Source: Dokdonia sp. (GTDB lineage: Bacteria; Bacteroidota; Bacteroidia; Flavobacteriales; Flavobacteriaceae). From it: a DNA stretch of 64,000 nt. This document shows positions 1-64,000 of this stretch, piece by piece (position 1 is the first letter of the stretch; every line of letters starts with the position of its first letter). The notes under the pieces are model-generated. The model was given only the letters and a program-made list of their open reading frames with translations. It was not told the origin of the DNA and made no database searches. The stretch covers positions 269,956-333,955 of the forward strand of contig JAHDIF010000002.1 in assembly GCA_020630915.1 (NCBI GenBank), written 5' to 3'. A program made the translations under genes and the position numbers.

Positions 1-844
1 TGGTTTAACGACCGATTTGGTACAGACGATAACGGTAGAAGATACTATAGCACCAGAATTCGTGGAGATAATTCCTGAAGATTTGACTGTAAGTTGTAGT
101 GAAATTCCAGAGGCAGATGTTCTTACGGCTCTTGACAATTGTTCTGTATCTGTAGATGTAGAGTTTTTCGAAACTTCAACGTATGATCCAGATGTCAATG
201 AAGATTACCAAATTATAAGAACTTGGATAACATCGGATGAATGCGGAAATAGTCAAATAATTGAGCAATTTATAGATGTTATTGCGACAGAAACAATAAC
301 CAATCTTCAAGGTGAAAGATGTGTTACTGAAGGAATTATTGATCTTAATGAATTTTTAGAAAATGAAGATGACAATTCTAATTGGCAAGTTGTCACTAAT
401 GGTGTTACATTAAATGATAATTTTTTAGACCCAACAGATCTTCAATTGGGAGATTACGTTTTTACATATTCTATAACGAATGATACGGGATGTGTGAGTA
501 CACAAGAATTAACATTAAATATTAATGATTCTTGTGGAGTGCTATCTTGTAATGATCCCGAAATCTCAGTTACAGTAACACCTAATGGTGATGCACACAA
601 CCAATTCTTTACAATATCAAACATTGAGTCATGTGGATATATTATCGATTTGAAAATTCTAAACAGATGGGGAGCGCTTATTTATGAGTCTAGTAATTAC
701 CAGAATGACTGGAGTGGAGAGACACCAAACAGTTCTGTTGGTAATTCGGGAAAGGTGCCTAGTGGAACATATTATTATATAATTAATCTTTTAAATAGTG
801 GCTCAGAACCTTATACAGGAGCCATCTATGTAGGAACAAACTAA
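1..844 (+). CDS. C-terminal part of a large secreted protein with type IX (type B, CHU_C) sorting domain; 5' end outside window
   Basis: The reading frame is open from the first bases of the window, so the gene starts upstream; a TTG at 17 lies in frame but is not a convincing start. The visible 280 residues hold Ig/HYR-like adhesin repeats (conserved Cys pairs, a DNCS motif) and then a roughly 90-residue gliding motility-associated C-terminal domain with the hallmarks TPNGD, NRWG and VPSGTYYY. This domain type directs export through the type IX secretion system and attachment to the cell surface. The PorP/SprF gene follows after 15 bp, the usual pairing for SprB-like adhesins and their SprF partner. 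The protein is probably a cell-surface adhesin; its ligand cannot be told. Confidence 0.85.
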   Translation, partial: GLTTDLVQTITVEDTIAPEFVEIIPEDLTVSCSEIPEADVLTALDNCSVSVDVEFFETSTYDPDVNEDYQIIRTWITSDECGNSQIIEQFIDVIATETITNLQGERCVTEGIIDLNEFLENEDDNSNWQVVTNGVTLNDNFLDPTDLQLGDYVFTYSITNDTGCVSTQELTLNINDSCGVLSCNDPEISVTVTPNGDAHNQFFTISNIESCGYIIDLKILNRWGALIYESSNYQNDWSGETPNSSVGNSGKVPSGTYYYIINLLNSGSEPYTGAIYVGTN

Positions 845-859
845 AATAACGAAAAGGTT

Positions 860-1798
860 ATGAAAAGATTTTTAAGAAGAACTTGTGCTGGAGTTGTATT
901 TCTATGCTGTTCAACAGCTATTGGACAGCAGTTACCGCAATTTACGCAGTATATGTTCAATACAATCTCTATAAATCCTGCCTATGCAGGAAGTAGAGAG
1001 ACGCTCAGTTTTGTTGGACTTCACAGAAGTCAATGGGCTGGTTTTGATGGAGGGCCACAAACCCAAACATTCTCGGTTCATTCACCTTTGCATAATGATA
1101 AAATTGGGCTGGGGTTATCCTTTATCAATGACAGATTAGGGTATGAGAATTTTTCTTATGTATATGGAGATTTCTCTTATACCCTTCAAGTTGGAGATAA
1201 TACAGAATTGGCTTTAGGCTTGAAAGCTGGCTTTACAACGTTTAACTTGGATAGTAATTTTTTAAATGATCCCACCGTTATTAATGATCCATTCTTTACT
1301 AATATAGATAATCGTTTTACTACAAATATTGGTGTTGGAGGATTCCTTCATAGCGATAGATGGTATTTAGGGTTATCCGCTCCTAGAATTATTAATAATG
1401 ATTATAATCAAGGAAATTCTAATAATACAGAATTTGTAGCACTAGAAAGAGTAAGTTACTATTTAACGGGAGGATATGTATTTGATGTATCTTCAAATAT
1501 AAAATTTAAGCCAGCTGCGCTGGTAAAAGCGACTAATGGCGCACCATTATCCTATGATATTTCTGGAAACTTTTTATTTAATGATAAATTATGGCTGGGA
1601 GCAGCATATCGAATCAATGAATCTTTAGGCGCTTTTGGCGCAATAGCAGATTTTCAAATCAATAAACAACTACGAATAGGTTATGCATATGAGATACCTA
1701 ATTCTGTTATAAGACCTTATACCAATGGTACGCATGAGGTGCTATTGATTTTTGAAATTCAAAAAAGTAAAAGAGTTAAGTCCCCAAGATATTTTTAA
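860..1798 (+). CDS. PorP/SprF family type IX secretion outer membrane protein
   Basis: This 312-residue protein has a signal peptide (about residues 1-22) and then the family signature QYMFNTISINPAYAG followed by RSQWAGFDGGPQT. The rest is alternating beta-strand sequence with glycine turns, as expected for an outer-membrane beta-barrel. PorP/SprF proteins help secrete or anchor type B type IX substrates, each usually encoded next to its cargo. Here the cargo would be the upstream CHU_C protein. The OmpA-like gene follows 12 bp downstream, so the three genes are probably one operon. Confidence 0.92.
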   Translation: MKRFLRRTCAGVVFLCCSTAIGQQLPQFTQYMFNTISINPAYAGSRETLSFVGLHRSQWAGFDGGPQTQTFSVHSPLHNDKIGLGLSFINDRLGYENFSYVYGDFSYTLQVGDNTELALGLKAGFTTFNLDSNFLNDPTVINDPFFTNIDNRFTTNIGVGGFLHSDRWYLGLSAPRIINNDYNQGNSNNTEFVALERVSYYLTGGYVFDVSSNIKFKPAALVKATNGAPLSYDISGNFLFNDKLWLGAAYRINESLGAFGAIADFQINKQLRIGYAYEIPNSVIRPYTNGTHEVLLIFEIQKSKRVKSPRYF

Positions 1799-1810
1799 AA
1801 ATAAACAACA

Positions 1811-3703
1811 ATGAGAGTTCGAATTATATTTATACTTTGCTTTATTACTAACTTCTTGATGTTAGGGCAAAAAAGGGTTGCAGATAATTTCTTTAATAAA
1901 TATTCTTACGTAAAGGCCAGTGAACTTTATGAAGAAGCATTTAATAAAGGAGATAGTAGCAGGTACATTTTAGAAAGATTAGGAGATTGTTATTACAATA
2001 ACTCAGATGTTGAAAATGCTGCAAAATGGCTTAGAATGGCTATTGAAAAATATCCTAATAAGATAGATAAATCATATATTCTAAAATATGTTCAGATTCA
2101 GCAAGGATTAGGAAATTATACAGAATCAGATAAATGGCTTGACGTTTTAAATGAATCTAATAGAAAAAATTCACAAAAAATAGAAGAATTAGTTTCTCTG
2201 GATGAGAGATTTGTGGAAATCAAGAATCTCGAGGTGAATTCAAAATATGCAGATTTTGGAATCTTTGTGCAAGATGATACAATCCTATTTGCATCTTCTC
2301 GTAATACGTCTAATGATGGAACAAGTAAAATTTATGGGTGGAATGAAGAACCATATTTAGATCTATATGAAGGGCAAATTTCAAATAATAATGAAATATC
2401 CCAAGTAACATTAATTAGTGGCCCTAAAATCAATACTAAGTTTCACGAATCTTCTGCTGTTATAACAAATGATGGATCTACGTTGTACTTTACAAGGGTT
2501 AATGTAAATAAGCGAAATAAACTTAATTTTGATGATGAGGGGACAACGCACCTAAAGTTGTATCGAGCTACTTTGATAAATGACGTTTGGGATGATATAG
2601 TAGAACTTCCCTTTAATAGCGATGATTATTCAACCGGACATCCAGCATTGAGTCCGGATAACAAAAAACTTTATTTTATATCCGACAGAGAAGGAGGTTT
2701 TGGACAAACTGATATTTATTATGTTACAAATGATAATAACACTTCTTATGGCACTCCTATCAATTTAGGAGATAAAGTAAACACAAAGGGACGAGAGATG
2801 TTCCCCTTTGTGAGTAAAGATAACACCTTGTATTTCTCGTCAGACAACCATATTAATATTGGGTTACTAGATATTTTTAAGTCAGATATCCTTAACGATG
2901 AGAAAGCAACAGCGCAGAACGTTGGAGCTCCATATAACAGCCGATCTGATGACTTTGCTTTTTTTATTAAGGAAAATGCTGAAAGTGGTTACTTTTCGTC
3001 TAACAGAAATGGAGGAAAAGGCAGTGACGACATATACAGTTTTGAAGTTTCGCAATGTTCTCAGAATGTAAAAGGGACACTAAGGGATAAAAATACCAAC
3101 GAGGTGATTGTTCAGGGAACAGTTAAATTGATTGATGAGTCTGGAAAAATAATAAAGGAAATAGAAACGAATACTCAAGGAGAATTTATCTTTAAAGAAG
3201 TCCCTTGTAATTCATCTTTTGTTGTCTTGGGCTCTATAGAAGATTATAAAGACGACCTAAAAGAAATACAAACAAGTGGCATCAAAAATGAGGATGTTGA
3301 TGTAGCGCTATTTTTAACACCATTAATAAATGATTGTGAGATCGTGCTCAACCCCATTTTCTTTGATTTTGATAAATGGAATATAAGAACTGATTCCAAG
3401 GTTGAGTTAGAAAACATTGTAGATGTGATGCGACAACATCCAGAAATGATGTTGAAAATAGAATCTCATACAGATAAGAGAGGAGGGGATACCTATAACT
3501 TAAAACTGTCCGATCGAAGAGCTAAATCTACTAGAGATTACTTAATTTCTAGAGGTATTGCTTCTAATAGATTTGTAAGTGCTTTAGGTTATGGGGAATC
3601 ACGGCCAGTAAATAACTGTTCTGAACAGGGAATTAATTGTTCAGAAGAGGAGCATCAAGAAAATAGAAGGTCACATTTTTATATAGAGGGATGCAACGAA
3701 TAA
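1811..3703 (+). CDS. PorE-like OmpA family lipo/periplasmic protein (TPR, beta-propeller, CarboxypepD-regulatory-like, OmpA)
   Basis: The 630-residue protein has a signal peptide (about 1-19), TPR-like helices (about 20-130), a WD40/PD40-type propeller (about 190-410, with repeats such as 'HPALSPDNKKLYFISDREGG'), a carboxypeptidase-regulatory-like beta sandwich (about 415-500) and an OmpA-type peptidoglycan-binding domain (about 510-630, with SHTDKRG and NRRSHFY). This is the domain order of PorE (PG1058), which ties the type IX apparatus to peptidoglycan. Flavobacteria carry many such paralogues beside porP/sprF-adhesin pairs, so it is probably an accessory of this locus rather than the core PorE. 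A terminator follows. Confidence 0.88.
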   Translation: MRVRIIFILCFITNFLMLGQKRVADNFFNKYSYVKASELYEEAFNKGDSSRYILERLGDCYYNNSDVENAAKWLRMAIEKYPNKIDKSYILKYVQIQQGLGNYTESDKWLDVLNESNRKNSQKIEELVSLDERFVEIKNLEVNSKYADFGIFVQDDTILFASSRNTSNDGTSKIYGWNEEPYLDLYEGQISNNNEISQVTLISGPKINTKFHESSAVITNDGSTLYFTRVNVNKRNKLNFDDEGTTHLKLYRATLINDVWDDIVELPFNSDDYSTGHPALSPDNKKLYFISDREGGFGQTDIYYVTNDNNTSYGTPINLGDKVNTKGREMFPFVSKDNTLYFSSDNHINIGLLDIFKSDILNDEKATAQNVGAPYNSRSDDFAFFIKENAESGYFSSNRNGGKGSDDIYSFEVSQCSQNVKGTLRDKNTNEVIVQGTVKLIDESGKIIKEIETNTQGEFIFKEVPCNSSFVVLGSIEDYKDDLKEIQTSGIKNEDVDVALFLTPLINDCEIVLNPIFFDFDKWNIRTDSKVELENIVDVMRQHPEMMLKIESHTDKRGGDTYNLKLSDRRAKSTRDYLISRGIASNRFVSALGYGESRPVNNCSEQGINCSEEEHQENRRSHFYIEGCNE

Positions 3704-3726
3704 TACAATTGCCCAGCTTACTAAAA

Positions 3727-3756
3727 AATGGCCTGCAGATGTAGGCCGTTTTTTTT
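3727..3756 (+). terminator. Rho-independent terminator after the PorP/OmpA operon
   Basis: A 7-bp stem (GGCCTGC / GTAGGCC, one G-T pair) with loop AGAT is followed by a run of eight T and preceded by six A. It lies 27 bp after the OmpA-like stop codon. Confidence 0.8.
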
Positions 3757-3822
3757 GGTCTATATTCTGAATAATGTGACTAGAAATATTTAAAGACTTG
3801 TAGGATGCTTGTATATTTTAAT

Positions 3823-3836
3823 GCTTTCGCGAAAGC
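3823..3836. repeat. Iterated palindrome GCTTTCGCGAAAGC, intergenic copy
   Basis: Exact copy. Here the symmetry extends to 28 bp (3816-3843), further than at the other sites read in this window. Confidence 0.9.
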
Positions 3837-4084
3837 ATTAAAAAAGCCAAAATATACAACATAACAAATGGGTCAGTTTCAATATTGTGTTGGGTGGAAT
3901 TTTAAAGAAAAAAATGAATTTTTGTCTTTTACTTTTAATAATAAACAGAGACACTTTGATTTTTAACTAATAATACCTCAATTAATTGATTTTAAAGTTT
4001 ATAATAAGTGGTTATGAAGTCATAAACTGCTCATTTATAATAAAAAAATGTAAGAAAAGTCAACATAATGAATTTAGAAGACAA

Positions 4085-4104
4085 AAAGGGGTAAAAGCCC
4101 CTTT
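4085..4104. promoter_or_regulatory. Hairpin AAAGGGG-loop-CCCCTTT upstream of the curlin genes
   Basis: A 7-bp perfect inverted repeat with a six-base loop and no T-run, so not an obvious terminator. A related hairpin (AGGGGTAAA...CCCTTTA) lies at 8160-8175 upstream of the third curlin-like gene. A role as an operator is inference. Confidence 0.3.
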
Positions 4105-4338
4105 AGCTCACAATGGCAGTGACATCCTAGCTTTCAGGAATAGAGGTATAATAATACTAATGTATTTGGTCGAAAATAAAATAGCTCCTAAAAAAAAAAA
4201 TGATAATAATTTTTAAATTTATATCGCATTTCAGTTTTATATCCTTTCCCCCCACTAAGAAATGACATTTCCCCCATAGTAGAGTATATAGACGCATTGC
4301 AGTAGGCAAGGTGATAGTAGAAGGACAATGTAGTCTTT

Positions 4339-4380
4339 ATGAAGTTGTATTTATTAACCATTTATATATTTATTAATTAA
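4339..4380 (+). CDS. Short upstream ORF (13 aa) in the leader of the first curlin gene
   Basis: The frame encodes MKLYLLTIYIFIN and stops 12 bp before the curlin start. The same peptide is encoded at 6351-6392 before the paralogous curlin gene, with only an AAG/AAA synonymous difference, inside a 38-nt identical block (4345-4382 and 6357-6394). Whether it is translated is unknown. The hydrophobic peptide could be a regulatory leader, or the block could be conserved as RNA. Confidence 0.4.
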   Translation: MKLYLLTIYIFIN

Positions 4381-4392
4381 ACCTTTTTTATT

Positions 4393-5916
4393 ATGAAAAA
4401 ATTATTTTTAGGTGCTGCGGCACTAATGTTAGGATCAGTTGCTTTTGCGCAAACAAATCCTTGGACTGTAGTCCCAAATGCTACTCCGCCAACACCAGTA
4501 GCTGAAATAGCTACAAATCAGAGTGCTTTACCTACAGCAAATGCTGCAGAAACAGCTCAAAACGGGACAGATAATAAACTTACCATATCTCAAGCTGGAA
4601 CATCACAAAGTGCTTGGACAGATCAGAATGGAACGAGCAATCAAGCTCTTATTTCCCAAACTGGAGATGTCTCTGCTATTAGCGGTAATTTAAATGCTGT
4701 AGAGTTGCGTCAAGTAGGGGATTATGACGAGTCTACGGTTCTTCAACAAGGAGACGAGAATCAGGCATACATCTCACAAGCAGGAGCAAGTTTAGACGCT
4801 TCAACGGCTAACCAAATTTTCTTACAGCAAGGTACAGCTAATCAAGCAGAGCGGAATGTAGCCTCTGTAGAGCAAGGAGGTATTTCCAATGAGGCAAATG
4901 TGATTCAGACTTATGATGATAATTCTGCACGTGTAAATCAATCGGGTAATGATAATGATTTACGTCTTAGACAAGATGGAGGTCCTAATGACGGAGCTAA
5001 CAATCCTAGTCTTGGGCAAATTGCGGATGTAGACCAAGGTGGTGATGGAAATGATGCTAAAATCCTTCAAGGTACAAATGAAGCTCCTGGATTAACTTCA
5101 GCTAATGTAGCGCGTGTTGATCAGTTTGGTATGAATGGAAGCGTTCGTCAGTATCAGAACGTAACAGCAGACCCTGCTTCTGGAAATACTCAGAACAATA
5201 ATGTTGCTTACGCTGGGCAGACAGGTAATGATAATATAACTGAACAAGATCAGTTAGGAGAAGCAAATTTAGCTTTTGCATCTCAATCTGGAGATTCTAA
5301 TTATTCAAAACAAGATCAATATGATACTGAAAACCTTGCAGTATCTTATCAATCTGGTAATGGAGGTATCTCATTTCAAACTCAATCAGGTAATACCAAT
5401 GAAGCTTGGACTGAACAAACTGGAGATGGAAGTTACAATTATCAAGTACAAGATGGAGATGATAACTATGCTAGAACTGATCAAGATGGTACTAACGGGT
5501 ATTCTGATCAATTCCAAACAGGAGATCGTAATAGCGCTGAGCTAACGCAATCAGGTGGGGATGCAAATTACTCTACGAGTACTCAAATGGGTAATGATAA
5601 CGCTATAACGAGCACTCAGACTGGAGACTTAAACGAGATCGACGTGTTACAAATGGGAGACTTTAGTGTTGCAACAATTACACAAACAGGAACTTCACAA
5701 GCAGCTTTAATAACTCAGTATGATGGGCAGAGTGCATTAGTAACACAAGGTGGTATGAATAACCAGGCTAATATTTTACAACAAGGCCCTTCTGGAACTA
5801 GTACTGTAGATCCTAGCACGAGATTCTCAGTAGGTGCTATGGGAGCGGGCACTGCATTAAACCTTGGTGATCAAGTAGGTGTTTTAAATATTGCTCCTAT
5901 AGGTAATAATAACTAA
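4393..5916 (+). CDS. Large curlin-repeat amyloid subunit (CsgA-like), paralogue 1
   Basis: This 507-residue protein has a clear signal peptide (1-20, ending in AFAQ) and then about twenty imperfect curlin repeats of the type Q-x-G-x-x-N-x-A-x-x-x-Q, for example 'ISQTGD', 'VLQQGDENQAYISQAG' and 'LTQSGGDANYSTSTQMGND'. Such strand-loop-strand units stack into the amyloid cross-beta core of curli fibres. It is more than three times longer than E. coli CsgA (five repeats). The downstream paralogue and csgE, csgF and csgG indicate export through CsgG. It is poor in Lys and rich in Gln, Asn and Gly. It is most likely a major extracellular fibre subunit; which of the two large paralogues dominates cannot be told. 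Confidence 0.9.
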   Translation: MKKLFLGAAALMLGSVAFAQTNPWTVVPNATPPTPVAEIATNQSALPTANAAETAQNGTDNKLTISQAGTSQSAWTDQNGTSNQALISQTGDVSAISGNLNAVELRQVGDYDESTVLQQGDENQAYISQAGASLDASTANQIFLQQGTANQAERNVASVEQGGISNEANVIQTYDDNSARVNQSGNDNDLRLRQDGGPNDGANNPSLGQIADVDQGGDGNDAKILQGTNEAPGLTSANVARVDQFGMNGSVRQYQNVTADPASGNTQNNNVAYAGQTGNDNITEQDQLGEANLAFASQSGDSNYSKQDQYDTENLAVSYQSGNGGISFQTQSGNTNEAWTEQTGDGSYNYQVQDGDDNYARTDQDGTNGYSDQFQTGDRNSAELTQSGGDANYSTSTQMGNDNAITSTQTGDLNEIDVLQMGDFSVATITQTGTSQAALITQYDGQSALVTQGGMNNQANILQQGPSGTSTVDPSTRFSVGAMGAGTALNLGDQVGVLNIAPIGNNN

Positions 5917-5971
5917 GACATAATTTATAAAGTAGGAGATATCTTTTTCTTGCTAAATATTCCATAGAATC

Positions 5972-6003
5972 AGGGAAAAAGCAATTGTTTTTTCCCTTTT
6001 TTA
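5972..6003 (+). terminator. Terminator between the two large curlin genes
   Basis: Stem AGGGAAAAA / TTTTTTCCCT with loop GCAATTG, followed by a T-run. It lies about 55 bp after the first curlin stop, so the paralogues are probably separate or partly separate transcripts. Confidence 0.75.
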
Positions 6004-6350
6004 TGGTTAAAATAATACTTTTTTAAGCAATTATATTGAGTAGGAGGTATGAGTAAGAAATTTATAAAAGGATATCAACTAGCTTGTAAGAAAAACCTTC
6101 TAACCGTATTTTTTATAGGCAATTCTGTAAGATTAAAAAATGATTTAAAACACACATTATCAGTATCTTATAAAAAATTATTTTATTTTATGCGTCCCTT
6201 ATCGAAAAGAGTTTTATTCTTTTTTTTAGAATATTAATTTTATCTACATTTATCAAAGTAATTAAAGTTTCCCTCCATAATTACATTCCCTCATCGTAAA
6301 AATATTAAGACGGACTACTTTAGGAAGATGAAGAAGATAAAGAAAGTCTC
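6004..6350. other. Intergenic region between curlin paralogues
   Basis: Roughly 350 bp, AT-rich. A 62-codon frame at 6049-6237 follows an AGGAGG sequence but has a biased Lys/Phe/Leu composition and no recognisable features; it was not called. Two C-rich boxes (TTTCCCTCC near 6268 and ATTCCCTC near 6285) resemble those before the first curlin gene, less perfectly and with a different spacing. Confidence 0.5.
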
Positions 6351-6392
6351 ATGAAATTGTATTTATTAACCATTTATATATTTATTAATTAA
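6351..6392 (+). CDS. Short upstream ORF (13 aa) in the leader of the second curlin gene
   Basis: It encodes the same peptide, MKLYLLTIYIFIN, as the leader of the first curlin gene and ends 11 bp before the curlin ATG. The flanking DNA outside the block is not conserved, so the leader itself seems to be what is kept. Translation is unproven. Confidence 0.4.
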   Translation: MKLYLLTIYIFIN

Positions 6393-6403
6393 ACTTTTTT
6401 ATT

Positions 6404-7921
6404 ATGAAAAAAATGATTTTAGGTGTTGCGGCACTGGCATTTGGAGCTTTTGCATTTGGGCAAACGAATCCATTTGGCAATATACCAGCAACTCCACCAA
6501 CAGCTGTTTCTAACGTTGCTCAAAATTTGGGTCCAGCTACGGCAAATGCCTCTGAGACTATTCAAGATGGAGCAGCCAATGCAACAACAGTGATGCAAGC
6601 CGGAACATCGCAGAGCGCTTTTGTAAACCAAAATGGTGATGGTAACCAAACGTTGATCTCCCAAACTGGTAATGTAGATACTACAAGTGGTAATATGAAT
6701 GCTGTAGAGGTTCAACAAATAGGTTCTTATGATGAATCTACTATATTACAAGAAGGAGATTTGAATCAGGCTTATATCGAACAAACAGGAGTAAGTGCAG
6801 ACGCAACTACCGCAAATCAAATTTTCTTACAGCAAGGTACTGGACAGCAAGCAGAGCGTAATGCAGCTTCTATCGTGCAAGGTGGTGTAAGTAATGAGGC
6901 AAATGTTAGACAGACGTTTGATGATAACGCGGCAACTGTAGAACAATCAGGTAATAATAATGATTTAAAACTTCGTCAAGATGGAGGTCCTAATGATGGT
7001 CCTTCTAATGCAAGTTTAGGACAGATTGCAGATGCGGTTCAATCAGGAGATAATAATGATGCAAAAATCAAACAAGGTACTGCTGAAGCACCTGGAGATA
7101 CTTCGGCAAATATGGCATTAGTTAGACAAATTGGTGATGGGAATAGCGTGCGACAATATCAGAATGTGACTACAGATCCTGCTTCTGGAGCACAAGGAGA
7201 TAATAACTACGTGCTTACATATCAATTTGGGACTAATGGAATTGTTGAACAAGACCAATTTGGAGAAGCAAACCACGCTTTTGCTTTACAAGCAGGAAGT
7301 AACAACTATACGAAACAGAACCAAGTAGATACAGAAAACCATCTTATTTCCGTACAACAAGGAACTAATGGTGTGGTTTTTCAGGATCAATCTGGAAATA
7401 CCAATGATGCTAGAGCATATCAATTCAATAATGCAAATTATTCTAATCAAGTTCAGTCAGGAGATAATAACTATGCAGATGTTGAACAGAGAGGGGCTAA
7501 CGGATATTCTGATCAAGCCCAAAATGGAGATAATAATTATGCTGACTTGACACAAACTAATGGCTCTGATAACTGGTCTACAAGTTCTCAACTAGGAAAT
7601 AATAATAGTATCACAAGTAGTCAAGACGGTAGCTTTAATGAGATAGATGTTTTACAGACAGGAGATTTTAGTGTTGCTCAAATAACACAAACTGGAGTTT
7701 CTCAAGCTGCTCTTATCACTCAATACGATGGCCAAAGTGCTATAGTCACTCAAGGAGGTATGAATAACCAAGCTAATATTCTGCAACAAGGACCTGCAGG
7801 TGTAAATACCGTAGATGCTTCTACAAGATTTTCAGGTACAGCCATGCCAGCGGGAAGTGCACTTAATCTTGGGGATTTAGTAAACGACTTAGTTACACCA
7901 TTAATTGGTAACCATAACTAA
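6404..7921 (+). CDS. Large curlin-repeat amyloid subunit (CsgA-like), paralogue 2
   Basis: At 505 residues this is a full-length paralogue of the preceding gene: same signal peptide style (1-20, ending in AFGQ), same order of curlin repeats and a near-identical C-terminal segment (for example 'ITQYDGQSA' and 'VTQGGMNNQANILQQGP'). Repeats follow Q-x-G-x-x-N-x-A. It should be exported by the CsgG/E/F system encoded downstream and copolymerise with paralogue 1. The pair look like an old tandem duplication: the coding regions have drifted while the short leader has not. Confidence 0.9.
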   Translation: MKKMILGVAALAFGAFAFGQTNPFGNIPATPPTAVSNVAQNLGPATANASETIQDGAANATTVMQAGTSQSAFVNQNGDGNQTLISQTGNVDTTSGNMNAVEVQQIGSYDESTILQEGDLNQAYIEQTGVSADATTANQIFLQQGTGQQAERNAASIVQGGVSNEANVRQTFDDNAATVEQSGNNNDLKLRQDGGPNDGPSNASLGQIADAVQSGDNNDAKIKQGTAEAPGDTSANMALVRQIGDGNSVRQYQNVTTDPASGAQGDNNYVLTYQFGTNGIVEQDQFGEANHAFALQAGSNNYTKQNQVDTENHLISVQQGTNGVVFQDQSGNTNDARAYQFNNANYSNQVQSGDNNYADVEQRGANGYSDQAQNGDNNYADLTQTNGSDNWSTSSQLGNNNSITSSQDGSFNEIDVLQTGDFSVAQITQTGVSQAALITQYDGQSAIVTQGGMNNQANILQQGPAGVNTVDASTRFSGTAMPAGSALNLGDLVNDLVTPLIGNHN

Positions 7922-7954
7922 TATTACAACTTTCTTATATAATAGATATATTTA

Positions 7955-7984
7955 AAATAGAGGAACGGAAACGTTCCTCTATTT
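7955..7984 (+). terminator. Hairpin terminator after second curlin gene
   Basis: A 13-bp perfect stem (arms AAATAGAGGAACG / CGTTCCTCTATTT) closed by a GAAA tetraloop lies 33 bp after the stop. The T-run is short, so termination may be partial. Confidence 0.65.
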
Positions 7985-8550
7985 GATTCTAGAATTCTTA
8001 ACAAATGGTTTTTTTTGCTTTCGCGAAAGCGAAAATATCCTATTTATATTTTTAGTTTCAAAATTTAGTATTATAAGATGCTAAATGCACTATTTTCTCG
8101 GTTATTAAAGCATACATGCATTGTAAGAAATTACTGTAAATTTTTGTATTGTAGGAAATAGGGGTAAATACCCTTTATTTGGGTTAAGTACAATAAAATT
8201 AAAGGTTAACAGCACGTTTTACAGTTAGTGATAGTATCATTTTATCGAAAACCATATTTCTGTCCTTGAAACTCAATAAAATATCGATACATTTACATTG
8301 TCTAGGAAGCTTGGTTCATTATTGCGATAGGTCTTAGATAATTCTTCCCCCACTTAGTATAAAGATATATTTCAGAAAACGACTGCCCTATACAGCGTAT
8401 ATACGTATATAGAAGTGTATTGTTTGTATAGAGCATTTTAAGAAAAAACATATAGATCGTAAGAAGGAGATCTGGCGAGTAACTTGTTTTATGCTAATTA
8501 GAAGATGCTTGCTAAAGTCTAGATTAAAAATGGAACCAAATAGCTGTGTT
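7985..8550. other. Intergenic region upstream of the csgB-like/csgEFG operon
   Basis: About 565 bp, AT-rich, with no convincing gene. It contains an iterated palindrome (8017-8030), a hairpin AGGGGTAAA...CCCTTTA (8160-8175) and a C-rich box CCCCCACTTAG at 8347-8357. The box is close to CCCCCACTAAG at 4248-4258, before the first curlin gene. It probably holds the promoter of the csgEFG operon, but no clean TAnnTTTG box was found. Confidence 0.5.
8017..8030. repeat. Iterated palindrome GCTTTCGCGAAAGC, intergenic copy
   Basis: Exact copy between the second curlin gene and the csgB-like gene. The next exact copy is not until 22713. Confidence 0.9.
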
Positions 8551-9087
8551 ATGAAAACCAATTTTAAAAATTTATTGTTCATTATTTCCATACTAAGTGT
8601 TGTGGGGGCATTTGGACAAACATATTCTGATGATCAATCTGAAGAGGTAAATGGAGAGGAAATAGTAATAGATAGTGCAACCGTTAGTCCAGAGGTCCTG
8701 ACTAGCCTAGGATTTGAACAGGCATCAAATAAAACCACTGACTTACAAGGGAATCTTGTGAGGGTACAACAAATAGGGGAAAGTAATTTTGTAAACGTTT
8801 CCACAGCTACAGAAGCAAGTGATATTACTATTACTCAACTAGGTAATTTTAACAATGTTCAACTCCAATATAGAGCTCAGAATGTATTTGCAAATTTGAA
8901 TCAACAAGGTAATTCTAATACCATATTAGATTTTGTTTCCGAAACTAATGCAACTCCTCAATTAGAATTGACTCAAAACGGATCTAACCTTTCTTTTGAA
9001 AGATTTGGCACAAACTCACTTACTGAGTCACTCAAATTTAAACAAACCAAGGCCTCTCCATCTATAGTAGTAAGAAGCTATAATTAA
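8551..9087 (+). CDS. Small curlin-repeat protein (possible CsgB-like nucleator or minor subunit)
   Basis: The ATG at 8551 is chosen because it opens directly onto a signal peptide (MKTNFKNLLFIISILSVVGAFGQ); in-frame upstream ATGs at 8491 and 8530 would add a charged tail before it. The mature part of the 178-residue protein holds a few degenerate curlin repeats ('VQQIGESNFVNV', 'ITQLGNFNNVQL', 'LNQQGNSNTIL', 'LTQNGSNLSF'). It is followed at 24 bp by csgE. Size, position and fewer repeats suggest a minor subunit that anchors or nucleates the fibre, as CsgB does in enterobacteria. That role is inferred from context only. Confidence 0.75.
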   Translation: MKTNFKNLLFIISILSVVGAFGQTYSDDQSEEVNGEEIVIDSATVSPEVLTSLGFEQASNKTTDLQGNLVRVQQIGESNFVNVSTATEASDITITQLGNFNNVQLQYRAQNVFANLNQQGNSNTILDFVSETNATPQLELTQNGSNLSFERFGTNSLTESLKFKQTKASPSIVVRSYN

Positions 9088-9111
9088 TACGGAAACCGTA
9101 TTAATATCATT

Positions 9112-9864
9112 ATGAGACTCTTATTAATGTTGACTTTATTTTATTTTCCTTCTGTTATAGCTCAGAATATGAATAAGGAGATAGCAGGACAAATTTTAAT
9201 AGAAAATAATAGTGAGTTTTATACATTCAAAGCCGCTGTTATAAGCAAAGTGCCACTTGACATAAATCTCAAGTATGAATTTTCTTTTTTTAGAACAGAT
9301 ACCATTTCAAATGAAAATATAAAATCATCAAAAGAAGACTATTTCTTGTTAAAAGGGTACGACAAAAAAATACTAACCTCCCTTACCGTAAGTCATACGG
9401 TTGAGGATAAAATTATTTTACTACTCATGATTTATGATAAGGATGATAGGCCATTGGGTAGTGATCGTATTGTTTTAGAAAAAGGAGGGAAGACAAAAAT
9501 TAATTTAAGAAAACCTCAAATTAGGAATTCACAAGATGAAGCTTTAGAACAAGACGGTGTTTTTACTCAAGGGATATTAACAAAAAGTACACTCACTAAA
9601 AATGGGCGTGATTTTGCAAAAGAATTTTTTACGGTGTGTTACAATAAACAACTTAAATCACCCAAGAATATAGCTATTAAAGAAGTCCCTGGACTAAGAA
9701 GAAATACCCTTATAACTGTAGAAGTAGAAGGCACATTGGTATGGCAGTTTTTTGCTCAACCAAGGAAGGAATTTATTAAACAAATGGTAGATATCAGCTT
9801 TAGAAGAGTAATACAACACTTGCAGCGTTTAGAAAAACAAAAAAATCAAATCATTACCTATTAA
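9112..9864 (+). CDS. csgE: CsgE-type curli assembly factor with an N-terminal CsgH-like domain
   Basis: The protein has 250 residues, about twice the length of E. coli CsgE. After a signal peptide (1-17) there is a beta-rich domain (about 22-125) with the pattern YEFSFFRTDTISNENIKS...LTVSH...LLMIYDKDDRPLGSDRI, which resembles CsgH, the curlin chaperone of alphaproteobacteria. Residues 150-245 are CsgE-like: GILTKSTLTKNGRDF (154-168), then ITVEVEGTLVWQFFAQPR (about 201-218) and a C-terminal amphipathic helix. CsgE caps the CsgG pore in the periplasm and delivers curlins. The fusion would join chaperone and gate functions in one chain. The CsgE call is firm; the CsgH-like call is by eye. Confidence 0.85.
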   Translation: MRLLLMLTLFYFPSVIAQNMNKEIAGQILIENNSEFYTFKAAVISKVPLDINLKYEFSFFRTDTISNENIKSSKEDYFLLKGYDKKILTSLTVSHTVEDKIILLLMIYDKDDRPLGSDRIVLEKGGKTKINLRKPQIRNSQDEALEQDGVFTQGILTKSTLTKNGRDFAKEFFTVCYNKQLKSPKNIAIKEVPGLRRNTLITVEVEGTLVWQFFAQPRKEFIKQMVDISFRRVIQHLQRLEKQKNQIITY

Positions 9865-9882
9865 TTTATCTCATTAAAAATT

Positions 9883-10290
9883 ATGAAAATAATTGCTTTT
9901 ATTATAGTGGTCACAGCACTCTCTACGACAATGAATGCACAACAGTTTAGGTACGAACCTAAAAATCCATTTTTTGGGGGTGATACTTTTAATTACCAAC
10001 AACTTTTGGCCAGTGCTAATGCTCAAAATGGATTAACGGCATCATCTACAGCTTCAGAACCACTTTCAGATCTAGAAGCTTTCGGACAGCAATTACAATC
10101 ATCAATCCTGAGTCAGATTTCCCGAACCTTAACACAACAACAATTAGACGCTATAGATGGGATAACTGAACCTGGCTCTTTTTCTTTTGGTGATTTGGCT
10201 TTAGATGTTTTTGAATCATCAGAAGGTCTTGTTATTAACATTTTAGATACTTCAAATGGAGAAGAAACACAAATTATAGTTCCCAATTAA
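9883..10290 (+). CDS. csgF: CsgF curli assembly protein
   Basis: This 135-residue exported protein has a signal peptide (1-19) followed by the CsgF signature around NPFFGGDTFNYQQLLASANAQ (28-48); compare NPSFGG and SANAQN in E. coli CsgF. In E. coli the N-terminal segment of mature CsgF inserts into the CsgG channel and forms a second constriction, and the C-terminal part holds the nucleator at the surface. The rest is a helical and a beta-rich tail. It lies 18 bp after csgE and 9 bp before csgG, in one operon. Confidence 0.92.
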   Translation: MKIIAFIIVVTALSTTMNAQQFRYEPKNPFFGGDTFNYQQLLASANAQNGLTASSTASEPLSDLEAFGQQLQSSILSQISRTLTQQQLDAIDGITEPGSFSFGDLALDVFESSEGLVINILDTSNGEETQIIVPN

Positions 10291-10299
10291 TAGAGTTCA

Positions 10300-11724
10300 A
10301 TGAAATATTTTAAACCATTAGTCATAATCTTTGGGGTTATGTTATTTACTTCTTGTGGAGCTTATTTTAATCAGCCTTTTGAGGCAACACCAGCAAGAGT
10401 AGGTGAACTGTCTAAATCTTCAAAAGGGTTGCTTGATTTACCAGAAGCTAGTAAACCCCTTGAGGTCGCTGTGTATGATTTTAGTGATCAAACTGGTCAA
10501 TTTAAGGCATTAGAGAATGGTAGCACCTTTAGTACTGCTGTAACTCAAGGTGCTACCTCTATTTTGATAAAAGCACTTGAAGATTCTGGCTGGTTCGTTC
10601 CTATAGAACGTGAGAACTTTGATAACCTAACTACAGAAAGAAATATAATAAGGAATACGCAACAGCAATATTTAAAGATAAACCCCAATGAACCTTCATT
10701 ACCACCCTTATTGTATGCGGGATTATTATTAGAAGGAGGTATAGTATCTTATGATACAAATATTGTTACAGGAGGCATAGGTGCTCGGTATTTTGGGTTA
10801 GGAGGTTCAGCACAGTACAGACAGGATCGCATCACGATATACTTACGTGCAGTATCTACCAATAATGGAAAGATATTAAAAACAGTATATATTTCTAAAA
10901 CCATTCTATCGCAGGCCATTGACGCGAGTTTTTTTCGCTTTGTTAAATTTCAACGTTTATTAGAAGCAGAGACTGGTATCACTCAAAATGAACCCCTACA
11001 AATTGCTGTAAAAGACGCTATAGAAAAGGCAGTTCACGATTTGATTATAGAAGGTGTCGAAGACCAGCTATGGAGTGCAAAGGCAGGTAAGAAAGTAAAT
11101 GACTCTTTAGTTGCAAATTATCTAGAATCTAAAAAAATTGAAGAATCAACACAACTCTATAATCGCTTTTTTAGTGAAAAGACACACGATAACACACTAT
11201 CTATAGAGGCTGGTGTTAATCTTATAGATGGTGATTACTCAGAAAAAAATGCTGACTTCTTATTTGGTCTAGGATATAAAAGGACGATTACCGATTTCTT
11301 TGATATAGGAATACAAGGGAAGGCATTTAAGTTTAATAATGGGCGTTCTTTTGGTCATATTTTTGGAAGTTTAGATGTAAATGGATATTTCGACCTGTTG
11401 CCTACTGATAACTTTGGACCTTATGTATATGCCGGTCCTGGAATTGTATTTGATATACAAGGGCCAGAACTAGGTGATTTTGCTATTGGCGAGACATTCT
11501 TAAAAGTGCAATATGGAGCTGGTATATATTATAAAATGAATCAAAATATAAGTCTAAATGCCTTTGCAGAACAAAGTTTACCCTTTTCAGATAATCTAGA
11601 CCGTTTAGAACAAGGTAATCGAAATGACTACTATTTTAATTTTGGTGTAGGTGTGAATTACCATTTCAATTTTAATAAAAAGAGAAATAATGAAGAAGTT
11701 ATTACTGATATTCAAAGAGACTAA
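10300..11724 (+). CDS. csgG: CsgG curli secretion channel with C-terminal beta-barrel extension
   Basis: The N-terminal 270 residues are CsgG: a lipobox (LFTSC, acylated Cys19), 'EVAVYDFSDQTGQ', 'QGATSILIKALEDSGWFVPIERENF', and 'GGIGARYFGLGGSAQYRQDRITIYLRAVS' in the transmembrane region. E. coli CsgG has 277 residues; this one has 474. Residues about 300-468 add a glycine- and aromatic-rich beta-strand domain resembling a small OmpA-type barrel ('GPYVYAGPGIVFDI', 'YYFNFGVGVNYHFNF'). CsgG forms a nonameric outer-membrane pore, so nine extra barrels or domains could surround it. It is last of the csgE-csgF-csgG set. Confidence 0.93.
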   Translation: MKYFKPLVIIFGVMLFTSCGAYFNQPFEATPARVGELSKSSKGLLDLPEASKPLEVAVYDFSDQTGQFKALENGSTFSTAVTQGATSILIKALEDSGWFVPIERENFDNLTTERNIIRNTQQQYLKINPNEPSLPPLLYAGLLLEGGIVSYDTNIVTGGIGARYFGLGGSAQYRQDRITIYLRAVSTNNGKILKTVYISKTILSQAIDASFFRFVKFQRLLEAETGITQNEPLQIAVKDAIEKAVHDLIIEGVEDQLWSAKAGKKVNDSLVANYLESKKIEESTQLYNRFFSEKTHDNTLSIEAGVNLIDGDYSEKNADFLFGLGYKRTITDFFDIGIQGKAFKFNNGRSFGHIFGSLDVNGYFDLLPTDNFGPYVYAGPGIVFDIQGPELGDFAIGETFLKVQYGAGIYYKMNQNISLNAFAEQSLPFSDNLDRLEQGNRNDYYFNFGVGVNYHFNFNKKRNNEEVITDIQRD

Positions 11725-11734
11725 AACATTTAAT

Positions 11735-13237
11735 ATGAGGTTTTCGTTTTTCGCGTTAAGCGTTATTTTATTGCTATTAGCAAGTTGTTCTGAGGATACG
11801 GTGGATTTTCAAGAGACAGGAACTATTACTGGTACTGTTTTATCGTCAGAAGATCAAGAGCCTCTTAATAATGTAGAAATTTCTACAAATCCTAGTTCTA
11901 GTACCGTTTTTACTAATCAAAATGGAGAATTTACTCTTAATAATGTTTTAGTGGATAGTTATGCGGTTCAGGCAGAAAAAAATGGTTTTGATATAGGTTT
12001 TGAGTCGGTCAATGTACTTGCAGATATAGGGATTAATGTTTCTTTTCAGTTGGATCCCGTAGAGGATGCTAATGCGGCACCGTCTAAACCTCAACTTATT
12101 TATCCAGAGGAAAATGCAAATGATATAGATGTACAAGTTACACTTGCGTGGAACTCAACAGATCCAGAGGATGATCCTATTAATTATACTATAAGTTTAA
12201 GAAATGGGACCACTAGTGAGATAGAGCTTTTTGAGATAGAGCAGGATACAACTTTATTGGTGACAGAATTAAATTTATCTACAACCTATTTTTGGCAAGT
12301 GTCTGCCGATGATGGTACAAATGACCTTGTAAGTTCAGACTTACAGCAATTTACAACATTAGATTCACCATCTAATCCTTTACTTTTTGTAAGAGAAGAG
12401 GAAGGAAATAATGTGATATATTCTGGAGGAGAATCAAATGGAAATCCAGATGTAAACGTTATACAATTAACAGATGATGCTTTTAATAGTTTTAGTCCTT
12501 TAAAAAATAATGATAGTAATAAGATTTCTTTTTTAAGAACTGTGGCGGGAAATACTCAGCTTTTTACAATGGATCTTTCTGGGGAGAATGTGCAACAAAT
12601 TTCCAATACGATTCCTGTTGCTGGTTTTAGAACGGAAGCGTTGCGCTATTCTTGGTATAATAATGGTTCACAGTTGCTATATCCAAGTTTTGATAAGTTA
12701 ATTTCTATAAATAGTGATGGGTCAGGTACCGATGTGATTTATACAACACCAAATGGCTCATTGATTTCTGAAGTGGCTACTCCTGATTTTGATAATGATT
12801 TGTTAGTGATAAAAACAAATGATCCTTCTGGGTATGATGTAAGGATATTTACCTATAGATTGTCTACCCAAACCGAAGAGACCGTTATATTAGAAAATTT
12901 AAACGGGGCGGCAGGCGCTATTGATATTACAGCATCTGCAGACAAAGTACTATATTTTAGAGATATTGATGAAGCACAAAATAATATTTACCGCATTTTT
13001 AATGCACGTATGTTTATTTATGATATAATAAATGATACAACAACACCAGTTGAAACTGAAGTTACTACTGGTAAAAACGATTTAGATGGAAGATTTACTC
13101 CTTCTGAAGGTGGTGTTATTTTTACTAGAGTAGCAAATAATATAGGAGCTACACCTGGTGCTTTTCTAAGAAATTTTGATGATAATGTAACGGACATAGA
13201 GTTATTTACAGACGCTTTTGCTCCTAACTGGGAATAA
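11735..13237 (+). CDS. Lipoprotein with carboxypeptidase-regulatory-like, FN3-like and TolB/PD40-like propeller domains
   Basis: The start at 11735 is preferred: it gives a lipoprotein signal (MRFSFFALSVILLLLASC, Cys18), whereas an in-frame ATG at 11690 overlaps csgG and puts 15 residues in front. Domains in order: carboxypeptidase-regulatory-like beta sandwich (about 25-105, with 'GTITGTVLSSEDQEPLNNVEI'), a fibronectin-III-like unit (about 115-210) and a beta-propeller (about 215-500). The gap from csgG is only 10 bp, so it is probably cotranscribed and may act at the surface with the curli fibre. No enzymatic motif is seen, and its function is unknown. Confidence 0.8.
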   Translation: MRFSFFALSVILLLLASCSEDTVDFQETGTITGTVLSSEDQEPLNNVEISTNPSSSTVFTNQNGEFTLNNVLVDSYAVQAEKNGFDIGFESVNVLADIGINVSFQLDPVEDANAAPSKPQLIYPEENANDIDVQVTLAWNSTDPEDDPINYTISLRNGTTSEIELFEIEQDTTLLVTELNLSTTYFWQVSADDGTNDLVSSDLQQFTTLDSPSNPLLFVREEEGNNVIYSGGESNGNPDVNVIQLTDDAFNSFSPLKNNDSNKISFLRTVAGNTQLFTMDLSGENVQQISNTIPVAGFRTEALRYSWYNNGSQLLYPSFDKLISINSDGSGTDVIYTTPNGSLISEVATPDFDNDLLVIKTNDPSGYDVRIFTYRLSTQTEETVILENLNGAAGAIDITASADKVLYFRDIDEAQNNIYRIFNARMFIYDIINDTTTPVETEVTTGKNDLDGRFTPSEGGVIFTRVANNIGATPGAFLRNFDDNVTDIELFTDAFAPNWE

Positions 13238-13255
13238 ACATTTATTTTTAGATAC

Positions 13256-13292
13256 AAAGGACCTCATCTATTCAAAGATGAAGTCCTTTTTT
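13256..13292 (+). terminator. Terminator closing the curli operon
   Basis: Inverted repeat AAAGGAC-C-TCATCT / AGATGA-A-GTCCTTT (one internal mismatch) followed by T-rich sequence, 18 bp after the stop. Confidence 0.75.
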
Positions 13293-13368
13293 CGGGGGAT
13301 GTTATAACGTATTTTTTTTTAATTTATAGATTAGTTGTTTTTAGGGTTTTGTACCTCCTTAACCTTGA

Positions 13369-16300
13369 TTAATTATTTTTTGACTTCACTGCTTTACGCA
13401 GTTTGCTTTTGATGGCTTTATCAATCGCGTAATCCATAGGAAGTAATCCTTCGTTGTTTGTGATTGTAGGATTTGCTTTAAATTCCAATAAAATTGTAAT
13501 TAACTCAATATCTTTTTCTGGAACAATTGCTGCAAGATGAAGAGCGGTCTCTCCTTTATTATTTTGAGTGTTGATATCGGCGCCGTTTGCTAGGAGCAAA
13601 CCAAGTATTTTGTAGTCTTTATTCTTTTCGTAAGATTGAGCAACAATATGAACAGGATATTCACCATCATCAAAACGAGTATTACCAGTTAAGTGAGAAA
13701 ATTTTAGAAGTACCTCGATTCCTTCAAAATAGTTGAAACTCACAGCAGTTTTCAGCAAATTAGGCTCTGGAATGGCACCGTTTTCCAGTAACAATTTTAT
13801 AACTTCTGTTTTTCTATAATTCACAGCGTTTATAAGGGCTAGAGAGGGGTCAAGGTTTTTCTCTAGAAGTTTTTTGACTACTTGCTTATTACCTTTTCTT
13901 GCTGCTGTTGTTAAATGAGCATTTGAAAATTGACTAATCTGATTCATAAGAAGTAAGATTACTTCTTCATTTTTAGTCTCCATCGCACTTTCAAACGCAA
14001 TTTGCGCTCTAGCTCCTTTTTCTAGTAGGTATTTAGTAATTTGTGCATTGCCCGTTATACTAGCCTCAATAATGGCGTCATCTACCTTTGCATTACCTTG
14101 CTCAATAAGGACCTTTGATAATTCTATATTTTCCTTTTTTACTGCCTCTTTAATTAAATCAGGGTTTTCACTTTGCGCTCCTTGTCTAATTAAATATTGT
14201 GTAATGAGAATATTTTCTGTTGATACCGCTTTGCTCATTCCATCAGTGGGGTTAGCCTTATTCTCTACTAATAATTTCACCATGTCTAAATTCTCATTGG
14301 ATACAGCAAGCGCGATTGCATTGGTAGGGTTTATATCTTGGGATGGATTAATTAATACGGATTGTACTAATGGTAGCTTATTACTTCTAACTGCTTGATC
14401 TAAGGCAATATTTGGGTTTCCACCATAATAATTAAGAGTTTCATTAAAGAGCTGTTCATCATTTTTTTGTGCGGCATAGGCAAAAACTTTATCTGGGGAA
14501 GCTTTATTATCCAAGCTTACTTTTATGGAAGGTTTATGGTCTTGTGCTATCGCATACGAAAGCGCTTTGCTAGCATTACCACCGTTTTTTAAAGCAAGAT
14601 CTAGAATATTTGTATTACCATTATCTATTGAAATCTCTACAGCTTTATTATCATCAATTCTCGCATTTTTACTTATAAAGTATGAAAATAAGTCGGTATT
14701 ATTTGTTTTAGCAACAACCACTAATGTTTCGTTAGAAGGTTCAGTCACGGGTACAATTACATTAGTTAAATTCTCGTTATTGTGTTGTAAGGCAACATCT
14801 AATACAGATGCGTCTGCTCTTGCATTTAACTTTACAAATTGTCTAGCTAGATCCTCATCGTTATTTTGAGCAGCTAATAATAACTCCGGTTGAGAAGCAG
14901 TAAAGGTTTCATAAGGTTCACTCATTATAGCTTTGATCGTTGGGTAAAACTTAGTTTTAAGAGCAAAGTTCAGATCATTGTTTTGTGTTGTAGCGCCTTC
15001 GCGAAAAAGTGCATAAATTGCACGAGGAGATTTATAAGCTACTGCTTTGTAAATCATATTATTTTTCGGCTGAGCTCCACGTTCTAATAAAATGAGGACT
15101 TTTTGTTCATCAAAATGCTCCCTTTCAAAGAGGAGGTCCAAATCTTTTGTCGTTGGAATAGTTCCTCTATCTAGAACATAATTAAGCAAACTATCTGAGT
15201 GTTTGTTTATAATTATTGCTTCTATAATACCTGGAGAAGTAACATTTCCGTTGCGCGCAAATAAGCTGTCTAGTCTTTGTACATTAGCATTAGTAACCGC
15301 TGCGAGTACCTCAGAATCTAGTACGTAATTATAATTTGCTTCAAAATTAGAAATAAGTTTGGGTTGTTTCTCTAATTCCAAGGTGTATTCAATCTCATAA
15401 ACATCTTTATCAATAGTTTCAATGCGTACTTGCTTTTTAATATTACGTCTAAGTGCTTCTTGGTAACTAGTATGAGCTGCTATGGGTCCAGAAACTCTCA
15501 ATCGAGAACGTTCATTGCTTTTGAATAACTTTTTTGTATCATCCCAAACACTTACATATCCTGTGGCTATATCTTCAGGTTTGATAGTGATTAAAAGATT
15601 TTTGTTAATTATAACCTTTTCATCTGTAATTAAGGTTTCTAAGCGCAATCCTCCACGATCAATTAATGGTGCTGTTCGCAATATTGCTTCATCCTTAGAA
15701 AATCCACCAAAAAATATATCTCCAGTAAATGTTTTTTCTTTTATATCATCCTTACCCATACTGGTTTTAACAATACTTTTGATCTCTTGTTTGAACTGAA
15801 GTGAATATTTTTTATAGAATTTACTTTCTATAGGTTTTTGTTTTTTGGATTCCACTTTCGCGACAGCGTTAGAAATAATGCTATCTAGTAATTGCAATTT
15901 AATTTCCTTCTCTTCTATATCAGAAATACTAGCATTGCGTAGTAAATGAGTAATAGGAACTAACGAAGCATCAATGGGTTTTGGATTGTGACTTACTGTT
16001 TTTGTCCAATCAGTAGGCCAAAGTTCATGCTCATTTCCACCTTGAGTGAAAGCTAGGCTTTCCTTACAATCTACAAATGGAGTAGTATCTACATTGCCTG
16101 TGTGATAATCTTGTATATCTTTAATTGCAGCCTTTTGAAAAGCTTCTTTATCGTAAGGCGAGTAGATATAATCATTCACATTTATAGAATTTCTTCTTAT
16201 AAATTGACCACCTTCGAGAACCTCGTGTGCATAATGTGTTCCATATCTACTAATAAAACCATAGGGTGTAATATCTCTGCCTAGCCTTCTAAAATCTTCA

Positions 16301-16719
16301 ACAAACGCACTATCTAACTGTTTTTGCATTACATCTGTGAGGCTTACCTTTCTAATTCCTACTTTTCTTGTAGTATAAACAAAGAGTAAGTTATCACTAC
16401 CATCTGCGAGAAGAGGTTTGTAATGTGCATTACTATTTATTGCAAGATATGGCTGTTGTATAGTTTGGTTAGAAAGTAGTTTTTCTTCAAATTGAAAGGG
16501 ATTAGTTACAAAATGATAATCTATAGTACCTGTTGATAATGAAGAAGATACATTACTATTTACCACTTTTAATAGAGCACCTTTAGCAGATTCTTCCCAG
16601 TTAAGTGCATCTACAGTATGTATATCAAAACCGAATCCTATGATAGAATGAGATTCTTGTGCAAGAAGCAAAGAGGGTAGAACGGCTAGTAAGAATTTTA
16701 AGCATATTTTGCTCATCAA
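13369..16719 (-). CDS. Secreted MACPF (perforin-like) protein with a long ankyrin-repeat tail
   Basis: The protein has 1116 residues. A signal peptide (about 1-20) is followed by a MACPF domain (about 25-290) bearing the family signature YGTHYAHEVLEGGQ (159-172). A beta-rich linker domain lies at about 330-455. From about 465 to the end there are some eighteen ankyrin-type repeats; those near the C-terminus are canonical ('GADINTQNNKGETALHLAA'). MACPF proteins oligomerise into membrane pores; in Bacteroides several are secreted antibacterial toxins. No immunity gene or sorting domain is visible. Whether the tail controls pore formation, binds a target or keeps the toxin inactive is unknown. 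It stands alone, convergent to the curli operon. Confidence 0.85.
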   Translation of the reverse strand: MMSKICLKFLLAVLPSLLLAQESHSIIGFGFDIHTVDALNWEESAKGALLKVVNSNVSSSLSTGTIDYHFVTNPFQFEEKLLSNQTIQQPYLAINSNAHYKPLLADGSDNLLFVYTTRKVGIRKVSLTDVMQKQLDSAFVEDFRRLGRDITPYGFISRYGTHYAHEVLEGGQFIRRNSINVNDYIYSPYDKEAFQKAAIKDIQDYHTGNVDTTPFVDCKESLAFTQGGNEHELWPTDWTKTVSHNPKPIDASLVPITHLLRNASISDIEEKEIKLQLLDSIISNAVAKVESKKQKPIESKFYKKYSLQFKQEIKSIVKTSMGKDDIKEKTFTGDIFFGGFSKDEAILRTAPLIDRGGLRLETLITDEKVIINKNLLITIKPEDIATGYVSVWDDTKKLFKSNERSRLRVSGPIAAHTSYQEALRRNIKKQVRIETIDKDVYEIEYTLELEKQPKLISNFEANYNYVLDSEVLAAVTNANVQRLDSLFARNGNVTSPGIIEAIIINKHSDSLLNYVLDRGTIPTTKDLDLLFEREHFDEQKVLILLERGAQPKNNMIYKAVAYKSPRAIYALFREGATTQNNDLNFALKTKFYPTIKAIMSEPYETFTASQPELLLAAQNNDEDLARQFVKLNARADASVLDVALQHNNENLTNVIVPVTEPSNETLVVVAKTNNTDLFSYFISKNARIDDNKAVEISIDNGNTNILDLALKNGGNASKALSYAIAQDHKPSIKVSLDNKASPDKVFAYAAQKNDEQLFNETLNYYGGNPNIALDQAVRSNKLPLVQSVLINPSQDINPTNAIALAVSNENLDMVKLLVENKANPTDGMSKAVSTENILITQYLIRQGAQSENPDLIKEAVKKENIELSKVLIEQGNAKVDDAIIEASITGNAQITKYLLEKGARAQIAFESAMETKNEEVILLLMNQISQFSNAHLTTAARKGNKQVVKKLLEKNLDPSLALINAVNYRKTEVIKLLLENGAIPEPNLLKTAVSFNYFEGIEVLLKFSHLTGNTRFDDGEYPVHIVAQSYEKNKDYKILGLLLANGADINTQNNKGETALHLAAIVPEKDIELITILLEFKANPTITNNEGLLPMDYAIDKAIKSKLRKAVKSKNN
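15855..15866. repeat. Degenerate palindrome CTTTCGCGACAG
   Basis: One mismatch from the 12-bp core, inside the MACPF-ankyrin gene. A second degenerate copy lies near 14995-15005 (CCTTCGCGAAAAAG, read as LFRE). Confidence 0.5.
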
Positions 16720-16936
16720 AACGCAGTGTTTTTGATAAATGAAACAATATTTTATTCTTTATTAACCACTTGCAAAATAAGCAAAATTCATCAAAAATAG
16801 TATTCTAGATCAAGGTAATTAAGTAAGAAAATACCGTCATTATAATACTTGAAATTTACTAGTAGTTATTACTTACTTGTTCATATGTTATTTTAGGCGC
16901 AATAGACAAATTATTTCATGCTGTTGCATTATTCCC

Positions 16937-16944
16937 TACTTTTG
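16937..16944 (+). promoter_or_regulatory. Candidate -7 box TACTTTTG for purM
   Basis: Matches the Bacteroidetes -7 consensus TAnnTTTG, 16 bp before the purM ATG. No well-spaced -33 TTG was found. Confidence 0.4.
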
Positions 16945-16960
16945 TAACGAAAGAATAACT

Positions 16961-18142
16961 ATGAGCCAAAACATCTCAAAACGATATGCACAGCGCGGTG
17001 TGTCTGCGGGCAAAGAAGACGTGCATAAAGCCATAAAAAATGTAGATAAAGGTTTGTTTCCTAAGGCCTTTTGTAAAATTGTTCCCGATTATTTGAGTGG
17101 AGATGACGATTATTGTCTTGTGATGCATGCAGACGGAGCAGGAACAAAATCTTCTCTTGCCTATATGTATTGGAAAGAAACAGGTGATCTGAGTGTTTGG
17201 AAAGGCATTGCGCAAGATGCCCTTATTATGAACGTAGATGATCTTTTGTGCGTAGGTGCAACAGATAACATTATTCTCTCTTCAACAATAGGACGTAATA
17301 AAAATGTAATTCCAGGTGAAGTCATTTCGGCTATTATTAATGGTACAGAAGAACTTCTAGAAGATTTGAACTCTTACGGTGTACGTATTAAATCTACAGG
17401 AGGGGAAACTGCAGATGTAGGTGATCTCGTCAGAACTATTATTGTAGATAGCACAGTTACCGCGCGCATAAAACGCAGTGATGTGATAGACAATGCAAAT
17501 ATTACCCCAGGAGATGTAATCGTAGGTCTAGCAAGTTTTGGGCAAGCTACGTATGAAAAGGAATACAATGGTGGTATGGGTAGTAATGGTCTAACTAGCG
17601 CTCGTCACGATGTTTTTAATAGTTCGCTTAAAGCGAAATATCCCGAGAGCTTTGACCCTGCTGTACCAGATTACCTTATATATTCTGGTTCTAAAAACCT
17701 TATAGACACCGTAGAAGGAAGCCCTATAAATGCTGGAAAATTAGTTTTATCCCCAACACGTACATATGCACCTATTGTTAAAAAAATACTGGCAGAATAT
17801 AATGCGAGTGACATACACGGTATGGTACATTGTAGTGGAGGAGCCCAGACAAAGATTTTACATTTTGTAGAAGATGTACATATCATTAAGGATAAGATGT
17901 TCGATGTTCCGCCTCTGTTTCAACTCATACAAGAGGAGAGTGGCACAGATTGGAAAGAAATGTACCAAGTGTTTAATATGGGGCATCGTATGGAAATATA
18001 CTGTAATCCTGAGGTGGCTCAAAATCTTATTTCAATTTCAGAATCTTTCGGAGTTCCTGCTCAAATTGTAGGTAGGGTAGAGGCTTCAGATACAGGTAAG
18101 CGATTAACGATACGAAGTGATCAAGGAGTTTTTGAATATTAG
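16961..18142 (+). CDS. purM: Phosphoribosylformylglycinamidine cyclo-ligase (AIR synthetase)
   Basis: PurM closes the imidazole ring in purine synthesis (FGAM + ATP to AIR). The start at 16961 (MSQNISKRYAQRGVSAGKEDV) is chosen because the frame upstream encodes a Cys/Ile-rich non-protein-like stretch. The 393-residue product has the PurM N-terminal ATP-binding pattern: 'HADGAGTKS' early on, 'DALIMNVDDLLCVGA' and 'KSTGGETADV'. The length suits the Bacteroidetes form, which is longer than E. coli PurM (345). prfA and pyrF follow on the same strand, with a 69-bp gap before prfA. Confidence 0.9.
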   Translation: MSQNISKRYAQRGVSAGKEDVHKAIKNVDKGLFPKAFCKIVPDYLSGDDDYCLVMHADGAGTKSSLAYMYWKETGDLSVWKGIAQDALIMNVDDLLCVGATDNIILSSTIGRNKNVIPGEVISAIINGTEELLEDLNSYGVRIKSTGGETADVGDLVRTIIVDSTVTARIKRSDVIDNANITPGDVIVGLASFGQATYEKEYNGGMGSNGLTSARHDVFNSSLKAKYPESFDPAVPDYLIYSGSKNLIDTVEGSPINAGKLVLSPTRTYAPIVKKILAEYNASDIHGMVHCSGGAQTKILHFVEDVHIIKDKMFDVPPLFQLIQEESGTDWKEMYQVFNMGHRMEIYCNPEVAQNLISISESFGVPAQIVGRVEASDTGKRLTIRSDQGVFEY

Positions 18143-18211
18143 CTCTAATAAATATAGAGCCATATCAACCCACTTAAATATTGTAAATTCGCCACGCAGT
18201 AAACTAAATAC

Positions 18212-19291
18212 ATGTTAGAAAAACTCCAAATAGTAAAACAACGTTTTGACGAAGTTAGTGATTTGATTATCCAACCAGATATTATCTCAGATCAAAAACG
18301 GTATGTCCAGCTCAACAAAGAGTATAAGGACCTTAGAGCCTTAATGGATGAGCGAGCAAAATACATTGAGTATACAGAAAACCTCAAGGAAGCAGAAGAA
18401 ATTCTTGCAGACGGATCTGACGAGGAGATGGTAGAAATGGCAAAAATGCAATTGGACGAAGCAAAAACTGCCATTCCTGAGCTGGAAGAGAAAATACGTA
18501 TGATGCTCATTCCTAAAGATCCAGAAGATGCAAAGAATGTTGTGGTAGAGATACGCGCAGGAACAGGTGGAGATGAAGCTAGTATTTTTGCAGGTGATTT
18601 ATACCGTATGTATACAAAATATGTAGATGGTAAACCAGGGTGGAAACATAGTACGGTAGACTTTTCAGAAGGAACTTCTGGAGGATTTAAAGAAATCCAG
18701 TTTGAAGTTACTGGAGAAGATGTATACGGTACACTTAAATTTGAAGCAGGAGTACACCGTGTACAGCGAGTGCCCCAAACAGAGACACAAGGACGTGTGC
18801 ATACCAGTGCCGCCACGGTGATGGTGCTTCCAGAAGCCGAAGAGTTCGATGTGCAGATAGACCCTAAAGATGTGCGTATTGATTTCTTTTGTTCATCAGG
18901 ACCAGGAGGACAATCTGTAAATACAACCTATTCTGCGGTACGTTTAACTCACGTTCCTACAGGACTCGTAGCACAATGTCAAGATCAAAAATCACAGCAT
19001 AAGAATAAGGAGAAAGCATTTAAAGTATTACGCTCTAGGTTATATGATATGGAACTGGCAAAAAAGCAAGAAGAAGATGCTGCCAAACGTAATTCTCAAG
19101 TAAGTAGTGGTGACCGTTCTGCAAAGATTAGAACGTACAATTACCCTCAAGGTCGTGTGACAGATCACCGTATTGGGTTAACATTATACGACTTACAAAA
19201 TATCGTAAATGGCGATATCCAAAAAATACTAGACGAATTACAATTAGTAGATAATACAGAAAAACTCAAAGCAAACGAAGGCGAACTATAA
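18212..19291 (+). CDS. prfA: Peptide chain release factor 1
   Basis: RF1 recognises UAA and UAG and triggers release of the finished chain. The 359-residue protein has the universally conserved GGQ motif in '[17 protein letters not shown]' (about 229-245), preceded by '[19 protein letters not shown]', which matches the RF1/RF2 core. The N-terminal third is the helical domain 1. Its stop codon TAA shares one base with the ATG of pyrF, so the two genes are translationally coupled. Confidence 0.97.
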
Positions 19292-20106
19292 TGACCACAG
19301 CAGCTTTAGTAGATCAAATACGTAAAAAGAAATCCTTTCTTACCGTAGGATTAGATACAGATCTAGACAAAATCCCCAAGCATTTACTTGCCGAAGAAGA
19401 TCCCATCTTTGCCTTTAATAAAGCGATTATAGATGCGACTCATGACCTTTGTGTAGGATACAAACCTAATATCGCTTTTTACGAAGCTTACGGTCTTAAG
19501 GGTTGGAAATCACTGGAAAAAACCATCAATTATCTAAACGATAATCACCCAGAGCAGTTTACCATAGCAGATGCAAAACGTGGCGATATAGGTAATACAA
19601 GTACACGCTATGCAAAAGCATTTTTTGAAGAACTCGCTTTTGATTCTATAACCATTGCCCCATATATGGGAAAAGATAGTGTGGAGCCTTTTTTACGCTT
19701 TCGCGAAAAGCATACTATTCTACTTGCATTAACCTCTAACAAAGGAGCCTTTGACTTCCAGACTAAAGCTGTAGATGGGCAAGAGCTGTATAAGAAAGTC
19801 TTAGAGACCTCCAAGACCTATGAAGGTTCTGAGAATTTAATGTATGTAGTAGGAGCAACCAAAGCAGAATACCTTACAGACATTCGAAACATTATTCCTT
19901 ACGCATTTTTGCTCGTTCCTGGAGTGGGCGCGCAAGGTGGGAGCCTAGAAGAAGTATGCAAGTATGGAATGACTAAAGACGTAGGCTTATTAGTAAACTC
20001 TTCTAGAGGGATTATCTACAAGTCTGACAAAGAGGATTTTGCACAAGCAGCTAGAACTGCAGCAAAAGATCTTCAATCCCAGATGGAAGCTATCCTGAAT
20101 AGGTAA
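19291..20106 (+). CDS. pyrF: Orotidine 5'-phosphate decarboxylase (type 2)
   Basis: PyrF converts OMP to UMP in the last step of de novo pyrimidine synthesis. The 271-residue enzyme belongs to the longer type 2 group: '[16 protein letters not shown]' at the N-terminus, the catalytic '[13 protein letters not shown]' (Asp/Lys charge network) and '[11 protein letters not shown]' near the phosphate-binding site. It overlaps prfA by one base, and the BtuF-like gene follows after 5 bp. A near copy of the iterated palindrome (GCTTTCGCGAAAAGC at 19697) lies within it. Confidence 0.96.
19697..19711. repeat. Near copy of the iterated palindrome (one-base insertion)
   Basis: GCTTTCGCGAAAAGC in pyrF, read as RFREK. 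The extra A breaks the perfect symmetry. Confidence 0.5.
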
Positions 20107-20111
20107 TAAAA

Positions 20112-20897
20112 GTGATCACTCTAATAGATCAAATAGGGCAGTCACATACTTTTAGAACTACACCTGGGCGCATTGTCTCTTTAGTACCTAGTCAGACAGA
20201 GCTTTTGGTTGACTTAGGCTTGAGAAATTCGATACAGGGGGTTACAAAGTTCTGCATACATCCTACGGAGTTACGCAAAGACAAAATGATAGTAGGAGGG
20301 ACAAAAAAAGTCTCTCTGGATAAGGTTAAAGCATTGTCTCCAGATATTATTCTTTGTAACAAAGAAGAAAATACCAAAGAGATGGTACAATCACTGTCTC
20401 AAATAGCCCCAGTACACGTCTCTGATATAAAGTCGCTAGATGATACATATCAACTTATTGAACAATATGGAACTATTTTTAATGTAGTAGAAAATGCTTA
20501 TGATTTGGTCGCAAAAATCCGAAATAAAAGGGAAGACTTTGTTTCAAAAATAGGCCAAGGAGACACAAAGAGCTGTATCTATCTTATTTGGAAAAATCCT
20601 TATATGGCGGCTGGTAAAGAAACATTTATTGATCATATGATAATGCTGAATGGTTTTACGAACACTATGGGTGCGAATAGATATCCAGAAGTTACAGAAA
20701 AGGAATTAAGAGGTGCAGATTGTATATTTCTTTCTTCAGAACCTTTTCCGTTTAAACAAGAACATATTGCTGAATTACAACAAAAAACAAAGGCCCAAGT
20801 GATACTAGTGGATGGAGCATTTTTTTCTTGGTACGGAAGCAGACTGCTAGGAGCTTTTGATTACTTTGAAAAGTTACAGCAGCAATTAGAATTTTAG
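20112..20897 (+). CDS. BtuF-like helical-backbone metal/cobalamin-binding protein, apparently without signal peptide
   Basis: A GTG start at 20112, 5 bp after pyrF, gives 261 residues. The sequence matches the BtuF/FepB periplasmic-binding fold: 'RIVSLVPSQTELLVDLGL', 'GVTKFCIHP', 'KALSPDIILCNKEEN', 'YMAAGKETFIDHMIMLNGF'. The N-terminus MITLIDQIGQSHTF is not a signal peptide, so the protein may stay in the cytoplasm, unlike true transport receptors. No permease or ATPase gene is adjacent. The ligand could be a corrinoid or a metal chelate; the B12-dependent IcmF encoded 2 kb away makes a corrinoid attractive but unproven. Confidence 0.75.
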   Translation: MITLIDQIGQSHTFRTTPGRIVSLVPSQTELLVDLGLRNSIQGVTKFCIHPTELRKDKMIVGGTKKVSLDKVKALSPDIILCNKEENTKEMVQSLSQIAPVHVSDIKSLDDTYQLIEQYGTIFNVVENAYDLVAKIRNKREDFVSKIGQGDTKSCIYLIWKNPYMAAGKETFIDHMIMLNGFTNTMGANRYPEVTEKELRGADCIFLSSEPFPFKQEHIAELQQKTKAQVILVDGAFFSWYGSRLLGAFDYFEKLQQQLEF

Positions 20898-21053
20898 AAA
20901 TCGCATTTTTTGATACAGGCTTAGTGCTTCAAAAGTAAGGATGTCACTCAGGCTATGATCCGTATACTCCACATTGTAGGCTTCTTCAATGAGTCTTTTG
21001 TATTTCCGTTCTAGGAAGCTTTTATATCGTTTATGTTTTGCATCAGAAGTCAT
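20886..21053 (-). CDS. Small conserved-looking protein (55 aa), possibly of the Lacal_2735 type
   Basis: The frame starts at ATG 21053 and encodes a highly charged helical peptide beginning MTSDAKHKRYKSFLERKYKR, with a KYKRLIEEAY segment. The spacing of KYK-x-L-x-EEA followed later by SD and EA recalls the small Flavobacteriaceae proteins called Lacal_2735 family, but the match is weak and by memory. Its end overlaps the convergent BtuF-like gene by 12 bp. No function can be assigned. Confidence 0.5.
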   Translation of the reverse strand: MTSDAKHKRYKSFLERKYKRLIEEAYNVEYTDHSLSDILTFEALSLYQKMRFLKF

Positions 21054-21126
21054 TGGTTAGAGTATATTGTTTTGATTTTTAGCTACTTAAATATAGTAAA
21101 AATATATTAATGTCAAGTTGTAAATA

Positions 21127-21158
21127 TAAAAGCCAGCAATTGCTTGCTGGCTTTTTTT
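21127..21158. terminator. Bidirectional terminator
   Basis: Stem AAAGCCAGCAA / TTGCTGGCTTT around a short loop, with seven T downstream on the plus strand and A/T-rich flanks on the other. It separates the purM-prfA-pyrF cluster from the convergent DUF4197 gene. Confidence 0.8.
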
Positions 21159-21177
21159 AATGAGAACTAAGACTACT

Positions 21178-21888
21178 TTAGTCCTGTAGCGCAAAAACAC
21201 GTTGTAAAAGTGTTGTTGTTCTACTAGAGACTTTGGTACGTATTTCTTTTTCTTCAACAGCGATCATAGTATATACGCCTTTAAGCGCTTCTTGGGTTAC
21301 GTAATCTGTTAAATCTGGGTTAACGTCTGCTGTGAAGGGCAGTGTATTGTACTTATTAATCAAGTTAGTCCAGATTTGATCTGCTCCTACTTTTCCAAAA
21401 GAGTTCTGAATGACGGGTTGAAATTTATTGTACAATGCCGTTTGAGTTTTTGCTGTAAGATACTGCGTAGCAGCGTCATCAGTTCCTAATAAAATAGTAC
21501 GAACATCGTTAAACGTAATCTCCTTTACCGCATTGATGAATATTGGAGTTGCTTCACTCACGGCATCTTCTGCCGCTCTATTTAGTGCTTTAATACCTTC
21601 ATCTGCTAGATTCCCCAAACCAACAGTGCGAAGGGCTTTATCAACTTTTTGCAGCTCTTCAGGTAGAAGTATCTTTACCAATTGATTTTTATAAAATCCA
21701 TCTTTTGAGGTAAGTTTTGTTACTTGCTTATCTATTCCCAAATCGAGTGCTTCTCTAAGTCCATTACCGATCATAGTATTGTCAAGTCCAGGGAGTCCGT
21801 CTTGTCCACCTATACCTTCGGCTATTTGTTGTAACTCTGCACAAGAGAATAAAGTAAATACAAGTAAGAGGGCTGTTATTTTTTTCAT
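21178..21888 (-). CDS. DUF4197 domain lipoprotein
   Basis: The 236-residue protein starts with a lipoprotein signal (MKKITALLLVFTLFSC, Cys16). The mature part is mostly helical and matches the DUF4197 pattern: 'GLREALDLGIDKQVTKLTSKDGFYKN', 'ILLPEELQKVDKALRTVGLG' and 'YVTQEALKGVYTMIAVEEKEIR'. The family is common in proteobacteria and Bacteroidetes, and its role is not established. It is transcribed away from the divergent PqqB-like gene, with a 32-bp gap holding both starts. Confidence 0.88.
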   Translation of the reverse strand: MKKITALLLVFTLFSCAELQQIAEGIGGQDGLPGLDNTMIGNGLREALDLGIDKQVTKLTSKDGFYKNQLVKILLPEELQKVDKALRTVGLGNLADEGIKALNRAAEDAVSEATPIFINAVKEITFNDVRTILLGTDDAATQYLTAKTQTALYNKFQPVIQNSFGKVGADQIWTNLINKYNTLPFTADVNPDLTDYVTQEALKGVYTMIAVEEKEIRTKVSSRTTTLLQRVFALQD

Positions 21889-21920
21889 TTGTCTATTTTT
21901 AAGTATCAGAATTCAAAGAT

Positions 21921-22868
21921 ATGAATATTAGAAATGTAGTACTTGGCTGTTTGCTTATTTGTTTTTCCTGTAAAGAAGATCCGGGAATTAACAGAAAGCT
22001 GCCTTTGCCAAATTCTCCATACATCACAATATTGGGCATCGCTCAAGATGGAGGCTACCCTCATATCAATAACAATAGCGAGTTCGAACAAGTTGAAGAT
22101 GATTCGTCTTTAAAGGAGTTGGTGGTTTCTTTGGGCCTTGTAGATCCCATAAATCAAAAAAAGTTTCTCTTTGAAGCAACGCCAGATATGCCGGAACAGC
22201 TGTCTAATTTGGAGCGTAACTACTTGAAAACGGATAAGATAATAGACGGTATTTTCCTTACGCACGCTCATATGGGGCATTACACAGGACTTATGCATTT
22301 GGGTCGTGAAGCTATGGGTTCAAAAAATATTTCTGTTATGGCAATGCCTAGAATGAAAACTTTTCTAGAAACTAATGGGCCTTGGGAACAGCTAGTGAGT
22401 CTTGAGAATATTAAAATTCTTCCGCTTAAGGAGGATGTTTCCGTACAAGTAACCAAAAAACTAAAAGTCACACCTTTCTTAGTGCCGCACAGAGATGAGT
22501 ATTCAGAAACGGTTGGATATAAAATAGATGGGCCCAACAAATCTGCGCTATTTATTCCAGATATAGACAAGTGGTCTAAATGGGAGCGAGATCTTTTGAC
22601 AGAAGTTGAGAAGGTAGATTATGCTTTTTTGGATGCCACTTTTTTTGCAGAGGGAGAGATCCCAAGACCTATGAGTGAGGTGCCACATCCCTTTGTGGAG
22701 GAGACAGTTAACGCTTTCGCGAAAGCAGATTCAACAACAAAATCTAAAGTAATCTTCATTCACTTTAATCATTCTAACCCTGCTTTAGACCAAAATTTTG
22801 AAGAAAGACGGAAGCTAGAATCGATGGGTTTTAGGTTTGCAAATCAAGGGGGTGTATACAAGTTGTAA
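21921..22868 (+). CDS. PqqB-like metallo-beta-lactamase-fold lipoprotein
   Basis: The 315-residue product has a lipoprotein signal (Cys17 in LICFSC). The fold is that of metallo-beta-lactamases of the PqqB branch: 'ITILGIAQDGGYPH' near the N-terminus, 'IFLTHAHMGHYTGLMHLG' at the metal site, 'LVPHRDEYSETVGYKI' and 'IHFNHSNPAL'. The classical HxHxDH motif is HAHMGH, so the metal-binding Asp is Gly here. No pqqA, C, D or E genes are near, so PQQ synthesis is unlikely. It is probably a periplasmic or surface hydrolase of unknown substrate. An exact iterated palindrome lies inside (22713). Confidence 0.82.
   Translation: MNIRNVVLGCLLICFSCKEDPGINRKLPLPNSPYITILGIAQDGGYPHINNNSEFEQVEDDSSLKELVVSLGLVDPINQKKFLFEATPDMPEQLSNLERNYLKTDKIIDGIFLTHAHMGHYTGLMHLGREAMGSKNISVMAMPRMKTFLETNGPWEQLVSLENIKILPLKEDVSVQVTKKLKVTPFLVPHRDEYSETVGYKIDGPNKSALFIPDIDKWSKWERDLLTEVEKVDYAFLDATFFAEGEIPRPMSEVPHPFVEETVNAFAKADSTTKSKVIFIHFNHSNPALDQNFEERRKLESMGFRFANQGGVYKL
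22713..22726. repeat. Iterated palindrome, coding copy (AFAKA phase)
   Basis: GCTTTCGCGAAAGC within the PqqB-like gene, read as NAFAKAD. Confidence 0.9.
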
Positions 22869-22940
22869 AATTCTCTGAATTTGTAGAGATTCGATAACGA
22901 TTTCGTAAATTTACCGCTCAAATACAGCTTAAAATTACAG

Positions 22941-25900
22941 ATGGAACAAATCAAGCCTTACACGCCCAAACACAAAGTACGTATTGTAACCGCCGCAAGT
23001 CTTTTTGACGGTCACGATGCTGCGATTAATATTATGCGCCGCATTATACAAAGCACAGGTGTTGAGGTTATTCATCTTGGGCACGACCGTTCTGTAGAAG
23101 AAGTGGTAAACACAGCGATACAAGAAGATGCAAATGCTATCGCCATGACTTCTTACCAAGGAGGGCATAACGAATATTTTAAATATATGTATGACTTGCT
23201 ACAAGAAAAAGGAGCAGGGCATATCAAGATTTTTGGCGGTGGCGGTGGAGTCATCCTTCCAGAAGAGATCAAAGACTTGATGGATTATGGAATCACACGT
23301 ATTTATTCTCCAGATGATGGACGGGAGCTAGGTTTACAAGGAATGATTAATGATCTCGTTGAGCAGTCTGATTATGCTATTGGAGATTCTTTAAACGGAG
23401 AAGTCAATCATCTAGCAGCTAAAGTTCCTACGGCAATTGCGCGCGTGATATCAAGTGCCGAGAATTTTCCAGACATTGCTGCTGAGACGTTGGAGACCAT
23501 CCACAAAAAAAATAAAACATCTACGACGCCTGTACTAGGGATCACAGGAACAGGTGGCGCAGGAAAGAGTTCGTTGGTAGATGAACTCGTACGTCGTTTC
23601 CTCATAGATTTTCCAGAAAAGACCATAGGATTGATATCTGTAGATCCTTCCAAGCGTAAAACAGGAGGTGCTTTATTAGGAGATCGTATTCGTATGAATG
23701 CGATTAATTCTCCAAGGGTGTATATGCGTTCACTTGCGACACGCCAGAGTAATCTTGCGCTTTCAAAATATGTTAATGAAGCTGTACAAGTTCTAAAAGC
23801 TGCAGAGTATGATTTGATTATACTGGAGACGTCAGGAATAGGACAGAGTGACACCGAGATTTTAGAACATAGCGATGTTTCCTTATATGTAATGACACCA
23901 GAATTTGGCGCGGCTACACAATTGGAAAAGATTGATATGCTGGACTTTGCAGATCTTGTTGCTATTAACAAGTTCGACAAGCGTGGCTCATTAGATGCAC
24001 TACGTGATGTAAAAAAACAATATATGCGCAACCATAATCTGTGGGACACGCATCAGGATGATCTACCGGTATATGGCACAATTGCCAGCCAGTTTAACGA
24101 TCCGGGAATGAATACCCTCTACAAGAAGATTATGGAGAAGGTAGATGGAGCTACAACTGCAGATCTAGCTTCTACTTTTGAGATTAGCAAGGAGATGAGT
24201 GAGAAGATTTTTGTCATCCCACCAGCTCGTACACGATATCTAAGTGAAATTTCAGAAAGTAATCGAGCGTATGACGCTTTCGCGAAAGCGCAACAACACA
24301 CCGCACAAACCCTTTACGGCATTTATAAGACCATAGCTTCTGTTGCTCAAAGTACACCACAACTAACAAAAGCTGGTATTGAGGTTACAGGAGGTAGTGT
24401 AGAGAATGATCTTGTAAAGTTATTAGTTGCGGAGTTTGATCGCGTAAAAATGGACCTCGACCCATACAACTGGGAAGTAATCACAGGTTGGGAGGAAAAA
24501 GTAAATCGCTACAAAGCTCCAGTGTATAGCTTTAAAGTGCGAGATAAAGAAATTAAGATAGAGACGCATACAGCCTCTTTATCACACACGCAAATACCTA
24601 AAGTGGCCTTACCAAAATACGAGGCTTGGGGGGATCTCTTACGATGGTCATTACAAGAGAATGTGCCGGGAGAATTCCCATATACTTCTGGTTTGTATCC
24701 ATTTAAGAGAACAGGAGAAGATCCCACACGTATGTTTGCCGGAGAAGGTGGGCCTGAGCGTACAAACAAGCGTTTTCACTACGTAAGTCTTGGAATGCCG
24801 GCAAAACGATTGAGTACCGCTTTTGATAGTGTAACGTTATACGGTAATGATCCAGGGCATCGTCCTGATATTTACGGAAAAATCGGAAATGCAGGAGTGA
24901 GTATTTGCTGTCTAGATGATGCAAAGAAGTTGTATTCAGGGTTTGATTTAAGTCACCCTATGACATCGGTAAGTATGACTATTAACGGGCCAGCGCCTAT
25001 GCTGCTTGGGTTCTTTATGAATGCCGCTATAGATCAAAATTGCGAGAAGTATATTAGAGAAAACGAATTAGAAAACGAGATCGAAGCAAAGATTGCTGAA
25101 ATCTATAAAGGTAAAGTGAGACCTTCTTATCAAGGTGATCTTCCAGAGGGTAATGATGGTTTAGGTTTAATGCTGTTGGGCGTTACAGGCGATCAAGTAC
25201 TGCCAGTAGACGTATATAATCGTATTAAAGTAGAAACCCTAACCCAAGTACGTGGAACTGTACAAGCAGATATCTTAAAAGAAGATCAAGCGCAGAATAC
25301 GTGTATTTTCTCTACAGAATTTGCTTTACGCTTGATGGGAGACGTTCAAGAGTATTTTATTGAGCAAAAGGTGCGTAATTTTTACTCAGTATCTATTTCT
25401 GGATATCACATTGCAGAGGCAGGAGCAAATCCAATAACACAGCTTGCATTAACTTTATCCAATGGCTTTACGTATGTAGAGTATTATTTAAGTCGTGGGA
25501 TGGATATCAATAAATTTGGCCCTAATTTATCCTTCTTTTTCTCAAACGGTATCGATCCAGAATATGCGGTAATAGGTCGTGTCGCGCGTCGTATTTGGGC
25601 AAAAGCGATGAAAAAGAAATACGGTGCAAATGCACGTGCTCAAATGCTTAAATACCATATCCAGACTTCTGGACGTAGCTTGCATGCACAAGAGATAGAC
25701 TTTAACGACATTAGAACGACCTTACAGGCGCTCTACGCTATTTATGATAACTGTAACTCCCTTCATACCAATGCGTATGATGAAGCCATTACAACGCCTA
25801 CAGAAGAGAGCGTACGTCGTGCGATGGCAATACAGTTGATAATCAACAAGGAATTAGGCCTTGCCAAAAATGAAAACCCAATTCAAGGTGCTTTTATTAT

Positions 25901-26351
25901 AGAAGAGCTTACGGATCTAGTAGAAGAAGCCGTATTATTAGAATTTTATCGTATTACAGAACGTGGCGGCGTTCTAGGAGCAATGGAAACGATGTATCAA
26001 CGTAGTAAGATTCAGGAAGAGAGCTTGTATTATGAGACCTTAAAACATACGGGTGAATTCCCAATTATAGGTGTGAATACCTTCTTAAGTTCTAAAGGAA
26101 GCCCAACAGTACGACCCGCAGAAGTAATTAGAGCTACAGAAGAAGAGAAGCAATACCAGATCACGATGCTGGATAATTTGCATGAAGCTAAGAAAGCTTT
26201 CGCGAAAGCGTCTCTAGAAAATATTCAAGATGCAGCGGTAAATAATGAGAACCTCTTTGAGCATTTGATGGAAGCTACAAAAGTGTGCTCGCTGGGGCAG
26301 ATTACCAGCGCGTTATTTGAAGTAGGAGGACAGTACAGGAGGAATATGTAA
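22941..26351 (+). CDS. icmF: Fused acyl-CoA mutase IcmF (B12 domain, MeaB-type GTPase, mutase)
   Basis: The 1136-residue chain fuses three units. Residues about 10-145 are the B12-binding domain ('[16 protein letters not shown]', base-off His in DGHDAA, and 'IFGGGGGVI'). About 190-420 is a MeaB-like G-domain with P-loop '[13 protein letters not shown]' (about 198-210) and 'NKFDKRG'. About 540-1136 is the TIM-barrel mutase ('[12 protein letters not shown]', '[21 protein letters not shown]'). IcmF interconverts isobutyryl- and n-butyryl-CoA (some also pivalyl-/isovaleryl-CoA) and needs adenosylcobalamin; the G-domain guards cofactor loading. Substrate residues could not be aligned here, so methylmalonyl-CoA activity is not excluded on sequence alone. 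The gene stands alone. Confidence 0.93.
24276..24289. repeat. Iterated palindrome, coding copy (AFAKA phase)
   Basis: Exact copy in icmF, read as DAFAKAQ, in the linker after the G-domain. Confidence 0.9.
26196..26209. repeat. Iterated palindrome, coding copy (AFAKA phase)
   Basis: Second exact copy in icmF, read as KAFAKAS, near the C-terminus. Confidence 0.9.
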
Positions 26352-26428
26352 GCAGAGAACTACTTTTGTCTACGGCAAAAGTGTGCTCATGGTATATCTG
26401 AATTTATTTTGAAATTCTTTTTATCACT

Positions 26429-26578
26429 CTATTTCGATTTCTTTGCCTTCTTATGTTGTACTATTTTAAAATAAACAACTATTAGACATATAATGGCAAA
26501 AATAACAAATGGGATATCCGAATACTGGATATAAGTTATATCTCTTAATTTGGCTCCAGCTCTGAAAATCAAATTCAT
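26429..26578 (-). CDS. Small single-span membrane protein (49 aa) downstream of terC
   Basis: The frame opens at ATG 26578, 13 bp after the terC stop. It encodes MNLIFRAGAKLRDITYIQYS, a hydrophobic span (FVIFAIICLIVVYF) and a basic tail ending HKKAKKSK. A single span with a Lys-rich tail is typical of real small membrane proteins, and the position suggests cotranscription with terC. No family is recognised. Confidence 0.5.
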   Translation of the reverse strand: MNLIFRAGAKLRDITYIQYSDIPFVIFAIICLIVVYFKIVQHKKAKKSK

Positions 26579-26591
26579 TAGTACTTTGATT

Positions 26592-27392
26592 TTATTTAAT
26601 TACGCCTGCTTTTCCTTTCCTAAACTTAAAGTTTATAAACTCCACCATAAGTGAGAATGCGATCGTAAAGTATAGATATCCTTTAGGAATAGCCCCTATT
26701 TCAGATCCAAATACCTTTAAATGCGATAGGTGAGCGGCTTCTGTAATGAGCATAAAGCCAATGAGAATAAGGAACGAGAGTCCTAATATTTGTAATGATG
26801 GATGTTTGTGAATGAATTCTCCTACAGGATTTGCAAAAATCATCATAATCAAAATAGAGATCACAACGGCTATCACCATTATGATAAGAGCATCCTGAGG
26901 ATTATCAGACAATCCATTGGTCATCCCAACGGCTGTAAGAATAGAGTCAAATGAGAACACCAAGTTTATTACCGCAATTTGTATAATCGCTTTGGTAAGA
27001 GATGAAGAAGCCTTCTCGTGAAGTTCTTTTTCTTCTTCACCTGTTTCTTCTACTTTTTCTCTTATTTCGTGTACACTCTTCCATAATAAGAAAAGTCCTC
27101 CTGCAAAAAGTATCACCGCTTGCCAACTCACGCCGCCTGTAATCCAAGAGGTGTTAATTTGCCAGAATGGAGCGCTTAGTGCAATAAGATATGAAATACC
27201 AAAAAGTAATATAACACGCATTCCCATAGCGAGTAAAAGCCCAATATTAGTAGCTTTCTTACGATCTTTATGCTCTAGCTTTTCTGCCGAGATAGAGATA
27301 AAAATGATGTTATCGATACCTAAGATAATTTCTAAAAATGTGAGTGTTAATAAGGCAATCCAGGCATCTGGAGTAGAGAAAATTTCGAACAT
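26592..27392 (-). CDS. TerC family integral membrane protein
   Basis: The 266-residue protein has about seven to eight membrane spans and the TerC core: 'LTFLEIILGIDNIIFISI' at the N-terminus and 'INLVFSFDSILTAVGMT' in the second half, each with the acidic residue characteristic of the family. A cytoplasmic charged loop (about 115-130, 'EEKELHEKA') separates the halves. TerC proteins are linked to metal ion export (manganese in some bacteria) and to tellurite resistance. Its ATG overlaps the stop of the upstream lipoprotein gene by one base. Confidence 0.92.
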   Translation of the reverse strand: MFEIFSTPDAWIALLTLTFLEIILGIDNIIFISISAEKLEHKDRKKATNIGLLLAMGMRVILLFGISYLIALSAPFWQINTSWITGGVSWQAVILFAGGLFLLWKSVHEIREKVEETGEEEKELHEKASSSLTKAIIQIAVINLVFSFDSILTAVGMTNGLSDNPQDALIIMVIAVVISILIMMIFANPVGEFIHKHPSLQILGLSFLILIGFMLITEAAHLSHLKVFGSEIGAIPKGYLYFTIAFSLMVEFINFKFRKGKAGVIK

Positions 27393-27769
27393 TAGTCTAT
27401 TTTTTTGGCAGTTCCTTTTTGTTTTATGTTTTCGCCCACGAGCGAATATTCAAATGTATAAAAATCTCCGTCAGTATATAGGATTTTCATATGAATGGCT
27501 TTTTGCTCACTTATACTCTTAGGGTTAAGTTTCTGTACGATGTACTCACAATTGTTTATCCAGCGTACAGAAGAGGAGTCTACCTTGCCTTGAAAGTAGT
27601 CTATCTCTAGCGTGTCATTTCTTGTGAATCTCGTAGTAATAAGTTCTCCATTAAGAAGGGTCTCGAAGGTAAATTCTCCTGTTTTAAAGGTTTTACAGTC
27701 TCTTTGAGGTGTCTCACAGGATAGAAATAATAAGCTGCATATAAGTAATGCAAAAAAGATTTTAATCAT
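27392..27769 (-). CDS. Small lipoprotein of unknown function
   Basis: The start at 27769 is chosen because it opens onto a lipoprotein signal (MIKIFFALLICSLLFLSC, Cys18); the in-frame start at 27835 adds 22 residues and overlaps the HTH gene. The 125-residue product has a beta-rich body with 'DCKTFKTGEFTFE', 'NDTLEIDYFQGKVDSSSVRWINNCEY' and 'KAIHMKILYTDGDFYTFEYS'. It resembles a short conserved Flavobacteriaceae family with no known role. It is tightly coupled to terC by a one-base overlap. Confidence 0.75.
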   Translation of the reverse strand: MIKIFFALLICSLLFLSCETPQRDCKTFKTGEFTFETLLNGELITTRFTRNDTLEIDYFQGKVDSSSVRWINNCEYIVQKLNPKSISEQKAIHMKILYTDGDFYTFEYSLVGENIKQKGTAKKID

Positions 27770-27806
27770 ACTATAAAAATACAACTTGACTCCAAAAGGG
27801 AGAAAT

Positions 27807-28217
27807 CTAATTGTTATAACTCTCAAAAGAACCATCTGTATAAAAAATCACAATTTTGTCTATAGATTTTTTAGGATTGAGAGGTTTTGGTAGTAAGTTC
27901 ACTTTCGGGTCTTGTTTTTCTGTATAAGTATTTTTTGGTGATGGAGTGATGGCTTGTTGTTCGAGAGAGGGGGAGGTTTGTTTTTTTGGAAAGGTTCCTT
28001 TCCCATTTAGTAACCAATACAAATCTACCTCAGGAAAGGACGTTGTTATTTTCATGACAAAGTCTAAACTTGGTTTATTTCTGCCCGATAAAATATGCGA
28101 AATTGTAGCTCTACCAACGTCAATTTTTTGAGCAAATGAAGCCGCCGAAAGATCGTACTCTTCGAGTATTCTCTCCAACCTTTTTGTAAATTCTACCGCG
28201 TTTACCATTCTATACAA
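27807..28217 (-). CDS. XRE-family helix-turn-helix regulator
   Basis: This 136-residue protein (a start at Met4, 28208, is equally possible) has a lambda-repressor-type HTH at about 8-62: 'LERILEEYDLSAASFAQKIDVGRATISHILSGRNKPSLDFVMKI'. A Pro/Lys-rich linker and a short conserved tail 'IDKIVIFYTDGSFESYN' follow. The tail resembles 'ILYTDGDFYTFEYS' in the next gene, suggesting a shared motif. It is the first gene of the terC operon and probably regulates it or itself. Confidence 0.85.
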   Translation of the reverse strand: MYRMVNAVEFTKRLERILEEYDLSAASFAQKIDVGRATISHILSGRNKPSLDFVMKITTSFPEVDLYWLLNGKGTFPKKQTSPSLEQQAITPSPKNTYTEKQDPKVNLLPKPLNPKKSIDKIVIFYTDGSFESYNN

Positions 28218-28504
28218 TACTGTGATAACAAATATACGCTACAAATGTAAACAGTGGATGTTTAAGCTAGGAATTATTCGTAATATCTATAAAAATAACT
28301 TAAACTGTTAGTTTATAAAATTATTTTAAATTATTGAATTTAAAATATATACACATTAAAAATATAGTAATAGGATATTTTCCATTACCAAAATGTAAAC
28401 TAGCTAGGATTCTTGTTTACAATGTGGCAAATGATAGATTTTAGAACGTATACAAATGTAAATTACTGAATACGTACCTTTGAAATTATAAAATCAAACC
28501 TCTA
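28218..28504. other. Divergent promoter region between the HTH regulator and the M14 peptidase
   Basis: About 290 bp of very AT-rich DNA with no gene. It contains repeated TGTAAA/TTTACA tracts (near 28246, 28392, 28456), which could be binding sites for the adjacent XRE regulator, and a -7 box at 28475. Confidence 0.4.
28475..28482 (+). promoter_or_regulatory. Candidate -7 box TACCTTTG for the M14 peptidase
   Basis: Exact TAnnTTTG, 22 bp before the TTG start at 28505. It supports that start because transcription would begin just upstream of it. Confidence 0.45.
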
Positions 28505-29626
28505 TTGGAACAGGAAAGTAACTGGCATAAAAATCATAAAGAAAAAAGACTGTTTGGACGTTACATTACGCTTGAAAAAGTAACTCCTTTATTAGAGGAA
28601 ATTACTGCGTTTTTTCAAGTAAATGTTGCTGGATATTCCGTACAAAATAGACCTATCCACACGATTAAAATTGGGCGCGGTACTACAAAAATTTTGATGT
28701 GGTCTCAAATGCATGGTAATGAAAGTACAACTACAAAAGCTGTATTTGATTTCATTAAAAGCATTCAAGATGGAACTCTGGAAAATTGGACACCTAATTT
28801 CTTTGACGAGTTTACGTTTTGTATTATCCCTATGCTAAATCCTGACGGAGCCTGCCTATACACAAGAAATAATGCTAACGATATTGATCTAAATAGGGAT
28901 GCTCAAGAACAAACACAACCGGAAAGTGTAGTTTTGAAAACAGTTTTTGAGGAATTTAGTCCCGATTACTGTTTTAACCTTCACGGGCAACGTACGATTT
29001 ACGGTTTTGAAAAGACTGGAATGCCGTCAGTCTTATCCTTTCTTGCGCCTTCTGCAGATAAGGGAAGAAGTGTTACGCTTTCGCGAAAGCGTTCTATGTC
29101 CATAATCACGAGTATATATAACAATTTACAGGTGTACTTGCCAGGACAAATAGGACGGTATGATGATGGTTTTAATATAAATTGTGTAGGTGATACGTTC
29201 CAATCTTTAGGTGTTCCTACGGTATTATTTGAGGCCGGTCATACGCCTAATGATTATCAGCGAGAAAAGACTAGGGAATACATCTTTCTTTCGCTAATTA
29301 GTGCGTTAAAAGGAATATCTTCTAAAAAAAGTTACGATGTTAAAGAATACGAAAACATACCGGAACATCAAAAGTGTTTTTGTGATGTGTTGATTACTAA
29401 TACTCCACAAGGACAGCTAGCTATTCAGTACAAGGAAGTTCTTCATAATAATTCCATCCAGTTTGTGCCGCAAATCGCAGATAAAGATCTTACTAATAGT
29501 AAGTTTGGACATAGGTTAATTGATGCGCAAGAAGGAAAAATTGACATTATTTATAAAAAAGACCAAGCTCAAAATATCGATATAGCAGACATTTTTATAG
29601 ATAACGAACTTACGATAACGTTGTAG
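28505..29626 (+). CDS. M14-family zinc carboxypeptidase-like protein
   Basis: A TTG start gives 373 residues; the next Met codons fall inside the catalytic domain. Zinc-site motifs are visible: 'MWSQMHGNESTTTKA' (HxxE at about 69-72), the third ligand in 'CFNLHGQRT' (about 160), and the likely catalytic Glu in 'TVLFEAGHTPNDYQ' (about 243). 'IPMLNPDGACLYTRNNANDIDLNRDA' is typical of M14 carboxypeptidases. There is no signal peptide, so it probably acts in the cytoplasm, perhaps on peptidoglycan peptides or acyl-amino acids. It carries a palindrome copy at 29077. Confidence 0.88.
   Translation: MEQESNWHKNHKEKRLFGRYITLEKVTPLLEEITAFFQVNVAGYSVQNRPIHTIKIGRGTTKILMWSQMHGNESTTTKAVFDFIKSIQDGTLENWTPNFFDEFTFCIIPMLNPDGACLYTRNNANDIDLNRDAQEQTQPESVVLKTVFEEFSPDYCFNLHGQRTIYGFEKTGMPSVLSFLAPSADKGRSVTLSRKRSMSIITSIYNNLQVYLPGQIGRYDDGFNINCVGDTFQSLGVPTVLFEAGHTPNDYQREKTREYIFLSLISALKGISSKKSYDVKEYENIPEHQKCFCDVLITNTPQGQLAIQYKEVLHNNSIQFVPQIADKDLTNSKFGHRLIDAQEGKIDIIYKKDQAQNIDIADIFIDNELTITL
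29077..29090. repeat. Iterated palindrome, coding copy (LSRK phase)
   Basis: Exact copy in the M14 peptidase gene, read as TLSRKR. Confidence 0.9.
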
Positions 29627-29640
29627 TTGTTTAATTGCGC

Positions 29641-29665
29641 TTTTATTGAAGATAATTCAATAAAA
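29641..29665. promoter_or_regulatory. Perfect 10-bp dyad overlapping the lrp promoter (candidate operator)
   Basis: TTTTATTGAA and TTCAATAAAA are separated by GATAA. The left arm contains the TTG that fits as -33 element of the lrp promoter (29646-29648), and a further TTCAAT occurs at 29687-29692. Autoregulation by Lrp is a reasonable inference; it could also terminate the upstream gene weakly. Confidence 0.4.
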
Positions 29666-29671
29666 ATCGTT

Positions 29672-29679
29672 TATTTTTG
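29672..29679 (+). promoter_or_regulatory. Promoter -7 box TATTTTTG of lrp
   Basis: Exact TAnnTTTG with a TTG 23 bp upstream, 27 bp before the ATG: the expected layout of a Bacteroidetes housekeeping promoter. Confidence 0.6.
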
Positions 29680-29706
29680 ATTTAAATTCAATCGAACGAA
29701 ACAACA

Positions 29707-30189
29707 ATGGCAAAGTTTAAACTAGACGAAGTAGATCACCAGATTTTGGATATGCTTATCGAGAACACGCGTATACCATTTACCGATATCGCTAAGAAAT
29801 TATTAATATCTGCAGGAACGGTTCATGTAAGAGTTAAAAAAATGGAAGAGGCAGGCATTATTACTGGATCTTCATTAACACTGGATTATGCAAAATTGGG
29901 CTATGCCTTTATTGCATATGTAGGAGTCTTTATAAACAAAACATCACAAACAACTTTTGTGCTAGAGCGTATTGCGCAAATTCCTTTTGTAACAGTAGCT
30001 CACGTAACTACAGGGAAGTTTAATATTTTCTGTAAAATACGAGCAAGAGATACGAATCACGCAAAGAATGTAATTTTTCAGTTAGATGATATTGAAGGCG
30101 TTTATCGAACGGAAACAATGATCTCGCTGGAAGAAAGTTTAAATGACAAAAAACGTTTAATGCATTCTATTTTTCAGGATTTGATATAA
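29707..30189 (+). CDS. Lrp/AsnC family transcriptional regulator
   Basis: The 160-residue protein has an N-terminal winged HTH ('LDEVDHQILDMLIENTRIPFTDIAKKLLISAGTVHVRVKKMEEAGII', about 5-55) and a C-terminal RAM ligand-binding domain (about 70-150). Such proteins form octameric rings that sense amino acids or related metabolites. A strong promoter and dyad lie upstream and a terminator downstream, so it is monocistronic. Proline and alanine dehydrogenase genes lie 2-4 kb away and are plausible but unproven targets. Confidence 0.93.
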   Translation: MAKFKLDEVDHQILDMLIENTRIPFTDIAKKLLISAGTVHVRVKKMEEAGIITGSSLTLDYAKLGYAFIAYVGVFINKTSQTTFVLERIAQIPFVTVAHVTTGKFNIFCKIRARDTNHAKNVIFQLDDIEGVYRTETMISLEESLNDKKRLMHSIFQDLI

Positions 30190-30208
30190 AATTTTAACAG
30201 TTTATCTG

Positions 30209-30240
30209 TAAAACCCTTCTTGAAAAAGAAGGGTTTTTTT
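30209..30240 (+). terminator. Terminator after lrp
   Basis: Stem AAACCCTTCTT / AAGAAGGGTTT with loop GAAA, then a run of T. Confidence 0.88.
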
Positions 30241-30265
30241 GTACATTTCTTTTTGAAAATATATT

Positions 30266-30787
30266 ATGACTAAAGCTAGCGATTTACAAGGAACAGAGTA
30301 TAATGAGTATTACTCACAGTATATAGGACTTGTTCCTAAAGATGAAACATTACTCCAAGCTCTTATATCTGGACGCGATGAGTGTATTAACTTCTTTAGA
30401 AATGTTGATGTCCATAAACTAGACTTTAGGTATGCAGAAGGAAAGTGGACTCCAAAGGAGATTCTACTTCATGTAATAGATGCAGAGCGTGTATTCTCTT
30501 ATAGAGCATTACGCTTTGCGCGAAAGGATACAACACCAGTTCAGGGATTTGATCAAGATGATTATGTAAAGCCGTCTAAGGCTTACAGCCGCAGTCTCGA
30601 CAGTTTACTTGATGAATACCAAAGCGTGCGTGAGGCAACGATAAGTCTTTTCAAATCAATGGACAATGAGATGCTAGCTTCTATAGGTGTAGCTAGCGGA
30701 AGCGAATTAAGTGCTAGGGCAGCGGGCTTTATCGTAGCAGGACACGACCGAAGCCATATAAATATTATTAAAGAACGATATCTATAA
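30266..30787 (+). CDS. DinB-family protein (four-helix metal-binding superfamily)
   Basis: The 173-residue protein fits the DinB/YfiT fold. Its three candidate metal-binding histidines stand in 'KEILLHVIDAERVF' (about 72-85) and 'GHDRSHINIIKERY' (near the C-terminus). DinB superfamily members include bacillithiol- and mycothiol-dependent transferases and many of unknown activity. It has no signal peptide. It lies between the lrp terminator and the convergent aroB, 13 bp from aroB. Confidence 0.85.
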   Translation: MTKASDLQGTEYNEYYSQYIGLVPKDETLLQALISGRDECINFFRNVDVHKLDFRYAEGKWTPKEILLHVIDAERVFSYRALRFARKDTTPVQGFDQDDYVKPSKAYSRSLDSLLDEYQSVREATISLFKSMDNEMLASIGVASGSELSARAAGFIVAGHDRSHINIIKERYL

Positions 30788-30800
30788 GAAGATATCTTAA

Positions 30801-31883
30801 TTACTTTTGAGAGTATAAAGAATGGTAGTAATTAAATGATTCTAGAATTATATCATTCGATACTCTTTGATCAATAAGTGGTTGCCCAATCTTTTCTAGG
30901 AGTACGAAGTTTATATTACCATTGCTATTTTTCTTATCGTACTTTAAATTTTCTATAATGAGTTCAATCTCTTTTTCTGAAAAAGTATTTGAATCATACA
31001 TATTGGTGAGCGTTTCAGTTATTTCGCTTAAAGCGGACTCTTCTAAATGATTATTTTTAAAAGAAATAAAGCTTTCTAGGATCATTCCAATTGCAATAGC
31101 TTCTCCGTGCAATAATCTAGTTCTTTCCAGATTTTCAAGACAATATGACTCAATTGCATGGCCTAACGTGTGCCCAAAATTTAGTGCCTTTCGAATATTT
31201 TTTTCTCGAGGATCTTCAAGCACGATCTTGTTCTTAATCTGTACACTGTCATAAATAATGTTATCTAGATCATTTGTAGTTAGTTCGTGTAGAGAACGTA
31301 ATGTATCCCAATAAGCTTTACTTGCAATTAATCCATGTTTATAAACTTCGGCTAATCCAGATCTCATCTCTTGCGGTGATAGTGTTTGTAAAAATCGAGT
31401 GTCGATTAGTACCAAACGAGGGTTATTGATCACGCCTATTAAATTCTTCAAAGTACCGAGATCTACACCCGTTTTTCCTCCTACAGAAGCATCTACCATA
31501 GATAAAAGAGTAGTGGGGATATTAATAAAGTCCATTCCTCTTTTAAAGGTGCTAGCCACAAATCCACCTAGATCTGTGACTACTCCGCCGCCTAGATTAA
31601 TAACAAGTCCTTTTCTATCAGCCTCAAGATGGGCTAGTGCATCCCATACGCCCTCGCAGGTTGTAATTGTTTTATTTTCTTCTCCAGGATCAATTTCTAT
31701 AACTTCTATGGTTAATGTAGTAGATAGGTTGTTCAAGAAATGGTTAAGACAATGCTCGTGAGTGTTAGTGTCTACAAGAATAAATAGTTTTGAGTAGGAT
31801 GTACTCTTTAAAACAGCGTTTAAGTGTTCTATTCCATTTTGATTAAAAACTATTTTATAATCTAGCGCTTGTATGGGCTCCAT
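30801..31883 (-). CDS. aroB: 3-dehydroquinate synthase
   Basis: AroB converts DAHP to 3-dehydroquinate in the shikimate pathway, using NAD and a divalent metal. The 360-residue protein shows the NAD-binding 'VINLGGGVVTDLGGFVASTFKRG', the 'DASVGGKTGVDLGTLKNLIG' loop, 'GLAEVYKHGLI' and the metal-binding 'LNFGHTLGHAIE' with 'LHGEAIAIGM'. All the key His, Glu and Lys residues are present. Divergent from proline dehydrogenase, with 89 bp between starts. Confidence 0.97.
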   Translation of the reverse strand: MEPIQALDYKIVFNQNGIEHLNAVLKSTSYSKLFILVDTNTHEHCLNHFLNNLSTTLTIEVIEIDPGEENKTITTCEGVWDALAHLEADRKGLVINLGGGVVTDLGGFVASTFKRGMDFINIPTTLLSMVDASVGGKTGVDLGTLKNLIGVINNPRLVLIDTRFLQTLSPQEMRSGLAEVYKHGLIASKAYWDTLRSLHELTTNDLDNIIYDSVQIKNKIVLEDPREKNIRKALNFGHTLGHAIESYCLENLERTRLLHGEAIAIGMILESFISFKNNHLEESALSEITETLTNMYDSNTFSEKEIELIIENLKYDKKNSNGNINFVLLEKIGQPLIDQRVSNDIILESFNYYHSLYSQK

Positions 31884-31944
31884 AAGATGTATTTAAGGGT
31901 ATGCAAATTACTTACTTTTTGATAAAATCACCTTGAGATTGAAT

Positions 31945-31952
31945 TATATTTG
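31945..31952 (+). promoter_or_regulatory. Promoter -7 box TATATTTG of proline dehydrogenase
   Basis: Exact TAnnTTTG with TTTTTG ending 23 bp upstream (31921), 20 bp before the ATG. Confidence 0.6.
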
Positions 31953-31972
31953 TATGACAAAAAATCAAAACT

Positions 31973-33139
31973 ATGGCATCTCCTTTTGAAAATTCAGAAC
32001 GAGCGTTTCAACTTAAGACAGATAGTGAGTTAGAGCGTGCTTATTTTCTTTTTAAAATGATCTCTAAGGAGCCGCTTGTGCGCATAGGGACAGCTGTCAC
32101 AAAGTTTGCGCTTAATGCAAGTTTACCTGTTGAGGGTCTTATCCGGTCTACAGTTTTTGATCATTTTTGTGGTGGTGTGAGTGAAGAAGATTGCTTACCC
32201 GTAGTAGATAAACTGTTCAATGCAGGAGTAAGTTCTGTTTTAGATTATTCGGTAGAAGGAAAGGAGAGTGAAGAGCAATTTGACGCTTGTATGAACAAAG
32301 TTCTCAAACTCACAGATTTTGCAGAGCATAAAGAGGCGATGCCCATTATAGTTTTTAAGCCTACTGGTTTAGGGAGATTTGCATTATGGCAAAAAGTCAC
32401 AGAAGCAAAACCATTAACCCTGAAAGAGCAGGATGAATGGCAGCGCATAGAACAACGTTTAGATACTATATGCAAGCGTGCTTACGATAAAGATGTAGAA
32501 GTGCTTATAGACGGAGAGGAGAGTTGGATGCAAGATGCTGCAGATGATATGGTAGCTCAAATGATGGCAAAATATAATAAGGGGAAAGTAATAGTTTACA
32601 ACACATTGCAATGTTATCGGTGGGATCGTCTAGATTATCTTAAAAAATTGCACCAAGAGGCGCGTGAAAATGGCTTTAAAATTGGGATGAAGATCGTGCG
32701 CGGTGCATATATGGAGAAAGAAAATGAGCGAGCTAAAGAGAAAGGATACCCAACACCTATTTGTGGGAGTAAGCAGGAGACAGATGATAACTTTGACACA
32801 GTATTGCGCTATATCTTTGATAACTTGGAAGATATCTCTATTTTCTTAGGAACTCACAATGAGAAGAGTAGCTTGCTTGCTACAGAGATTATGAAGGAAA
32901 AGGGTATTACCTCTACAGATAACCGCGTTTGGTTCGGACAGTTATACGGGATGAGTGATCATATAAGTTTTAATCTAGCTGCAGAGGGGTATAATGTTGC
33001 AAAATATTTGCCGTTTGGGCCTGTAAAAGATGTGATGCCGTACTTGATAAGAAGGGCAGAGGAGAATACCTCTGTCGCGGGGCAAACCAATAGAGAGTTA
33101 GAGTTGATCAAGAAAGAAAAAAAACGTCGTAAACTTTAA
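31973..33139 (+). CDS. Proline dehydrogenase
   Basis: The enzyme oxidises proline to pyrroline-5-carboxylate with FAD and passes electrons to quinone. The 388-residue monofunctional form has the catalytic barrel with 'IVFKPTGLGRF', 'VLIDGEESWMQDAAD', 'GMKIVRGAYMEKENERA' and 'FLGTHNEKSSLLA', and the C-terminal 'RRAEENTSVAGQTNRELELIKKE', whose RR contacts the substrate carboxylate. The P5C dehydrogenase partner is not adjacent. Its stop overlaps by 4 bp the convergent gene at 33136. Confidence 0.96.
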   Translation: MASPFENSERAFQLKTDSELERAYFLFKMISKEPLVRIGTAVTKFALNASLPVEGLIRSTVFDHFCGGVSEEDCLPVVDKLFNAGVSSVLDYSVEGKESEEQFDACMNKVLKLTDFAEHKEAMPIIVFKPTGLGRFALWQKVTEAKPLTLKEQDEWQRIEQRLDTICKRAYDKDVEVLIDGEESWMQDAADDMVAQMMAKYNKGKVIVYNTLQCYRWDRLDYLKKLHQEARENGFKIGMKIVRGAYMEKENERAKEKGYPTPICGSKQETDDNFDTVLRYIFDNLEDISIFLGTHNEKSSLLATEIMKEKGITSTDNRVWFGQLYGMSDHISFNLAAEGYNVAKYLPFGPVKDVMPYLIRRAEENTSVAGQTNRELELIKKEKKRRKL

Positions 33140-33531
33140 TGTACGATTATAATGTCTTCAATATGAACTAAAGAATCACAAGGGTTAAGGGACAGGTGCA
33201 TTTGCACTTCCTCGGATTTCATATTTCCATTTAAAATATACTCCTTAAAGCAGTCTGACTTTCTAGGATTACTTTTAGAAAAATCTACGGATGCCGTTTT
33301 GTAAAAGTTAGAGAGCACGGTAGAATCTATTTCTTTAGAGAGTGTGTTTTGTTGTGCTTTCGCGGAAAGCGTAAAAGGCATATGACGAAGGCTTTTTAAA
33401 ACTCGTGCTTCTGGAAAGTAAGCAAACTCCATGGAGCTGTCCCCCATTTTTCCTTTTAAAAAGAACGCCAGTAGTACGATACCTATGGCTACCCCTCCTA
33501 AATAGTAACCCACACGCTGAATGATTTTCAT
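33136..33531 (-). CDS. Membrane-anchored small protein (tentatively DUF4258-type)
   Basis: The 131-residue product has one N-terminal membrane span (about 8-26, 'GYYLGGVAIGIVLLAFFLKG'), then a soluble domain with 'EFAYFPEARVLKSLRHMPF' and a C-terminal 'CKEYILNG...NPCDSLVHIEDIIIV'-like pattern. Short proteins of this layout next to alanine dehydrogenase are common in Flavobacteriaceae; the DUF number is from memory and unsure. It starts 3 bp after the ald stop, so it is coupled to it. A near palindrome (GCTTTCGCGGAAAGC, 33356) lies inside. Confidence 0.65.
   Translation of the reverse strand: MKIIQRVGYYLGGVAIGIVLLAFFLKGKMGDSSMEFAYFPEARVLKSLRHMPFTLSAKAQQNTLSKEIDSTVLSNFYKTASVDFSKSNPRKSDCFKEYILNGNMKSEEVQMHLSLNPCDSLVHIEDIIIVH
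33356..33370. repeat. Near copy of the iterated palindrome (one-base insertion)
   Basis: GCTTTCGCGGAAAGC, in the small membrane protein gene. Confidence 0.5.
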
Positions 33532-33534
33532 TTG

Positions 33535-34734
33535 TTAGAAAATAAGAAGATTAATATCGCGGTATGATAAATCAAACCAATCTGCAACTGATTTGCTTGT
33601 CAAAACACCGTGATAAAAGTACAATCCATTTTTCAATCCTTTATCAAAACGCAGTTTATTTTCAATACCACCTTCTTCTGCAATATCTAGGAGATAAGGG
33701 GTGAAGATATTACTAAGAGAAACGGAGGCGGTTCTAGCAAATCTAGCGGGAATATTAGGTACACAATAGTGAGTAACACCGTGCTTGCTAAAAGTAGGGG
33801 TATCGTGCGTGGTGACTTCACTCGTTTCAAAACATCCCCCCATATCAATACTCACATCTACAATGATTGCACCATTTTTCATCCCTTCTACCATCGCTTC
33901 AGTTACGACTACCGGTGATCTGTTTTTACCGCGCACGGCACCTATTACAACATCACACCGTTTTAAGGCTTTAATTAAATTCTTAGGTTGAATGGTAGAG
34001 GTGTATAGAGGTCTTCCTATATTGGTTTGTACGCAGCGTAGCTTGGTAATGCTATTGTCAAACACTTTTACATTTGCTCCCAATCCTATTGCAGACCTAA
34101 CGGCAAATTCCCCCACTGTACCGGCTCCTATAATAACTACTTCTGCAGGAGGTACACCACTTATATTGCCTAGTAACATTCCTGTACCGTGTTTAGAACT
34201 ACTCATAATCTCTGCCGCAACTTGTACAGCGGCAGTACCTGCAATTTCAGAAAGTGTTCTAACAGCAGGGTAGGTCCCGTCTTCATCTTTTATAAACTCA
34301 AATGCCAGGGCTGTAATACGTTTGGTAGCTAATTTTTCAAAATACTCTTTACTCTGAGTTTTAATTTGCAATGCCGAAATAAGAACCGTTTGTGGGTTCA
34401 TCATTTCTATTTCTTCTATAGAGGGAGGTTCCACTTTAAGAATGGTGGGGCAGGCATAGACTTTTGCAGGGTCATTTGTAATTTCTGCACCAGCCTCACT
34501 ATAATCTTTATCAGAATAACGTGCTCCTTTTCCAGCTTTGGATTCTAAAAGTACGCGATGACCATTGGAAGTGAGTGCAGCAACAGCATCTGGAGTAAGA
34601 CAGACGCGTTTTTCTTGAAAATGGGTTTCTTTGGGTATGCCTATAAAAAGCTGGCCCCTTTTCTTTTCAATTTCTAGCATTTCCTCCTGTGGCAGGAGTT
34701 GCTCTCTGGTAAAAGGACTGCTACTGAGATCCAT
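33535..34734 (-). CDS. ald: Alanine dehydrogenase
   Basis: Ald interconverts L-alanine and pyruvate + ammonia with NAD. The 399-residue protein has the N-terminal 'IGIPKETHFQEKRVCLTPDAVAAL' (substrate Arg and Lys region), 'GAGKGARYSDKDYSEAGAEI', the Rossmann motif 'VIIGAGTVGEFAVRSAIGLGANVKVFD' and 'IVDVSIDMGGCFETS'. An N-terminal extension of about 30 residues before the catalytic domain is longer than in Bacillus Ald and is typical of Bacteroidetes members. It is followed after 3 bp by the DUF4258-like gene. Confidence 0.93.
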   Translation of the reverse strand: MDLSSSPFTREQLLPQEEMLEIEKKRGQLFIGIPKETHFQEKRVCLTPDAVAALTSNGHRVLLESKAGKGARYSDKDYSEAGAEITNDPAKVYACPTILKVEPPSIEEIEMMNPQTVLISALQIKTQSKEYFEKLATKRITALAFEFIKDEDGTYPAVRTLSEIAGTAAVQVAAEIMSSSKHGTGMLLGNISGVPPAEVVIIGAGTVGEFAVRSAIGLGANVKVFDNSITKLRCVQTNIGRPLYTSTIQPKNLIKALKRCDVVIGAVRGKNRSPVVVTEAMVEGMKNGAIIVDVSIDMGGCFETSEVTTHDTPTFSKHGVTHYCVPNIPARFARTASVSLSNIFTPYLLDIAEEGGIENKLRFDKGLKNGLYFYHGVLTSKSVADWFDLSYRDINLLIF

Positions 34735-34806
34735 AAAGTAAGGTTAATACTCAAAAATACGGATTAATTCTGGAGTTTAATTCTCGTGAATAGAAATGCA
34801 CTATAA

Positions 34807-35394
34807 TTAGTAGCTCATAAACAATTCGTCATCATCATCATCACTGTCATCATCTTTTTCTGAGGTATTTTCTTTTTTTAATTCCCCTTTCCAATTTACT
34901 CTGGAGAGTTCACTAAGATCAATTCCGTGTATTTTATCGAAAACACGTGTTCTTATTGTATATGAAAAAATGAGCATTAGAAATATTATTGGGGCCAAAA
35001 TGAAAAATTCATTAGAATCAGCAAAAACAACTTCATCATTTACTACAGTGTACATTTGAAAAATCAACATACATAGAGGCACTAAGATTGCGTGATACCA
35101 CCAATGTTTACAAGTGAAGAACCAAATTAATAGAAGAATGAAAGGAACTACTTTGTTAAAGATTGTCCAAAATAATACTTGAACGCTCCCATAATAATTA
35201 CTTGTTATAAGGCCAAAAGGAGAATCCCAAACGTCACTGTCTGGGATTCCCTGATAAACATAAAAAAGATAAGGAGATAATATAATTACAATAGCAATCA
35301 AGGTCCCACTTAATAATGAGCGCCTTTTATACTCCTTTAAAATAACTTTAGTTATTTTGTCCTTGTCCTGGTATTTTAATTTTTCTTTTATCAA
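34807..35394 (-). CDS. Multi-span membrane protein with poly-Asp tail, unknown function
   Basis: The 195-residue protein starts with a basic segment (MIKEKLKYQDKDKITKVILK) and has four predicted spans (about 30-50, 68-95, 98-115, 128-147). It ends with a cytoplasmic tail rich in Lys and Glu, then a run of acidic residues (DDDSDDDDDELFMSY). No family is recognised. Its start lies inside the small exported peptide gene upstream (47-bp overlap, different frame), so the two are probably translated from one message. Confidence 0.65.
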   Translation of the reverse strand: MIKEKLKYQDKDKITKVILKEYKRRSLLSGTLIAIVIILSPYLFYVYQGIPDSDVWDSPFGLITSNYYGSVQVLFWTIFNKVVPFILLLIWFFTCKHWWYHAILVPLCMLIFQMYTVVNDEVVFADSNEFFILAPIIFLMLIFSYTIRTRVFDKIHGIDLSELSRVNWKGELKKENTSEKDDDSDDDDDELFMSY

Positions 35395-35488
35395 CTGCGA
35401 AGTCTGTATTAGTTTCTGAAATTGCAGTGTAAGATAATGCTGTAGCAGCAGCTATCACTAGCCCTAAAATAAGTGCTTTGACTTTCAT
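35348..35488 (-). CDS. Small exported or membrane peptide (46 aa) overlapping the next gene
   Basis: ATG at 35488 encodes a signal-peptide-like start (MKVKALILGLVIAAATALSY) followed by a short mature part ending in KIKIPGQGQNN. The coding end overlaps the following membrane protein gene by 47 bp. The Ala/Leu-rich core with Lys in front is a good export signal, so the frame is likely real despite its size. The pairing with a polytopic membrane protein is suggestive of a peptide and its exporter or partner, without proof. Confidence 0.55.
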   Translation of the reverse strand: MKVKALILGLVIAAATALSYTAISETNTDFAVDKRKIKIPGQGQNN

Positions 35489-35758
35489 AATTTGAGTATT
35501 TAATGTTAATGATTTGTTGCCTCAAAAATCACTAAACACTACACATTTAAGACTATGCGATTATTTTTGTATATTCGCGCCTTTTTTATAAAATCAACAC
35601 TATATTATATTACTTACACTTATTAGTTTTTGGTTGGTTAAATTTTACTAAATCAGGTGTATTACATTTGAATGATGTATTATACCTCATTTGCAGTATT
35701 TGCTATCAGAAAATACTTACAAATAAATTTCATTGTTTTTAACATTTATTTAACATTA
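35489..35758. other. Intergenic, AT-rich
   Basis: About 270 bp between the divergently spaced tsaE and small-peptide genes, both on the minus strand. Nothing recognisable beyond AT-rich tracts, presumably the promoter of the small-peptide gene. Confidence 0.4.
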
Positions 35759-36166
35759 TTAAAAAAACACTAATTTTCTATCATTTTCATTTAATCGATA
35801 AATAGTTGCCTTTTGGCTATTTTCTGGTATTAAATTGCCAATTTTCTCTGGCCACTCGATAAAAACCCAAGAGGCTCTTTCCAAATATTGTTCAAACCCA
35901 ATATCCAGAACCTCTTCCTGATGCACTATTCTGTAAAAATCAAAATGATAAATAAGCCCTTGATTTGCAGCGATGTATTCATTTACAAGTGAGAAGGTAG
36001 GACTAGATACTCTTGAGTTCACTCCTAAAGCTTTACACATAGACTTTATGAGTGTAGTTTTTCCAGCACCTATTTCTCCTTCAAATAAAAGTATTGAACT
36101 CTTACTTTCCGAAATTACTCGCGCAGCGACATTATCTAAATCAGATAATGAGTAGGTTATTTCCAT
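35759..36166 (-). CDS. tsaE: tRNA threonylcarbamoyladenosine biosynthesis ATPase TsaE
   Basis: TsaE is the ATPase of the TsaB-TsaD-TsaE complex that makes t6A at position 37 of ANN-decoding tRNAs. The 135-residue protein has the P-loop 'FEGEIGAGKTTLIKSMCKALG' region (about 29-48), the 'SSPTFSLVNEY' switch, 'IYHFDFYRI' and 'FIEWPEKIG', all family hallmarks. It lies 129 bp downstream of porX on the same strand, an arrangement common in Flavobacteria. Confidence 0.95.
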   Translation of the reverse strand: MEITYSLSDLDNVAARVISESKSSILLFEGEIGAGKTTLIKSMCKALGVNSRVSSPTFSLVNEYIAANQGLIYHFDFYRIVHQEEVLDIGFEQYLERASWVFIEWPEKIGNLIPENSQKATIYRLNENDRKLVFF

Positions 36167-36295
36167 GTTAATTTAACGAATTGGGCAAGGCGAATATACT
36201 AAAATATAATACCCAACCAAATTTTTAGCGCATTTAAACCTGTTTTATGCACATTTAAGTGGTGTATAATTCAAAAATTGTAAGAAAAGTATTAC

Positions 36296-37843
36296 TTATC
36301 GGGGTTCCAATATCGCAAAAGGTATGATCATCTCTTCTAGAGATACACCACCGTGTTGATAGGTATTTCTATAATAGCTTACGTAATGATTGTAGTTATT
36401 AGGATATGCAAAGAAATGATCACCCTTGGCAAATATAAATGAGCTACTCATATTTATAGAGGGAAGATGTATGGTTCTAGGATCTTTTGCCGCCAAGACT
36501 TCTTTTTGTTCGTACGTGAGGCTTCTACCTGTTTTGTATCTCAAATTGAGACTGGTGTTCTTATCACCTATTACTTTAGAAGGGTTCTTTACATTAATAG
36601 TTCCGTGATCTGTAGTAATAACTAGGGTCATCCCCAAGTCACGTGCTTGTTGTATCATCTCTAGTAAAGGAGAATTCTTAAACCAGCTTTCTGTAAGAGA
36701 GCGGTACGATTTATCATTGCTAGCGAGTTCTTTTATTACTTCCATTTCGGTTTTAGAATGCGAGAGCATATCTACAAAATTGTATACCACAACTGTTAGG
36801 TCGTTGTCTTTTTGAGATTTAAAATTACTAGCCAGTTTTTTACCATTACGGAGGTTGGTTATTTTATGGTACTCCCACTTTTTAGTAAAATGTAGTCTTT
36901 TTAATTGATGTTCTAAAAAGGCAGCCTCATGCATATTCTTGCCACCCTCATCTGTATCGTCTAACCAAAGGGTAGGGTGTTTCTTTTTCATCTCGCTAGG
37001 CATGAGTCCCGAAAAGATGGCATTTCTAGCATACTGCGTTGCCGTGGGAAGGATACTATAGTAAGGCTCCTCTAGGACTTTCTTATAATGAGAGTTTAAG
37101 TGGGGTTCAAAAGCTTTCCATTGGTCATATCTAAGATTATCTACAACAACAAAAAGCACTTTTTTGTCCTCTTCTAATAAAGGAGCTACTTTTTCTTTAA
37201 ATAGATTGTGTGATAGGGTAGGTGCGTCATGTCCTTCAAACCAGTCTGGATAATTTTTATCTATAAACTTGCAAAATTGATTATTGGCCTCGTTTTTTTG
37301 TGATTCTAATATTTCAAACATACTATCATCCTCTATATTTTCGAGCTCCATCTCCCAGTATATTAACTTTTGATATAACTCTGCCCATTCCTCAAAAGAA
37401 TTTACCATCGCCATGTCCATCGCAATTTTTCTAAATTCCTGTTGGTAGGAGGATGTTGTTTTTTGAGAAACCAATCTGCTATTGTCTAACGTCTTTTTTA
37501 GACTTAATAATATTTGGTTAGGATTTACAGGTTTAATGAGATAGTCTGCAATTTTAGAACCAATAGCTTCTTCCATGATATACTCTTCTTCACTTTTTGT
37601 AATCATTACCACAGGTACATTCTCTCTTTTATTTTTAATCTCACTCAAGGTTTCTAAACCTGTGAGTCCTGGCATGTTTTCATCTAGAAATACAATATCA
37701 AAATTTTGTTTATCAATAATATCAATAGCTTCTGTGCCACTATTGCAAGTAGTCACGTCGTAATTCTTCTTTTGGAGGAAAAGTATATGCGGCTTTAATA
37801 AATCTATCTCGTCATCTACCCATAAAATTTTGATGGTACTCAT
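36296..37843 (-). CDS. porX: PorX: type IX secretion response regulator with PglZ effector domain
   Basis: The start at 37843 (MSTIKILWVDDEIDLLKPH) places the receiver domain at the N-terminus; an in-frame ATG at 37897 would add 18 residues containing the palindrome-derived LSRK. The receiver (1-120) has the acidic DDE pocket and phospho-acceptor Asp54 in 'FDIVFLDENMPG'. After a helical linker, residues about 200-515 are a PglZ alkaline-phosphatase-fold domain ('VVVDNLRYDQWKAF', 'TDHGTINV'). PorX controls the type IX secretion system with the PorY kinase, and its PglZ domain cleaves cyclic and linear oligonucleotides. It fits the type IX genes at the start of the window. Confidence 0.94.
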   Translation of the reverse strand: MSTIKILWVDDEIDLLKPHILFLQKKNYDVTTCNSGTEAIDIIDKQNFDIVFLDENMPGLTGLETLSEIKNKRENVPVVMITKSEEEYIMEEAIGSKIADYLIKPVNPNQILLSLKKTLDNSRLVSQKTTSSYQQEFRKIAMDMAMVNSFEEWAELYQKLIYWEMELENIEDDSMFEILESQKNEANNQFCKFIDKNYPDWFEGHDAPTLSHNLFKEKVAPLLEEDKKVLFVVVDNLRYDQWKAFEPHLNSHYKKVLEEPYYSILPTATQYARNAIFSGLMPSEMKKKHPTLWLDDTDEGGKNMHEAAFLEHQLKRLHFTKKWEYHKITNLRNGKKLASNFKSQKDNDLTVVVYNFVDMLSHSKTEMEVIKELASNDKSYRSLTESWFKNSPLLEMIQQARDLGMTLVITTDHGTINVKNPSKVIGDKNTSLNLRYKTGRSLTYEQKEVLAAKDPRTIHLPSINMSSSFIFAKGDHFFAYPNNYNHYVSYYRNTYQHGGVSLEEMIIPFAILEPR

Positions 37844-37860
37844 ATGGTATTGTTTTTTTA

Positions 37861-37874
37861 GCTTTCGCGAAAGC
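37861..37874. repeat. Iterated palindrome, intergenic copy upstream of porX
   Basis: Exact copy 17 bp upstream of the chosen porX ATG, in the gap between divergent porX and the HD gene. Confidence 0.9.
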
Positions 37875-37923
37875 GGAACAGGTAACATTGTGCCCACCTT
37901 CTTAAAACTGATATGATTAGTAG

Positions 37924-37931
37924 TATATTTG
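37924..37931 (+). promoter_or_regulatory. Candidate -7 box TATATTTG of the HD gene
   Basis: Exact TAnnTTTG, 23 bp before the GTG start; no -33 TTG at the usual spacing. Confidence 0.45.
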
Positions 37932-37954
37932 TTTGAAATTTTCAGAAACGTTAC

Positions 37955-39184
37955 GTGACTAAAAGCACTTCCAAAGTTACTATTATTAACGACCCTATTT
38001 ATGGTTTTATTACCATTCCTAACGGGATCATTTTTGATTTAATACAGCATCCCTACTTTCAGAGGCTTAGACGTATCACTCAGATGGGTCTGTCTTATCT
38101 GGTGTATCCAGGTGCTCATCATACTCGTTTTCATCATGCGATAGGTTGTTTGCACATTATGCGCAAGGCAATGGAAACACTTAAGAATAAAGGAGTTGTT
38201 ATTTCTAAAGAAGAAGAAGAAGGGGTGCTGATAGCCATTCTTTTACATGATATTGGACACGGTCCTTTCTCTCATGCAATGGAACAAAGTATTGTGAATG
38301 GGGTGCATCATGAGGAAATTTCACTTGCGTTTATGGAGCGTTTAAATAATCAGTTTAACTCAAGTTTAACGCTTGCTATAGAAATATTTAAAGGCAGTTA
38401 TGAGCGTAAATTCCTAAACCAGCTTGTTTCTGGACAGTTGGACATGGATCGTACTGATTACCTAAAGCGTGATAGTTTTTACACAGGGATGGCAGAAGGG
38501 AATATTAATACAGATCGTATTATCGCAATGCTAGATGTCGTAGAAGATGAGCTGGTAATAGAGGAGAAAGGAATTTATACGGTTGAAAAATTTCTCGTAG
38601 CCAGGCGCTTAATGTATTGGCAAGTATACTTACATAAAACAGGAGTAGTTGCAGAGCAGTTAATCACGCGTGTTTTAAAGCGAGCAAAAGAGCTTGCCAG
38701 GGAGGGCGTCTTAGTTTTTGGCAGCCCTTCTTTGTTATTTTTTCTTAATAATGCAATAGATAAATACAGTTTTGCCTCACATTTGGATGCGTTTTCACAA
38801 CTGGATGATTATGACATTCTTTCGGCAATGAAGGTTTGGTGCTCTCATGAAGATTTTGTGCTTAGGGAACTATCTAAATGTATTATAAACAGGGATTTAC
38901 TTAAGGTAAAAATTAAAAAGAAGGCTTTTGCAAAAGCAAAACTAGATAAGCACAAACAAGCTTTAATGCAACGCTATGATATTACCAATGCAGAGGCATC
39001 TTACTTTGTTTTTGATGGTACAATCTCTAATCAAGCATATAGTTATAAACAAGGGAGTATTAAAATAGCGATGTCTAGTGGTAAAATTATTGACGTCGTA
39101 AAAGCTAGCGATCAATTAAGTCTTAAATCACTCACTAAAGAAGTAGTTAAAAACTACATGTGTTATCCTAAAGTCATCACTTAA
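37955..39184 (+). CDS. HD-domain phosphohydrolase (dGTPase-like)
   Basis: A GTG start gives 409 residues beginning close to the conserved 'IINDPIYGFITIPNGIIFDLIQHPYFQRLRRI'. Metal-site motifs are clear: 'GAHHTRFHHAIG' (first His), 'LLHDIGHGPFSHAMEQ' (HD), and 'LDMDRTDYLKRD' (last Asp). The family includes dNTP triphosphohydrolases (SAMHD1-like) and related enzymes; the exact substrate is not deducible. It starts divergently from porX and immediately precedes the lipid A genes, a conserved Flavobacterial neighbourhood. Confidence 0.92.
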   Translation: MTKSTSKVTIINDPIYGFITIPNGIIFDLIQHPYFQRLRRITQMGLSYLVYPGAHHTRFHHAIGCLHIMRKAMETLKNKGVVISKEEEEGVLIAILLHDIGHGPFSHAMEQSIVNGVHHEEISLAFMERLNNQFNSSLTLAIEIFKGSYERKFLNQLVSGQLDMDRTDYLKRDSFYTGMAEGNINTDRIIAMLDVVEDELVIEEKGIYTVEKFLVARRLMYWQVYLHKTGVVAEQLITRVLKRAKELAREGVLVFGSPSLLFFLNNAIDKYSFASHLDAFSQLDDYDILSAMKVWCSHEDFVLRELSKCIINRDLLKVKIKKKAFAKAKLDKHKQALMQRYDITNAEASYFVFDGTISNQAYSYKQGSIKIAMSSGKIIDVVKASDQLSLKSLTKEVVKNYMCYPKVIT

Positions 39185-39205
39185 TTTTTCATATTTTTGT
39201 GGCTC

Positions 39206-40231
39206 ATGAAATTTACAGCAGCTCAAATCGCAGGTATCTTAGAAGGTACTGTAGAAGGAAACCCGGAAGTAGAAGTCTCTAAGCTTGCAAAAATAGAAGA
39301 AGGCGAAAATGGTTCTTTGACTTTTTTGGCAAATCCCAAATACACTTCCTTTATATATACAACCAAGGCGTCTATTACTATTGTAAACAATGATTTTGCC
39401 CCTGAGCAAGATATTTCTACAACCTTAATACGAGTAGATAATGCATACAATTCTTTTTCAAAGCTTTTAGAATACTATAATCAGGTGAAGCTCAACAAGA
39501 GAGGTATTGAGCAACCAAGTTTTATTTCTGAATCAGCTATTTATGGAGATAACATTTATATAGGTGCATTTACATATTTAGGAGAGAATGTTGTTATAGG
39601 AGATAACGTAAAAGTTTACCCTAATGTGTATATAGGAGATAACGTTACTATAGGTAATGATTGTGTAGTTTTTGCAGGTGCAAAAATTTATTCAGAATGC
39701 GTTATAGGGAATGAAGTATATATACACAGTGGTGCAATTGTTGGTGCAGATGGGTTTGGTTTTACACCTAATGAAAAAGGTGAGTATTCTAAAGTACCAC
39801 AAACGGGTAATGTAATCATTGAAGATAATGTAGATATAGGGGCAGGAACTACTATTGATAGAGCTACTTTAGGGTCTACTATAATTAGAAAGGGAGTAAA
39901 GCTAGATAATCAAATCCAGATTGCCCATAATGTAGAAATTGGCGCTCATACTGCAATTGCTGCACAAACAGGTATTGCAGGTTCTTCAAAAATTGGAAAA
40001 AATTGTTTAATAGGAGGACAAGTAGGCGTTGCTGGTCATATTACTATAGGAGATAGAGTTCGCGTGCAAGCACAATCTGGTATAGGTAGAAATATTAAAG
40101 ATGACGAAGTTCTGCAAGGATCTCCATCTTTTGGTTATGCAGACTGGAATAGATCTTATGTACATTTTAAAAATCTTCCAAAAATAGTTCAAACGGTTAA
40201 CCAACTTGAAAAAAAGATAAATCATGAGTAA
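39206..40231 (+). CDS. lpxD: UDP-3-O-acylglucosamine N-acyltransferase
   Basis: LpxD adds the second hydroxyacyl chain in lipid A synthesis, from acyl-ACP. The ATG at 39206 ([22 protein letters not shown]) fits the family N-terminus better than the TTG three codons upstream. The 341-residue protein has the uridine-binding N-terminal domain, then left-handed beta-helix hexapeptide repeats (about 100-310, '[19 protein letters not shown]'). It has the catalytic His in '[10 protein letters not shown]' and a C-terminal helix. Its end overlaps lpxC/fabZ by 8 bp. A TATTTTTG sequence at 39192 could be a promoter. Confidence 0.95.
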
Positions 40232-41630
40232 CGCTTGCGCACAACAATGTACCATAGCAAATGAGATGACTCTTAAAGGGGTAGGGCTTCATACTGGAGC
40301 AGAGGTCACGATGACTTTTAAACCAGCAGAAGCAAACCACGGTTATAAATTTAAACGAGTAGATCTAGAAGGAGAACCTATCATTCCTGCAGATGCCTCC
40401 TTAGTGACTAATACACAAAGAGGTACAAACCTAGAAAAGAATGGAGTTTCTATACAAACTACTGAGCACGTGCTGGCTGCGTGTGTGGGGCTAGAGATAG
40501 ATAATCTTCTAATTGAGCTTAACGCGTCAGAGCCTCCTATCATGGATGGCTCTTCTAAATTTTTTGTGGAAGCTTTGGAAAAAGCAGGAATTCAGAAACA
40601 AGAAGAGGAAAGGAGGGAATATGTTGTGAAAAATATCATCACATATACGGATGAAGACTCTGGTAGTGAGATTATTTTGATGCCTTCAGACGAGTATCAA
40701 GTTACCACTATGGTGGATTTTGGAACCAAAGTTCTGGGCACACAAAATGCAAGTATAAAACATATCTCTGAGTTTAAAGAGGAGATATCTGACAGTAGAA
40801 CCTTTAGTTTCTTACATGAACTTGAAATGTTGCTAGAGCATGGTCTTATAAAAGGAGGAGATCTTAATAATGCGATAGTATATGTAGATAAAGAACTCTC
40901 TGATGCTACGATGGACAAATTACGAGTTGCCTTTAATAAAGAACATATAGCCGTAAAGCCTAATGGGATTTTAGATAATTTAACCTTGCACCATCCTAAC
41001 GAGGCAGCAAGGCATAAACTGCTAGATGTTATAGGAGATCTTGCGCTAGCAGGTACAAGAATACGAGGAAAGGTAATTGCAAATAAACCTGGACATTTCG
41101 TAAATACCCAGTTTGCAAAGAAATTGCAAAAAATAGTTAAAGCAGAGAGGCGTAATAGCGTCCCAGATGTAGATCTACACGCGACTCCGGTTAAAGACAT
41201 AAACCAGATAATGGAAATGCTGCCACATAGGCCTCCTTTTTTACTGGTAGATAAAATATTAGAACTTACAGATACGAAGGTTATAGGAATTAAAAATGTC
41301 ACGATGAATGAACCATTTTTTGTGGGGCATTTTCCAGGAGCACCAGTAATGCCTGGTGTTTTACAGATTGAGGCAATGGCACAAACAGGAGGAATACTCG
41401 TGTTAAGCACTGTGCCTGATCCAGAAAATTACCTAACCTATTTATTAAAAATTGATAATGTACGTTATAAGCATCAAGTAGTACCAGGCGACACATTGAT
41501 ATTTAAACTAGATTTAATGTCTCCTATACGGAGAGGTATATGCCAGATGCAAGCGAGAGCCTATGCAAATGGACGACTAGTTTCCGAAGCAGAGATAATG
41601 GCTCAAATTGTAAAAGTTAAGAACAATTAG
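40224..41630 (+). CDS. lpxC/fabZ: Bifunctional LpxC deacetylase / FabZ dehydratase
   Basis: The 468-residue protein fuses two enzymes, as usual in Bacteroidetes. Residues 1-300 are LpxC, the zinc UDP-3-O-acyl-GlcNAc deacetylase and committed step of lipid A: '[17 protein letters not shown]', 'TTEHVLAA' (zinc His) and '[19 protein letters not shown]' (the remaining ligands). Residues about 315-460 are FabZ, the 3-hydroxyacyl-ACP dehydratase: '[14 protein letters not shown]' and '[20 protein letters not shown]' with catalytic His and Glu. Both draw on the hydroxyacyl-ACP pool. lpxA follows after 3 bp. Confidence 0.97.
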
Positions 41631-41633
41631 ATT

Positions 41634-42416
41634 ATGAATCAACCACTTGCATATGTGCATCCAGGGGCCAAAATCGCAAAAAATGTTGTGATAGAACCTT
41701 TCACCACCATACATAATAATGTGGTTATAGGAGAAGGAAGCTGGATAGGATCTAATGTAACTATTATGGAAGGAGCTCGTATTGGCAAAAATGTAAGTAT
41801 TTTTCCTGGAGCCGTAATAAGTGCAGTACCACAAGATAAAAAGTTCAATGATGAGGATACCGTAACCATTATAGGAGATAACACTACAATTAGAGAATGT
41901 GTTACAATTAATCGTGGTACCACAGATCGAATGAAAACTCAAGTTGGTGATAATTGTTGGATTATGGCTTATTGTCATATAGCACATGACTGCATTGTGG
42001 GAGATAACTGTATTTTTTCAAATAATAGCACATTAGCAGGACACATTACAGTAGGAGATTATGTTGTACTAGCAGGAATGGCTGCAATACAGCAATTCTG
42101 TACAATAGGAAGTCATGCATTTGTAACAGGCGGTTCTTTGGTTCGTAAAGATGTTCCACCTTATGTAAAAGCTGGAAGAGAACCTCTTAGTTATGTAGGG
42201 ATTAACTCTATAGGGCTAAGAAGGCGTGGTTTTACAACAGAAAAAATAAGAGAAATACAGAATATATTCAGAATCTTGTATCAAAAGAACTATAACAATT
42301 CTCAAGCTGTGCAGATTATTGAGGCAGAAATGGAAGCAACTCCAGAAAGAGATGAGATTTTGCAATTTATACGTAATTCCCAGCGCGGAATTATGAAAGG
42401 ATATTTCAGTTCTTAA
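41634..42416 (+). CDS. lpxA: UDP-N-acetylglucosamine acyltransferase
   Basis: LpxA starts lipid A synthesis by O-acylating UDP-GlcNAc. The 260-residue protein is a left-handed beta-helix ('IGEGSWIGSNVTIMEGARIGKNVSI') with the catalytic His in 'MAYCHIAHDCIVGDNCI' and the conserved 'GINSIGLRRRGF' start of the C-terminal helical domain. The length and motifs are those of the family. It ends the lpxD-lpxC/fabZ-lpxA run; 84 bp with an exact palindrome separate it from efp. Confidence 0.96.
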   Translation: MNQPLAYVHPGAKIAKNVVIEPFTTIHNNVVIGEGSWIGSNVTIMEGARIGKNVSIFPGAVISAVPQDKKFNDEDTVTIIGDNTTIRECVTINRGTTDRMKTQVGDNCWIMAYCHIAHDCIVGDNCIFSNNSTLAGHITVGDYVVLAGMAAIQQFCTIGSHAFVTGGSLVRKDVPPYVKAGREPLSYVGINSIGLRRRGFTTEKIREIQNIFRILYQKNYNNSQAVQIIEAEMEATPERDEILQFIRNSQRGIMKGYFSS

Positions 42417-42435
42417 AAATTATTGGTACTATTGC

Positions 42436-42449
42436 GCTTTCGCGAAAGC
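42436..42449. repeat. Iterated palindrome, intergenic copy between lpxA and efp
   Basis: Exact copy extended to GCGCTTTCGCGAAAGCG, 20 bp after the lpxA stop. Confidence 0.9.
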
Positions 42450-42500
42450 GTAAATGGAAAAAAAATATAAACATCGCACATTGCGATTTACATAAAACCT

Positions 42501-43067
42501 ATGGCATCTACATCAGACATTAGAAACGGATTGTGTATACATTACAATCATGATATTTTTAAAATAATAGAATTTCTTCACGTTAAACCAGGAAAGGGAC
42601 CTGCCTTTGTGCGTACTAAACTGAAGAGTGTTACCACTGGTAAAGTTATTGACAATACTTTTTCTGCTGGTCATAAAATAGACGAAGTTCGTGTAGAAAC
42701 ACACAAATTTCAATTTCTATATAATGATGGAGAAGGATACCACTTTATGAATACGGAAGACTATAGCCAGATGGCGTTGCAAGAAAGCGCTTTGGACCGT
42801 CCAGATCTTATGAAAGAAGGTGAGGTCGTAACTATTCTCATAAACTCAGAAGATGGCGCGCCATTATCAGTAGATATGCCAGCCTCTGTTATATTAGAGG
42901 TTACATCTACAGAGCCTGGTGTTAAAGGAAATACGGCTACAAATGCTACGAAACCTGCTACGGTAGAAACAGGGGCAAAGGTAAATGTGCCGCTTTTTAT
43001 AAATGAAGGTGATAAAATTAAAGTAGATACAGAAAAAGGCACTTATAAGGAACGTGTTAAAGAGTAA
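42501..43067 (+). CDS. efp: Elongation factor P
   Basis: EF-P relieves ribosome stalling at polyproline. The 188-residue protein has the three-domain layout: domain I with the loop 'HVKPGKGPAFVRTK' (modifiable Lys near 33), domain II 'YHFMNTEDYSQMAL' and domain III 'DMPASVILEVTSTEPGVKGNTATNATKPATVETG' with the conserved 'VPLFINEGDKIKVDTEKGTYKERV' ending. Whether the tip Lys is modified cannot be read from the window. A terminator follows. Confidence 0.97.
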   Translation: MASTSDIRNGLCIHYNHDIFKIIEFLHVKPGKGPAFVRTKLKSVTTGKVIDNTFSAGHKIDEVRVETHKFQFLYNDGEGYHFMNTEDYSQMALQESALDRPDLMKEGEVVTILINSEDGAPLSVDMPASVILEVTSTEPGVKGNTATNATKPATVETGAKVNVPLFINEGDKIKVDTEKGTYKERVKE

Positions 43068-43089
43068 TTAGTTAAACATATTTTAATGA

Positions 43090-43120
43090 AATAATCCCGA
43101 ATAGTACGGGATTATTTTTT
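43090..43120 (+). terminator. Terminator after efp
   Basis: Stem ATAATCCCG / CGGGATTAT with loop AATAGTA, followed by a T-run. Confidence 0.85.
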
Positions 43121-43134
43121 GCTATATTCGTTAA

Positions 43135-44073
43135 GTGAAATTTCCTCAAATACATACACTCCAGCAAATTGCAACTATTATTAATTGCTCGTTTGTAGGA
43201 GACAGTTCATTTCCAGTTTATGGTATGAATGAAATACACGTTGTAACCGAAGGAGACATCGTGTTTGTAGACCATCCTAAGTACTACGATAAAGCCTTAG
43301 AAAGTGCGGCTACAATTATACTCATTAATAAAGAAGTACCTTGCCCAGAAGGTAAGGCATTACTGATCTCTGATGATCCCTTTAGAGATTTTAACATTCT
43401 CACGAATTATTTTAAACCATTTGAAAAAAGTGACGTTACTATCGCTTCTACTGCCACTATTGGTGTTGGTTCAGTAATTCAGCCCGGTTGTATGATAGGG
43501 AATCACGTGCAAATAGGCAGAAACTGCACGATACATGCAAATGTGAGTATATACGACCATACCATAATAGGGGATAATGTTACTATTCATGCTGGCACGG
43601 TGCTAGGTGCTGATGCGTTCTATTATAAAAAGAGAGAAGAAGGCTTTGATAAGCTTATTTCTGGAGGTCGTGTAGTCGTTAAAAATAATGTAGATATAGG
43701 TGCTGCGTGTACTATTGATAAAGGAGTAACGGGTGATACTACCATAGGAGAAGGGACAAAAATAGATAATCAAGTACATATTGGACACGATACAATTGTT
43801 GGCAGAAAAGTGCTTATAGCCTCTCAAACGGGTGTTGCTGGATGTGTCATTATAGAAGATGAAGTTACAATCTGGGGGCAAGTAGGTATAACCAGTGGTG
43901 TTACCATAGGAGCAAAGGCAGTTATATCTGCACAAAGCGGCGTGAGTAAAAGCTTAGAAGGTAAAAAAAGTTATTTTGGCACACCTGCTGGTGATTTTAG
44001 AGAAAAATATAAAGAAATAGCTAATCTTAGACTAGTGCCCGAGTTAATAGAGAAATTAAAGAATAAGAAATGA
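43135..44073 (+). CDS. LpxD-like acyltransferase paralogue
   Basis: A GTG start (15 bp after the terminator) gives 312 residues. It has the LpxD N-terminal domain ('EIHVVTEGDIVFVDHPKYYDKAL') and a left-handed beta-helix ('IGRNCTIHANVSIYDHTIIGDNVTI'), with a His in 'VHIGHDTIVG' at the catalytic position. It lacks the C-terminal acyl-carrier-protein-binding helix length of the lpxD at 39206. The conserved placement after efp suggests a distinct role, perhaps in another acylated sugar; LpxD activity is possible. It overlaps the next gene by 4 bp. Confidence 0.85.
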   Translation: MKFPQIHTLQQIATIINCSFVGDSSFPVYGMNEIHVVTEGDIVFVDHPKYYDKALESAATIILINKEVPCPEGKALLISDDPFRDFNILTNYFKPFEKSDVTIASTATIGVGSVIQPGCMIGNHVQIGRNCTIHANVSIYDHTIIGDNVTIHAGTVLGADAFYYKKREEGFDKLISGGRVVVKNNVDIGAACTIDKGVTGDTTIGEGTKIDNQVHIGHDTIVGRKVLIASQTGVAGCVIIEDEVTIWGQVGITSGVTIGAKAVISAQSGVSKSLEGKKSYFGTPAGDFREKYKEIANLRLVPELIEKLKNKK

Positions 44074-44483
44074 TATCAGAAGAAAAAAGAGTAGTAAGTG
44101 ATTTTTATACAACAGATTTTTTTAACAATAGTCAGAATGTAGAGAAATATTTACATCCGGAGATGGAGCTTTTTTGGAATGCTAGAACGGGATACTCACA
44201 TATGTTTCGAAAAGATATAGCTAAAGTAACTCAAGAAGCTGCTAAATCATTTGATTCTGTGCGTTGTGAGATAACTCATTTACTGCAGGAGAATAATCAC
44301 GTTACCATACGGTTTACATTTTTTATATGTACTATAGAAAACCCAACCGAAGAAGTTCCTGTGGCTCATTTTATTGCTATCTGGGAGATGAAGGATGGCT
44401 TGATGTATAAAGGTTATCAAATAAGTCAGCCAGCAGAGGAAGATCCCAAAGCAATGACATCTTACCAAGGAATAAATTTGTAA
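44070..44483 (+). CDS. NTF2/SnoaL-like small protein
   Basis: The 137-residue protein begins with ATGA overlapping the previous stop. The sequence fits a cone-shaped NTF2-like fold: helical 'EEKRVVSDFYTTDFFNNSQNVEKYLHPEMELFW' followed by curved strands 'VTIRFTFFICTIENP' and 'HFIAIWEMKDGLMYKGYQISQPAEEDP'. SnoaL-like proteins include isomerases, hydratases and ligand binders; no catalytic residues stand out. Coupled to the LpxD paralogue, it may act in the same pathway. Confidence 0.75.
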   Translation: MISEEKRVVSDFYTTDFFNNSQNVEKYLHPEMELFWNARTGYSHMFRKDIAKVTQEAAKSFDSVRCEITHLLQENNHVTIRFTFFICTIENPTEEVPVAHFIAIWEMKDGLMYKGYQISQPAEEDPKAMTSYQGINL

Positions 44484-44513
44484 AAATCATTTTAGCAAGA
44501 ATGATTAAAAAGT

Positions 44514-44521
44514 TACTTTTG
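44514..44521 (+). promoter_or_regulatory. Candidate -7 box TACTTTTG of sucD
   Basis: Exact TAnnTTTG, 24 bp before the ATG. A dyad AATCATT-N8-AATGATT (44485-44506) lies where a -33 or operator would be. Confidence 0.5.
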
Positions 44522-44545
44522 TAATTCAAATTTTAAAAGGAACCA

Positions 44546-45415
44546 ATGAGCGTTTTAGTTAATAAAAATTCAAAAATTATTGTTCAAGGATTTACAGGAA
44601 GTGAGGGTACTTTTCACGCTGGTCAAATGATTGAATATGGTACAAATGTAGTAGGTGGTGTTACTCCAGGAAAAGGAGGTCAGACACATCTTGATCGTCC
44701 AGTATTTAATACAGTGGCAGAAGCTGTAGAAAAGGTAGGGGCAGATACGACTATAATTTTTGTACCGCCAGCTTTCGCTGCAGACGCTATTATGGAAGCT
44801 GCAGATGCTGGTATAAAGGTGATTATAACAATTACTGAAGGAATTCCAGTCGCAGATATGATTGTAGCTTCAGATTATATAAAAAATAAAGATTGTAGAC
44901 TCGTGGGACCTAACTGTCCGGGTGTTATTACTCCTGGCGAAGCGAAAGTGGGTATTATGCCTGGTTTTGTTTTTAAACAAGGTAAAGTAGGAATCGTTTC
45001 AAAGTCTGGAACGCTTACCTATGAAGCTGCAGACCAAGTAGTAAAACAAGGATTAGGAATAACAACGGCGATAGGAATAGGAGGGGATCCAATTATTGGA
45101 ACGACTACAAAAGAAGCTGTTGAGCTCTTAATAAATGATCCAGAGACAGAAGCTGTCGTAATGATCGGAGAAATAGGAGGACAACTTGAAGCAGATGCTG
45201 CACAATGGTATAAAGCTAGTGGTAGTAAGAAGCCAGTAGTAGGATTTATTGCTGGAGAGACTGCACCTGCTGGTCGTACGATGGGGCATGCTGGTGCAAT
45301 TGTAGGAGGATCTGACGATACTGCGCAAGCAAAAAAAGCGATTATGAGAGAATGTGGGATACACGTTGTAGATAGTCCAGCAGAAATAGGTAAAAAGGTG
45401 GCTGAAGTTCTTTAA
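44546..45415 (+). CDS. sucD: Succinyl-CoA synthetase alpha subunit
   Basis: SucD carries the CoA-binding domain and the phosphorylated His of the TCA enzyme making succinate, CoA and NTP. The 289-residue protein shows '[20 protein letters not shown]' (CoA pocket), '[23 protein letters not shown]', '[14 protein letters not shown]' and the phospho-His in '[13 protein letters not shown]'. The beta-subunit gene sucC is not in the window, as is usual in Flavobacteria where the two are split. It is monocistronic, with its own promoter and terminator. Confidence 0.97.
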
Positions 45416-45439
45416 GAATTGCTGCTTATTGACATATTT

Positions 45440-45468
45440 AAAACCTCTCTATTTAGAGAGGTTTTTTT
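45440..45468 (+). terminator. Terminator after sucD
   Basis: Stem AAACCTCTCT / AGAGAGGTTT with loop ATTT and a long T-run. Confidence 0.88.
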
Positions 45469-45491
45469 ATGGGGTTACCTTTGGCTTTTGC

Positions 45492-45499
45492 TATATTTG
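45492..45499 (+). promoter_or_regulatory. Candidate -7 box TATATTTG of fabG
   Basis: Exact TAnnTTTG, 68 bp before the fabG ATG; no clear -33. Confidence 0.4.
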
Positions 45500-45567
45500 A
45501 GAAATACACTTTATGTATTAGAAATTTAATTGTAATAGAATATTTTATATAATAACAAGAAATTTTC

Positions 45568-46314
45568 ATGAAACTATTAAAAGGAAAAACAGCTATTATT
45601 ACAGGAGCGAGCCGAGGAATAGGAAAAGGAATTGCGCAAGTATTTGCACAACATGGGGCAAATGTTGCTTTTACATACAGTTCTTCTGCCTCCGCAGCAG
45701 ATGAGTTAGAAAGCGAATTATCCGGAACAGGAGTAAAGGTAAAAGGATATAAGAGTAACGCAGCAGATTTTGAGCAGGCACAGGAATTAGTAAAAAATGT
45801 CTTAGTAGATTTTGGAACAATTGATATCCTGATTAATAATGCGGGAATAACAAAAGACAACCTCCTTATGAGAATGTCAGAAGAGGATTTTGACAAAGTT
45901 ATAGAGGTAAATCTCAAATCTATCTTTAATATGACCAAGGCTGTGCAACGAACGATGCTAAAACAACGTCACGGGAGTATTGTTAATATGAGCTCTGTGG
46001 TAGGTGTAAAGGGTAACGCTGGACAGGCCAATTATGCGGCTTCTAAAGCAGGTATGATCGGATTTTCTAAATCTATGGCACTTGAACTTGGTTCTAGAAA
46101 TATTAGAACAAACGTTATTGCACCTGGATTTATAGAGACAGAAATGACCGCAAAGTTAGACGAAGATACAGTCGCAGGATGGCGCGATGCAATCCCCTTA
46201 AAAAGAGGAGGTTCTCCAGAAGACATCGCAAATGCGTGTGTATTTCTCGCAAGTGACTTGAGCAGTTATATCACAGGACAGGTGATTAATGTAGATGGCG
46301 GAATGCTCACTTAA
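45568..46314 (+). CDS. fabG: 3-oxoacyl-[acyl-carrier-protein] reductase
   Basis: FabG reduces 3-oxoacyl-ACP with NADPH in fatty-acid elongation. The 248-residue SDR enzyme has the glycine-rich motif 'IITGASRGIGKGIAQVF', 'LINNAGITKDNLLMRM', the catalytic Ser in 'NMSSVVGVKGNAGQANYAASKAG' with the YxxxK pair, and the C-terminal 'YITGQVINVDGGM'. The sequence is close to canonical FabG, so a role in fatty-acid synthesis is likely, though other SDR substrates cannot be excluded. The VWA gene follows after 31 bp. Confidence 0.94.
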   Translation: MKLLKGKTAIITGASRGIGKGIAQVFAQHGANVAFTYSSSASAADELESELSGTGVKVKGYKSNAADFEQAQELVKNVLVDFGTIDILINNAGITKDNLLMRMSEEDFDKVIEVNLKSIFNMTKAVQRTMLKQRHGSIVNMSSVVGVKGNAGQANYAASKAGMIGFSKSMALELGSRNIRTNVIAPGFIETEMTAKLDEDTVAGWRDAIPLKRGGSPEDIANACVFLASDLSSYITGQVINVDGGMLT

Positions 46315-46345
46315 AAATAGGTGCCTTACTGCATTTGTAAATTAT

Positions 46346-48382
46346 ATGCTCATATCAACCTCTTTGTGGATACTTTTAATAGTTGTAATCGCTTTGCTAT
46401 TTGCTGTATTGCAGTATAGTGTTGGATTTAAAAAGCGTGACAAATTTTCTCTGTTATACGCTGGACTGCGATTTTTGTCCATATTTGGACTATTATTATT
46501 ACTACTGAATCCTAAGTGGACGCAAGTTTCTTACTATAATGAGAAGCCTACCCTCGCAATTGCAGTAGATAATTCTAGAAGTATTGAACATTTAGGATAT
46601 GATAGCTTAGTACGTAATGGCGTAACCCGCTTTCGCGAAAGCAAGCAACTTCAAGAAAAATTTGATGTACAATTTTTTAAATTTGGTCGAGATCTAGAAA
46701 TGCTAGACACTTTATCTTTTAAGGAAAAGCAGACCAATCTTGCCAATGTTTTCACTTCTATAGGCTCTTTATACAAAAAGAGGGCAGCCCCTACAATTTT
46801 AATAACCGATGGAAATCAAACTTATGGGCGTGATTTTAAGTATGCAGCTAGAGATTTTGAACATTCAATTTACCCCGTTGCTGTGGGAGATACTGCTGAG
46901 TATAGGGATATTAGGATAGAGCAGATTAATGTAAACAGATATGCATATATTAAAAATAAATTTCCCGTAGAAGTCTTTTTGAAGTACTCTGGCACTGCTA
47001 TGGAGCAGTCATCTTTACTTGAAATTAAGTCTGGTAATAAAAGTATTCACAAAGAGAGGATTAGATTTTCTTTAGAAAATAAGGCTCTTATCAAATCAAT
47101 AGTACTCCCTGCAGATAAAGTGGGGCTTGCCAGGTATAACGTTACCCTTACTCCTCTGCAAGATGAAAAAAACATCGATAATAATAGTCGAAATTTTGCG
47201 ATAGAAGTAATAGATCAAAAAACAAATGTGTTACTAGTGTCCAACCTTGTACATCCAGATATTGGAATGTTTAAAAAAAGTATTGAGAGTAATGACCTGA
47301 GAAATGTAACTATTAGTAATACAACGGAGAGCACAGGAAAGCTTAGTGAATTTCAGCTGGTAATTTTATATCAACCTGATGAGCAATTTGGACCATTATT
47401 TAAGGAGCTTCGAGAATTAAGTAAGAATACCATTATTGTAACAGGTCCTCGCACTAACTGGGGTTATCTTAACAATATTCAGAGTACAATACAGCGAGAA
47501 GTTACGGGTCAAACAGAAGAGGTACAAGCAATCCTGAACCCCAACTTTTCCAGTTTTACAATTTCCGATATTGGCTTTAGTAATTTCCCGCCTCTTCTTG
47601 GATCATTTGGTGAGATTAATTTTATGAGTGAGGTAGATATTGCCTTATTCCAAAAAATAGGGACTATAGCCACTTCTCAACCATTGATTGCTGCAAGTGA
47701 TATAGACGGACAACGTAGTATCACAATTTTTGGGTCTGGTCTTTGGAAGTGGAGAGCACAGAGCTATAGAGATAGAGGCAGTTTTAAGGAGTTTGATAAT
47801 TTTATCGATAAGCTCGTACAGTATGCAGCCTCTAATAAGCGCAAGAATAGATTGGATATTTCATATGATTCATTTTACTATGGGACTAGTGATATCAGGA
47901 TTAGTGCTCAATATTTTGATAAGAATTATGTGTTTGATAATCGCGGTTCTTTAAGTGCTACAGTCATTAATAAAGAGAGTAAAGAAGTTTATAAAGCTCC
48001 ATTGTTATTAAAAAGTAATTATTACGAACTAGATTTGAGTAATCTTAATGCTGGCGATTATGAGTTTTCAGTAAATGTATTGGATCAAAAATTAACCAGA
48101 TCAGGATCGTTTACTATTATTCCTTTTGAGGCAGAAATTCAATTCTTAAATGCAAATATGAATGACTTAAATGAACTTGCTGCAAAGAATGAAGGTGCTC
48201 TTTTTACAATTGAAAATGTAACTGATCTAATAAAAAATCTTGTTCAAGATGATCGGTACAGATCTGTTCAAAAAAGCAGTGAGAAAGTCGTACCTTTAAT
48301 AGATAGAAAGTGGTTGCTAGCCTTAATCATATTATTCTTAACAATAGAATGGTTTATGCGTAAATACCGTGGTTTAACTTAA
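46346..48382 (+). CDS. VWA-domain membrane protein (BatA-like layout)
   Basis: The start at 46346 (MLISTSLWILLIVVIALLFA) opens onto a membrane span; an in-frame ATG at 46295 lies inside fabG. The 678-residue protein has two N-terminal spans (about 6-25 and 38-57). A von Willebrand A-like domain (about 70-220) has an intact MIDAS DxSxS ('LAIAVDNSRSIEH'). A long beta-rich extracytoplasmic part follows, then a C-terminal span (about 652-670). The layout resembles large flavobacterial VWA proteins of unknown role. A palindrome copy at 46629 encodes RFRES. Confidence 0.82.
   Translation: MLISTSLWILLIVVIALLFAVLQYSVGFKKRDKFSLLYAGLRFLSIFGLLLLLLNPKWTQVSYYNEKPTLAIAVDNSRSIEHLGYDSLVRNGVTRFRESKQLQEKFDVQFFKFGRDLEMLDTLSFKEKQTNLANVFTSIGSLYKKRAAPTILITDGNQTYGRDFKYAARDFEHSIYPVAVGDTAEYRDIRIEQINVNRYAYIKNKFPVEVFLKYSGTAMEQSSLLEIKSGNKSIHKERIRFSLENKALIKSIVLPADKVGLARYNVTLTPLQDEKNIDNNSRNFAIEVIDQKTNVLLVSNLVHPDIGMFKKSIESNDLRNVTISNTTESTGKLSEFQLVILYQPDEQFGPLFKELRELSKNTIIVTGPRTNWGYLNNIQSTIQREVTGQTEEVQAILNPNFSSFTISDIGFSNFPPLLGSFGEINFMSEVDIALFQKIGTIATSQPLIAASDIDGQRSITIFGSGLWKWRAQSYRDRGSFKEFDNFIDKLVQYAASNKRKNRLDISYDSFYYGTSDIRISAQYFDKNYVFDNRGSLSATVINKESKEVYKAPLLLKSNYYELDLSNLNAGDYEFSVNVLDQKLTRSGSFTIIPFEAEIQFLNANMNDLNELAAKNEGALFTIENVTDLIKNLVQDDRYRSVQKSSEKVVPLIDRKWLLALIILFLTIEWFMRKYRGLT
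46629..46642. repeat. Iterated palindrome, coding copy (FRES phase)
   Basis: Exact copy in the VWA gene, read as TRFRESK. Confidence 0.9.
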
Positions 48383-48406
48383 AGAATAACTAAAAAAAAA
48401 AGAAAA

Positions 48407-49219
48407 ATGGATAAATTACCTAAAATTGGATTACCTATAGTTGTGATCATTATTGTATTGTTTGTGCTGATAGCAAAATCTGCTGTAACCATTGGTCCAG
48501 GGGAGGCGGGCGTCCTTTTTGAGCGTTTTGGAGACGGTGTAAATACTGAGAAAACATATGGTGAAGGTTTTCATATTGTTGCACCTTGGAATGATATGCT
48601 CGTACATACGGTAAGGCAACAAGCGATTTCAGATGAAATGAATGTACTTTCTGTAAATGGGTTAGAAGTAAAGGTTAACGGTACTGTATGGTATGAACCA
48701 GAATATTCTAATCTTGGGTTCCTGATTAAAACTAAAGGAGAAGAGTACGTTACAGACCTTTTAGATCCTGCTGTTAACGCTGCAGCAAGATCTGTTGTGG
48801 GTAGATACACCCCAGAGCAACTATATTCTAGCAAAAGAGATGTAATTGAACAAGAAATCTTGGCCGAAGTGAAGAAAGAACTTGATGGTCAATATCTAAT
48901 CGTAAAAAGAATTCTGGTTGAAGATGTAAAATTACCATCCTCTATTCGTGATGCGATTGAAAGAAAACTAAAGCAAGAACAGGAATCGCTGGAATACGAA
49001 TTTAGACTTGTAACGGCAGCAAAAGAGGCTGATAAAGTGCGTATTGAAGCACAAGGGAAAGCAGATGCTAATAAAATACTTAGTGCCTCTCTTACAGATA
49101 AAATTCTTCAGGATAAGGGTATTGATGCTACTCTTAAACTTTCTGAATCTCCTAATTCTAAGGTTGTGATTGTTGGATCTAGCAAAGATGGATTACCACT
49201 CATACTGGGGAATAACTAA
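48407..49219 (+). CDS. Prohibitin/SPFH family membrane protein
   Basis: The 270-residue protein has one N-terminal span (about 8-28, 'LPIVVIIIVLFVLIAKSAV') and a prohibitin-type SPFH domain ('VTIGPGEAGVLFERFGDGV', 'EGFHIVAPWNDMLVHTVRQQ', 'LLDPAVNAAARSVVGRYTPEQLYSSKRDVIEQEI'). A coiled-coil stretch follows (about 180-230), ending in a conserved 'VVIVGSSKDGLPLILGN' tail. Bacterial prohibitins assemble into membrane rings that organise membrane domains or regulate proteases such as FtsH. It follows the VWA gene by 24 bp. Confidence 0.92.
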   Translation: MDKLPKIGLPIVVIIIVLFVLIAKSAVTIGPGEAGVLFERFGDGVNTEKTYGEGFHIVAPWNDMLVHTVRQQAISDEMNVLSVNGLEVKVNGTVWYEPEYSNLGFLIKTKGEEYVTDLLDPAVNAAARSVVGRYTPEQLYSSKRDVIEQEILAEVKKELDGQYLIVKRILVEDVKLPSSIRDAIERKLKQEQESLEYEFRLVTAAKEADKVRIEAQGKADANKILSASLTDKILQDKGIDATLKLSESPNSKVVIVGSSKDGLPLILGNN

Positions 49220-49240
49220 AATTGACATTTCATAGTATAT

Positions 49241-49271
49241 AAAAAAACCACCTGATTAGGTGGTTTTTTTA
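49241..49271. terminator. Bidirectional terminator between convergent prohibitin and HhH genes
   Basis: Stem AAAAACCACCT / AGGTGGTTTTT with loop GATT and T-runs both ways; the stop of the minus-strand gene lies inside the hairpin. Confidence 0.85.
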
Positions 49272-49882
49272 TATGTCTCCTTTTTTTTTGAATCGGAGTT
49301 TTTTCCTTGGATTTGTTTTTTAGATTCTTCGTAGATTAAATTTCTGGCCTTGCCTACCCATTGATCATTTTTGATGCGGTCTGGGAAGAATTTAATAAGT
49401 TCAGTTACTGTAGCGATGTCATCTTCGGTAAACTTACTAATCTGTTCAAATGTAAATATTCCTAAATCATTAAGTTTTGCTTCAGTATACGGTCCGATAC
49501 CATTTATTTCTTGAAGATTATCTTTTATAGTTTCAGAAGCGTGTCCTATTATGTCAAAATTTATTTGCACCTTTTCATTAATATTTTCTCTAAGAATTTT
49601 ATCTGAGTACGCTCTCTGCTGAAATTTAACCTGTTCATAATCTTGATCCATCCTATCTTTTTGATAGGTGTTTTGCTCGCTCTGTTCGATTTCATTTTGC
49701 AAATCCCGTATTTTTTTCTTTAATAATGTCTCTTGTGCTACTGCCTTAATACGTTCTCTTTTCAAAATCCTCGAATAATATAGATAGCAACCCACATATC
49801 CAATCAAAAATGCACCAAGCATCATCACAAATGCTTCGATGTATGCTACTGGAATTGATATAGTATCTTGCGTATTTGTCAT
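49256..49882 (-). CDS. Membrane-anchored coiled-coil protein with C-terminal helix-hairpin-helix region
   Basis: The 208-residue protein has one N-terminal span (about 11-32), a long charged coiled coil (about 38-105) and a C-terminal domain about 120-185 with 'LQEINGIGPYTEAKLNDLGIFTFEQISKF'. This resembles the helix-hairpin-helix 'GIGP' motif of the predicted flap-endonuclease-like, ribosomal-L21-type proteins seen in many Bacteroidetes. The tail is Lys-rich. HhH motifs usually bind DNA, which is odd for a membrane protein but common in this family. It starts 3 bp after the OmpA-like gene stop, so the two are coupled. Confidence 0.75.
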   Translation of the reverse strand: MTNTQDTISIPVAYIEAFVMMLGAFLIGYVGCYLYYSRILKRERIKAVAQETLLKKKIRDLQNEIEQSEQNTYQKDRMDQDYEQVKFQQRAYSDKILRENINEKVQINFDIIGHASETIKDNLQEINGIGPYTEAKLNDLGIFTFEQISKFTEDDIATVTELIKFFPDRIKNDQWVGKARNLIYEESKKQIQGKNSDSKKKETYKKTT

Positions 49883-49885
49883 AAA

Positions 49886-50593
49886 TTAATCTACTATAAT
49901 CTCTATTCTATTGTTTTTATTTCTACCCCATTTTGAGTTGTTACTTTCTATAGGCTCTTCTTCCCCTCTTGAAGTAGCAGTAATTAAGGATCTTGGGATT
50001 CCTTTTCTGGCACTAAGATACCACTTTACTTGACGAGCCTTTTTTAGACCTACTGTAAAATTATCTCTTGCATTACCAATGTTATCTGTATGGCCAATAA
50101 TTGTTACTTTCTTATCTGGGTTTTCTTTGAGCATTTCTTTTAACTCATTTGCATATGTAATAAGCTTTTTGTCTAGAATAAGGTCCGATGAATTAGTATA
50201 TCTAGGATAAAAAAGATTTGAACTTAACGACTTATCAGATGACAGAGAAATTTCATTTTCATAATTCAGAGGTGGTTCGCCCGTATCAATATCAACTGTA
50301 TCACTAATGGCAATTGACTTTTTGAGCTCTGCAGCGAGTAAATGGGAGTTGGCTATATTAGTGACGGTAAAAGAACTATCAACAGAAGTTGATTCTTTCT
50401 TTTGGATCAGTTCTTCTTTTTTATCAAATACCTCCTGTTTAGGAACAGCAACTGATTGCTCTATAACTTCCTTTGTTACTGTAGCTGTTTTTTCTTTTTG
50501 ATTTGACTTATAATTGCGTGTCTTACTCACATAGTAAATACTGCCAGAAGCCCAGAAAATAAAAATAAGAAAAGCTCCTAAAAATCCTTTCAC
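49886..50593 (-). CDS. OmpA-domain protein with N-terminal membrane anchor
   Basis: The 235-residue protein has an N-terminal uncleaved-type span (about 3-24, 'FLGAFLIFIFWASGSIYYV'), a Lys/Glu/Ser-rich linker (25-125) and an OmpA-type peptidoglycan-binding domain (about 130-235, 'TIIGHTDNIGNARDNFTVGLKKARQVKWYL' and 'NRIEIIV'). This suggests an inner-membrane or lipid-tethered protein that reaches the cell wall. It precedes the HhH coiled-coil gene by 3 bp, so the pair may form one envelope complex. Confidence 0.85.
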   Translation of the reverse strand: MKGFLGAFLIFIFWASGSIYYVSKTRNYKSNQKEKTATVTKEVIEQSVAVPKQEVFDKKEELIQKKESTSVDSSFTVTNIANSHLLAAELKKSIAISDTVDIDTGEPPLNYENEISLSSDKSLSSNLFYPRYTNSSDLILDKKLITYANELKEMLKENPDKKVTIIGHTDNIGNARDNFTVGLKKARQVKWYLSARKGIPRSLITATSRGEEEPIESNNSKWGRNKNNRIEIIVD

Positions 50594-50712
50594 GAAAGTG
50601 TACTTAACAATATTAGTGTAATCGATAGTTATTCAAATCTAACGAAAACAATCTTTTTTAAATTGAATATTAAAAAATCGTTATCAACTTTTTTTAAACA
50701 ATTATTTGTTCC
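50594..50712. other. Gap upstream of the his leader
   Basis: AT-rich; presumably the divergent promoters of the OmpA-like gene and of the his operon. Confidence 0.35.
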
Positions 50713-50720
50713 TACATTTG
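50713..50720 (+). promoter_or_regulatory. Promoter -7 box TACATTTG of the his operon
   Basis: Exact TAnnTTTG. Transcription would begin a few bases before the leader-peptide ATG at 50729. The -33 region reads TTT rather than TTG. Confidence 0.55.
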
Positions 50721-50728
50721 CATGAGTT

Positions 50729-50785
50729 ATGCAACAAATAAATTTACATCACCATCATTTTACTTTAGTCGCTCGAGCGAGGTAA
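50729..50785 (+). CDS. hisL: his operon leader peptide
   Basis: The 18-codon frame encodes MQQINLHHHHFTLVARAR, with four consecutive His codons (CAT CAC CAT CAT), and is followed 26 bp later by a strong terminator in front of hisG. This is the design of the enterobacterial his attenuator: scarce charged His-tRNA stalls the ribosome and stops the terminator forming. A 12-bp palindrome (TCGCTCGAGCGA, 50769-50780) at the end of the frame could take part in the alternative fold. Another frame (from ATG 50722) exists but is less telling. Confidence 0.85.
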   Translation: MQQINLHHHHFTLVARAR

Positions 50786-50810
50786 AAGAGGTATGTAGTT
50801 ACATCATATT

Positions 50811-50844
50811 AAAACCCGTTTGAGTTATTCAAACGGGTTTTTTG
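50811..50844 (+). terminator. his attenuator terminator
   Basis: Stem AAACCCGTTTGA / TTCAAACGGGTTT with loop GTTA and a T-run lies between the His-rich leader and hisG, 32 bp before the hisG ATG. I could not identify the competing antiterminator pairing by eye. Confidence 0.85.
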
Positions 50845-50875
50845 TTTGTGATAACTCAAGCTTTAAAAAAGAAAA

Positions 50876-51736
50876 ATGAAGACTAAAATTAGAATAGCAG
50901 TTCAAAAATCTGGACGTCTTAATCAAGAATCACTGCAATTACTTAAAGACTGTGGGGTTTCTATAGAAAATGGGAAAGATCAGTTAAAAGCTACAGCACG
51001 AAACTTTCCGCTAGAGGTATTTTACCTTCGCAATGGTGATATACCGCAATATCTTCGTGATGGGGTCGTGGATATCGCAATTTTAGGCGAAAACACTTTG
51101 ATAGAAAAAGGAACTGACCTAGATATTATAGAAAGACTTGGTTTTTCTAAATGTAAGGTTTCTCTAGCTATTCCAAAGGGCGTTGCATATAATAATGTTT
51201 CTGACTTCCAAGGAAAGCGTATTGCCACAAGCTATCCTAATACAGTAAAAAATTATCTCAAAAAGAATAATGTCCAGGCAGACATTCACGTAATTAATGG
51301 ATCTGTAGAAATAGCACCAAATATTGGACTCGCAGACGGTATTTGTGATATTGTTTCTAGTGGTAGCACTCTATTTAAGAATAATTTAAAAGAAGTAGAA
51401 GTAATGCTTACTTCTGAAGCTGTTCTTACGGTATCACCCACCATTTCATCCGAGCGTAAAGGAATATTAGAAAAATTACAGTTTAGAATGCAAAGTGTTC
51501 TTAAAGGTCAAACCAGCAAATACGTACTTATGAATGTTCCAGATACAAAACTGAATGACGTGATAGCAATGCTTCCAGGAATGCGCAGTCCTACCGTTTT
51601 ACCATTAGCCCAAGAGGGATGGAGTAGTGTGCACTCGGTCATCAATAAGAACTCTTTCTGGGATGTAATAGACAATCTCAAAACCGCTGGAGCCGAAGGA
51701 ATCCTTGTATGTCCAATCGAAAAAATGGTACTATAA
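50876..51736 (+). CDS. hisG: ATP phosphoribosyltransferase (long form)
   Basis: HisG catalyses the first step of histidine synthesis, ATP + PRPP to phosphoribosyl-ATP. The 286-residue protein is the long form with the C-terminal regulatory ACT-like domain, so it should be feedback-inhibited by histidine and need no HisZ. Visible motifs are 'IRIAVQKSGRLNQESLQLL', 'VDIAILGENTLIEKG', 'ADGICDIVSSGSTLFKNNL' (PRPP site) and 'GMRSPTVLPL'. Its stop TAA shares a base with the hisD ATG. Confidence 0.97.
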   Translation: MKTKIRIAVQKSGRLNQESLQLLKDCGVSIENGKDQLKATARNFPLEVFYLRNGDIPQYLRDGVVDIAILGENTLIEKGTDLDIIERLGFSKCKVSLAIPKGVAYNNVSDFQGKRIATSYPNTVKNYLKKNNVQADIHVINGSVEIAPNIGLADGICDIVSSGSTLFKNNLKEVEVMLTSEAVLTVSPTISSERKGILEKLQFRMQSVLKGQTSKYVLMNVPDTKLNDVIAMLPGMRSPTVLPLAQEGWSSVHSVINKNSFWDVIDNLKTAGAEGILVCPIEKMVL

Positions 51737-53025
51737 TGAAAAAGGTATTTAACCCTGAAGAAAGTTCTTGGGAAGAACTCTTACAGAGACCTACTCAAAC
51801 TGTAGAGGATATTGAAGAAACAGTAAAAACGATCTTCCAAGACGTACAGAGCAATGGTGATGAGGCTGTAGCCAAGTATACAGACATTTTTGATGGTGTA
51901 CGTTTGGATAGTATTTATGCTTCCGCGAAAGAAATAGAAGCTGCAAAAATTACCACTTCTCAAGAATTAAAGGATGCGATTCAACTAGCCAAAGACAATA
52001 TCGAGAAGTTTCACAATGCTCAAAAAACAGTAAGAGTAGCCGTTGAGACCACTCAAGGTGTACATTGCTGGCAAGAAAAACGGCCTATTCAAAAAATAGG
52101 GCTGTATATCCCTGGAGGTACAGCACCGCTTTTTTCTACCATCTTAATGCTTGCAGTGCCTGCCCAAATTGCAGGTTGTAAAGAGATCGTATTGTGTACG
52201 CCACCAGGTAAGGATGGTAGCATAAATCCTGCGATACTTTACACGGCCCAACTATGTGGCGTGACTAAAATTCTAAAAGTAGGCGGAATTCAAGCTATTG
52301 CAGGAATGACGTTTGGTACTGATAGTATTCCGGAGGTATATAAAATTTTCGGACCAGGAAATCAGTTTGTTACAGTTGCCAAACAACTAGCTACTAAGTA
52401 TGGCGTGGCTATCGATATGCCAGCAGGTCCTTCAGAACTTTTGGTTGTGGCAGATGATTCGGCAGATGCCAGTTTTGTTGCTTCGGACCTCTTAAGTCAA
52501 GCAGAGCATGGTGTAGATAGTCAGGTGATTTTAGTATCCACCTCTCTAAAACTAATTGATGCTGTAGAGAGAGAGATAGAGATGCAGATGTCTACACTTT
52601 CGCGAAAGCATATTGCTCAAAAAGCAATTGAAAATAGTAAATTAATCTTTGTAGAACAGGATGCTACGGCACTACGCTTAATAGATGCCTACGGACCGGA
52701 GCACTTTATTGTAGCAGTAGAAAATGAAGATTTTTATGTAGCAAATATTGGTAATGCGGGATCTGTTTTTATAGGGAATTACACGCCAGAAAGTGCTGGT
52801 GATTACGCTTCCGGAACTAATCATACATTGCCTACCAATGGATATGCCAAGCAATACAGCGGTGTCAATCTAGACAGTTTTATGAAAAGTATGACGTTCC
52901 AGAAAATTACAGCAACAGGAATTCAAAATATAGGACCAGCCATAGAAGCGATGGCCACGGCAGAAGGACTAGATGCTCATAAAAATGCCGTTACACTTCG
53001 TTTAAAAGCTTTGCAAGATGGATAG
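51736..53025 (+). CDS. hisD: Histidinol dehydrogenase
   Basis: HisD oxidises L-histidinol to histidine in two NAD steps with zinc. The ATG at 51736 overlaps the hisG stop by one base and is preferred to an in-frame ATG at 51709. The 430-residue enzyme shows 'GLYIPGGTAPLFSTILMLAVPAQIAGC', 'IFGPGNQFVTVAKQL', 'DMPAGPSELLVVAD', the zinc ligands in 'SQAEHGVDSQ', and 'GPEHFIV' plus 'SGTNHTLPTNGYA'. A palindrome core at 52597 encodes TLSRKH. Its end overlaps hisC by 8 bp. Confidence 0.97.
   Translation: MKKVFNPEESSWEELLQRPTQTVEDIEETVKTIFQDVQSNGDEAVAKYTDIFDGVRLDSIYASAKEIEAAKITTSQELKDAIQLAKDNIEKFHNAQKTVRVAVETTQGVHCWQEKRPIQKIGLYIPGGTAPLFSTILMLAVPAQIAGCKEIVLCTPPGKDGSINPAILYTAQLCGVTKILKVGGIQAIAGMTFGTDSIPEVYKIFGPGNQFVTVAKQLATKYGVAIDMPAGPSELLVVADDSADASFVASDLLSQAEHGVDSQVILVSTSLKLIDAVEREIEMQMSTLSRKHIAQKAIENSKLIFVEQDATALRLIDAYGPEHFIVAVENEDFYVANIGNAGSVFIGNYTPESAGDYASGTNHTLPTNGYAKQYSGVNLDSFMKSMTFQKITATGIQNIGPAIEAMATAEGLDAHKNAVTLRLKALQDG
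52597..52608. repeat. Iterated palindrome core CTTTCGCGAAAG, coding copy (LSRK phase)
   Basis: 12-bp core in hisD flanked by A and C, read as TLSRKH. Confidence 0.8.
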
Positions 53026-54061
53026 TTTTGATTTAAATAGCCTAGTTCGTCCTAGTGTTTCGGTAATGAAACCTTATAGCTCTGCGCGCGATGAGTTTAC
53101 AGATTTCGATCAAGAAATGGTTTTTCTAGATGCTAATGAAAACCCATTTGATACTGGTGTAAATCGTTATCCAGATCCACAACAGGGAAAATTAAAAGAG
53201 TTGCTTGCACGTCGAAAGGGTGTTTCCACAGTAAACCTTTTACTCGGTAACGGAAGTGACGAAGTTTTGGACTTAATTTTTAGAGCTTTTTGTAATCCGA
53301 GCAAAGACAATATTATAAGTTTACCGCCTACCTATGGTATGTATAAAGTCTTATGTGCCACAAACGACGTTGAAAATCGTGAAGTATTACTCAATAGTGA
53401 TTTTCAGCCCGATATTTCTGCTATACTTGAGACCGTAGATGCAGATACCAAACTCATATTCTTTTGCTCTCCTAATAACCCTACTGGAAATCTTATCGAT
53501 CCAGCTAAGATTATTCAAGTATTAGAGCAATTTAATGGACTGGTAGTTATAGATGAGGCCTATATTGACTTTGCAGCGGCAGAGAGTTGGGTTTCTCAAC
53601 TTTCTAATTTTCCCAACCTCATTGTAACCCAAACCTTGTCTAAGGCGTATGGAATGGCAGGAATTCGACTAGGACTAGCATTCGCGTCAAGCGAAATCAT
53701 AGCTATACTCAATAAGATAAAACCGCCATATAACGTAAATGAATTGACGCAGCGCAGTGCTTATGACCGTGTGGCGCAGCTAGATCAAGTAGATAGAGAA
53801 GTAGATGCAATTTTAGATAACCGAGAACGGTTAATTAGTGCATTGAAAAATATAGATTTCGTTACCGAAATTTTTCCATCAGATGCAAATTTTGTGCTCG
53901 CGCGTGTTGACAATGCAAATAAAAGATATGACCAGCTTATTCAAAAAGGGATTGTGGTACGTAATCGCAGTACACAACCGCTATGCGAGAATACATTGCG
54001 CTTTACAGTAGGTACAAGTGAAGAAAATATAATATTGATAAACGCATTAAACAGTATATAA
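53018..54061 (+). CDS. hisC: Histidinol-phosphate aminotransferase
   Basis: HisC transfers an amino group from glutamate to imidazole-acetol phosphate, using PLP. The 347-residue fold-type I enzyme shows '[29 protein letters not shown]', '[17 protein letters not shown]', '[14 protein letters not shown]', '[10 protein letters not shown]' and the PLP Lys in '[14 protein letters not shown]'. Its stop overlaps the hisB ATG by one base and its start overlaps hisD by 8 bp, so the genes are tightly coupled. Confidence 0.97.
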
Positions 54062-55197
54062 TGGCAAAACGCGTATTATTCATCGATCGCGATGGAACGA
54101 TTATTAAAGAAACCGCAGACGAGCAAATAGATGCTTTTGAGAAAATGATTTTCTACCCAAAAGCTTTTACGTGGTTGGGAAAAATAGCTCAAGAGTTAGA
54201 GTATGAGCTTGTTATGATTACCAATCAAGATGGGTTGGGAACCGATGTGTTTCCAGAAGAAACCTTCTGGCCAGTACACAACTTTATTCTAAAATCCTTT
54301 GAGAACGAAGGTGTAGTCTTTAACAAAGTATTTCTAGACAGAACGTTCCCTCACCAAAATGCAAACACTCGCAAGCCCGGAACTGGCTTACTTACGGAGT
54401 ATTTTAGTGACGAATATGATTTGACAAATTCGTTTGTAATAGGTGATCGTTTGACGGATATGGAACTGGCAAAAAACTTAGGTGCTCAAGGGATTTTTAT
54501 TAATGATAATACCAATCTTGGTGAAGGTGAAACTTCGGTTTCTGATGAAGAATTAGACAAGCACATCGCATTAGAGAGTAATGATTGGCAAAAAATATAT
54601 GAGTTTTTAAAATTAAAGAATCGTGTTGCGACGCTTTCGCGAAAGACAAATGAGACCGATATTCAAATTACACTGAACCTAGATGGAACTGGCAAAGCCG
54701 CTATTGATACCGGTATTGCATTTTTTGACCATATGCTAGATCAGATAGCACGCCACGGACAAATGGATCTAGATATCTCAGTAAAAGGCGACCTAGAAGT
54801 AGATGAGCATCACACTATAGAAGATACAGCTATTGCCTTAGGAGAAGTATTTGCCAATGCCTTAGGAAACAAGCTTGGTATCGAACGATATGGATTTTGC
54901 TTGCCTATGGACGACTGCCTAGCTCAAGTAGCGATTGATTTTGGAGGTCGCAATTGGCTCGTTTGGGAAGCAGATTTTAAGCGTGAAATGATAGGAAAAA
55001 TGCCTACCGAGATGTTCTATCACTTCTTTAAAAGCTTTACCGATGGAGCAAAAGCAAATATCAATATTAAGGCAGAAGGAACCAATGAGCACCACAAGAT
55101 AGAAGCCATCTTTAAAGCTTTCGCGAAAGCGATAAAAGTAGCAGTTAAGCGTGATGCAGAGAAGATGATTTTGCCAAGTACAAAAGGAATGTTATAA
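54061..55197 (+). CDS. hisB: Bifunctional histidinol-phosphatase / imidazoleglycerol-phosphate dehydratase
   Basis: The 378-residue protein fuses two steps. Residues 1-165 are a HAD-type histidinol phosphatase with the DxD nucleophile in '[14 protein letters not shown]' and the '[16 protein letters not shown]' motif. Residues about 185-378 are IGP dehydratase: '[20 protein letters not shown]', '[15 protein letters not shown]' and '[18 protein letters not shown]', which carry the manganese-binding His and Glu residues. The fusion occurs in enterobacteria and Bacteroidetes. It contains two palindromes (54634 core, 55117 exact). Confidence 0.97.
54634..54645. repeat. Iterated palindrome core, coding copy (LSRK phase)
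   Basis: CTTTCGCGAAAG in hisB, read as TLSRKT, at the junction of the two enzyme domains. Confidence 0.8.
55117..55130. repeat. Iterated palindrome, coding copy (AFAKA phase)
   Basis: Exact copy in hisB, read as KAFAKAIK, right after the active-site HHKIEA motif. Confidence 0.9.
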
Positions 55198-55199
55198 AA

Positions 55200-55227
55200 G
55201 TACGAGGTTCTAAGTGCGAGGTACGAG
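55200..55227. repeat. Left flanking repeats of the four-helix-bundle gene
   Basis: Three near-direct copies of G-T-A/G-C-GAG (GTACGAGGT, GTGCGAG, GTACGAG) start 2 bp after the hisB stop. GAGGTACGA (55218-55226) is the inverse complement of TCGTACCTC at 55650-55658. Confidence 0.6.
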
Positions 55228-55248
55228 TTTTAAAATGAAAATTAAGAG

Positions 55249-55599
55249 ATGCAGGATTTAAAAAAACGAACAAAACAATTTGCATTCGATTGCTGGAGAT
55301 TTTGTGCTACTGTTCCTAAATCAAGAGAGTTTAATGCTTGGGTAAATCAACTTATCCGTTCCTCTAGCTCTGTCGGTGCAAATTACAGAGCGTCTCAAAG
55401 AGCGAAATCTACAAGAGATTTTATTAATAAATTAAAAATTGTAGAAGAAGAAGCCGATGAAAGTATGTATTGGTTAGAGCTTTTTGGGATGGGTATGCCT
55501 GCACATAAAGAGGAAATAACTAAACTTCATCAAGAAGCAAAAGAACTTCTAGCAATTACTGTATCTTCTATAAAAACAGCAAGACGTAATGAAAATTAA
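55249..55599 (+). CDS. Four-helix-bundle (S23/IVP family) protein inserted in the his operon
   Basis: The 116-residue protein belongs to the four-helix-bundle family first known from 23S rRNA intervening sequences: 'KRTKQFAFDCWRFCATVPKS', 'WVNQLIRSSSSVGANYRASQRAKSTRDFINKLKIVEEEADESMYWLE'. It splits hisB from hisH and has no link to histidine synthesis. Both flanks carry GTACCTC/GAGGTAC repeats, partly inverted, and the 12-bp sequence AATGAAAATTAA occurs on each side (55234-55245, 55588-55599). It looks like a mobile or mobilised cassette; no transposase is encoded. Confidence 0.88.
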   Translation: MQDLKKRTKQFAFDCWRFCATVPKSREFNAWVNQLIRSSSSVGANYRASQRAKSTRDFINKLKIVEEEADESMYWLELFGMGMPAHKEEITKLHQEAKELLAITVSSIKTARRNEN

Positions 55600-55630
55600 T
55601 TTTACTTCTAACAAGATGGGGAATCATCTT

Positions 55631-55680
55631 TTACCTCTAGCTTCTTACTTCGTACCTCTAACCTCTAACCTTGTACCTCT
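55631..55680. repeat. Right flanking repeats of the four-helix-bundle gene
   Basis: Four copies of an ACCTCTA-type unit (TTACCTCTAG, CGTACCTCTA, ACCTCTAACC, TTGTACCTCT), ending just before the hisH ATG; roughly inverted relative to the left flank. Confidence 0.6.
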
Positions 55681-55683
55681 TAT

Positions 55684-56268
55684 ATGAACATAGTTATAAT
55701 AGATTACGGAGCAGGAAACATCCAAAGCATCAAATTTGCCATACAACGTCTAGGTTACGAGGCTATTTTGAGCAGTGATCCCAATGAAATACAGAAGGCA
55801 GATAAAGTTATTTTTCCAGGCGTAGGTGAGGCGAGTAGTGCTATGAAAAAGCTCAGAGCATCAGGTCTCGATATATTGATCCCTAATCTTACGCAACCAG
55901 TATTAGGTATATGTTTAGGGATGCAGTTAATGTGTAATTATACAGAAGAAGGAAAAACCAAGGGACTTGGTATTTTTGATGTAAATGTGTTACGCTTTCG
56001 CGAAAGCGTAAAAGTCCCCCAAATACAATGGAATACCATTCGTGATCTAAAGTCTCCCTTATTTATAGGGATAGACGAAGAGAGTTTTATCTATATGGTA
56101 CATAGTTATTACGCTCCTGTAACAAACGAGACTATAGCTACGTGCACTTATGGGGCTGATTATGGTGCCGCTTTTACGAAAGCAAACTTCTACGGAACTC
56201 AATTTCATCCTGAAAAATCAAGTAGTGTAGGAGAACAAATTTTAAAGAATTTTATAGAAAATATATAA
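55684..56268 (+). CDS. hisH: Imidazole glycerol phosphate synthase, glutaminase subunit
   Basis: HisH releases ammonia from glutamine and feeds it to HisF. The 194-residue class I amidotransferase has the nucleophile Cys in 'PVLGICLGMQLMC' (about 80), the His/Glu pair in 'GTQFHPEKSS' (about 179-181) and the start 'IVIIDYGAGNIQSIKFAI'. A palindrome at 55994 encodes LRFRESV in a surface region. Its start directly abuts the repeat cluster, so promoter or ribosome access may be shaped by it. Confidence 0.96.
   Translation: MNIVIIDYGAGNIQSIKFAIQRLGYEAILSSDPNEIQKADKVIFPGVGEASSAMKKLRASGLDILIPNLTQPVLGICLGMQLMCNYTEEGKTKGLGIFDVNVLRFRESVKVPQIQWNTIRDLKSPLFIGIDEESFIYMVHSYYAPVTNETIATCTYGADYGAAFTKANFYGTQFHPEKSSSVGEQILKNFIENI
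55994..56007. repeat. Iterated palindrome, coding copy (FRES phase)
   Basis: Exact copy in hisH; here the symmetry extends to 20 bp (55991-56010). Read as LRFRESV. Confidence 0.9.
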
Positions 56269-56277
56269 ATAAGTCAC

Positions 56278-56340
56278 CTCGAGCGCAGTCGAGAGGTTTT
56301 TAAGAAAATAACTTAAAAAAAGGTCTCGACTGCGCTCGAC
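56278..56340. repeat. Inverted repeat between hisH and hisA
   Basis: Arms CTCGAGCGCAGTCGAGA (56278-56294) and TCTCGACTGCGCTCGAC (56324-56340) match over 16 of 17 bases as inverse complements, around a 29-bp AT-rich spacer. GC-rich 'CTCGACTGCGCTCGA' sequences are familiar as scattered intergenic repeats in Flavobacteria. The message could form a long hairpin here. Confidence 0.8.
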
Positions 56341-56352
56341 CAAACAAGCATT

Positions 56353-57072
56353 ATGAGAATCATACCGGCAATAGATATTATAGACGGAAAGTGTGTACGC
56401 TTAAGTAAAGGCGACTATAGTACTAAGAAAATATACAATGAAAATCCGCTTGAAGTGGCTAAAAATTTTGAAGCACACGGTATTGAATATCTACATTTGG
56501 TAGATTTAGATGGCGCCAAGAGTAAGCATATTGTAAATCATAACATACTCGAGCAAATTGCTGGAAAAACTCGTTTAAAAGTAGACTTTGGTGGAGGTCT
56601 TAAGACAGACAATGACTTGCGCATCGCTTTTGAATCTGGCGCGTCACAAATAACAGGCGGAAGTATAGCTGTAAAAGATTCTTCAACATTTAAAAACTGG
56701 CTTACAACGTATGGCAGTGATAAAATCATATTGGGAGCAGATGCCCATAATCGTAAAATTGCTATTGCTGGCTGGTTAGAAGAGAGTGATGAAGATGTGG
56801 TAGACTTTATTAAGCTGTACCAAAAAGAGGGTGTAGATTATGTCATTTGCACAGACATTAGCAAAGATGGTATGCTTGCAGGTCCTAGCTTTGATTTATA
56901 TAAAGAAATTCTCGAAGAAAGTAATGTAAAGCTGATTGCCTCTGGCGGGATATCTAGTTTTGAAGAACTTCCTAAACTATCAGAAATGGGTTGTGAAGGA
57001 ACCATTATAGGAAAGGCTATTTATGAAAATCGTATTACCTTGAAGCAATTAGAGAACTTTATCATTAGTTAA
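56353..57072 (+). CDS. hisA: Phosphoribosylformimino-5-aminoimidazole carboxamide ribotide isomerase
   Basis: HisA opens the ribose ring of ProFAR. The 239-residue TIM barrel has the catalytic Asp in '[20 protein letters not shown]', a first phosphate loop '[30 protein letters not shown]', the second Asp in '[16 protein letters not shown]' and the second phosphate loop '[12 protein letters not shown]'. All features are canonical. It is preceded by the hisH-hisA inverted repeat and followed after 4 bp by the DinB-like gene. Confidence 0.96.
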
Positions 57073-57076
57073 TAAA

Positions 57077-57592
57077 ATGAAAACTACTTGGATTACAGAT
57101 TTTAGAGAAAACACCATCTATAGAATAGATGAGAGTACGCGTATGATTGAGATTGCATTCTCTAAAGTGAATGAGGAACACATTTGGCAGCGTTTCAATA
57201 GCAATAGCAATAGTCTTGGGAATCTTATTCTTCATCTCTGCGGTAATATGACGCAGTATGTAATTGCTAGTGTTGGAGAAGTGGTAGATACTAGAGACCG
57301 TGATACGGAGTTTGCTGCTAGGGATGGGTTTAAGAAAGCTGAGTTAATAGACAAACTAAAAAGTACTGTAGAAAGGGTAAAACAAACGATCCTAAACGCC
57401 ACAGAAAATCAACTCCTAAAAAAACGTGATGTACAAGGTTTTAACTTCTCTGGTATGGGTTGTATAATTCACGCAGTAGAGCATTATAGCTATCACACCG
57501 GACAGATAGCTTTTAGAGCAAAGCAACTAGTAGATGAGCAACTTGGATTTTATGATGGGACGGATTTAAATACATTAAACAATGATAACTAA
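57077..57592 (+). CDS. DinB-like (DUF1572-type) protein in the his operon
   Basis: The 171-residue protein has a DinB-superfamily four-helix fold with likely metal ligands in '[14 protein letters not shown]' (His about 53) and '[20 protein letters not shown]' (His about 138-146). It sits between hisA and hisF, with 4 bp to hisA and an 11-bp overlap with hisF, so it must be translated with them. No role in histidine synthesis is known for the family; a detoxifying or thiol-linked role is possible. Confidence 0.85.
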
Positions 57593-58337
57593 AAGAATAA
57601 TCCCTTGTTTAGATATTAAAAATGGTCGAACCGTGAAGGGAACTAATTTTGTAAACTTGCAAGATGCGGGTGACCCTGTGGAACTGGCTAAAGTCTATAG
57701 TGAGACAGGAGCAGATGAGCTGGTTTTTTTGGATATCTCGGCCACAGAAGAGCGTCGTAAAACGCTGTCTGATTTGGTTTTGAGAGTAGCCTCACAAATC
57801 AATATACCCTTTACGGTTGGTGGAGGAATCTCATCAATAGAAGACGTAGATATCTTACTAAAGAACGGAGCTGATAAAGTTTCTATTAATTCTAGTGCCG
57901 TAAAACGTCCGGAATTGATTAATGAATTAGCAGAAAAATTTGGCTCTCAGTGCGTTGTGGTGGCTATAGACGCAAAAAAAACAGAGGGTGATTGGGTTGT
58001 ACATTTAGTTGGAGGTAAAGTGCCTACAGAGCTTAATTTATTTGATTGGGCAAATGAAGTAGAACAAAGAGGAGCAGGAGAGATTTTGTTTACCTCTATG
58101 GATAATGACGGGACCAAAGATGGCTTTGCAAATGAAGAACTTGCACGACTTTCTGAAGAATTAAATATTCCTATTATCGCTAGCGGTGGTGCTGGGAACA
58201 AGCAACATTTCGCAGAAGCGTTTACAAAAGGAAAAGCAGATGCGGCACTGGCTGCAAGCGTATTTCACTTTGGTGAAATACCTATTCCAGAATTAAAACA
58301 AGACTTGAAAAATCAGGGAATCCCTGTAAGAATATAA
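57582..58337 (+). CDS. hisF: Imidazole glycerol phosphate synthase, cyclase subunit
   Basis: HisF uses ammonia from HisH to make imidazole glycerol phosphate and AICAR. The 251-residue barrel shows the catalytic Asp in '[19 protein letters not shown]' (about 11), '[31 protein letters not shown]', the second Asp in '[17 protein letters not shown]' (about 130) and '[16 protein letters not shown]'. It overlaps the DinB-like gene by 11 bp. Confidence 0.97.
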
Positions 58338-58341
58338 CTAA

Positions 58342-58365
58342 TGTCACACTGAGCTTGTCGAAGTG
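58342..58365. repeat. Dispersed repeat TGTCACACTGAGC...GAAGTG between hisF and hisIE
   Basis: The 24-bp sequence starts TGTCACACTGAGC, continues TTGTCGAAGTG and lies 4 bp after the hisF stop. This string is familiar to me as an abundant intergenic repeat in Bacteroidetes genomes; only one copy is in this window, so that is recollection, not shown here. Confidence 0.55.
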
Positions 58366-58385
58366 CGACTGAAAATGATAAAAAA

Positions 58386-58985
58386 ATGGAAATAGATTTT
58401 GACAAATACCCAGATAGTTTAGTACCTGCAATTATACAGGACGCAAGAACAAAAAAAGTGCTGATGTTAGGCTTTATGAGTCGGGAGGCCTACAAGATAA
58501 CGGTAGATACAGAACGTGTTACGTTTTTTAGCAGATCTAAAGGTAGATTGTGGACAAAAGGTGAAGAGACCAAGAATTACTTAAACTTAGTATCTATACA
58601 AAATGATTGTGACCAAGATGCTCTACTTGTTTTGGTAAACCCTCAAGGTCCTGTTTGCCATAAGGGAACAGATACGTGCTGGGGAGAAAAGAATAGAACA
58701 AATTTTGGATTTTTTAATGAGCTTGAAGAAATTATAGAAGATCGCTGGAACAATAAAGAAAACGCAGAATCCTATGTGGCATCACTTTTTAGAAAAGGAA
58801 TTAATAAAGTAGCTCAAAAGGTTGGTGAAGAAGCCGTGGAACTGGTTATTGAAGCCAAGGATGATAACGATCACCTATTTTTAAATGAGAGTGCAGATCT
58901 TATGTTTCACTTAATGGTTCTTTTACAAGCAAAAGGGTTTCACTTACGAGACGTAGAGAAGACATTGATTGCTAGGCATAAGTAA
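58386..58985 (+). CDS. hisI: Bifunctional phosphoribosyl-AMP cyclohydrolase / phosphoribosyl-ATP pyrophosphatase
   Basis: HisIE carries out steps two and three of histidine synthesis. The 199-residue protein has the cyclohydrolase half (about 10-105: 'LVPAIIQDARTKKVLMLGFMSREAY', 'FFSRSKGRLWTKGEET', 'NDCDQDALLVLVNPQGPVCHKGTDTCW' with zinc Cys residues) and the pyrophosphatase half (about 110-199: 'KGINKVAQKVGEEAVELVIEAKD', 'LFLNESADLMFHLMVLLQAKG'). It closes the operon, 48 bp after hisF, across a dispersed repeat. Confidence 0.96.
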   Translation: MEIDFDKYPDSLVPAIIQDARTKKVLMLGFMSREAYKITVDTERVTFFSRSKGRLWTKGEETKNYLNLVSIQNDCDQDALLVLVNPQGPVCHKGTDTCWGEKNRTNFGFFNELEEIIEDRWNNKENAESYVASLFRKGINKVAQKVGEEAVELVIEAKDDNDHLFLNESADLMFHLMVLLQAKGFHLRDVEKTLIARHK

Positions 58986-59048
58986 CTTAATTTGTAACAT
59001 GTTTGTTAAGTATGCGTCTTTTAAGGAACAATCATCAATCTAATCAAC

Positions 59049-60443
59049 ATGTATCACAGACTTTTATACGTAATTGCCCTTTTTTTTACTGTTTCCGGCA
59101 ACATGCAATCTCAAATTGATCCTGAATTACAAGGTGTGTGGGAAATGCGTGGATATGGATGGATTTTTTCTATTGATTCGGATGAAGTTACCACCTATGA
59201 TATGACTCATATATCCTGTACTCCAAGTGCTTCTTACGCTAGTACGATGATATTGGGTAATTATAAGGTAGAAGATATGGTCCTTACAGTAAAATTAGGT
59301 CTATCTACCTATGTCATGGATAAACTAAATACACTTCCTGATATGTGTGCTAACAAGCTTTCGCGAAAGCAAAAAAAGGATCCTGTTCATAATTTTGAAG
59401 TACTATGGCACACCTTTAATGAACAATATGCATATTTTGATTTACGTGGCACAGACTGGGATGCCAGTTATAAAAAGTATAGATCGAAAGTAACCGAAAA
59501 AACATCTGAAATTGAGTTATATCGCATTTTATATGCAATGTTAGAAGATATAAGAGATGGGCATGTGCATATCGAAGCACCGGATAAGATTATGGAAAAG
59601 GTACTAGTTGATGAAGACCTGGAAGATGATGTCAATTTTAAAAATTTATGGATGGAAATTGCACATCAGTATATAGATGATCTTCGAACTCATAACTATA
59701 CCAAAAGTGTGTGGGGTAAGATTAATGATAAAATAGGTTATTTACAGGTGAATGATATGGTTGCACAAGCGCATTACGGTATAACCCCAGATATGCCTAA
59801 AAACGAGGCACAAAAACTGTATATAAGTTCTGTAGAAAATACGGATAATCATATGCGGGATGAGACGGAAGGAATGCGTAAGACCATGCAAAATGTTTTA
59901 AAAGACCTAGAAGGAGTCGAAAATATTATTGTAGATGTTCGTTTTAATGGTGGTGGCTTTGATACTGTATCGTATGAAATTATAAGAGCTTTTACAGAAG
60001 TGTCATTTATAGGGTTTAAGAAGTATGCAAGGCTTGGCGATGGTACAACAGCTCCTTATTTTTATGAGGTAACTCCTGCGGAAAAAGTATTTAAAGGAAA
60101 CGTCTATATACTACAAAGTCCGTTTTCAGGAAGTGCGACAGAAACTATGTTACTGGCTTCTATGCAAATGTCTAATGTCACAAGAATAGGCTCAGCATCT
60201 GAAGGAATCCTTTCTGATGCTTTAGAAAAAGTACTTCCTAATGGATGGACCTTTACCTTATCTAATGAAGCTTATGTAACTCCAGAAGGTGTAAACTATG
60301 AGGATATTGGTATTCCTGTTGATCAGGAATTAAATTACTCTAGGGATGTAGAGGTTTTTATAGGTAATCTTGAGGAAAGCATACGCTCTAATAAATATGA
60401 CGAGGGCATAGAATATATATTACAGCAAATTAATAACGAATAA
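59049..60443 (+). CDS. Exported S41 (C-terminal processing) family peptidase
   Basis: The 464-residue protein has a signal peptide (about 1-21, ending MQSQ), a helical and beta-rich N-terminal region, and the S41 catalytic core: 'VENIIVDVRFNGGGFDTVSYEIIRAF' (about 300-320) and the nucleophile Ser in 'LQSPFSGSATETMLLA' (about 360). The PDZ domain is not obvious. Relatives degrade periplasmic proteins or process peptides, and some are peptide hydrolases of the tricorn type. It is not obviously tied to the his operon; 63 bp separate them. Palindrome at 59357. Confidence 0.88.
   Translation: MYHRLLYVIALFFTVSGNMQSQIDPELQGVWEMRGYGWIFSIDSDEVTTYDMTHISCTPSASYASTMILGNYKVEDMVLTVKLGLSTYVMDKLNTLPDMCANKLSRKQKKDPVHNFEVLWHTFNEQYAYFDLRGTDWDASYKKYRSKVTEKTSEIELYRILYAMLEDIRDGHVHIEAPDKIMEKVLVDEDLEDDVNFKNLWMEIAHQYIDDLRTHNYTKSVWGKINDKIGYLQVNDMVAQAHYGITPDMPKNEAQKLYISSVENTDNHMRDETEGMRKTMQNVLKDLEGVENIIVDVRFNGGGFDTVSYEIIRAFTEVSFIGFKKYARLGDGTTAPYFYEVTPAEKVFKGNVYILQSPFSGSATETMLLASMQMSNVTRIGSASEGILSDALEKVLPNGWTFTLSNEAYVTPEGVNYEDIGIPVDQELNYSRDVEVFIGNLEESIRSNKYDEGIEYILQQINNE
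59357..59370. repeat. Iterated palindrome, coding copy (LSRK phase)
   Basis: Exact copy in the S41 peptidase gene, read as NKLSRKQ. Confidence 0.9.
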
Positions 60444-60495
60444 CTTGTTGGTCTTTTGTGAAAATTGCAATAGAAACAAGTATATAATTATTCTA

Positions 60496-60545
60496 AAAAC
60501 CACCACACACTTGAGAAATCAAACCCTCAAGGGTGGTGATTTTAG
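60496..60545. terminator. Hairpin terminator between convergent S41 and DUF5694 genes
   Basis: Stems ACCACC / GGTGGT and CTTGAG / CTCAAG with a short A/T-rich loop, flanked by A- and T-rich tracts. Confidence 0.65.
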
Positions 60546-60550
60546 TATGT

Positions 60551-61489
60551 TTATTTCTCATCTATAATTTTGACGCGTATTTCTGGAAACTGCTTTTCTA
60601 GTTCGGCTTTAATGCCAAGAACGTGACCTGCTCCTACAATGACTATCGCTCGTTTTTGACTATTATCTAAAACTTGATCTCCTATATTTTTTGCCATTCC
60701 TGCATTACGCCTATCCCATACGTTGCCTGCTTCTTCACAAGGCTCACAAGGAGTATCTCTAAATTCAAAACGATTTGCCCTTACATATCGCTTCATAGTT
60801 TTTACTCTGTTGGAGTATTTGCCTAGATTCCCAAGGGCGCCTGGTATCATATGCTTGCGATAGTCAGACTTGTTTTCCTTTACTAGTTTAACAACTTGTC
60901 CATCTTTCTTACTTTCAGACACACATTTCTGCCATAGTTCATTGTAAGCAAGAGCTTCACGTTGGTAATCCATAGAGAAGATCTGTTTCATATCCATTTC
61001 TATCGCAAGTTTTGCTGTCAAATCACCGTTTTCGTGACGTAAGGGATCCTTGCTACCATTTACTCCATAATTTTCAAGATACCTGTAGTAGTTCCAGTTT
61101 GCCATATCTTTTTTTGAGGCGTGATAATTTTTAAGATAACCAAAGTCATCTTGTGACATAGAAGTTATATCAGAATTAAGAAGCCTCGTGGTACGTGAGT
61201 TATCATTTTTAAATATGGAAGCAATACTATCGGATAGCGGCACAAAATAATCACCTTCGTCTAGTAATAGACTTAATGAGTCTGATGATGGTACATATTC
61301 GGCATAAATGGCATCTGGTTGATACCTTGTTGCGATTTTTAATAATGGCTTGTAGGCGTTTTTTACGATCTTAGGGACCTTGTGCATTGTACCTATGATA
61401 AATACTTCTTGCTGTTGATCTAATTGTGCTTTCGCGAAAGCAGAAAAAAGAAAAATAACAGATATACTAAGGTTGATAATCGTTTTCAT
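60551..61489 (-). CDS. TraB/GumN-like exported protein (DUF5694 type)
   Basis: The start at 61489 (MKTIINLSISVIFLFSAFAKAQ) gives a clean signal peptide; an in-frame ATG at 61522 adds 11 residues before it. The 312-residue mature protein has 'EVFIIGTMHKVPKIVKNAYKPLLKIATRYQPDAIYAEYV', the GTxH and E of the TraB/PrgY/GumN (EreA/ChaN-like) fold, and 'AIVIVGAGHVLGIKAELEKQFPEI' with the second His. This superfamily includes metal-dependent proteases and esterases; the exact role is unknown. The AFAKA at the end of the signal peptide is encoded by an exact palindrome (61428). Confidence 0.85.
   Translation of the reverse strand: MKTIINLSISVIFLFSAFAKAQLDQQQEVFIIGTMHKVPKIVKNAYKPLLKIATRYQPDAIYAEYVPSSDSLSLLLDEGDYFVPLSDSIASIFKNDNSRTTRLLNSDITSMSQDDFGYLKNYHASKKDMANWNYYRYLENYGVNGSKDPLRHENGDLTAKLAIEMDMKQIFSMDYQREALAYNELWQKCVSESKKDGQVVKLVKENKSDYRKHMIPGALGNLGKYSNRVKTMKRYVRANRFEFRDTPCEPCEEAGNVWDRRNAGMAKNIGDQVLDNSQKRAIVIVGAGHVLGIKAELEKQFPEIRVKIIDEK
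61428..61441. repeat. Iterated palindrome, coding copy (AFAKA phase, minus-strand gene)
   Basis: Exact copy in the signal-peptide codons of the DUF5694-type gene, read as SAFAKAQ. Confidence 0.9.
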
Positions 61490-61580
61490 AATATTAAATT
61501 TTAAGTTTGACTTCTGGTACAAACCTAAAACAAGAAAACGCTGCAGTCTATTATATATGGGTGTTTGGGGTGAAATGCAC

Positions 61581-62378
61581 TTACTTTGTGGCGAAATTTA
61601 AGGCCATTTTTACGGCCGTGGTGTAGGTCTTAGATATTGGGGTGAAAATATCATTAGAAAGTTGAAGCCCTTGTTTGCCTTCTACCGTTTTGTAAGCTTG
61701 AAAATGATCGGGATTTATAATAAATGAACGATGGGTTCGAAGTAATTCTGGGTGACTATTTTCTATGGTTGATAGCTTCGTACGGATCAATTGCTTTTTG
61801 AGATTTCCGTTGTCAAGAAATGATATTTCTACATAATTATCTGAGGATTGCACACAGACTAGGTCTTCTAGTAGTAATCGTAAACTTTCATAATTTCCTT
61901 CTCCTTTGATTTCGATCTTCCTATTTTCTAGCTGTTTGTTCTTGTATTTACCCAAAGCCCATCGACCTAAAGCTACAATCGGAAATATGGTAACAGCAGC
62001 AGGTAAAAATATGCTTGTGATATAATAATCTAACGAGTAAGGGTTAGGTTCATTGGCAACAACAATATATAGATACACGGAGCGTGTGAGTACTAATGCA
62101 CCTGTTATAAAAACTAGAAAGAATAATAGTTCCTTTTTCGCATTCCAGGTCAAGTTATTTTTAAAGAGCCATTGTTGAAAAGGAAGCATTGCAGCATACG
62201 CAAGAGCTCCAACTATACCATATATGGGCAAAAATTGAAGTTTTTGTGCATTGGTAAGCTCATTTACATCCAAAGGATCAGTAAAATATAGGAATGCAAA
62301 TATCCATACTGCTAGCCCTAAGGCAAGCCAAAGGTGATTTTTAATAGAAGGATCAAAAGGATATTTCATTTCCACCAA
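61581..62378 (-). CDS. LytTR-family regulator with N-terminal membrane domain
   Basis: The 265-residue protein has four membrane spans (about 15-35, 48-68, 84-108, 122-142), a short linker and a LytTR DNA-binding domain (about 160-262: 'LEDLVCVQSSDNYVEISFLDNGNLKKQLIRTKLSTIE', 'RTHRSFIINPDHFQAYKTVEGKQGLQLSNDIFTPISKTY'). It is a one-component, membrane-bound regulator of a type common in Flavobacteria; its signal and targets are unknown. Its start overlaps the DUF1853 gene end by 13 bp. Confidence 0.9.
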   Translation of the reverse strand: MVEMKYPFDPSIKNHLWLALGLAVWIFAFLYFTDPLDVNELTNAQKLQFLPIYGIVGALAYAAMLPFQQWLFKNNLTWNAKKELLFFLVFITGALVLTRSVYLYIVVANEPNPYSLDYYITSIFLPAAVTIFPIVALGRWALGKYKNKQLENRKIEIKGEGNYESLRLLLEDLVCVQSSDNYVEISFLDNGNLKKQLIRTKLSTIENSHPELLRTHRSFIINPDHFQAYKTVEGKQGLQLSNDIFTPISKTYTTAVKMALNFATK

Positions 62379-63178
62379 ACTACAAAAAACTTATCTAAAC
62401 TACCATCAGGCATTTTACGCCATAGCATAGGCGCATTTTTGTTAATGTGACGCACGTTTACATCCATAAGAATATTAAAATGTGATTGCCAGTCTACTTG
62501 ATTATGGGGTAGATGTAACCATTCATACTTGTGGGGTATGTAGTATACGCTTTCGCGAAAGCTAGCATCCTCAAAATCGCTCATATACATCCAGCTGCCT
62601 ACAATACATTGCTTGTTAAGAGGTCTAATTGATGGGACTTCTTGTGTAAGGGGCACAAAAAGCTGTCCCACAAAATACACTTGCTGGATTACTTCACGTG
62701 GATCAATTTGTAATTCTTGTAAGTAGGGAAGACACTCCTTTGTATGTAAAAGCGGCAGCTGTTTATTTTTAGTCTTTTCTAGCTTAGTAAAAAACATATC
62801 CTTACGGTTAGGACCCATCAAACGGTGTATAGGCTCTGATATGGATGGATCTATAATGTAGAATTTACAGCTTAACTCTATGTGGTAAATTGCCTTTTTG
62901 TATTCTAAAAGAAAATCTAATTCTCCTACGGTGGTATTTCCTATTTTGACTTGTATACTATGAGCGAGTATGTTATACTCGGGATGCTGTTTGAGTAATT
63001 CTAGAAATATATATTCTACTTGATGCCCAAGTCTAAGGTTCGTAGGAATAGGCGATGGAGAAAAGTTTGAGAGGTCAAAATCAGGAAATGCAAATTGTTG
63101 TATACTAAATTGCTCCTGTTTCCAGAGCGGTTGTGTTTTTACAAATCCTTTATACGACCTCACGTTGTAAAAATACAA
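62366..63178 (-). CDS. DUF1853 family protein
   Basis: The 270-residue protein shows the DUF1853 pattern: 'LRLGHQVEYIFLELLKQHPEYNILAHSIQV', 'GELDFLLEYKKAIYHIELSCKFYI', 'RLMGPNRKDMFFTKLEKTKNKQLPLL' and 'VDVNVRHINKNAPMLWRKMP'-like ending. The E-x-D-F-L and H-I-E-L-S-x-K arrangement recalls a PD-(D/E)xK nuclease core, which could give nuclease activity; this is inference. It overlaps the LytTR gene by 13 bp. Palindrome at 62549 encodes SFRES. Confidence 0.85.
   Translation of the reverse strand: MYFYNVRSYKGFVKTQPLWKQEQFSIQQFAFPDFDLSNFSPSPIPTNLRLGHQVEYIFLELLKQHPEYNILAHSIQVKIGNTTVGELDFLLEYKKAIYHIELSCKFYIIDPSISEPIHRLMGPNRKDMFFTKLEKTKNKQLPLLHTKECLPYLQELQIDPREVIQQVYFVGQLFVPLTQEVPSIRPLNKQCIVGSWMYMSDFEDASFRESVYYIPHKYEWLHLPHNQVDWQSHFNILMDVNVRHINKNAPMLWRKMPDGSLDKFFVVWWK
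62549..62562. repeat. Iterated palindrome, coding copy (FRES phase, minus-strand gene)
   Basis: Exact copy in the DUF1853 gene, read as ASFRESV. Confidence 0.9.
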
Positions 63179-63203
63179 AAGGCCATCGTATGGATGACCT
63201 TTT
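63177..63203 (-). terminator. Hairpin terminator before the DUF1853 gene
   Basis: Arms AAAAGG-C-CATC / GATG-A-CCTTTT around GTATG, in the 46-bp gap between two minus-strand genes; on the minus strand it ends in TTTT. Confidence 0.55.
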
Positions 63204-63224
63204 GTGTATGTTATAAAAACCGAT

Positions 63225-63656
63225 TTATCCTAACCAGCCTTTCTTTATACAGTTTCCAGCGTACCAAATTAGAAATATACCAATTAGTACAACAAGTACA
63301 GGCATAACGGCTGCACCAGGTCCATAAATATCTAAAGCACCACTGATAAAAAGGTTATATACCATTTGAAATACAATTCCTACTAGTGATATTATAAACA
63401 CGGGCTTGGCCCATTTCTTTTTCAACAATAAGCCAATACACCCAAGCAGTCCAAACCATACTGCAAGTGCAAAGGCAATATGATACCACATAGGTGTATT
63501 GCTTATGATGTCTTGTTCTGCTTGAGACATGGCCGCAATTGTTTCTTCAGACATTAATTTTTGGCCCATATAGGCGCCAACTCCAGCTAGGTTCCATAAT
63601 AAGGCTACAATAGAAATAACCCAAAAAAGTGCGTTTGGTTTGTTGGTCGTTGTCAT
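63225..63656 (-). CDS. Four-span membrane protein, paralogue A
   Basis: The 143-residue protein has four hydrophobic spans (about 10-30, 58-78, 84-102, 110-132) and an acidic loop after the first span ('SEETIAAMSQAEQDIISNTPMWYH'). It ends in KKGWLG. The next gene is a clear paralogue with the same PxWY and K-K-x-W/E-WL features. No catalytic or transport motif is visible; relatives in Flavobacteria carry vague transporter names. It is preceded (downstream) by a terminator. Confidence 0.75.
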   Translation of the reverse strand: MTTTNKPNALFWVISIVALLWNLAGVGAYMGQKLMSEETIAAMSQAEQDIISNTPMWYHIAFALAVWFGLLGCIGLLLKKKWAKPVFIISLVGIVFQMVYNLFISGALDIYGPGAAVMPVLVVLIGIFLIWYAGNCIKKGWLG

Positions 63657-63699
63657 TTTGTTTGGTTTTAAAGTTGTTTATTTAATAGTGAGTTTAAAG

Positions 63700-64000
63700 T
63701 TAGTGAAGCCACTCTTTTCTTGCAGCACCTTTAGAATAGAAGTATAGGAAGACGCATATAATAATTACCATTATAGGTCCAAAATATACTTGTGATCCCA
63801 TTACTTCTGGAGCATTTGTGCCAAAAAGCCAGTATGCCTGTGTTAGTATAGCCGCAATTAATGATATAAAAAATAACATTACAGTTATTTTCTTGCGCAT
63901 AAGCATCGTAATGCATCCTAGCACTCCTGTTATAGTAGCAATTCCAAAAACGATCAGATACCAAGAAGGCATTCCGGTAAAAAGTTCAGCTTGGTCTGGA
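63700..64000 (-). CDS. Four-span membrane protein, paralogue B; 5' end outside window
   Basis: The frame stays open to the window edge: upstream of the Met at 63972 it reads PDQAELFTG, which aligns with the loop before PMWYH in paralogue A, so the gene begins beyond 64000. The visible part has three spans and ends RKEWLH. It lies 43 bp upstream of paralogue A and looks like a tandem duplicate. Function unknown. Confidence 0.75.
   Translation of the reverse strand, partial: PDQAELFTGMPSWYLIVFGIATITGVLGCITMLMRKKITVMLFFISLIAAILTQAYWLFGTNAPEVMGSQVYFGPIMVIIICVFLYFYSKGAARKEWLH

Follow-up and report, generated by a model that had tools for sequence, protein, structure and literature searches.

The window, a stretch of Dokdonia DNA analysed over its full 64 kb, contains genes for a curlin-repeat protein, a methylmalonyl-CoA mutase/MeaB protein, peptidases M14 and S41, a response regulator/PglZ protein, EF-P, histidinol dehydrogenase, a glutamine amidotransferase and a TraB/DUF5694 protein, and is interspersed with 14 exact copies of a 14-bp palindrome having a G+C content of 57% (8 of 14 bases). 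The gene that holds the sites at 54633 and 55117 is presumably of the hisB type. All 14 copies listed in the initial annotation were found at their coordinates (Table 1). Placed by hand from the list of open reading frames, five of them lie in the AFAKA phase, three in the LSRK phase, three in the FRES phase and three between genes, with the phases at 37861 and 61428 depending on uncertain ORF starts nearby; the AFAKA and FRES counts given earlier are correct, while the LSRK and the intergenic copies had each been counted as four. The two 12-bp cores reported at 52597 and 54634 are present as one-mismatch 14-mers starting at 52596 and 54633. The near copies reported at 15855, 19697 and 33356 also exist, the first starting at 15854; those at 15854 and 19697 have two mismatches, and that at 33356 is a 15-mer. 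The interval from 8031 to 22712 is indeed free of exact copies, but holds the near copies at 15854 and 19697. Three additional two-mismatch sites (38924, 51919 and 56170) occur in the window.

Table 1. Exact and near copies of the palindrome in the window.
Coordinates	Type	Context	Basis
3823..3836	exact	intergenic	match, ORF list
8017..8030	exact	intergenic, 3' of curlin-repeat gene	match, ORF list
15854..15867	2 mismatches	in exact-copy gap; flank signature	match, flanks
19697..19710	2 mismatches	in exact-copy gap; flank signature	match, flanks
22713..22726	exact	coding, AFAKA phase	match, ORF list
24276..24289	exact	methylmalonyl-CoA mutase/MeaB gene, AFAKA phase	match, ORF list
26196..26209	exact	same gene as 24276 copy (methylmalonyl-CoA mutase/MeaB), AFAKA phase	match, ORF list
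29077..29090	exact	coding, peptidase M14 gene, LSRK phase	match, ORF list
33356..33370	15-bp variant	one base inserted into core	
37861..37874	exact	near start of response regulator/PglZ ORF, LSRK phase; start codon uncertain	
38924..38937	2 mismatches	flank signature	match, flanks
42436..42449	exact	intergenic, upstream of EF-P gene	match, ORF list
46629..46642	exact	coding, FRES phase; conserved in G017	match, ORF list, comparison
51919..51932	2 mismatches	weak flank signature	match, flanks
52596..52609	1 mismatch	histidinol dehydrogenase gene; three Dokdonia relatives have the exact palindrome	
54633..54646	1 mismatch	presumed hisB-type gene; 484 bp from an exact copy	
55117..55130	exact	presumed hisB-type gene, AFAKA phase; three relatives use other, synonymous codons	
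55994..56007	exact	FRES phase, in glutamine amidotransferase gene; the three Dokdonia relatives compared conserve it	
56170..56183	2 mismatches	176 bp from an exact copy	match, flanks
59357..59370	exact	peptidase S41 gene, LSRK phase	match, ORF list
61428..61441	exact	near start of TraB/DUF5694 ORF, AFAKA phase; start uncertain	
62549..62562	exact	coding, FRES phase	match, ORF list

With up to two mismatches allowed, the window holds 21 sites versus 0.12 from dinucleotide shuffles. A genome sample of 452,445 bp contains 99 exact copies versus 0.001 expected under a second-order Markov model, and 71 coding copies versus 0.0009 expected under a codon model. The host genome (2.97 Mb) carries 685 exact copies, equivalent to 231 per Mb or about one per 4 kb, and the reversed pattern, used as a control, occurs 0 times in it. 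Since the Markov and codon-model expectations are far below the counts and the control is zero, chance is excluded; codon bias is likewise ruled out as the origin of the copies by the shuffles and both models. The initial annotation, which had placed the copies far above chance in genes and gaps and likened the palindrome in style to HIP1, is supported on these points, the element being HIP-like and genome-wide, as is its view that the DNA and not a peptide is kept: the copies occupy three phases, use several rare codons and have flanks skewed alike on both strands.

The enrichment extends to sister species, with strong over-representation throughout the genus (369-905 copies per genome in all 18 Dokdonia-genus genomes searched). 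Neither of the outcomes that the initial annotation had named as refuting it, a count near a codon-aware Markov expectation or a lack of enrichment in sister species, was obtained. Among 203 Flavobacteriaceae genera sampled, only Dokdonia, the near genus g183 and the distant genus g11 are copy-rich, a patchy distribution of the subclade type. Four Flavobacterium loci have an exact copy within hisB; it is devoid of the flank signature and is regarded as a coincidence. A pooled scan of 80 loci from other genera, which would miss a dialect limited to one genus, found no palindrome with comparable flank skew (best z 4.6, versus z values of 16.8-24.4 for the 8- and 10-mers of the Dokdonia site in Dokdonia and g11). 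In the literature searched, which left most subscription papers outside its scope, neither the 14-mer nor the 12-mer appeared as unbroken text and no report of the element in Dokdonia or Bacteroidota was found; the inner 10-mer occurs in ten papers that seem unrelated, judging by title.

The conserved unit is larger than the palindrome. On both strands the approximately 16-20 bases 5' of the core are almost free of C and rich in G and T, which gives a symmetric site of about 54 bp; stretches of viral contigs chosen only for the 14-mer served as flank control. The core is conserved at 99.2% versus 82.7% overall, and conservation is also strong at the level of individual sites. Where copies are missing, the sequences differ by substitutions: 22 of 23 non-conserved comparisons, which share sites and are unpolarised as to the direction of change, align without gaps, and an inserted element was rejected on this ground. 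By approximate gene calls, 71 of the 99 copies in the genome sample are coding and 28 are intergenic, the latter in about 10% of the DNA, indicating a preference for non-coding sequence.

The copies are spaced more regularly than random, and one- and two-mismatch copies are found preferentially in the gaps. Gaps shorter than 1 kb are rare (4 of 168 versus 36.5 expected), also in genome G000 alone (4 of 98 versus 21.2) and in the complete genome G017 alone (6 of 109 versus 31.6). Twenty stretches spread over the complete G017 genome contain 3-9 copies each, with a variance/mean of 0.30 and no obvious origin-terminus trend by eye. The median distance from one- and two-mismatch copies to exact ones is 2.0 kb in G000 versus 1.0 for random points, and 1.4 kb versus 0.8 in G017; with near copies counted, no gap in 0.94 Mb exceeds 8.8 kb, and a perfect or near-perfect copy is thus never more than a few kilobases away. 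Adding the near copies changes the coefficient of variation (CV) of the gaps from 0.61 to 0.62 in G000 (0.75 with random placement) and from 0.51 to 0.53 in G017 (0.61 with random placement), so that in these genomes alone they do not lower it but just hold it well below random placement. The pooled-set drop in CV from 0.80 to 0.61 with near copies comes with four orthologous hisB regions.

Genuine copies are also present on phage contigs, of which two (L192 and L270) encode an integrase and are taken to be temperate, and on a lateral metal-efflux island. The label conjugative element was rejected for this DNA, which is common to copy-poor genera: Pfam and NCBIfam matches to the ORFs of two loci show a metal-efflux island.

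We tentatively suggest, at somewhat less than even confidence, that the palindrome forms the centre of a selected, two-fold symmetric site of about 54 bp for a putative dimeric DNA-binding protein, most likely an uptake-type self-DNA signal. This reading is favoured because over-representation, regularity, non-coding preference, non-insertion and flanks match the hallmarks of the uptake sequences USS and DUS. As described in PMC1626085, USS and DUS are more regular than random, prefer non-coding DNA and are not insertions, USS having flanking segments; like the Dokdonia site, they are present in hundreds of near-perfect copies and limited to subclades (PMC1626085, PMC1939737). A two-armed uptake or transformation signal, comparable to the Pasteurellaceae USS, would favour DNA with a nearby copy in DNA exchange; a second close copy would bring no gain, which would keep the spacing even, while uptake and recombination bias would hold each copy letter-perfect and imperfect copies could survive where no perfect copy is near. 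Phages and islands would gain copies during residence in copy-rich hosts and lose them elsewhere, in line with the integrase encoded by two of the phage contigs with genuine sites. In Riemerella columbina, placed in the Flavobacteriaceae by the authors of PMC7965970, own DNA is preferred in transformation, with no proven motif according to that source. The USS and DUS known from PMC1626085 and PMC1939737 are, however, non-palindromic and occur near one per kb, while the Dokdonia site is a perfect palindrome with symmetric flanks, has a spacing of about 4 kb and belongs to the phylum Bacteroidota. Palindromic form, density and the sites on phage contigs of mostly undefined lifestyle speak against a self-DNA signal, and the near copies at 56170 and 54633, only 176 and 484 bp from exact ones, speak against the spacing logic. 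The data fit uptake and intracellular use of the palindrome alike. We see an even chance that it represents a novel Bacteroidota self-DNA mark, a two-armed site maintained so that a usable copy is within a few kb of any DNA. Such a mark would act in uptake or recombination in either direction and independently of methylation, and the distant genus g11 would have acquired it on a separate occasion, with identical sequence and arms.

New in the present analysis are the footprint, the degree of core conservation, the spacing with its gap-filling near copies, the differences by substitution, the phage and island copies and the lack of a common methyltransferase family among those tested (see below). 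Few signals so dense and conserved are known, and it was through these that DNA uptake specificity, Chi recombination and HIP1 came to light. The palindrome occurs in cultivable marine flavobacteria, with a measurable spacing rule, a wide symmetric footprint and no tracking of the tested methyltransferase families. With it, the question of whether bacteria actively keep self-marks at a given spacing can be put to a direct test; it also tags DNA that has resided in such hosts, such as the metal-efflux island and the phage contigs, and may trace gene flow.

A chromosome-organising site, at which a lineage-specific nucleoid or domain protein would bind each palindrome in cells needing one anchor per few kb, is less likely but a serious alternative, and would account for the two-fold symmetry, the regular spacing with weak copies in gaps, the even coverage of the complete genome and the site-level conservation. 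It is harder to reconcile with sites on phage contigs and the metal-efflux island, which need no host nucleoid anchors, and with the restriction to three of 203 genera. The sites of parS and Noc are 14-16-bp palindromes with TTTC...GAAA, and the Dokdonia palindrome shares this size class and motif; it differs in half-site spacing and in its hundreds of evenly spread copies. Segregation through an extra ParB/Noc protein, raised in the initial annotation, receives no support: 11 of 12 copy-rich genomes have one ParB match, and a second PF02195 match was found only in G011.

Somewhat less likely again, but also a serious alternative, is a two-way Chi-like site, at which a helicase-nuclease would halt on either strand and RecA would load on the C-poor, G/T-rich 5' strand, so that DNA is repaired rather than degraded. 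At Chi, RecA loads on the 5' side and favours GT-rich DNA, and E. coli Chi has a density near one per about 4 kb; the Dokdonia site has a similar density, the appropriate flanks on both strands and copies on phage contigs. PDDEXK_1 proteins encoded by open frames of 897-1000 aa, which we infer to be AddB-like, are present in 15 of 15 genomes. The known Chi sites are, to our knowledge, short and not palindromic, whereas the 14-bp Dokdonia palindrome allows no strand bias. Moreover, the site stays the same in genomes whose AddAB-like proteins have diverged: the AddB-like protein of G000 is 43-46% identical to those of two other Dokdonia with the same site, which share 70% with each other. In the AddB-like tree g11 falls apart from Dokdonia, and the tree gives no sign that g11 received AddAB by lateral transfer.

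It is very improbable that the palindrome is an element of the HIP1 type that an orphan DNA methyltransferase generates or uses, as has been proposed for cyanobacteria, although it is palindromic, genome-wide, coding as well as intergenic, and contains TCGCGA (the NruI site), a plausible methyltransferase target. Usual methyltransferase sites are shorter than the conserved unit of 14 bp plus flanks. None of four Pfam families is common to all 12 copy-rich genomes: PF00145 was found in six, PF01555 above cut-off in two, PF02086 in six (one a weak fragment) and PF02384 in 11, but the latter also in 14 of 15 copy-poor genomes; the orphan methyltransferase, and with it the methylation target suggested earlier, was rejected for these families. 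HIP1 and the alternate HIPs of cyanobacteria are likewise short, perfect, lineage-specific palindromes running through genes and gaps. They reach 1000-2000 copies per Mb with a G+C content of at least 75%, apart from a single case of 50% noted in the source, and each genome has a cognate methyltransferase (PMC4390886); in density, G+C content, the approximately 54-bp footprint and the lack of a common methyltransferase among the four families, the Dokdonia palindrome differs.

A role in RNA, as a terminator, or an origin as a mobile element, such as a REP-like repeat or an inserted mini-element, can be dismissed almost entirely: the palindromic form, intergenic enrichment and two of four folded flanked copies, which form hairpins longer than the core and well below their shuffles, are outweighed by the coding majority (REP being extragenic), by the position of the intergenic copies (of the 24 for which both neighbouring genes are known, two lie between convergent genes), by the equal skew on both strands, by mirrored flank complementarity close to that of shuffled sequence over 25 flank positions and by the ungapped alignments at missing copies. 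Caldithrix abyssi also has an iterated palindrome without assigned function, a REP-like repeat of 18 nt with 38 exact, mainly intergenic copies (PMC5317091), whereas the 685 copies of the Dokdonia palindrome are mostly coding.

The 14-bp palindrome, which contains TCGCGA, is present in 685 copies in the Dokdonia sp. genome that hosts the window (G000; 2,967,236 bp, 18 contigs), compared with zero copies of the reversed word used as a control. All 14 exact copies reported in the window by the initial annotation are correctly placed, and its two 12-bp cores and three near copies were also recovered. In a 452,445-bp sample of G000, comprised of the window and 20 stretches, 99 copies were counted where a second-order Markov model predicts 0.001, which confirms the claimed abundance far above chance. 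Based on approximate gene calls (simple codon score), 71 of these are coding (0.0009 expected under a codon-independent model) and occupy all three phases, as had been noticed (33, 19 and 19), and 28 are intergenic, located in about 10% of the DNA; intervals between convergent genes hold two of the 24 intergenic copies for which both neighbours are known. A text search of the accessible literature returned no earlier report of the palindrome.

The predicted enrichment in sister genomes was found in all 18 genomes of the genus that were searched (369 to 905 copies each). In a sample of 395 Flavobacteriaceae genomes from 203 genera, six are copy-rich, two from Dokdonia, three from genus g11 and one from genus g183, and the remaining 389 carry 0 to 19 copies each; outside the family, a single copy is carried by nine of the 346 genomes sampled from the phylum and no copy by the others. 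A 30-row LpxC tree joins Dokdonia, with support, to g183 and to g147, a genus poor in copies, while g11 is placed, also with support, among copy-poor genera elsewhere, so that the palindrome occupies two separate places on this one-gene tree. Two gains, or the lateral transfer of a putative binder, are the simplest readings of this distribution, a single gain with many losses being also conceivable.

Conservation of the copies was scrutinized in five regions of 64 to 100 kb around a gene that we take to be hisB, whose neighbours encode HisG and histidinol dehydrogenase (Pfam). Between Dokdonia genome G017 and its relatives G006 and G009 (approximately 78.6% identity), 16/19, 17/19, 16/16 and 17/17 aligned sites are matched exactly by the other genome, versus 6 to 7% of random 14-mers; pairs with 84 to 86% identity gave 18/18, 18/19, 22/24, 21/23, 22/22 and 21/21 (random 14-mers, 20 to 24%), and G006 and G009 (94% identity) 20/21 both ways (52%). 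The genome of the window is more distant, with two to five alignable sites per comparison, one or two of them conserved. Identity reaches 99.2% over the 1442 core columns versus 82.7% overall, and where the partner has an inexact version of the aligned site, the core is ungapped in 22 of 23 comparisons. In 544 kb of G000, 119 exact copies are accompanied by 31 with one mismatch (0.06 expected), and half-site core positions 4 and 7 are invariant among the one-mismatch copies of both samples. Exact 14-mers were also encountered in the hisB-type gene of Flavobacterium (L069, L071, L073 and L085), at the same position and devoid of the flank signature described below; they are likely a coincidence of conserved peptide and codons.

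When both strands are counted for 173 Dokdonia sites with distinct 8-bp flanks, C is scarce in the 5' flank from -4 to -19 (3 to 10% per position, except for 17% at -8), G and T are enriched, and composition is nearly back to baseline by about -22, with C, A, T favoured at positions -1 to -3. Pooled values for G000 are 7.3% C at -4 to -19 versus 16.5% at -22 to -30 (98 sites); g11 flanks have 4.5% C (20 sites), and the skew is weaker in g183 (17.1% versus 22.6% further out; 13 sites). The skew is similar in sense and antisense coding copies and in intergenic copies, and is therefore a property of the DNA and not of the RNA. Only the avoidance of C is conserved, not the letters themselves, which are 79.8% identical between species versus 82.7% overall; complementarity of mirrored flank positions is about equal to that of shuffled flanks. 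Such a wide footprint with two-fold symmetry points to a dimeric protein, which would recognise the palindrome together with its symmetric flanks.

The copies are spaced more evenly than by random placement: four of 168 gaps are shorter than 1 kb versus 36.5 expected, and the distribution of 188 gaps departs from an exponential (KS p = 1.6e-7). Because four of the pooled regions are orthologous, gaps were recounted in single genomes, which gave 4/98 below 1 kb versus 21.2 expected for G000 and 6/109 versus 31.6 for the complete genome G017 (20 stretches of 20 kb). Each of the latter stretches holds three to nine copies (variance/mean 0.30), and visual inspection revealed no obvious trend from origin to terminus across them. 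Copies with one or two mismatches lie farther from exact ones than random points do, at a median of 2.0 kb in G000 (43 copies; 1.0 kb for random points), 1.4 kb in G017 (16 copies; 0.8 kb) and 2.5 to 2.8 kb when pooled (93 copies; 1.0 kb). When near copies are included, the gap CV of the pooled 0.94 Mb drops from 0.80 to 0.61 (0.82 if as many points are added at random), and its longest gap shrinks from 25.2 kb to 8.8 kb (median 15.4 kb for random placement). In single genomes the CV is not lowered (0.61 to 0.62 in G000, 0.51 to 0.53 in G017), yet still lies under random placement (0.75 and 0.61, respectively; 0/300 trials as low in each). The 14.7-kb gap of the window indeed lacks exact copies, as initially observed, but is not free of near ones (Table). 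The curlin, csgG and MACPF stretch is perhaps a more recent acquisition.

Table. Palindrome-related features of the window
Feature	Position	Remark
Two curlin-repeat genes, csgG, ankyrin-repeat MACPF protein	4393-16719	In or beside the largest exact-copy gap
Near copy	15854	Inside the 14.7-kb gap
Near copy	19697	Inside the 14.7-kb gap
Near copy	33356	15-mer with one inserted base
Near copy	54633	Exception, 484 bp from an exact copy
Exact copy	55117	Synonymous but different codons in three relatives
Near copy	56170	Exception, 176 bp from an exact copy

In several copy-poor genera the copies examined cluster on shared DNA, one 8.7-kb segment of G326 having 99.8% identity with G000. ORFs of loci L029 and L022 match CusA/CzcA, CusB, an outer-membrane factor and P-type ATPases (Pfam, NCBIfam), representing a heavy-metal efflux island. 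This island is common to several Flavobacteriaceae genera (L015 on C14 of G000, and 11 loci of copy-poor genera: L021-L027, L029, L031, L032 and L037), with copies at homologous places. It is shared laterally across these genera and its palindrome copies are genuine: in the 11 loci, the flank signature of 25 of 27 sites scores higher than 99% of random positions, and between islands of less than 80% identity an exact counterpart exists in 62/137 comparisons, among which sites recur across pairs, whereas random 14-mers average 3.5%. Conservation between islands is weaker than within Dokdonia. Past residence of the islands in copy-rich hosts, with decay elsewhere, would fit these observations.

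What the palindrome does was weighed against known systems. We tentatively rank first a self-DNA signal for uptake, since the pattern matches the uptake signal sequences (USS) of Pasteurellaceae, and in view of the self-preference of R. columbina. The likeness to USS concerns the palindrome's statistics and, according to excerpts of PMC1626085 and PMC1939737, includes one usable site per few kb, short-range redundancy, weak sites in gaps, substitution differences, a non-coding preference and a subclade distribution. R. columbina, whose genus is put in the Flavobacteriaceae by the authors, prefers its own DNA, without a proven motif (excerpt of PMC7965970). USS differ in density and are not palindromes. 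The resemblance to the cyanobacterial palindrome HIP1, suggested initially, holds for style and fails for density, GC content and a shared methyltransferase; as tested features of each are lacking, the palindrome was assigned to neither HIP nor USS.

A site that organises the chromosome is the second, rather less probable candidate. A single ParB is encoded by 11 of the 12 copy-rich genomes that were compared with 15 copy-poor ones. In a 20-kb stretch of G017 with parB at its low end (L375; approximately 0.9 kb covered on one side), no canonical parS-like word was found at up to two mismatches. More doubtful is a Chi-like site working in both directions: the G/T-rich strand 5' of each site speaks for it, the divergence of AddAB against it. 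AddB-like proteins (name inferred) are present in 15/15 genomes, but those of G000 share only 43 to 46% identity with their counterparts in two other Dokdonia (LpxC 89 to 90%), which in turn are 70% identical to each other (LpxC 92.5%), versus 69% in a copy-poor pair with 90.5% LpxC identity. Together, the AddA- and AddB-like proteins (L328-L353) diverge fast within Dokdonia (43 to 48% for G000 versus the two others, 67 to 70% between those). The AddB-like tree displays no sign of transfer to g11. A HIP based on a methyltransferase is very improbable, and the proposed methylation target was not borne out: none of PF00145 (6/12), PF01555 (2/12 above cut-off), PF02086 (6/12, one a weak fragment) and PF02384 (11/12, but also 14/15 copy-poor genomes) occurs in all 12 copy-rich genomes, PF01555 being the sole match among the four in G203 (408 copies). 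No binder was identified among the families compared.

A scan of viral contigs yielded at least 120 stretches. Those chosen only by the exact 14-mer display no overall C depletion (22.3% versus 20.8%; 92 sites). Among the matches listed, AT-rich contigs carry most of the sites whose flanks score best, and several of the contigs have two or more copies; proteins encoded on them match head protease, portal, major head, tape measure, terminase and primase families; integrases are also encoded on L192 and L270. The Nonlabens phages P12024L and P12024S (L354, L355) contain zero TCGCGA in approximately 35 kb each, versus 3.5 to 3.6 expected by composition. The viral-contig stretch with the best-scoring site among the matches listed (L239) encodes a DNA methyltransferase and large uncharacterised proteins; instead of a phage, it may represent a mobile or defence island.
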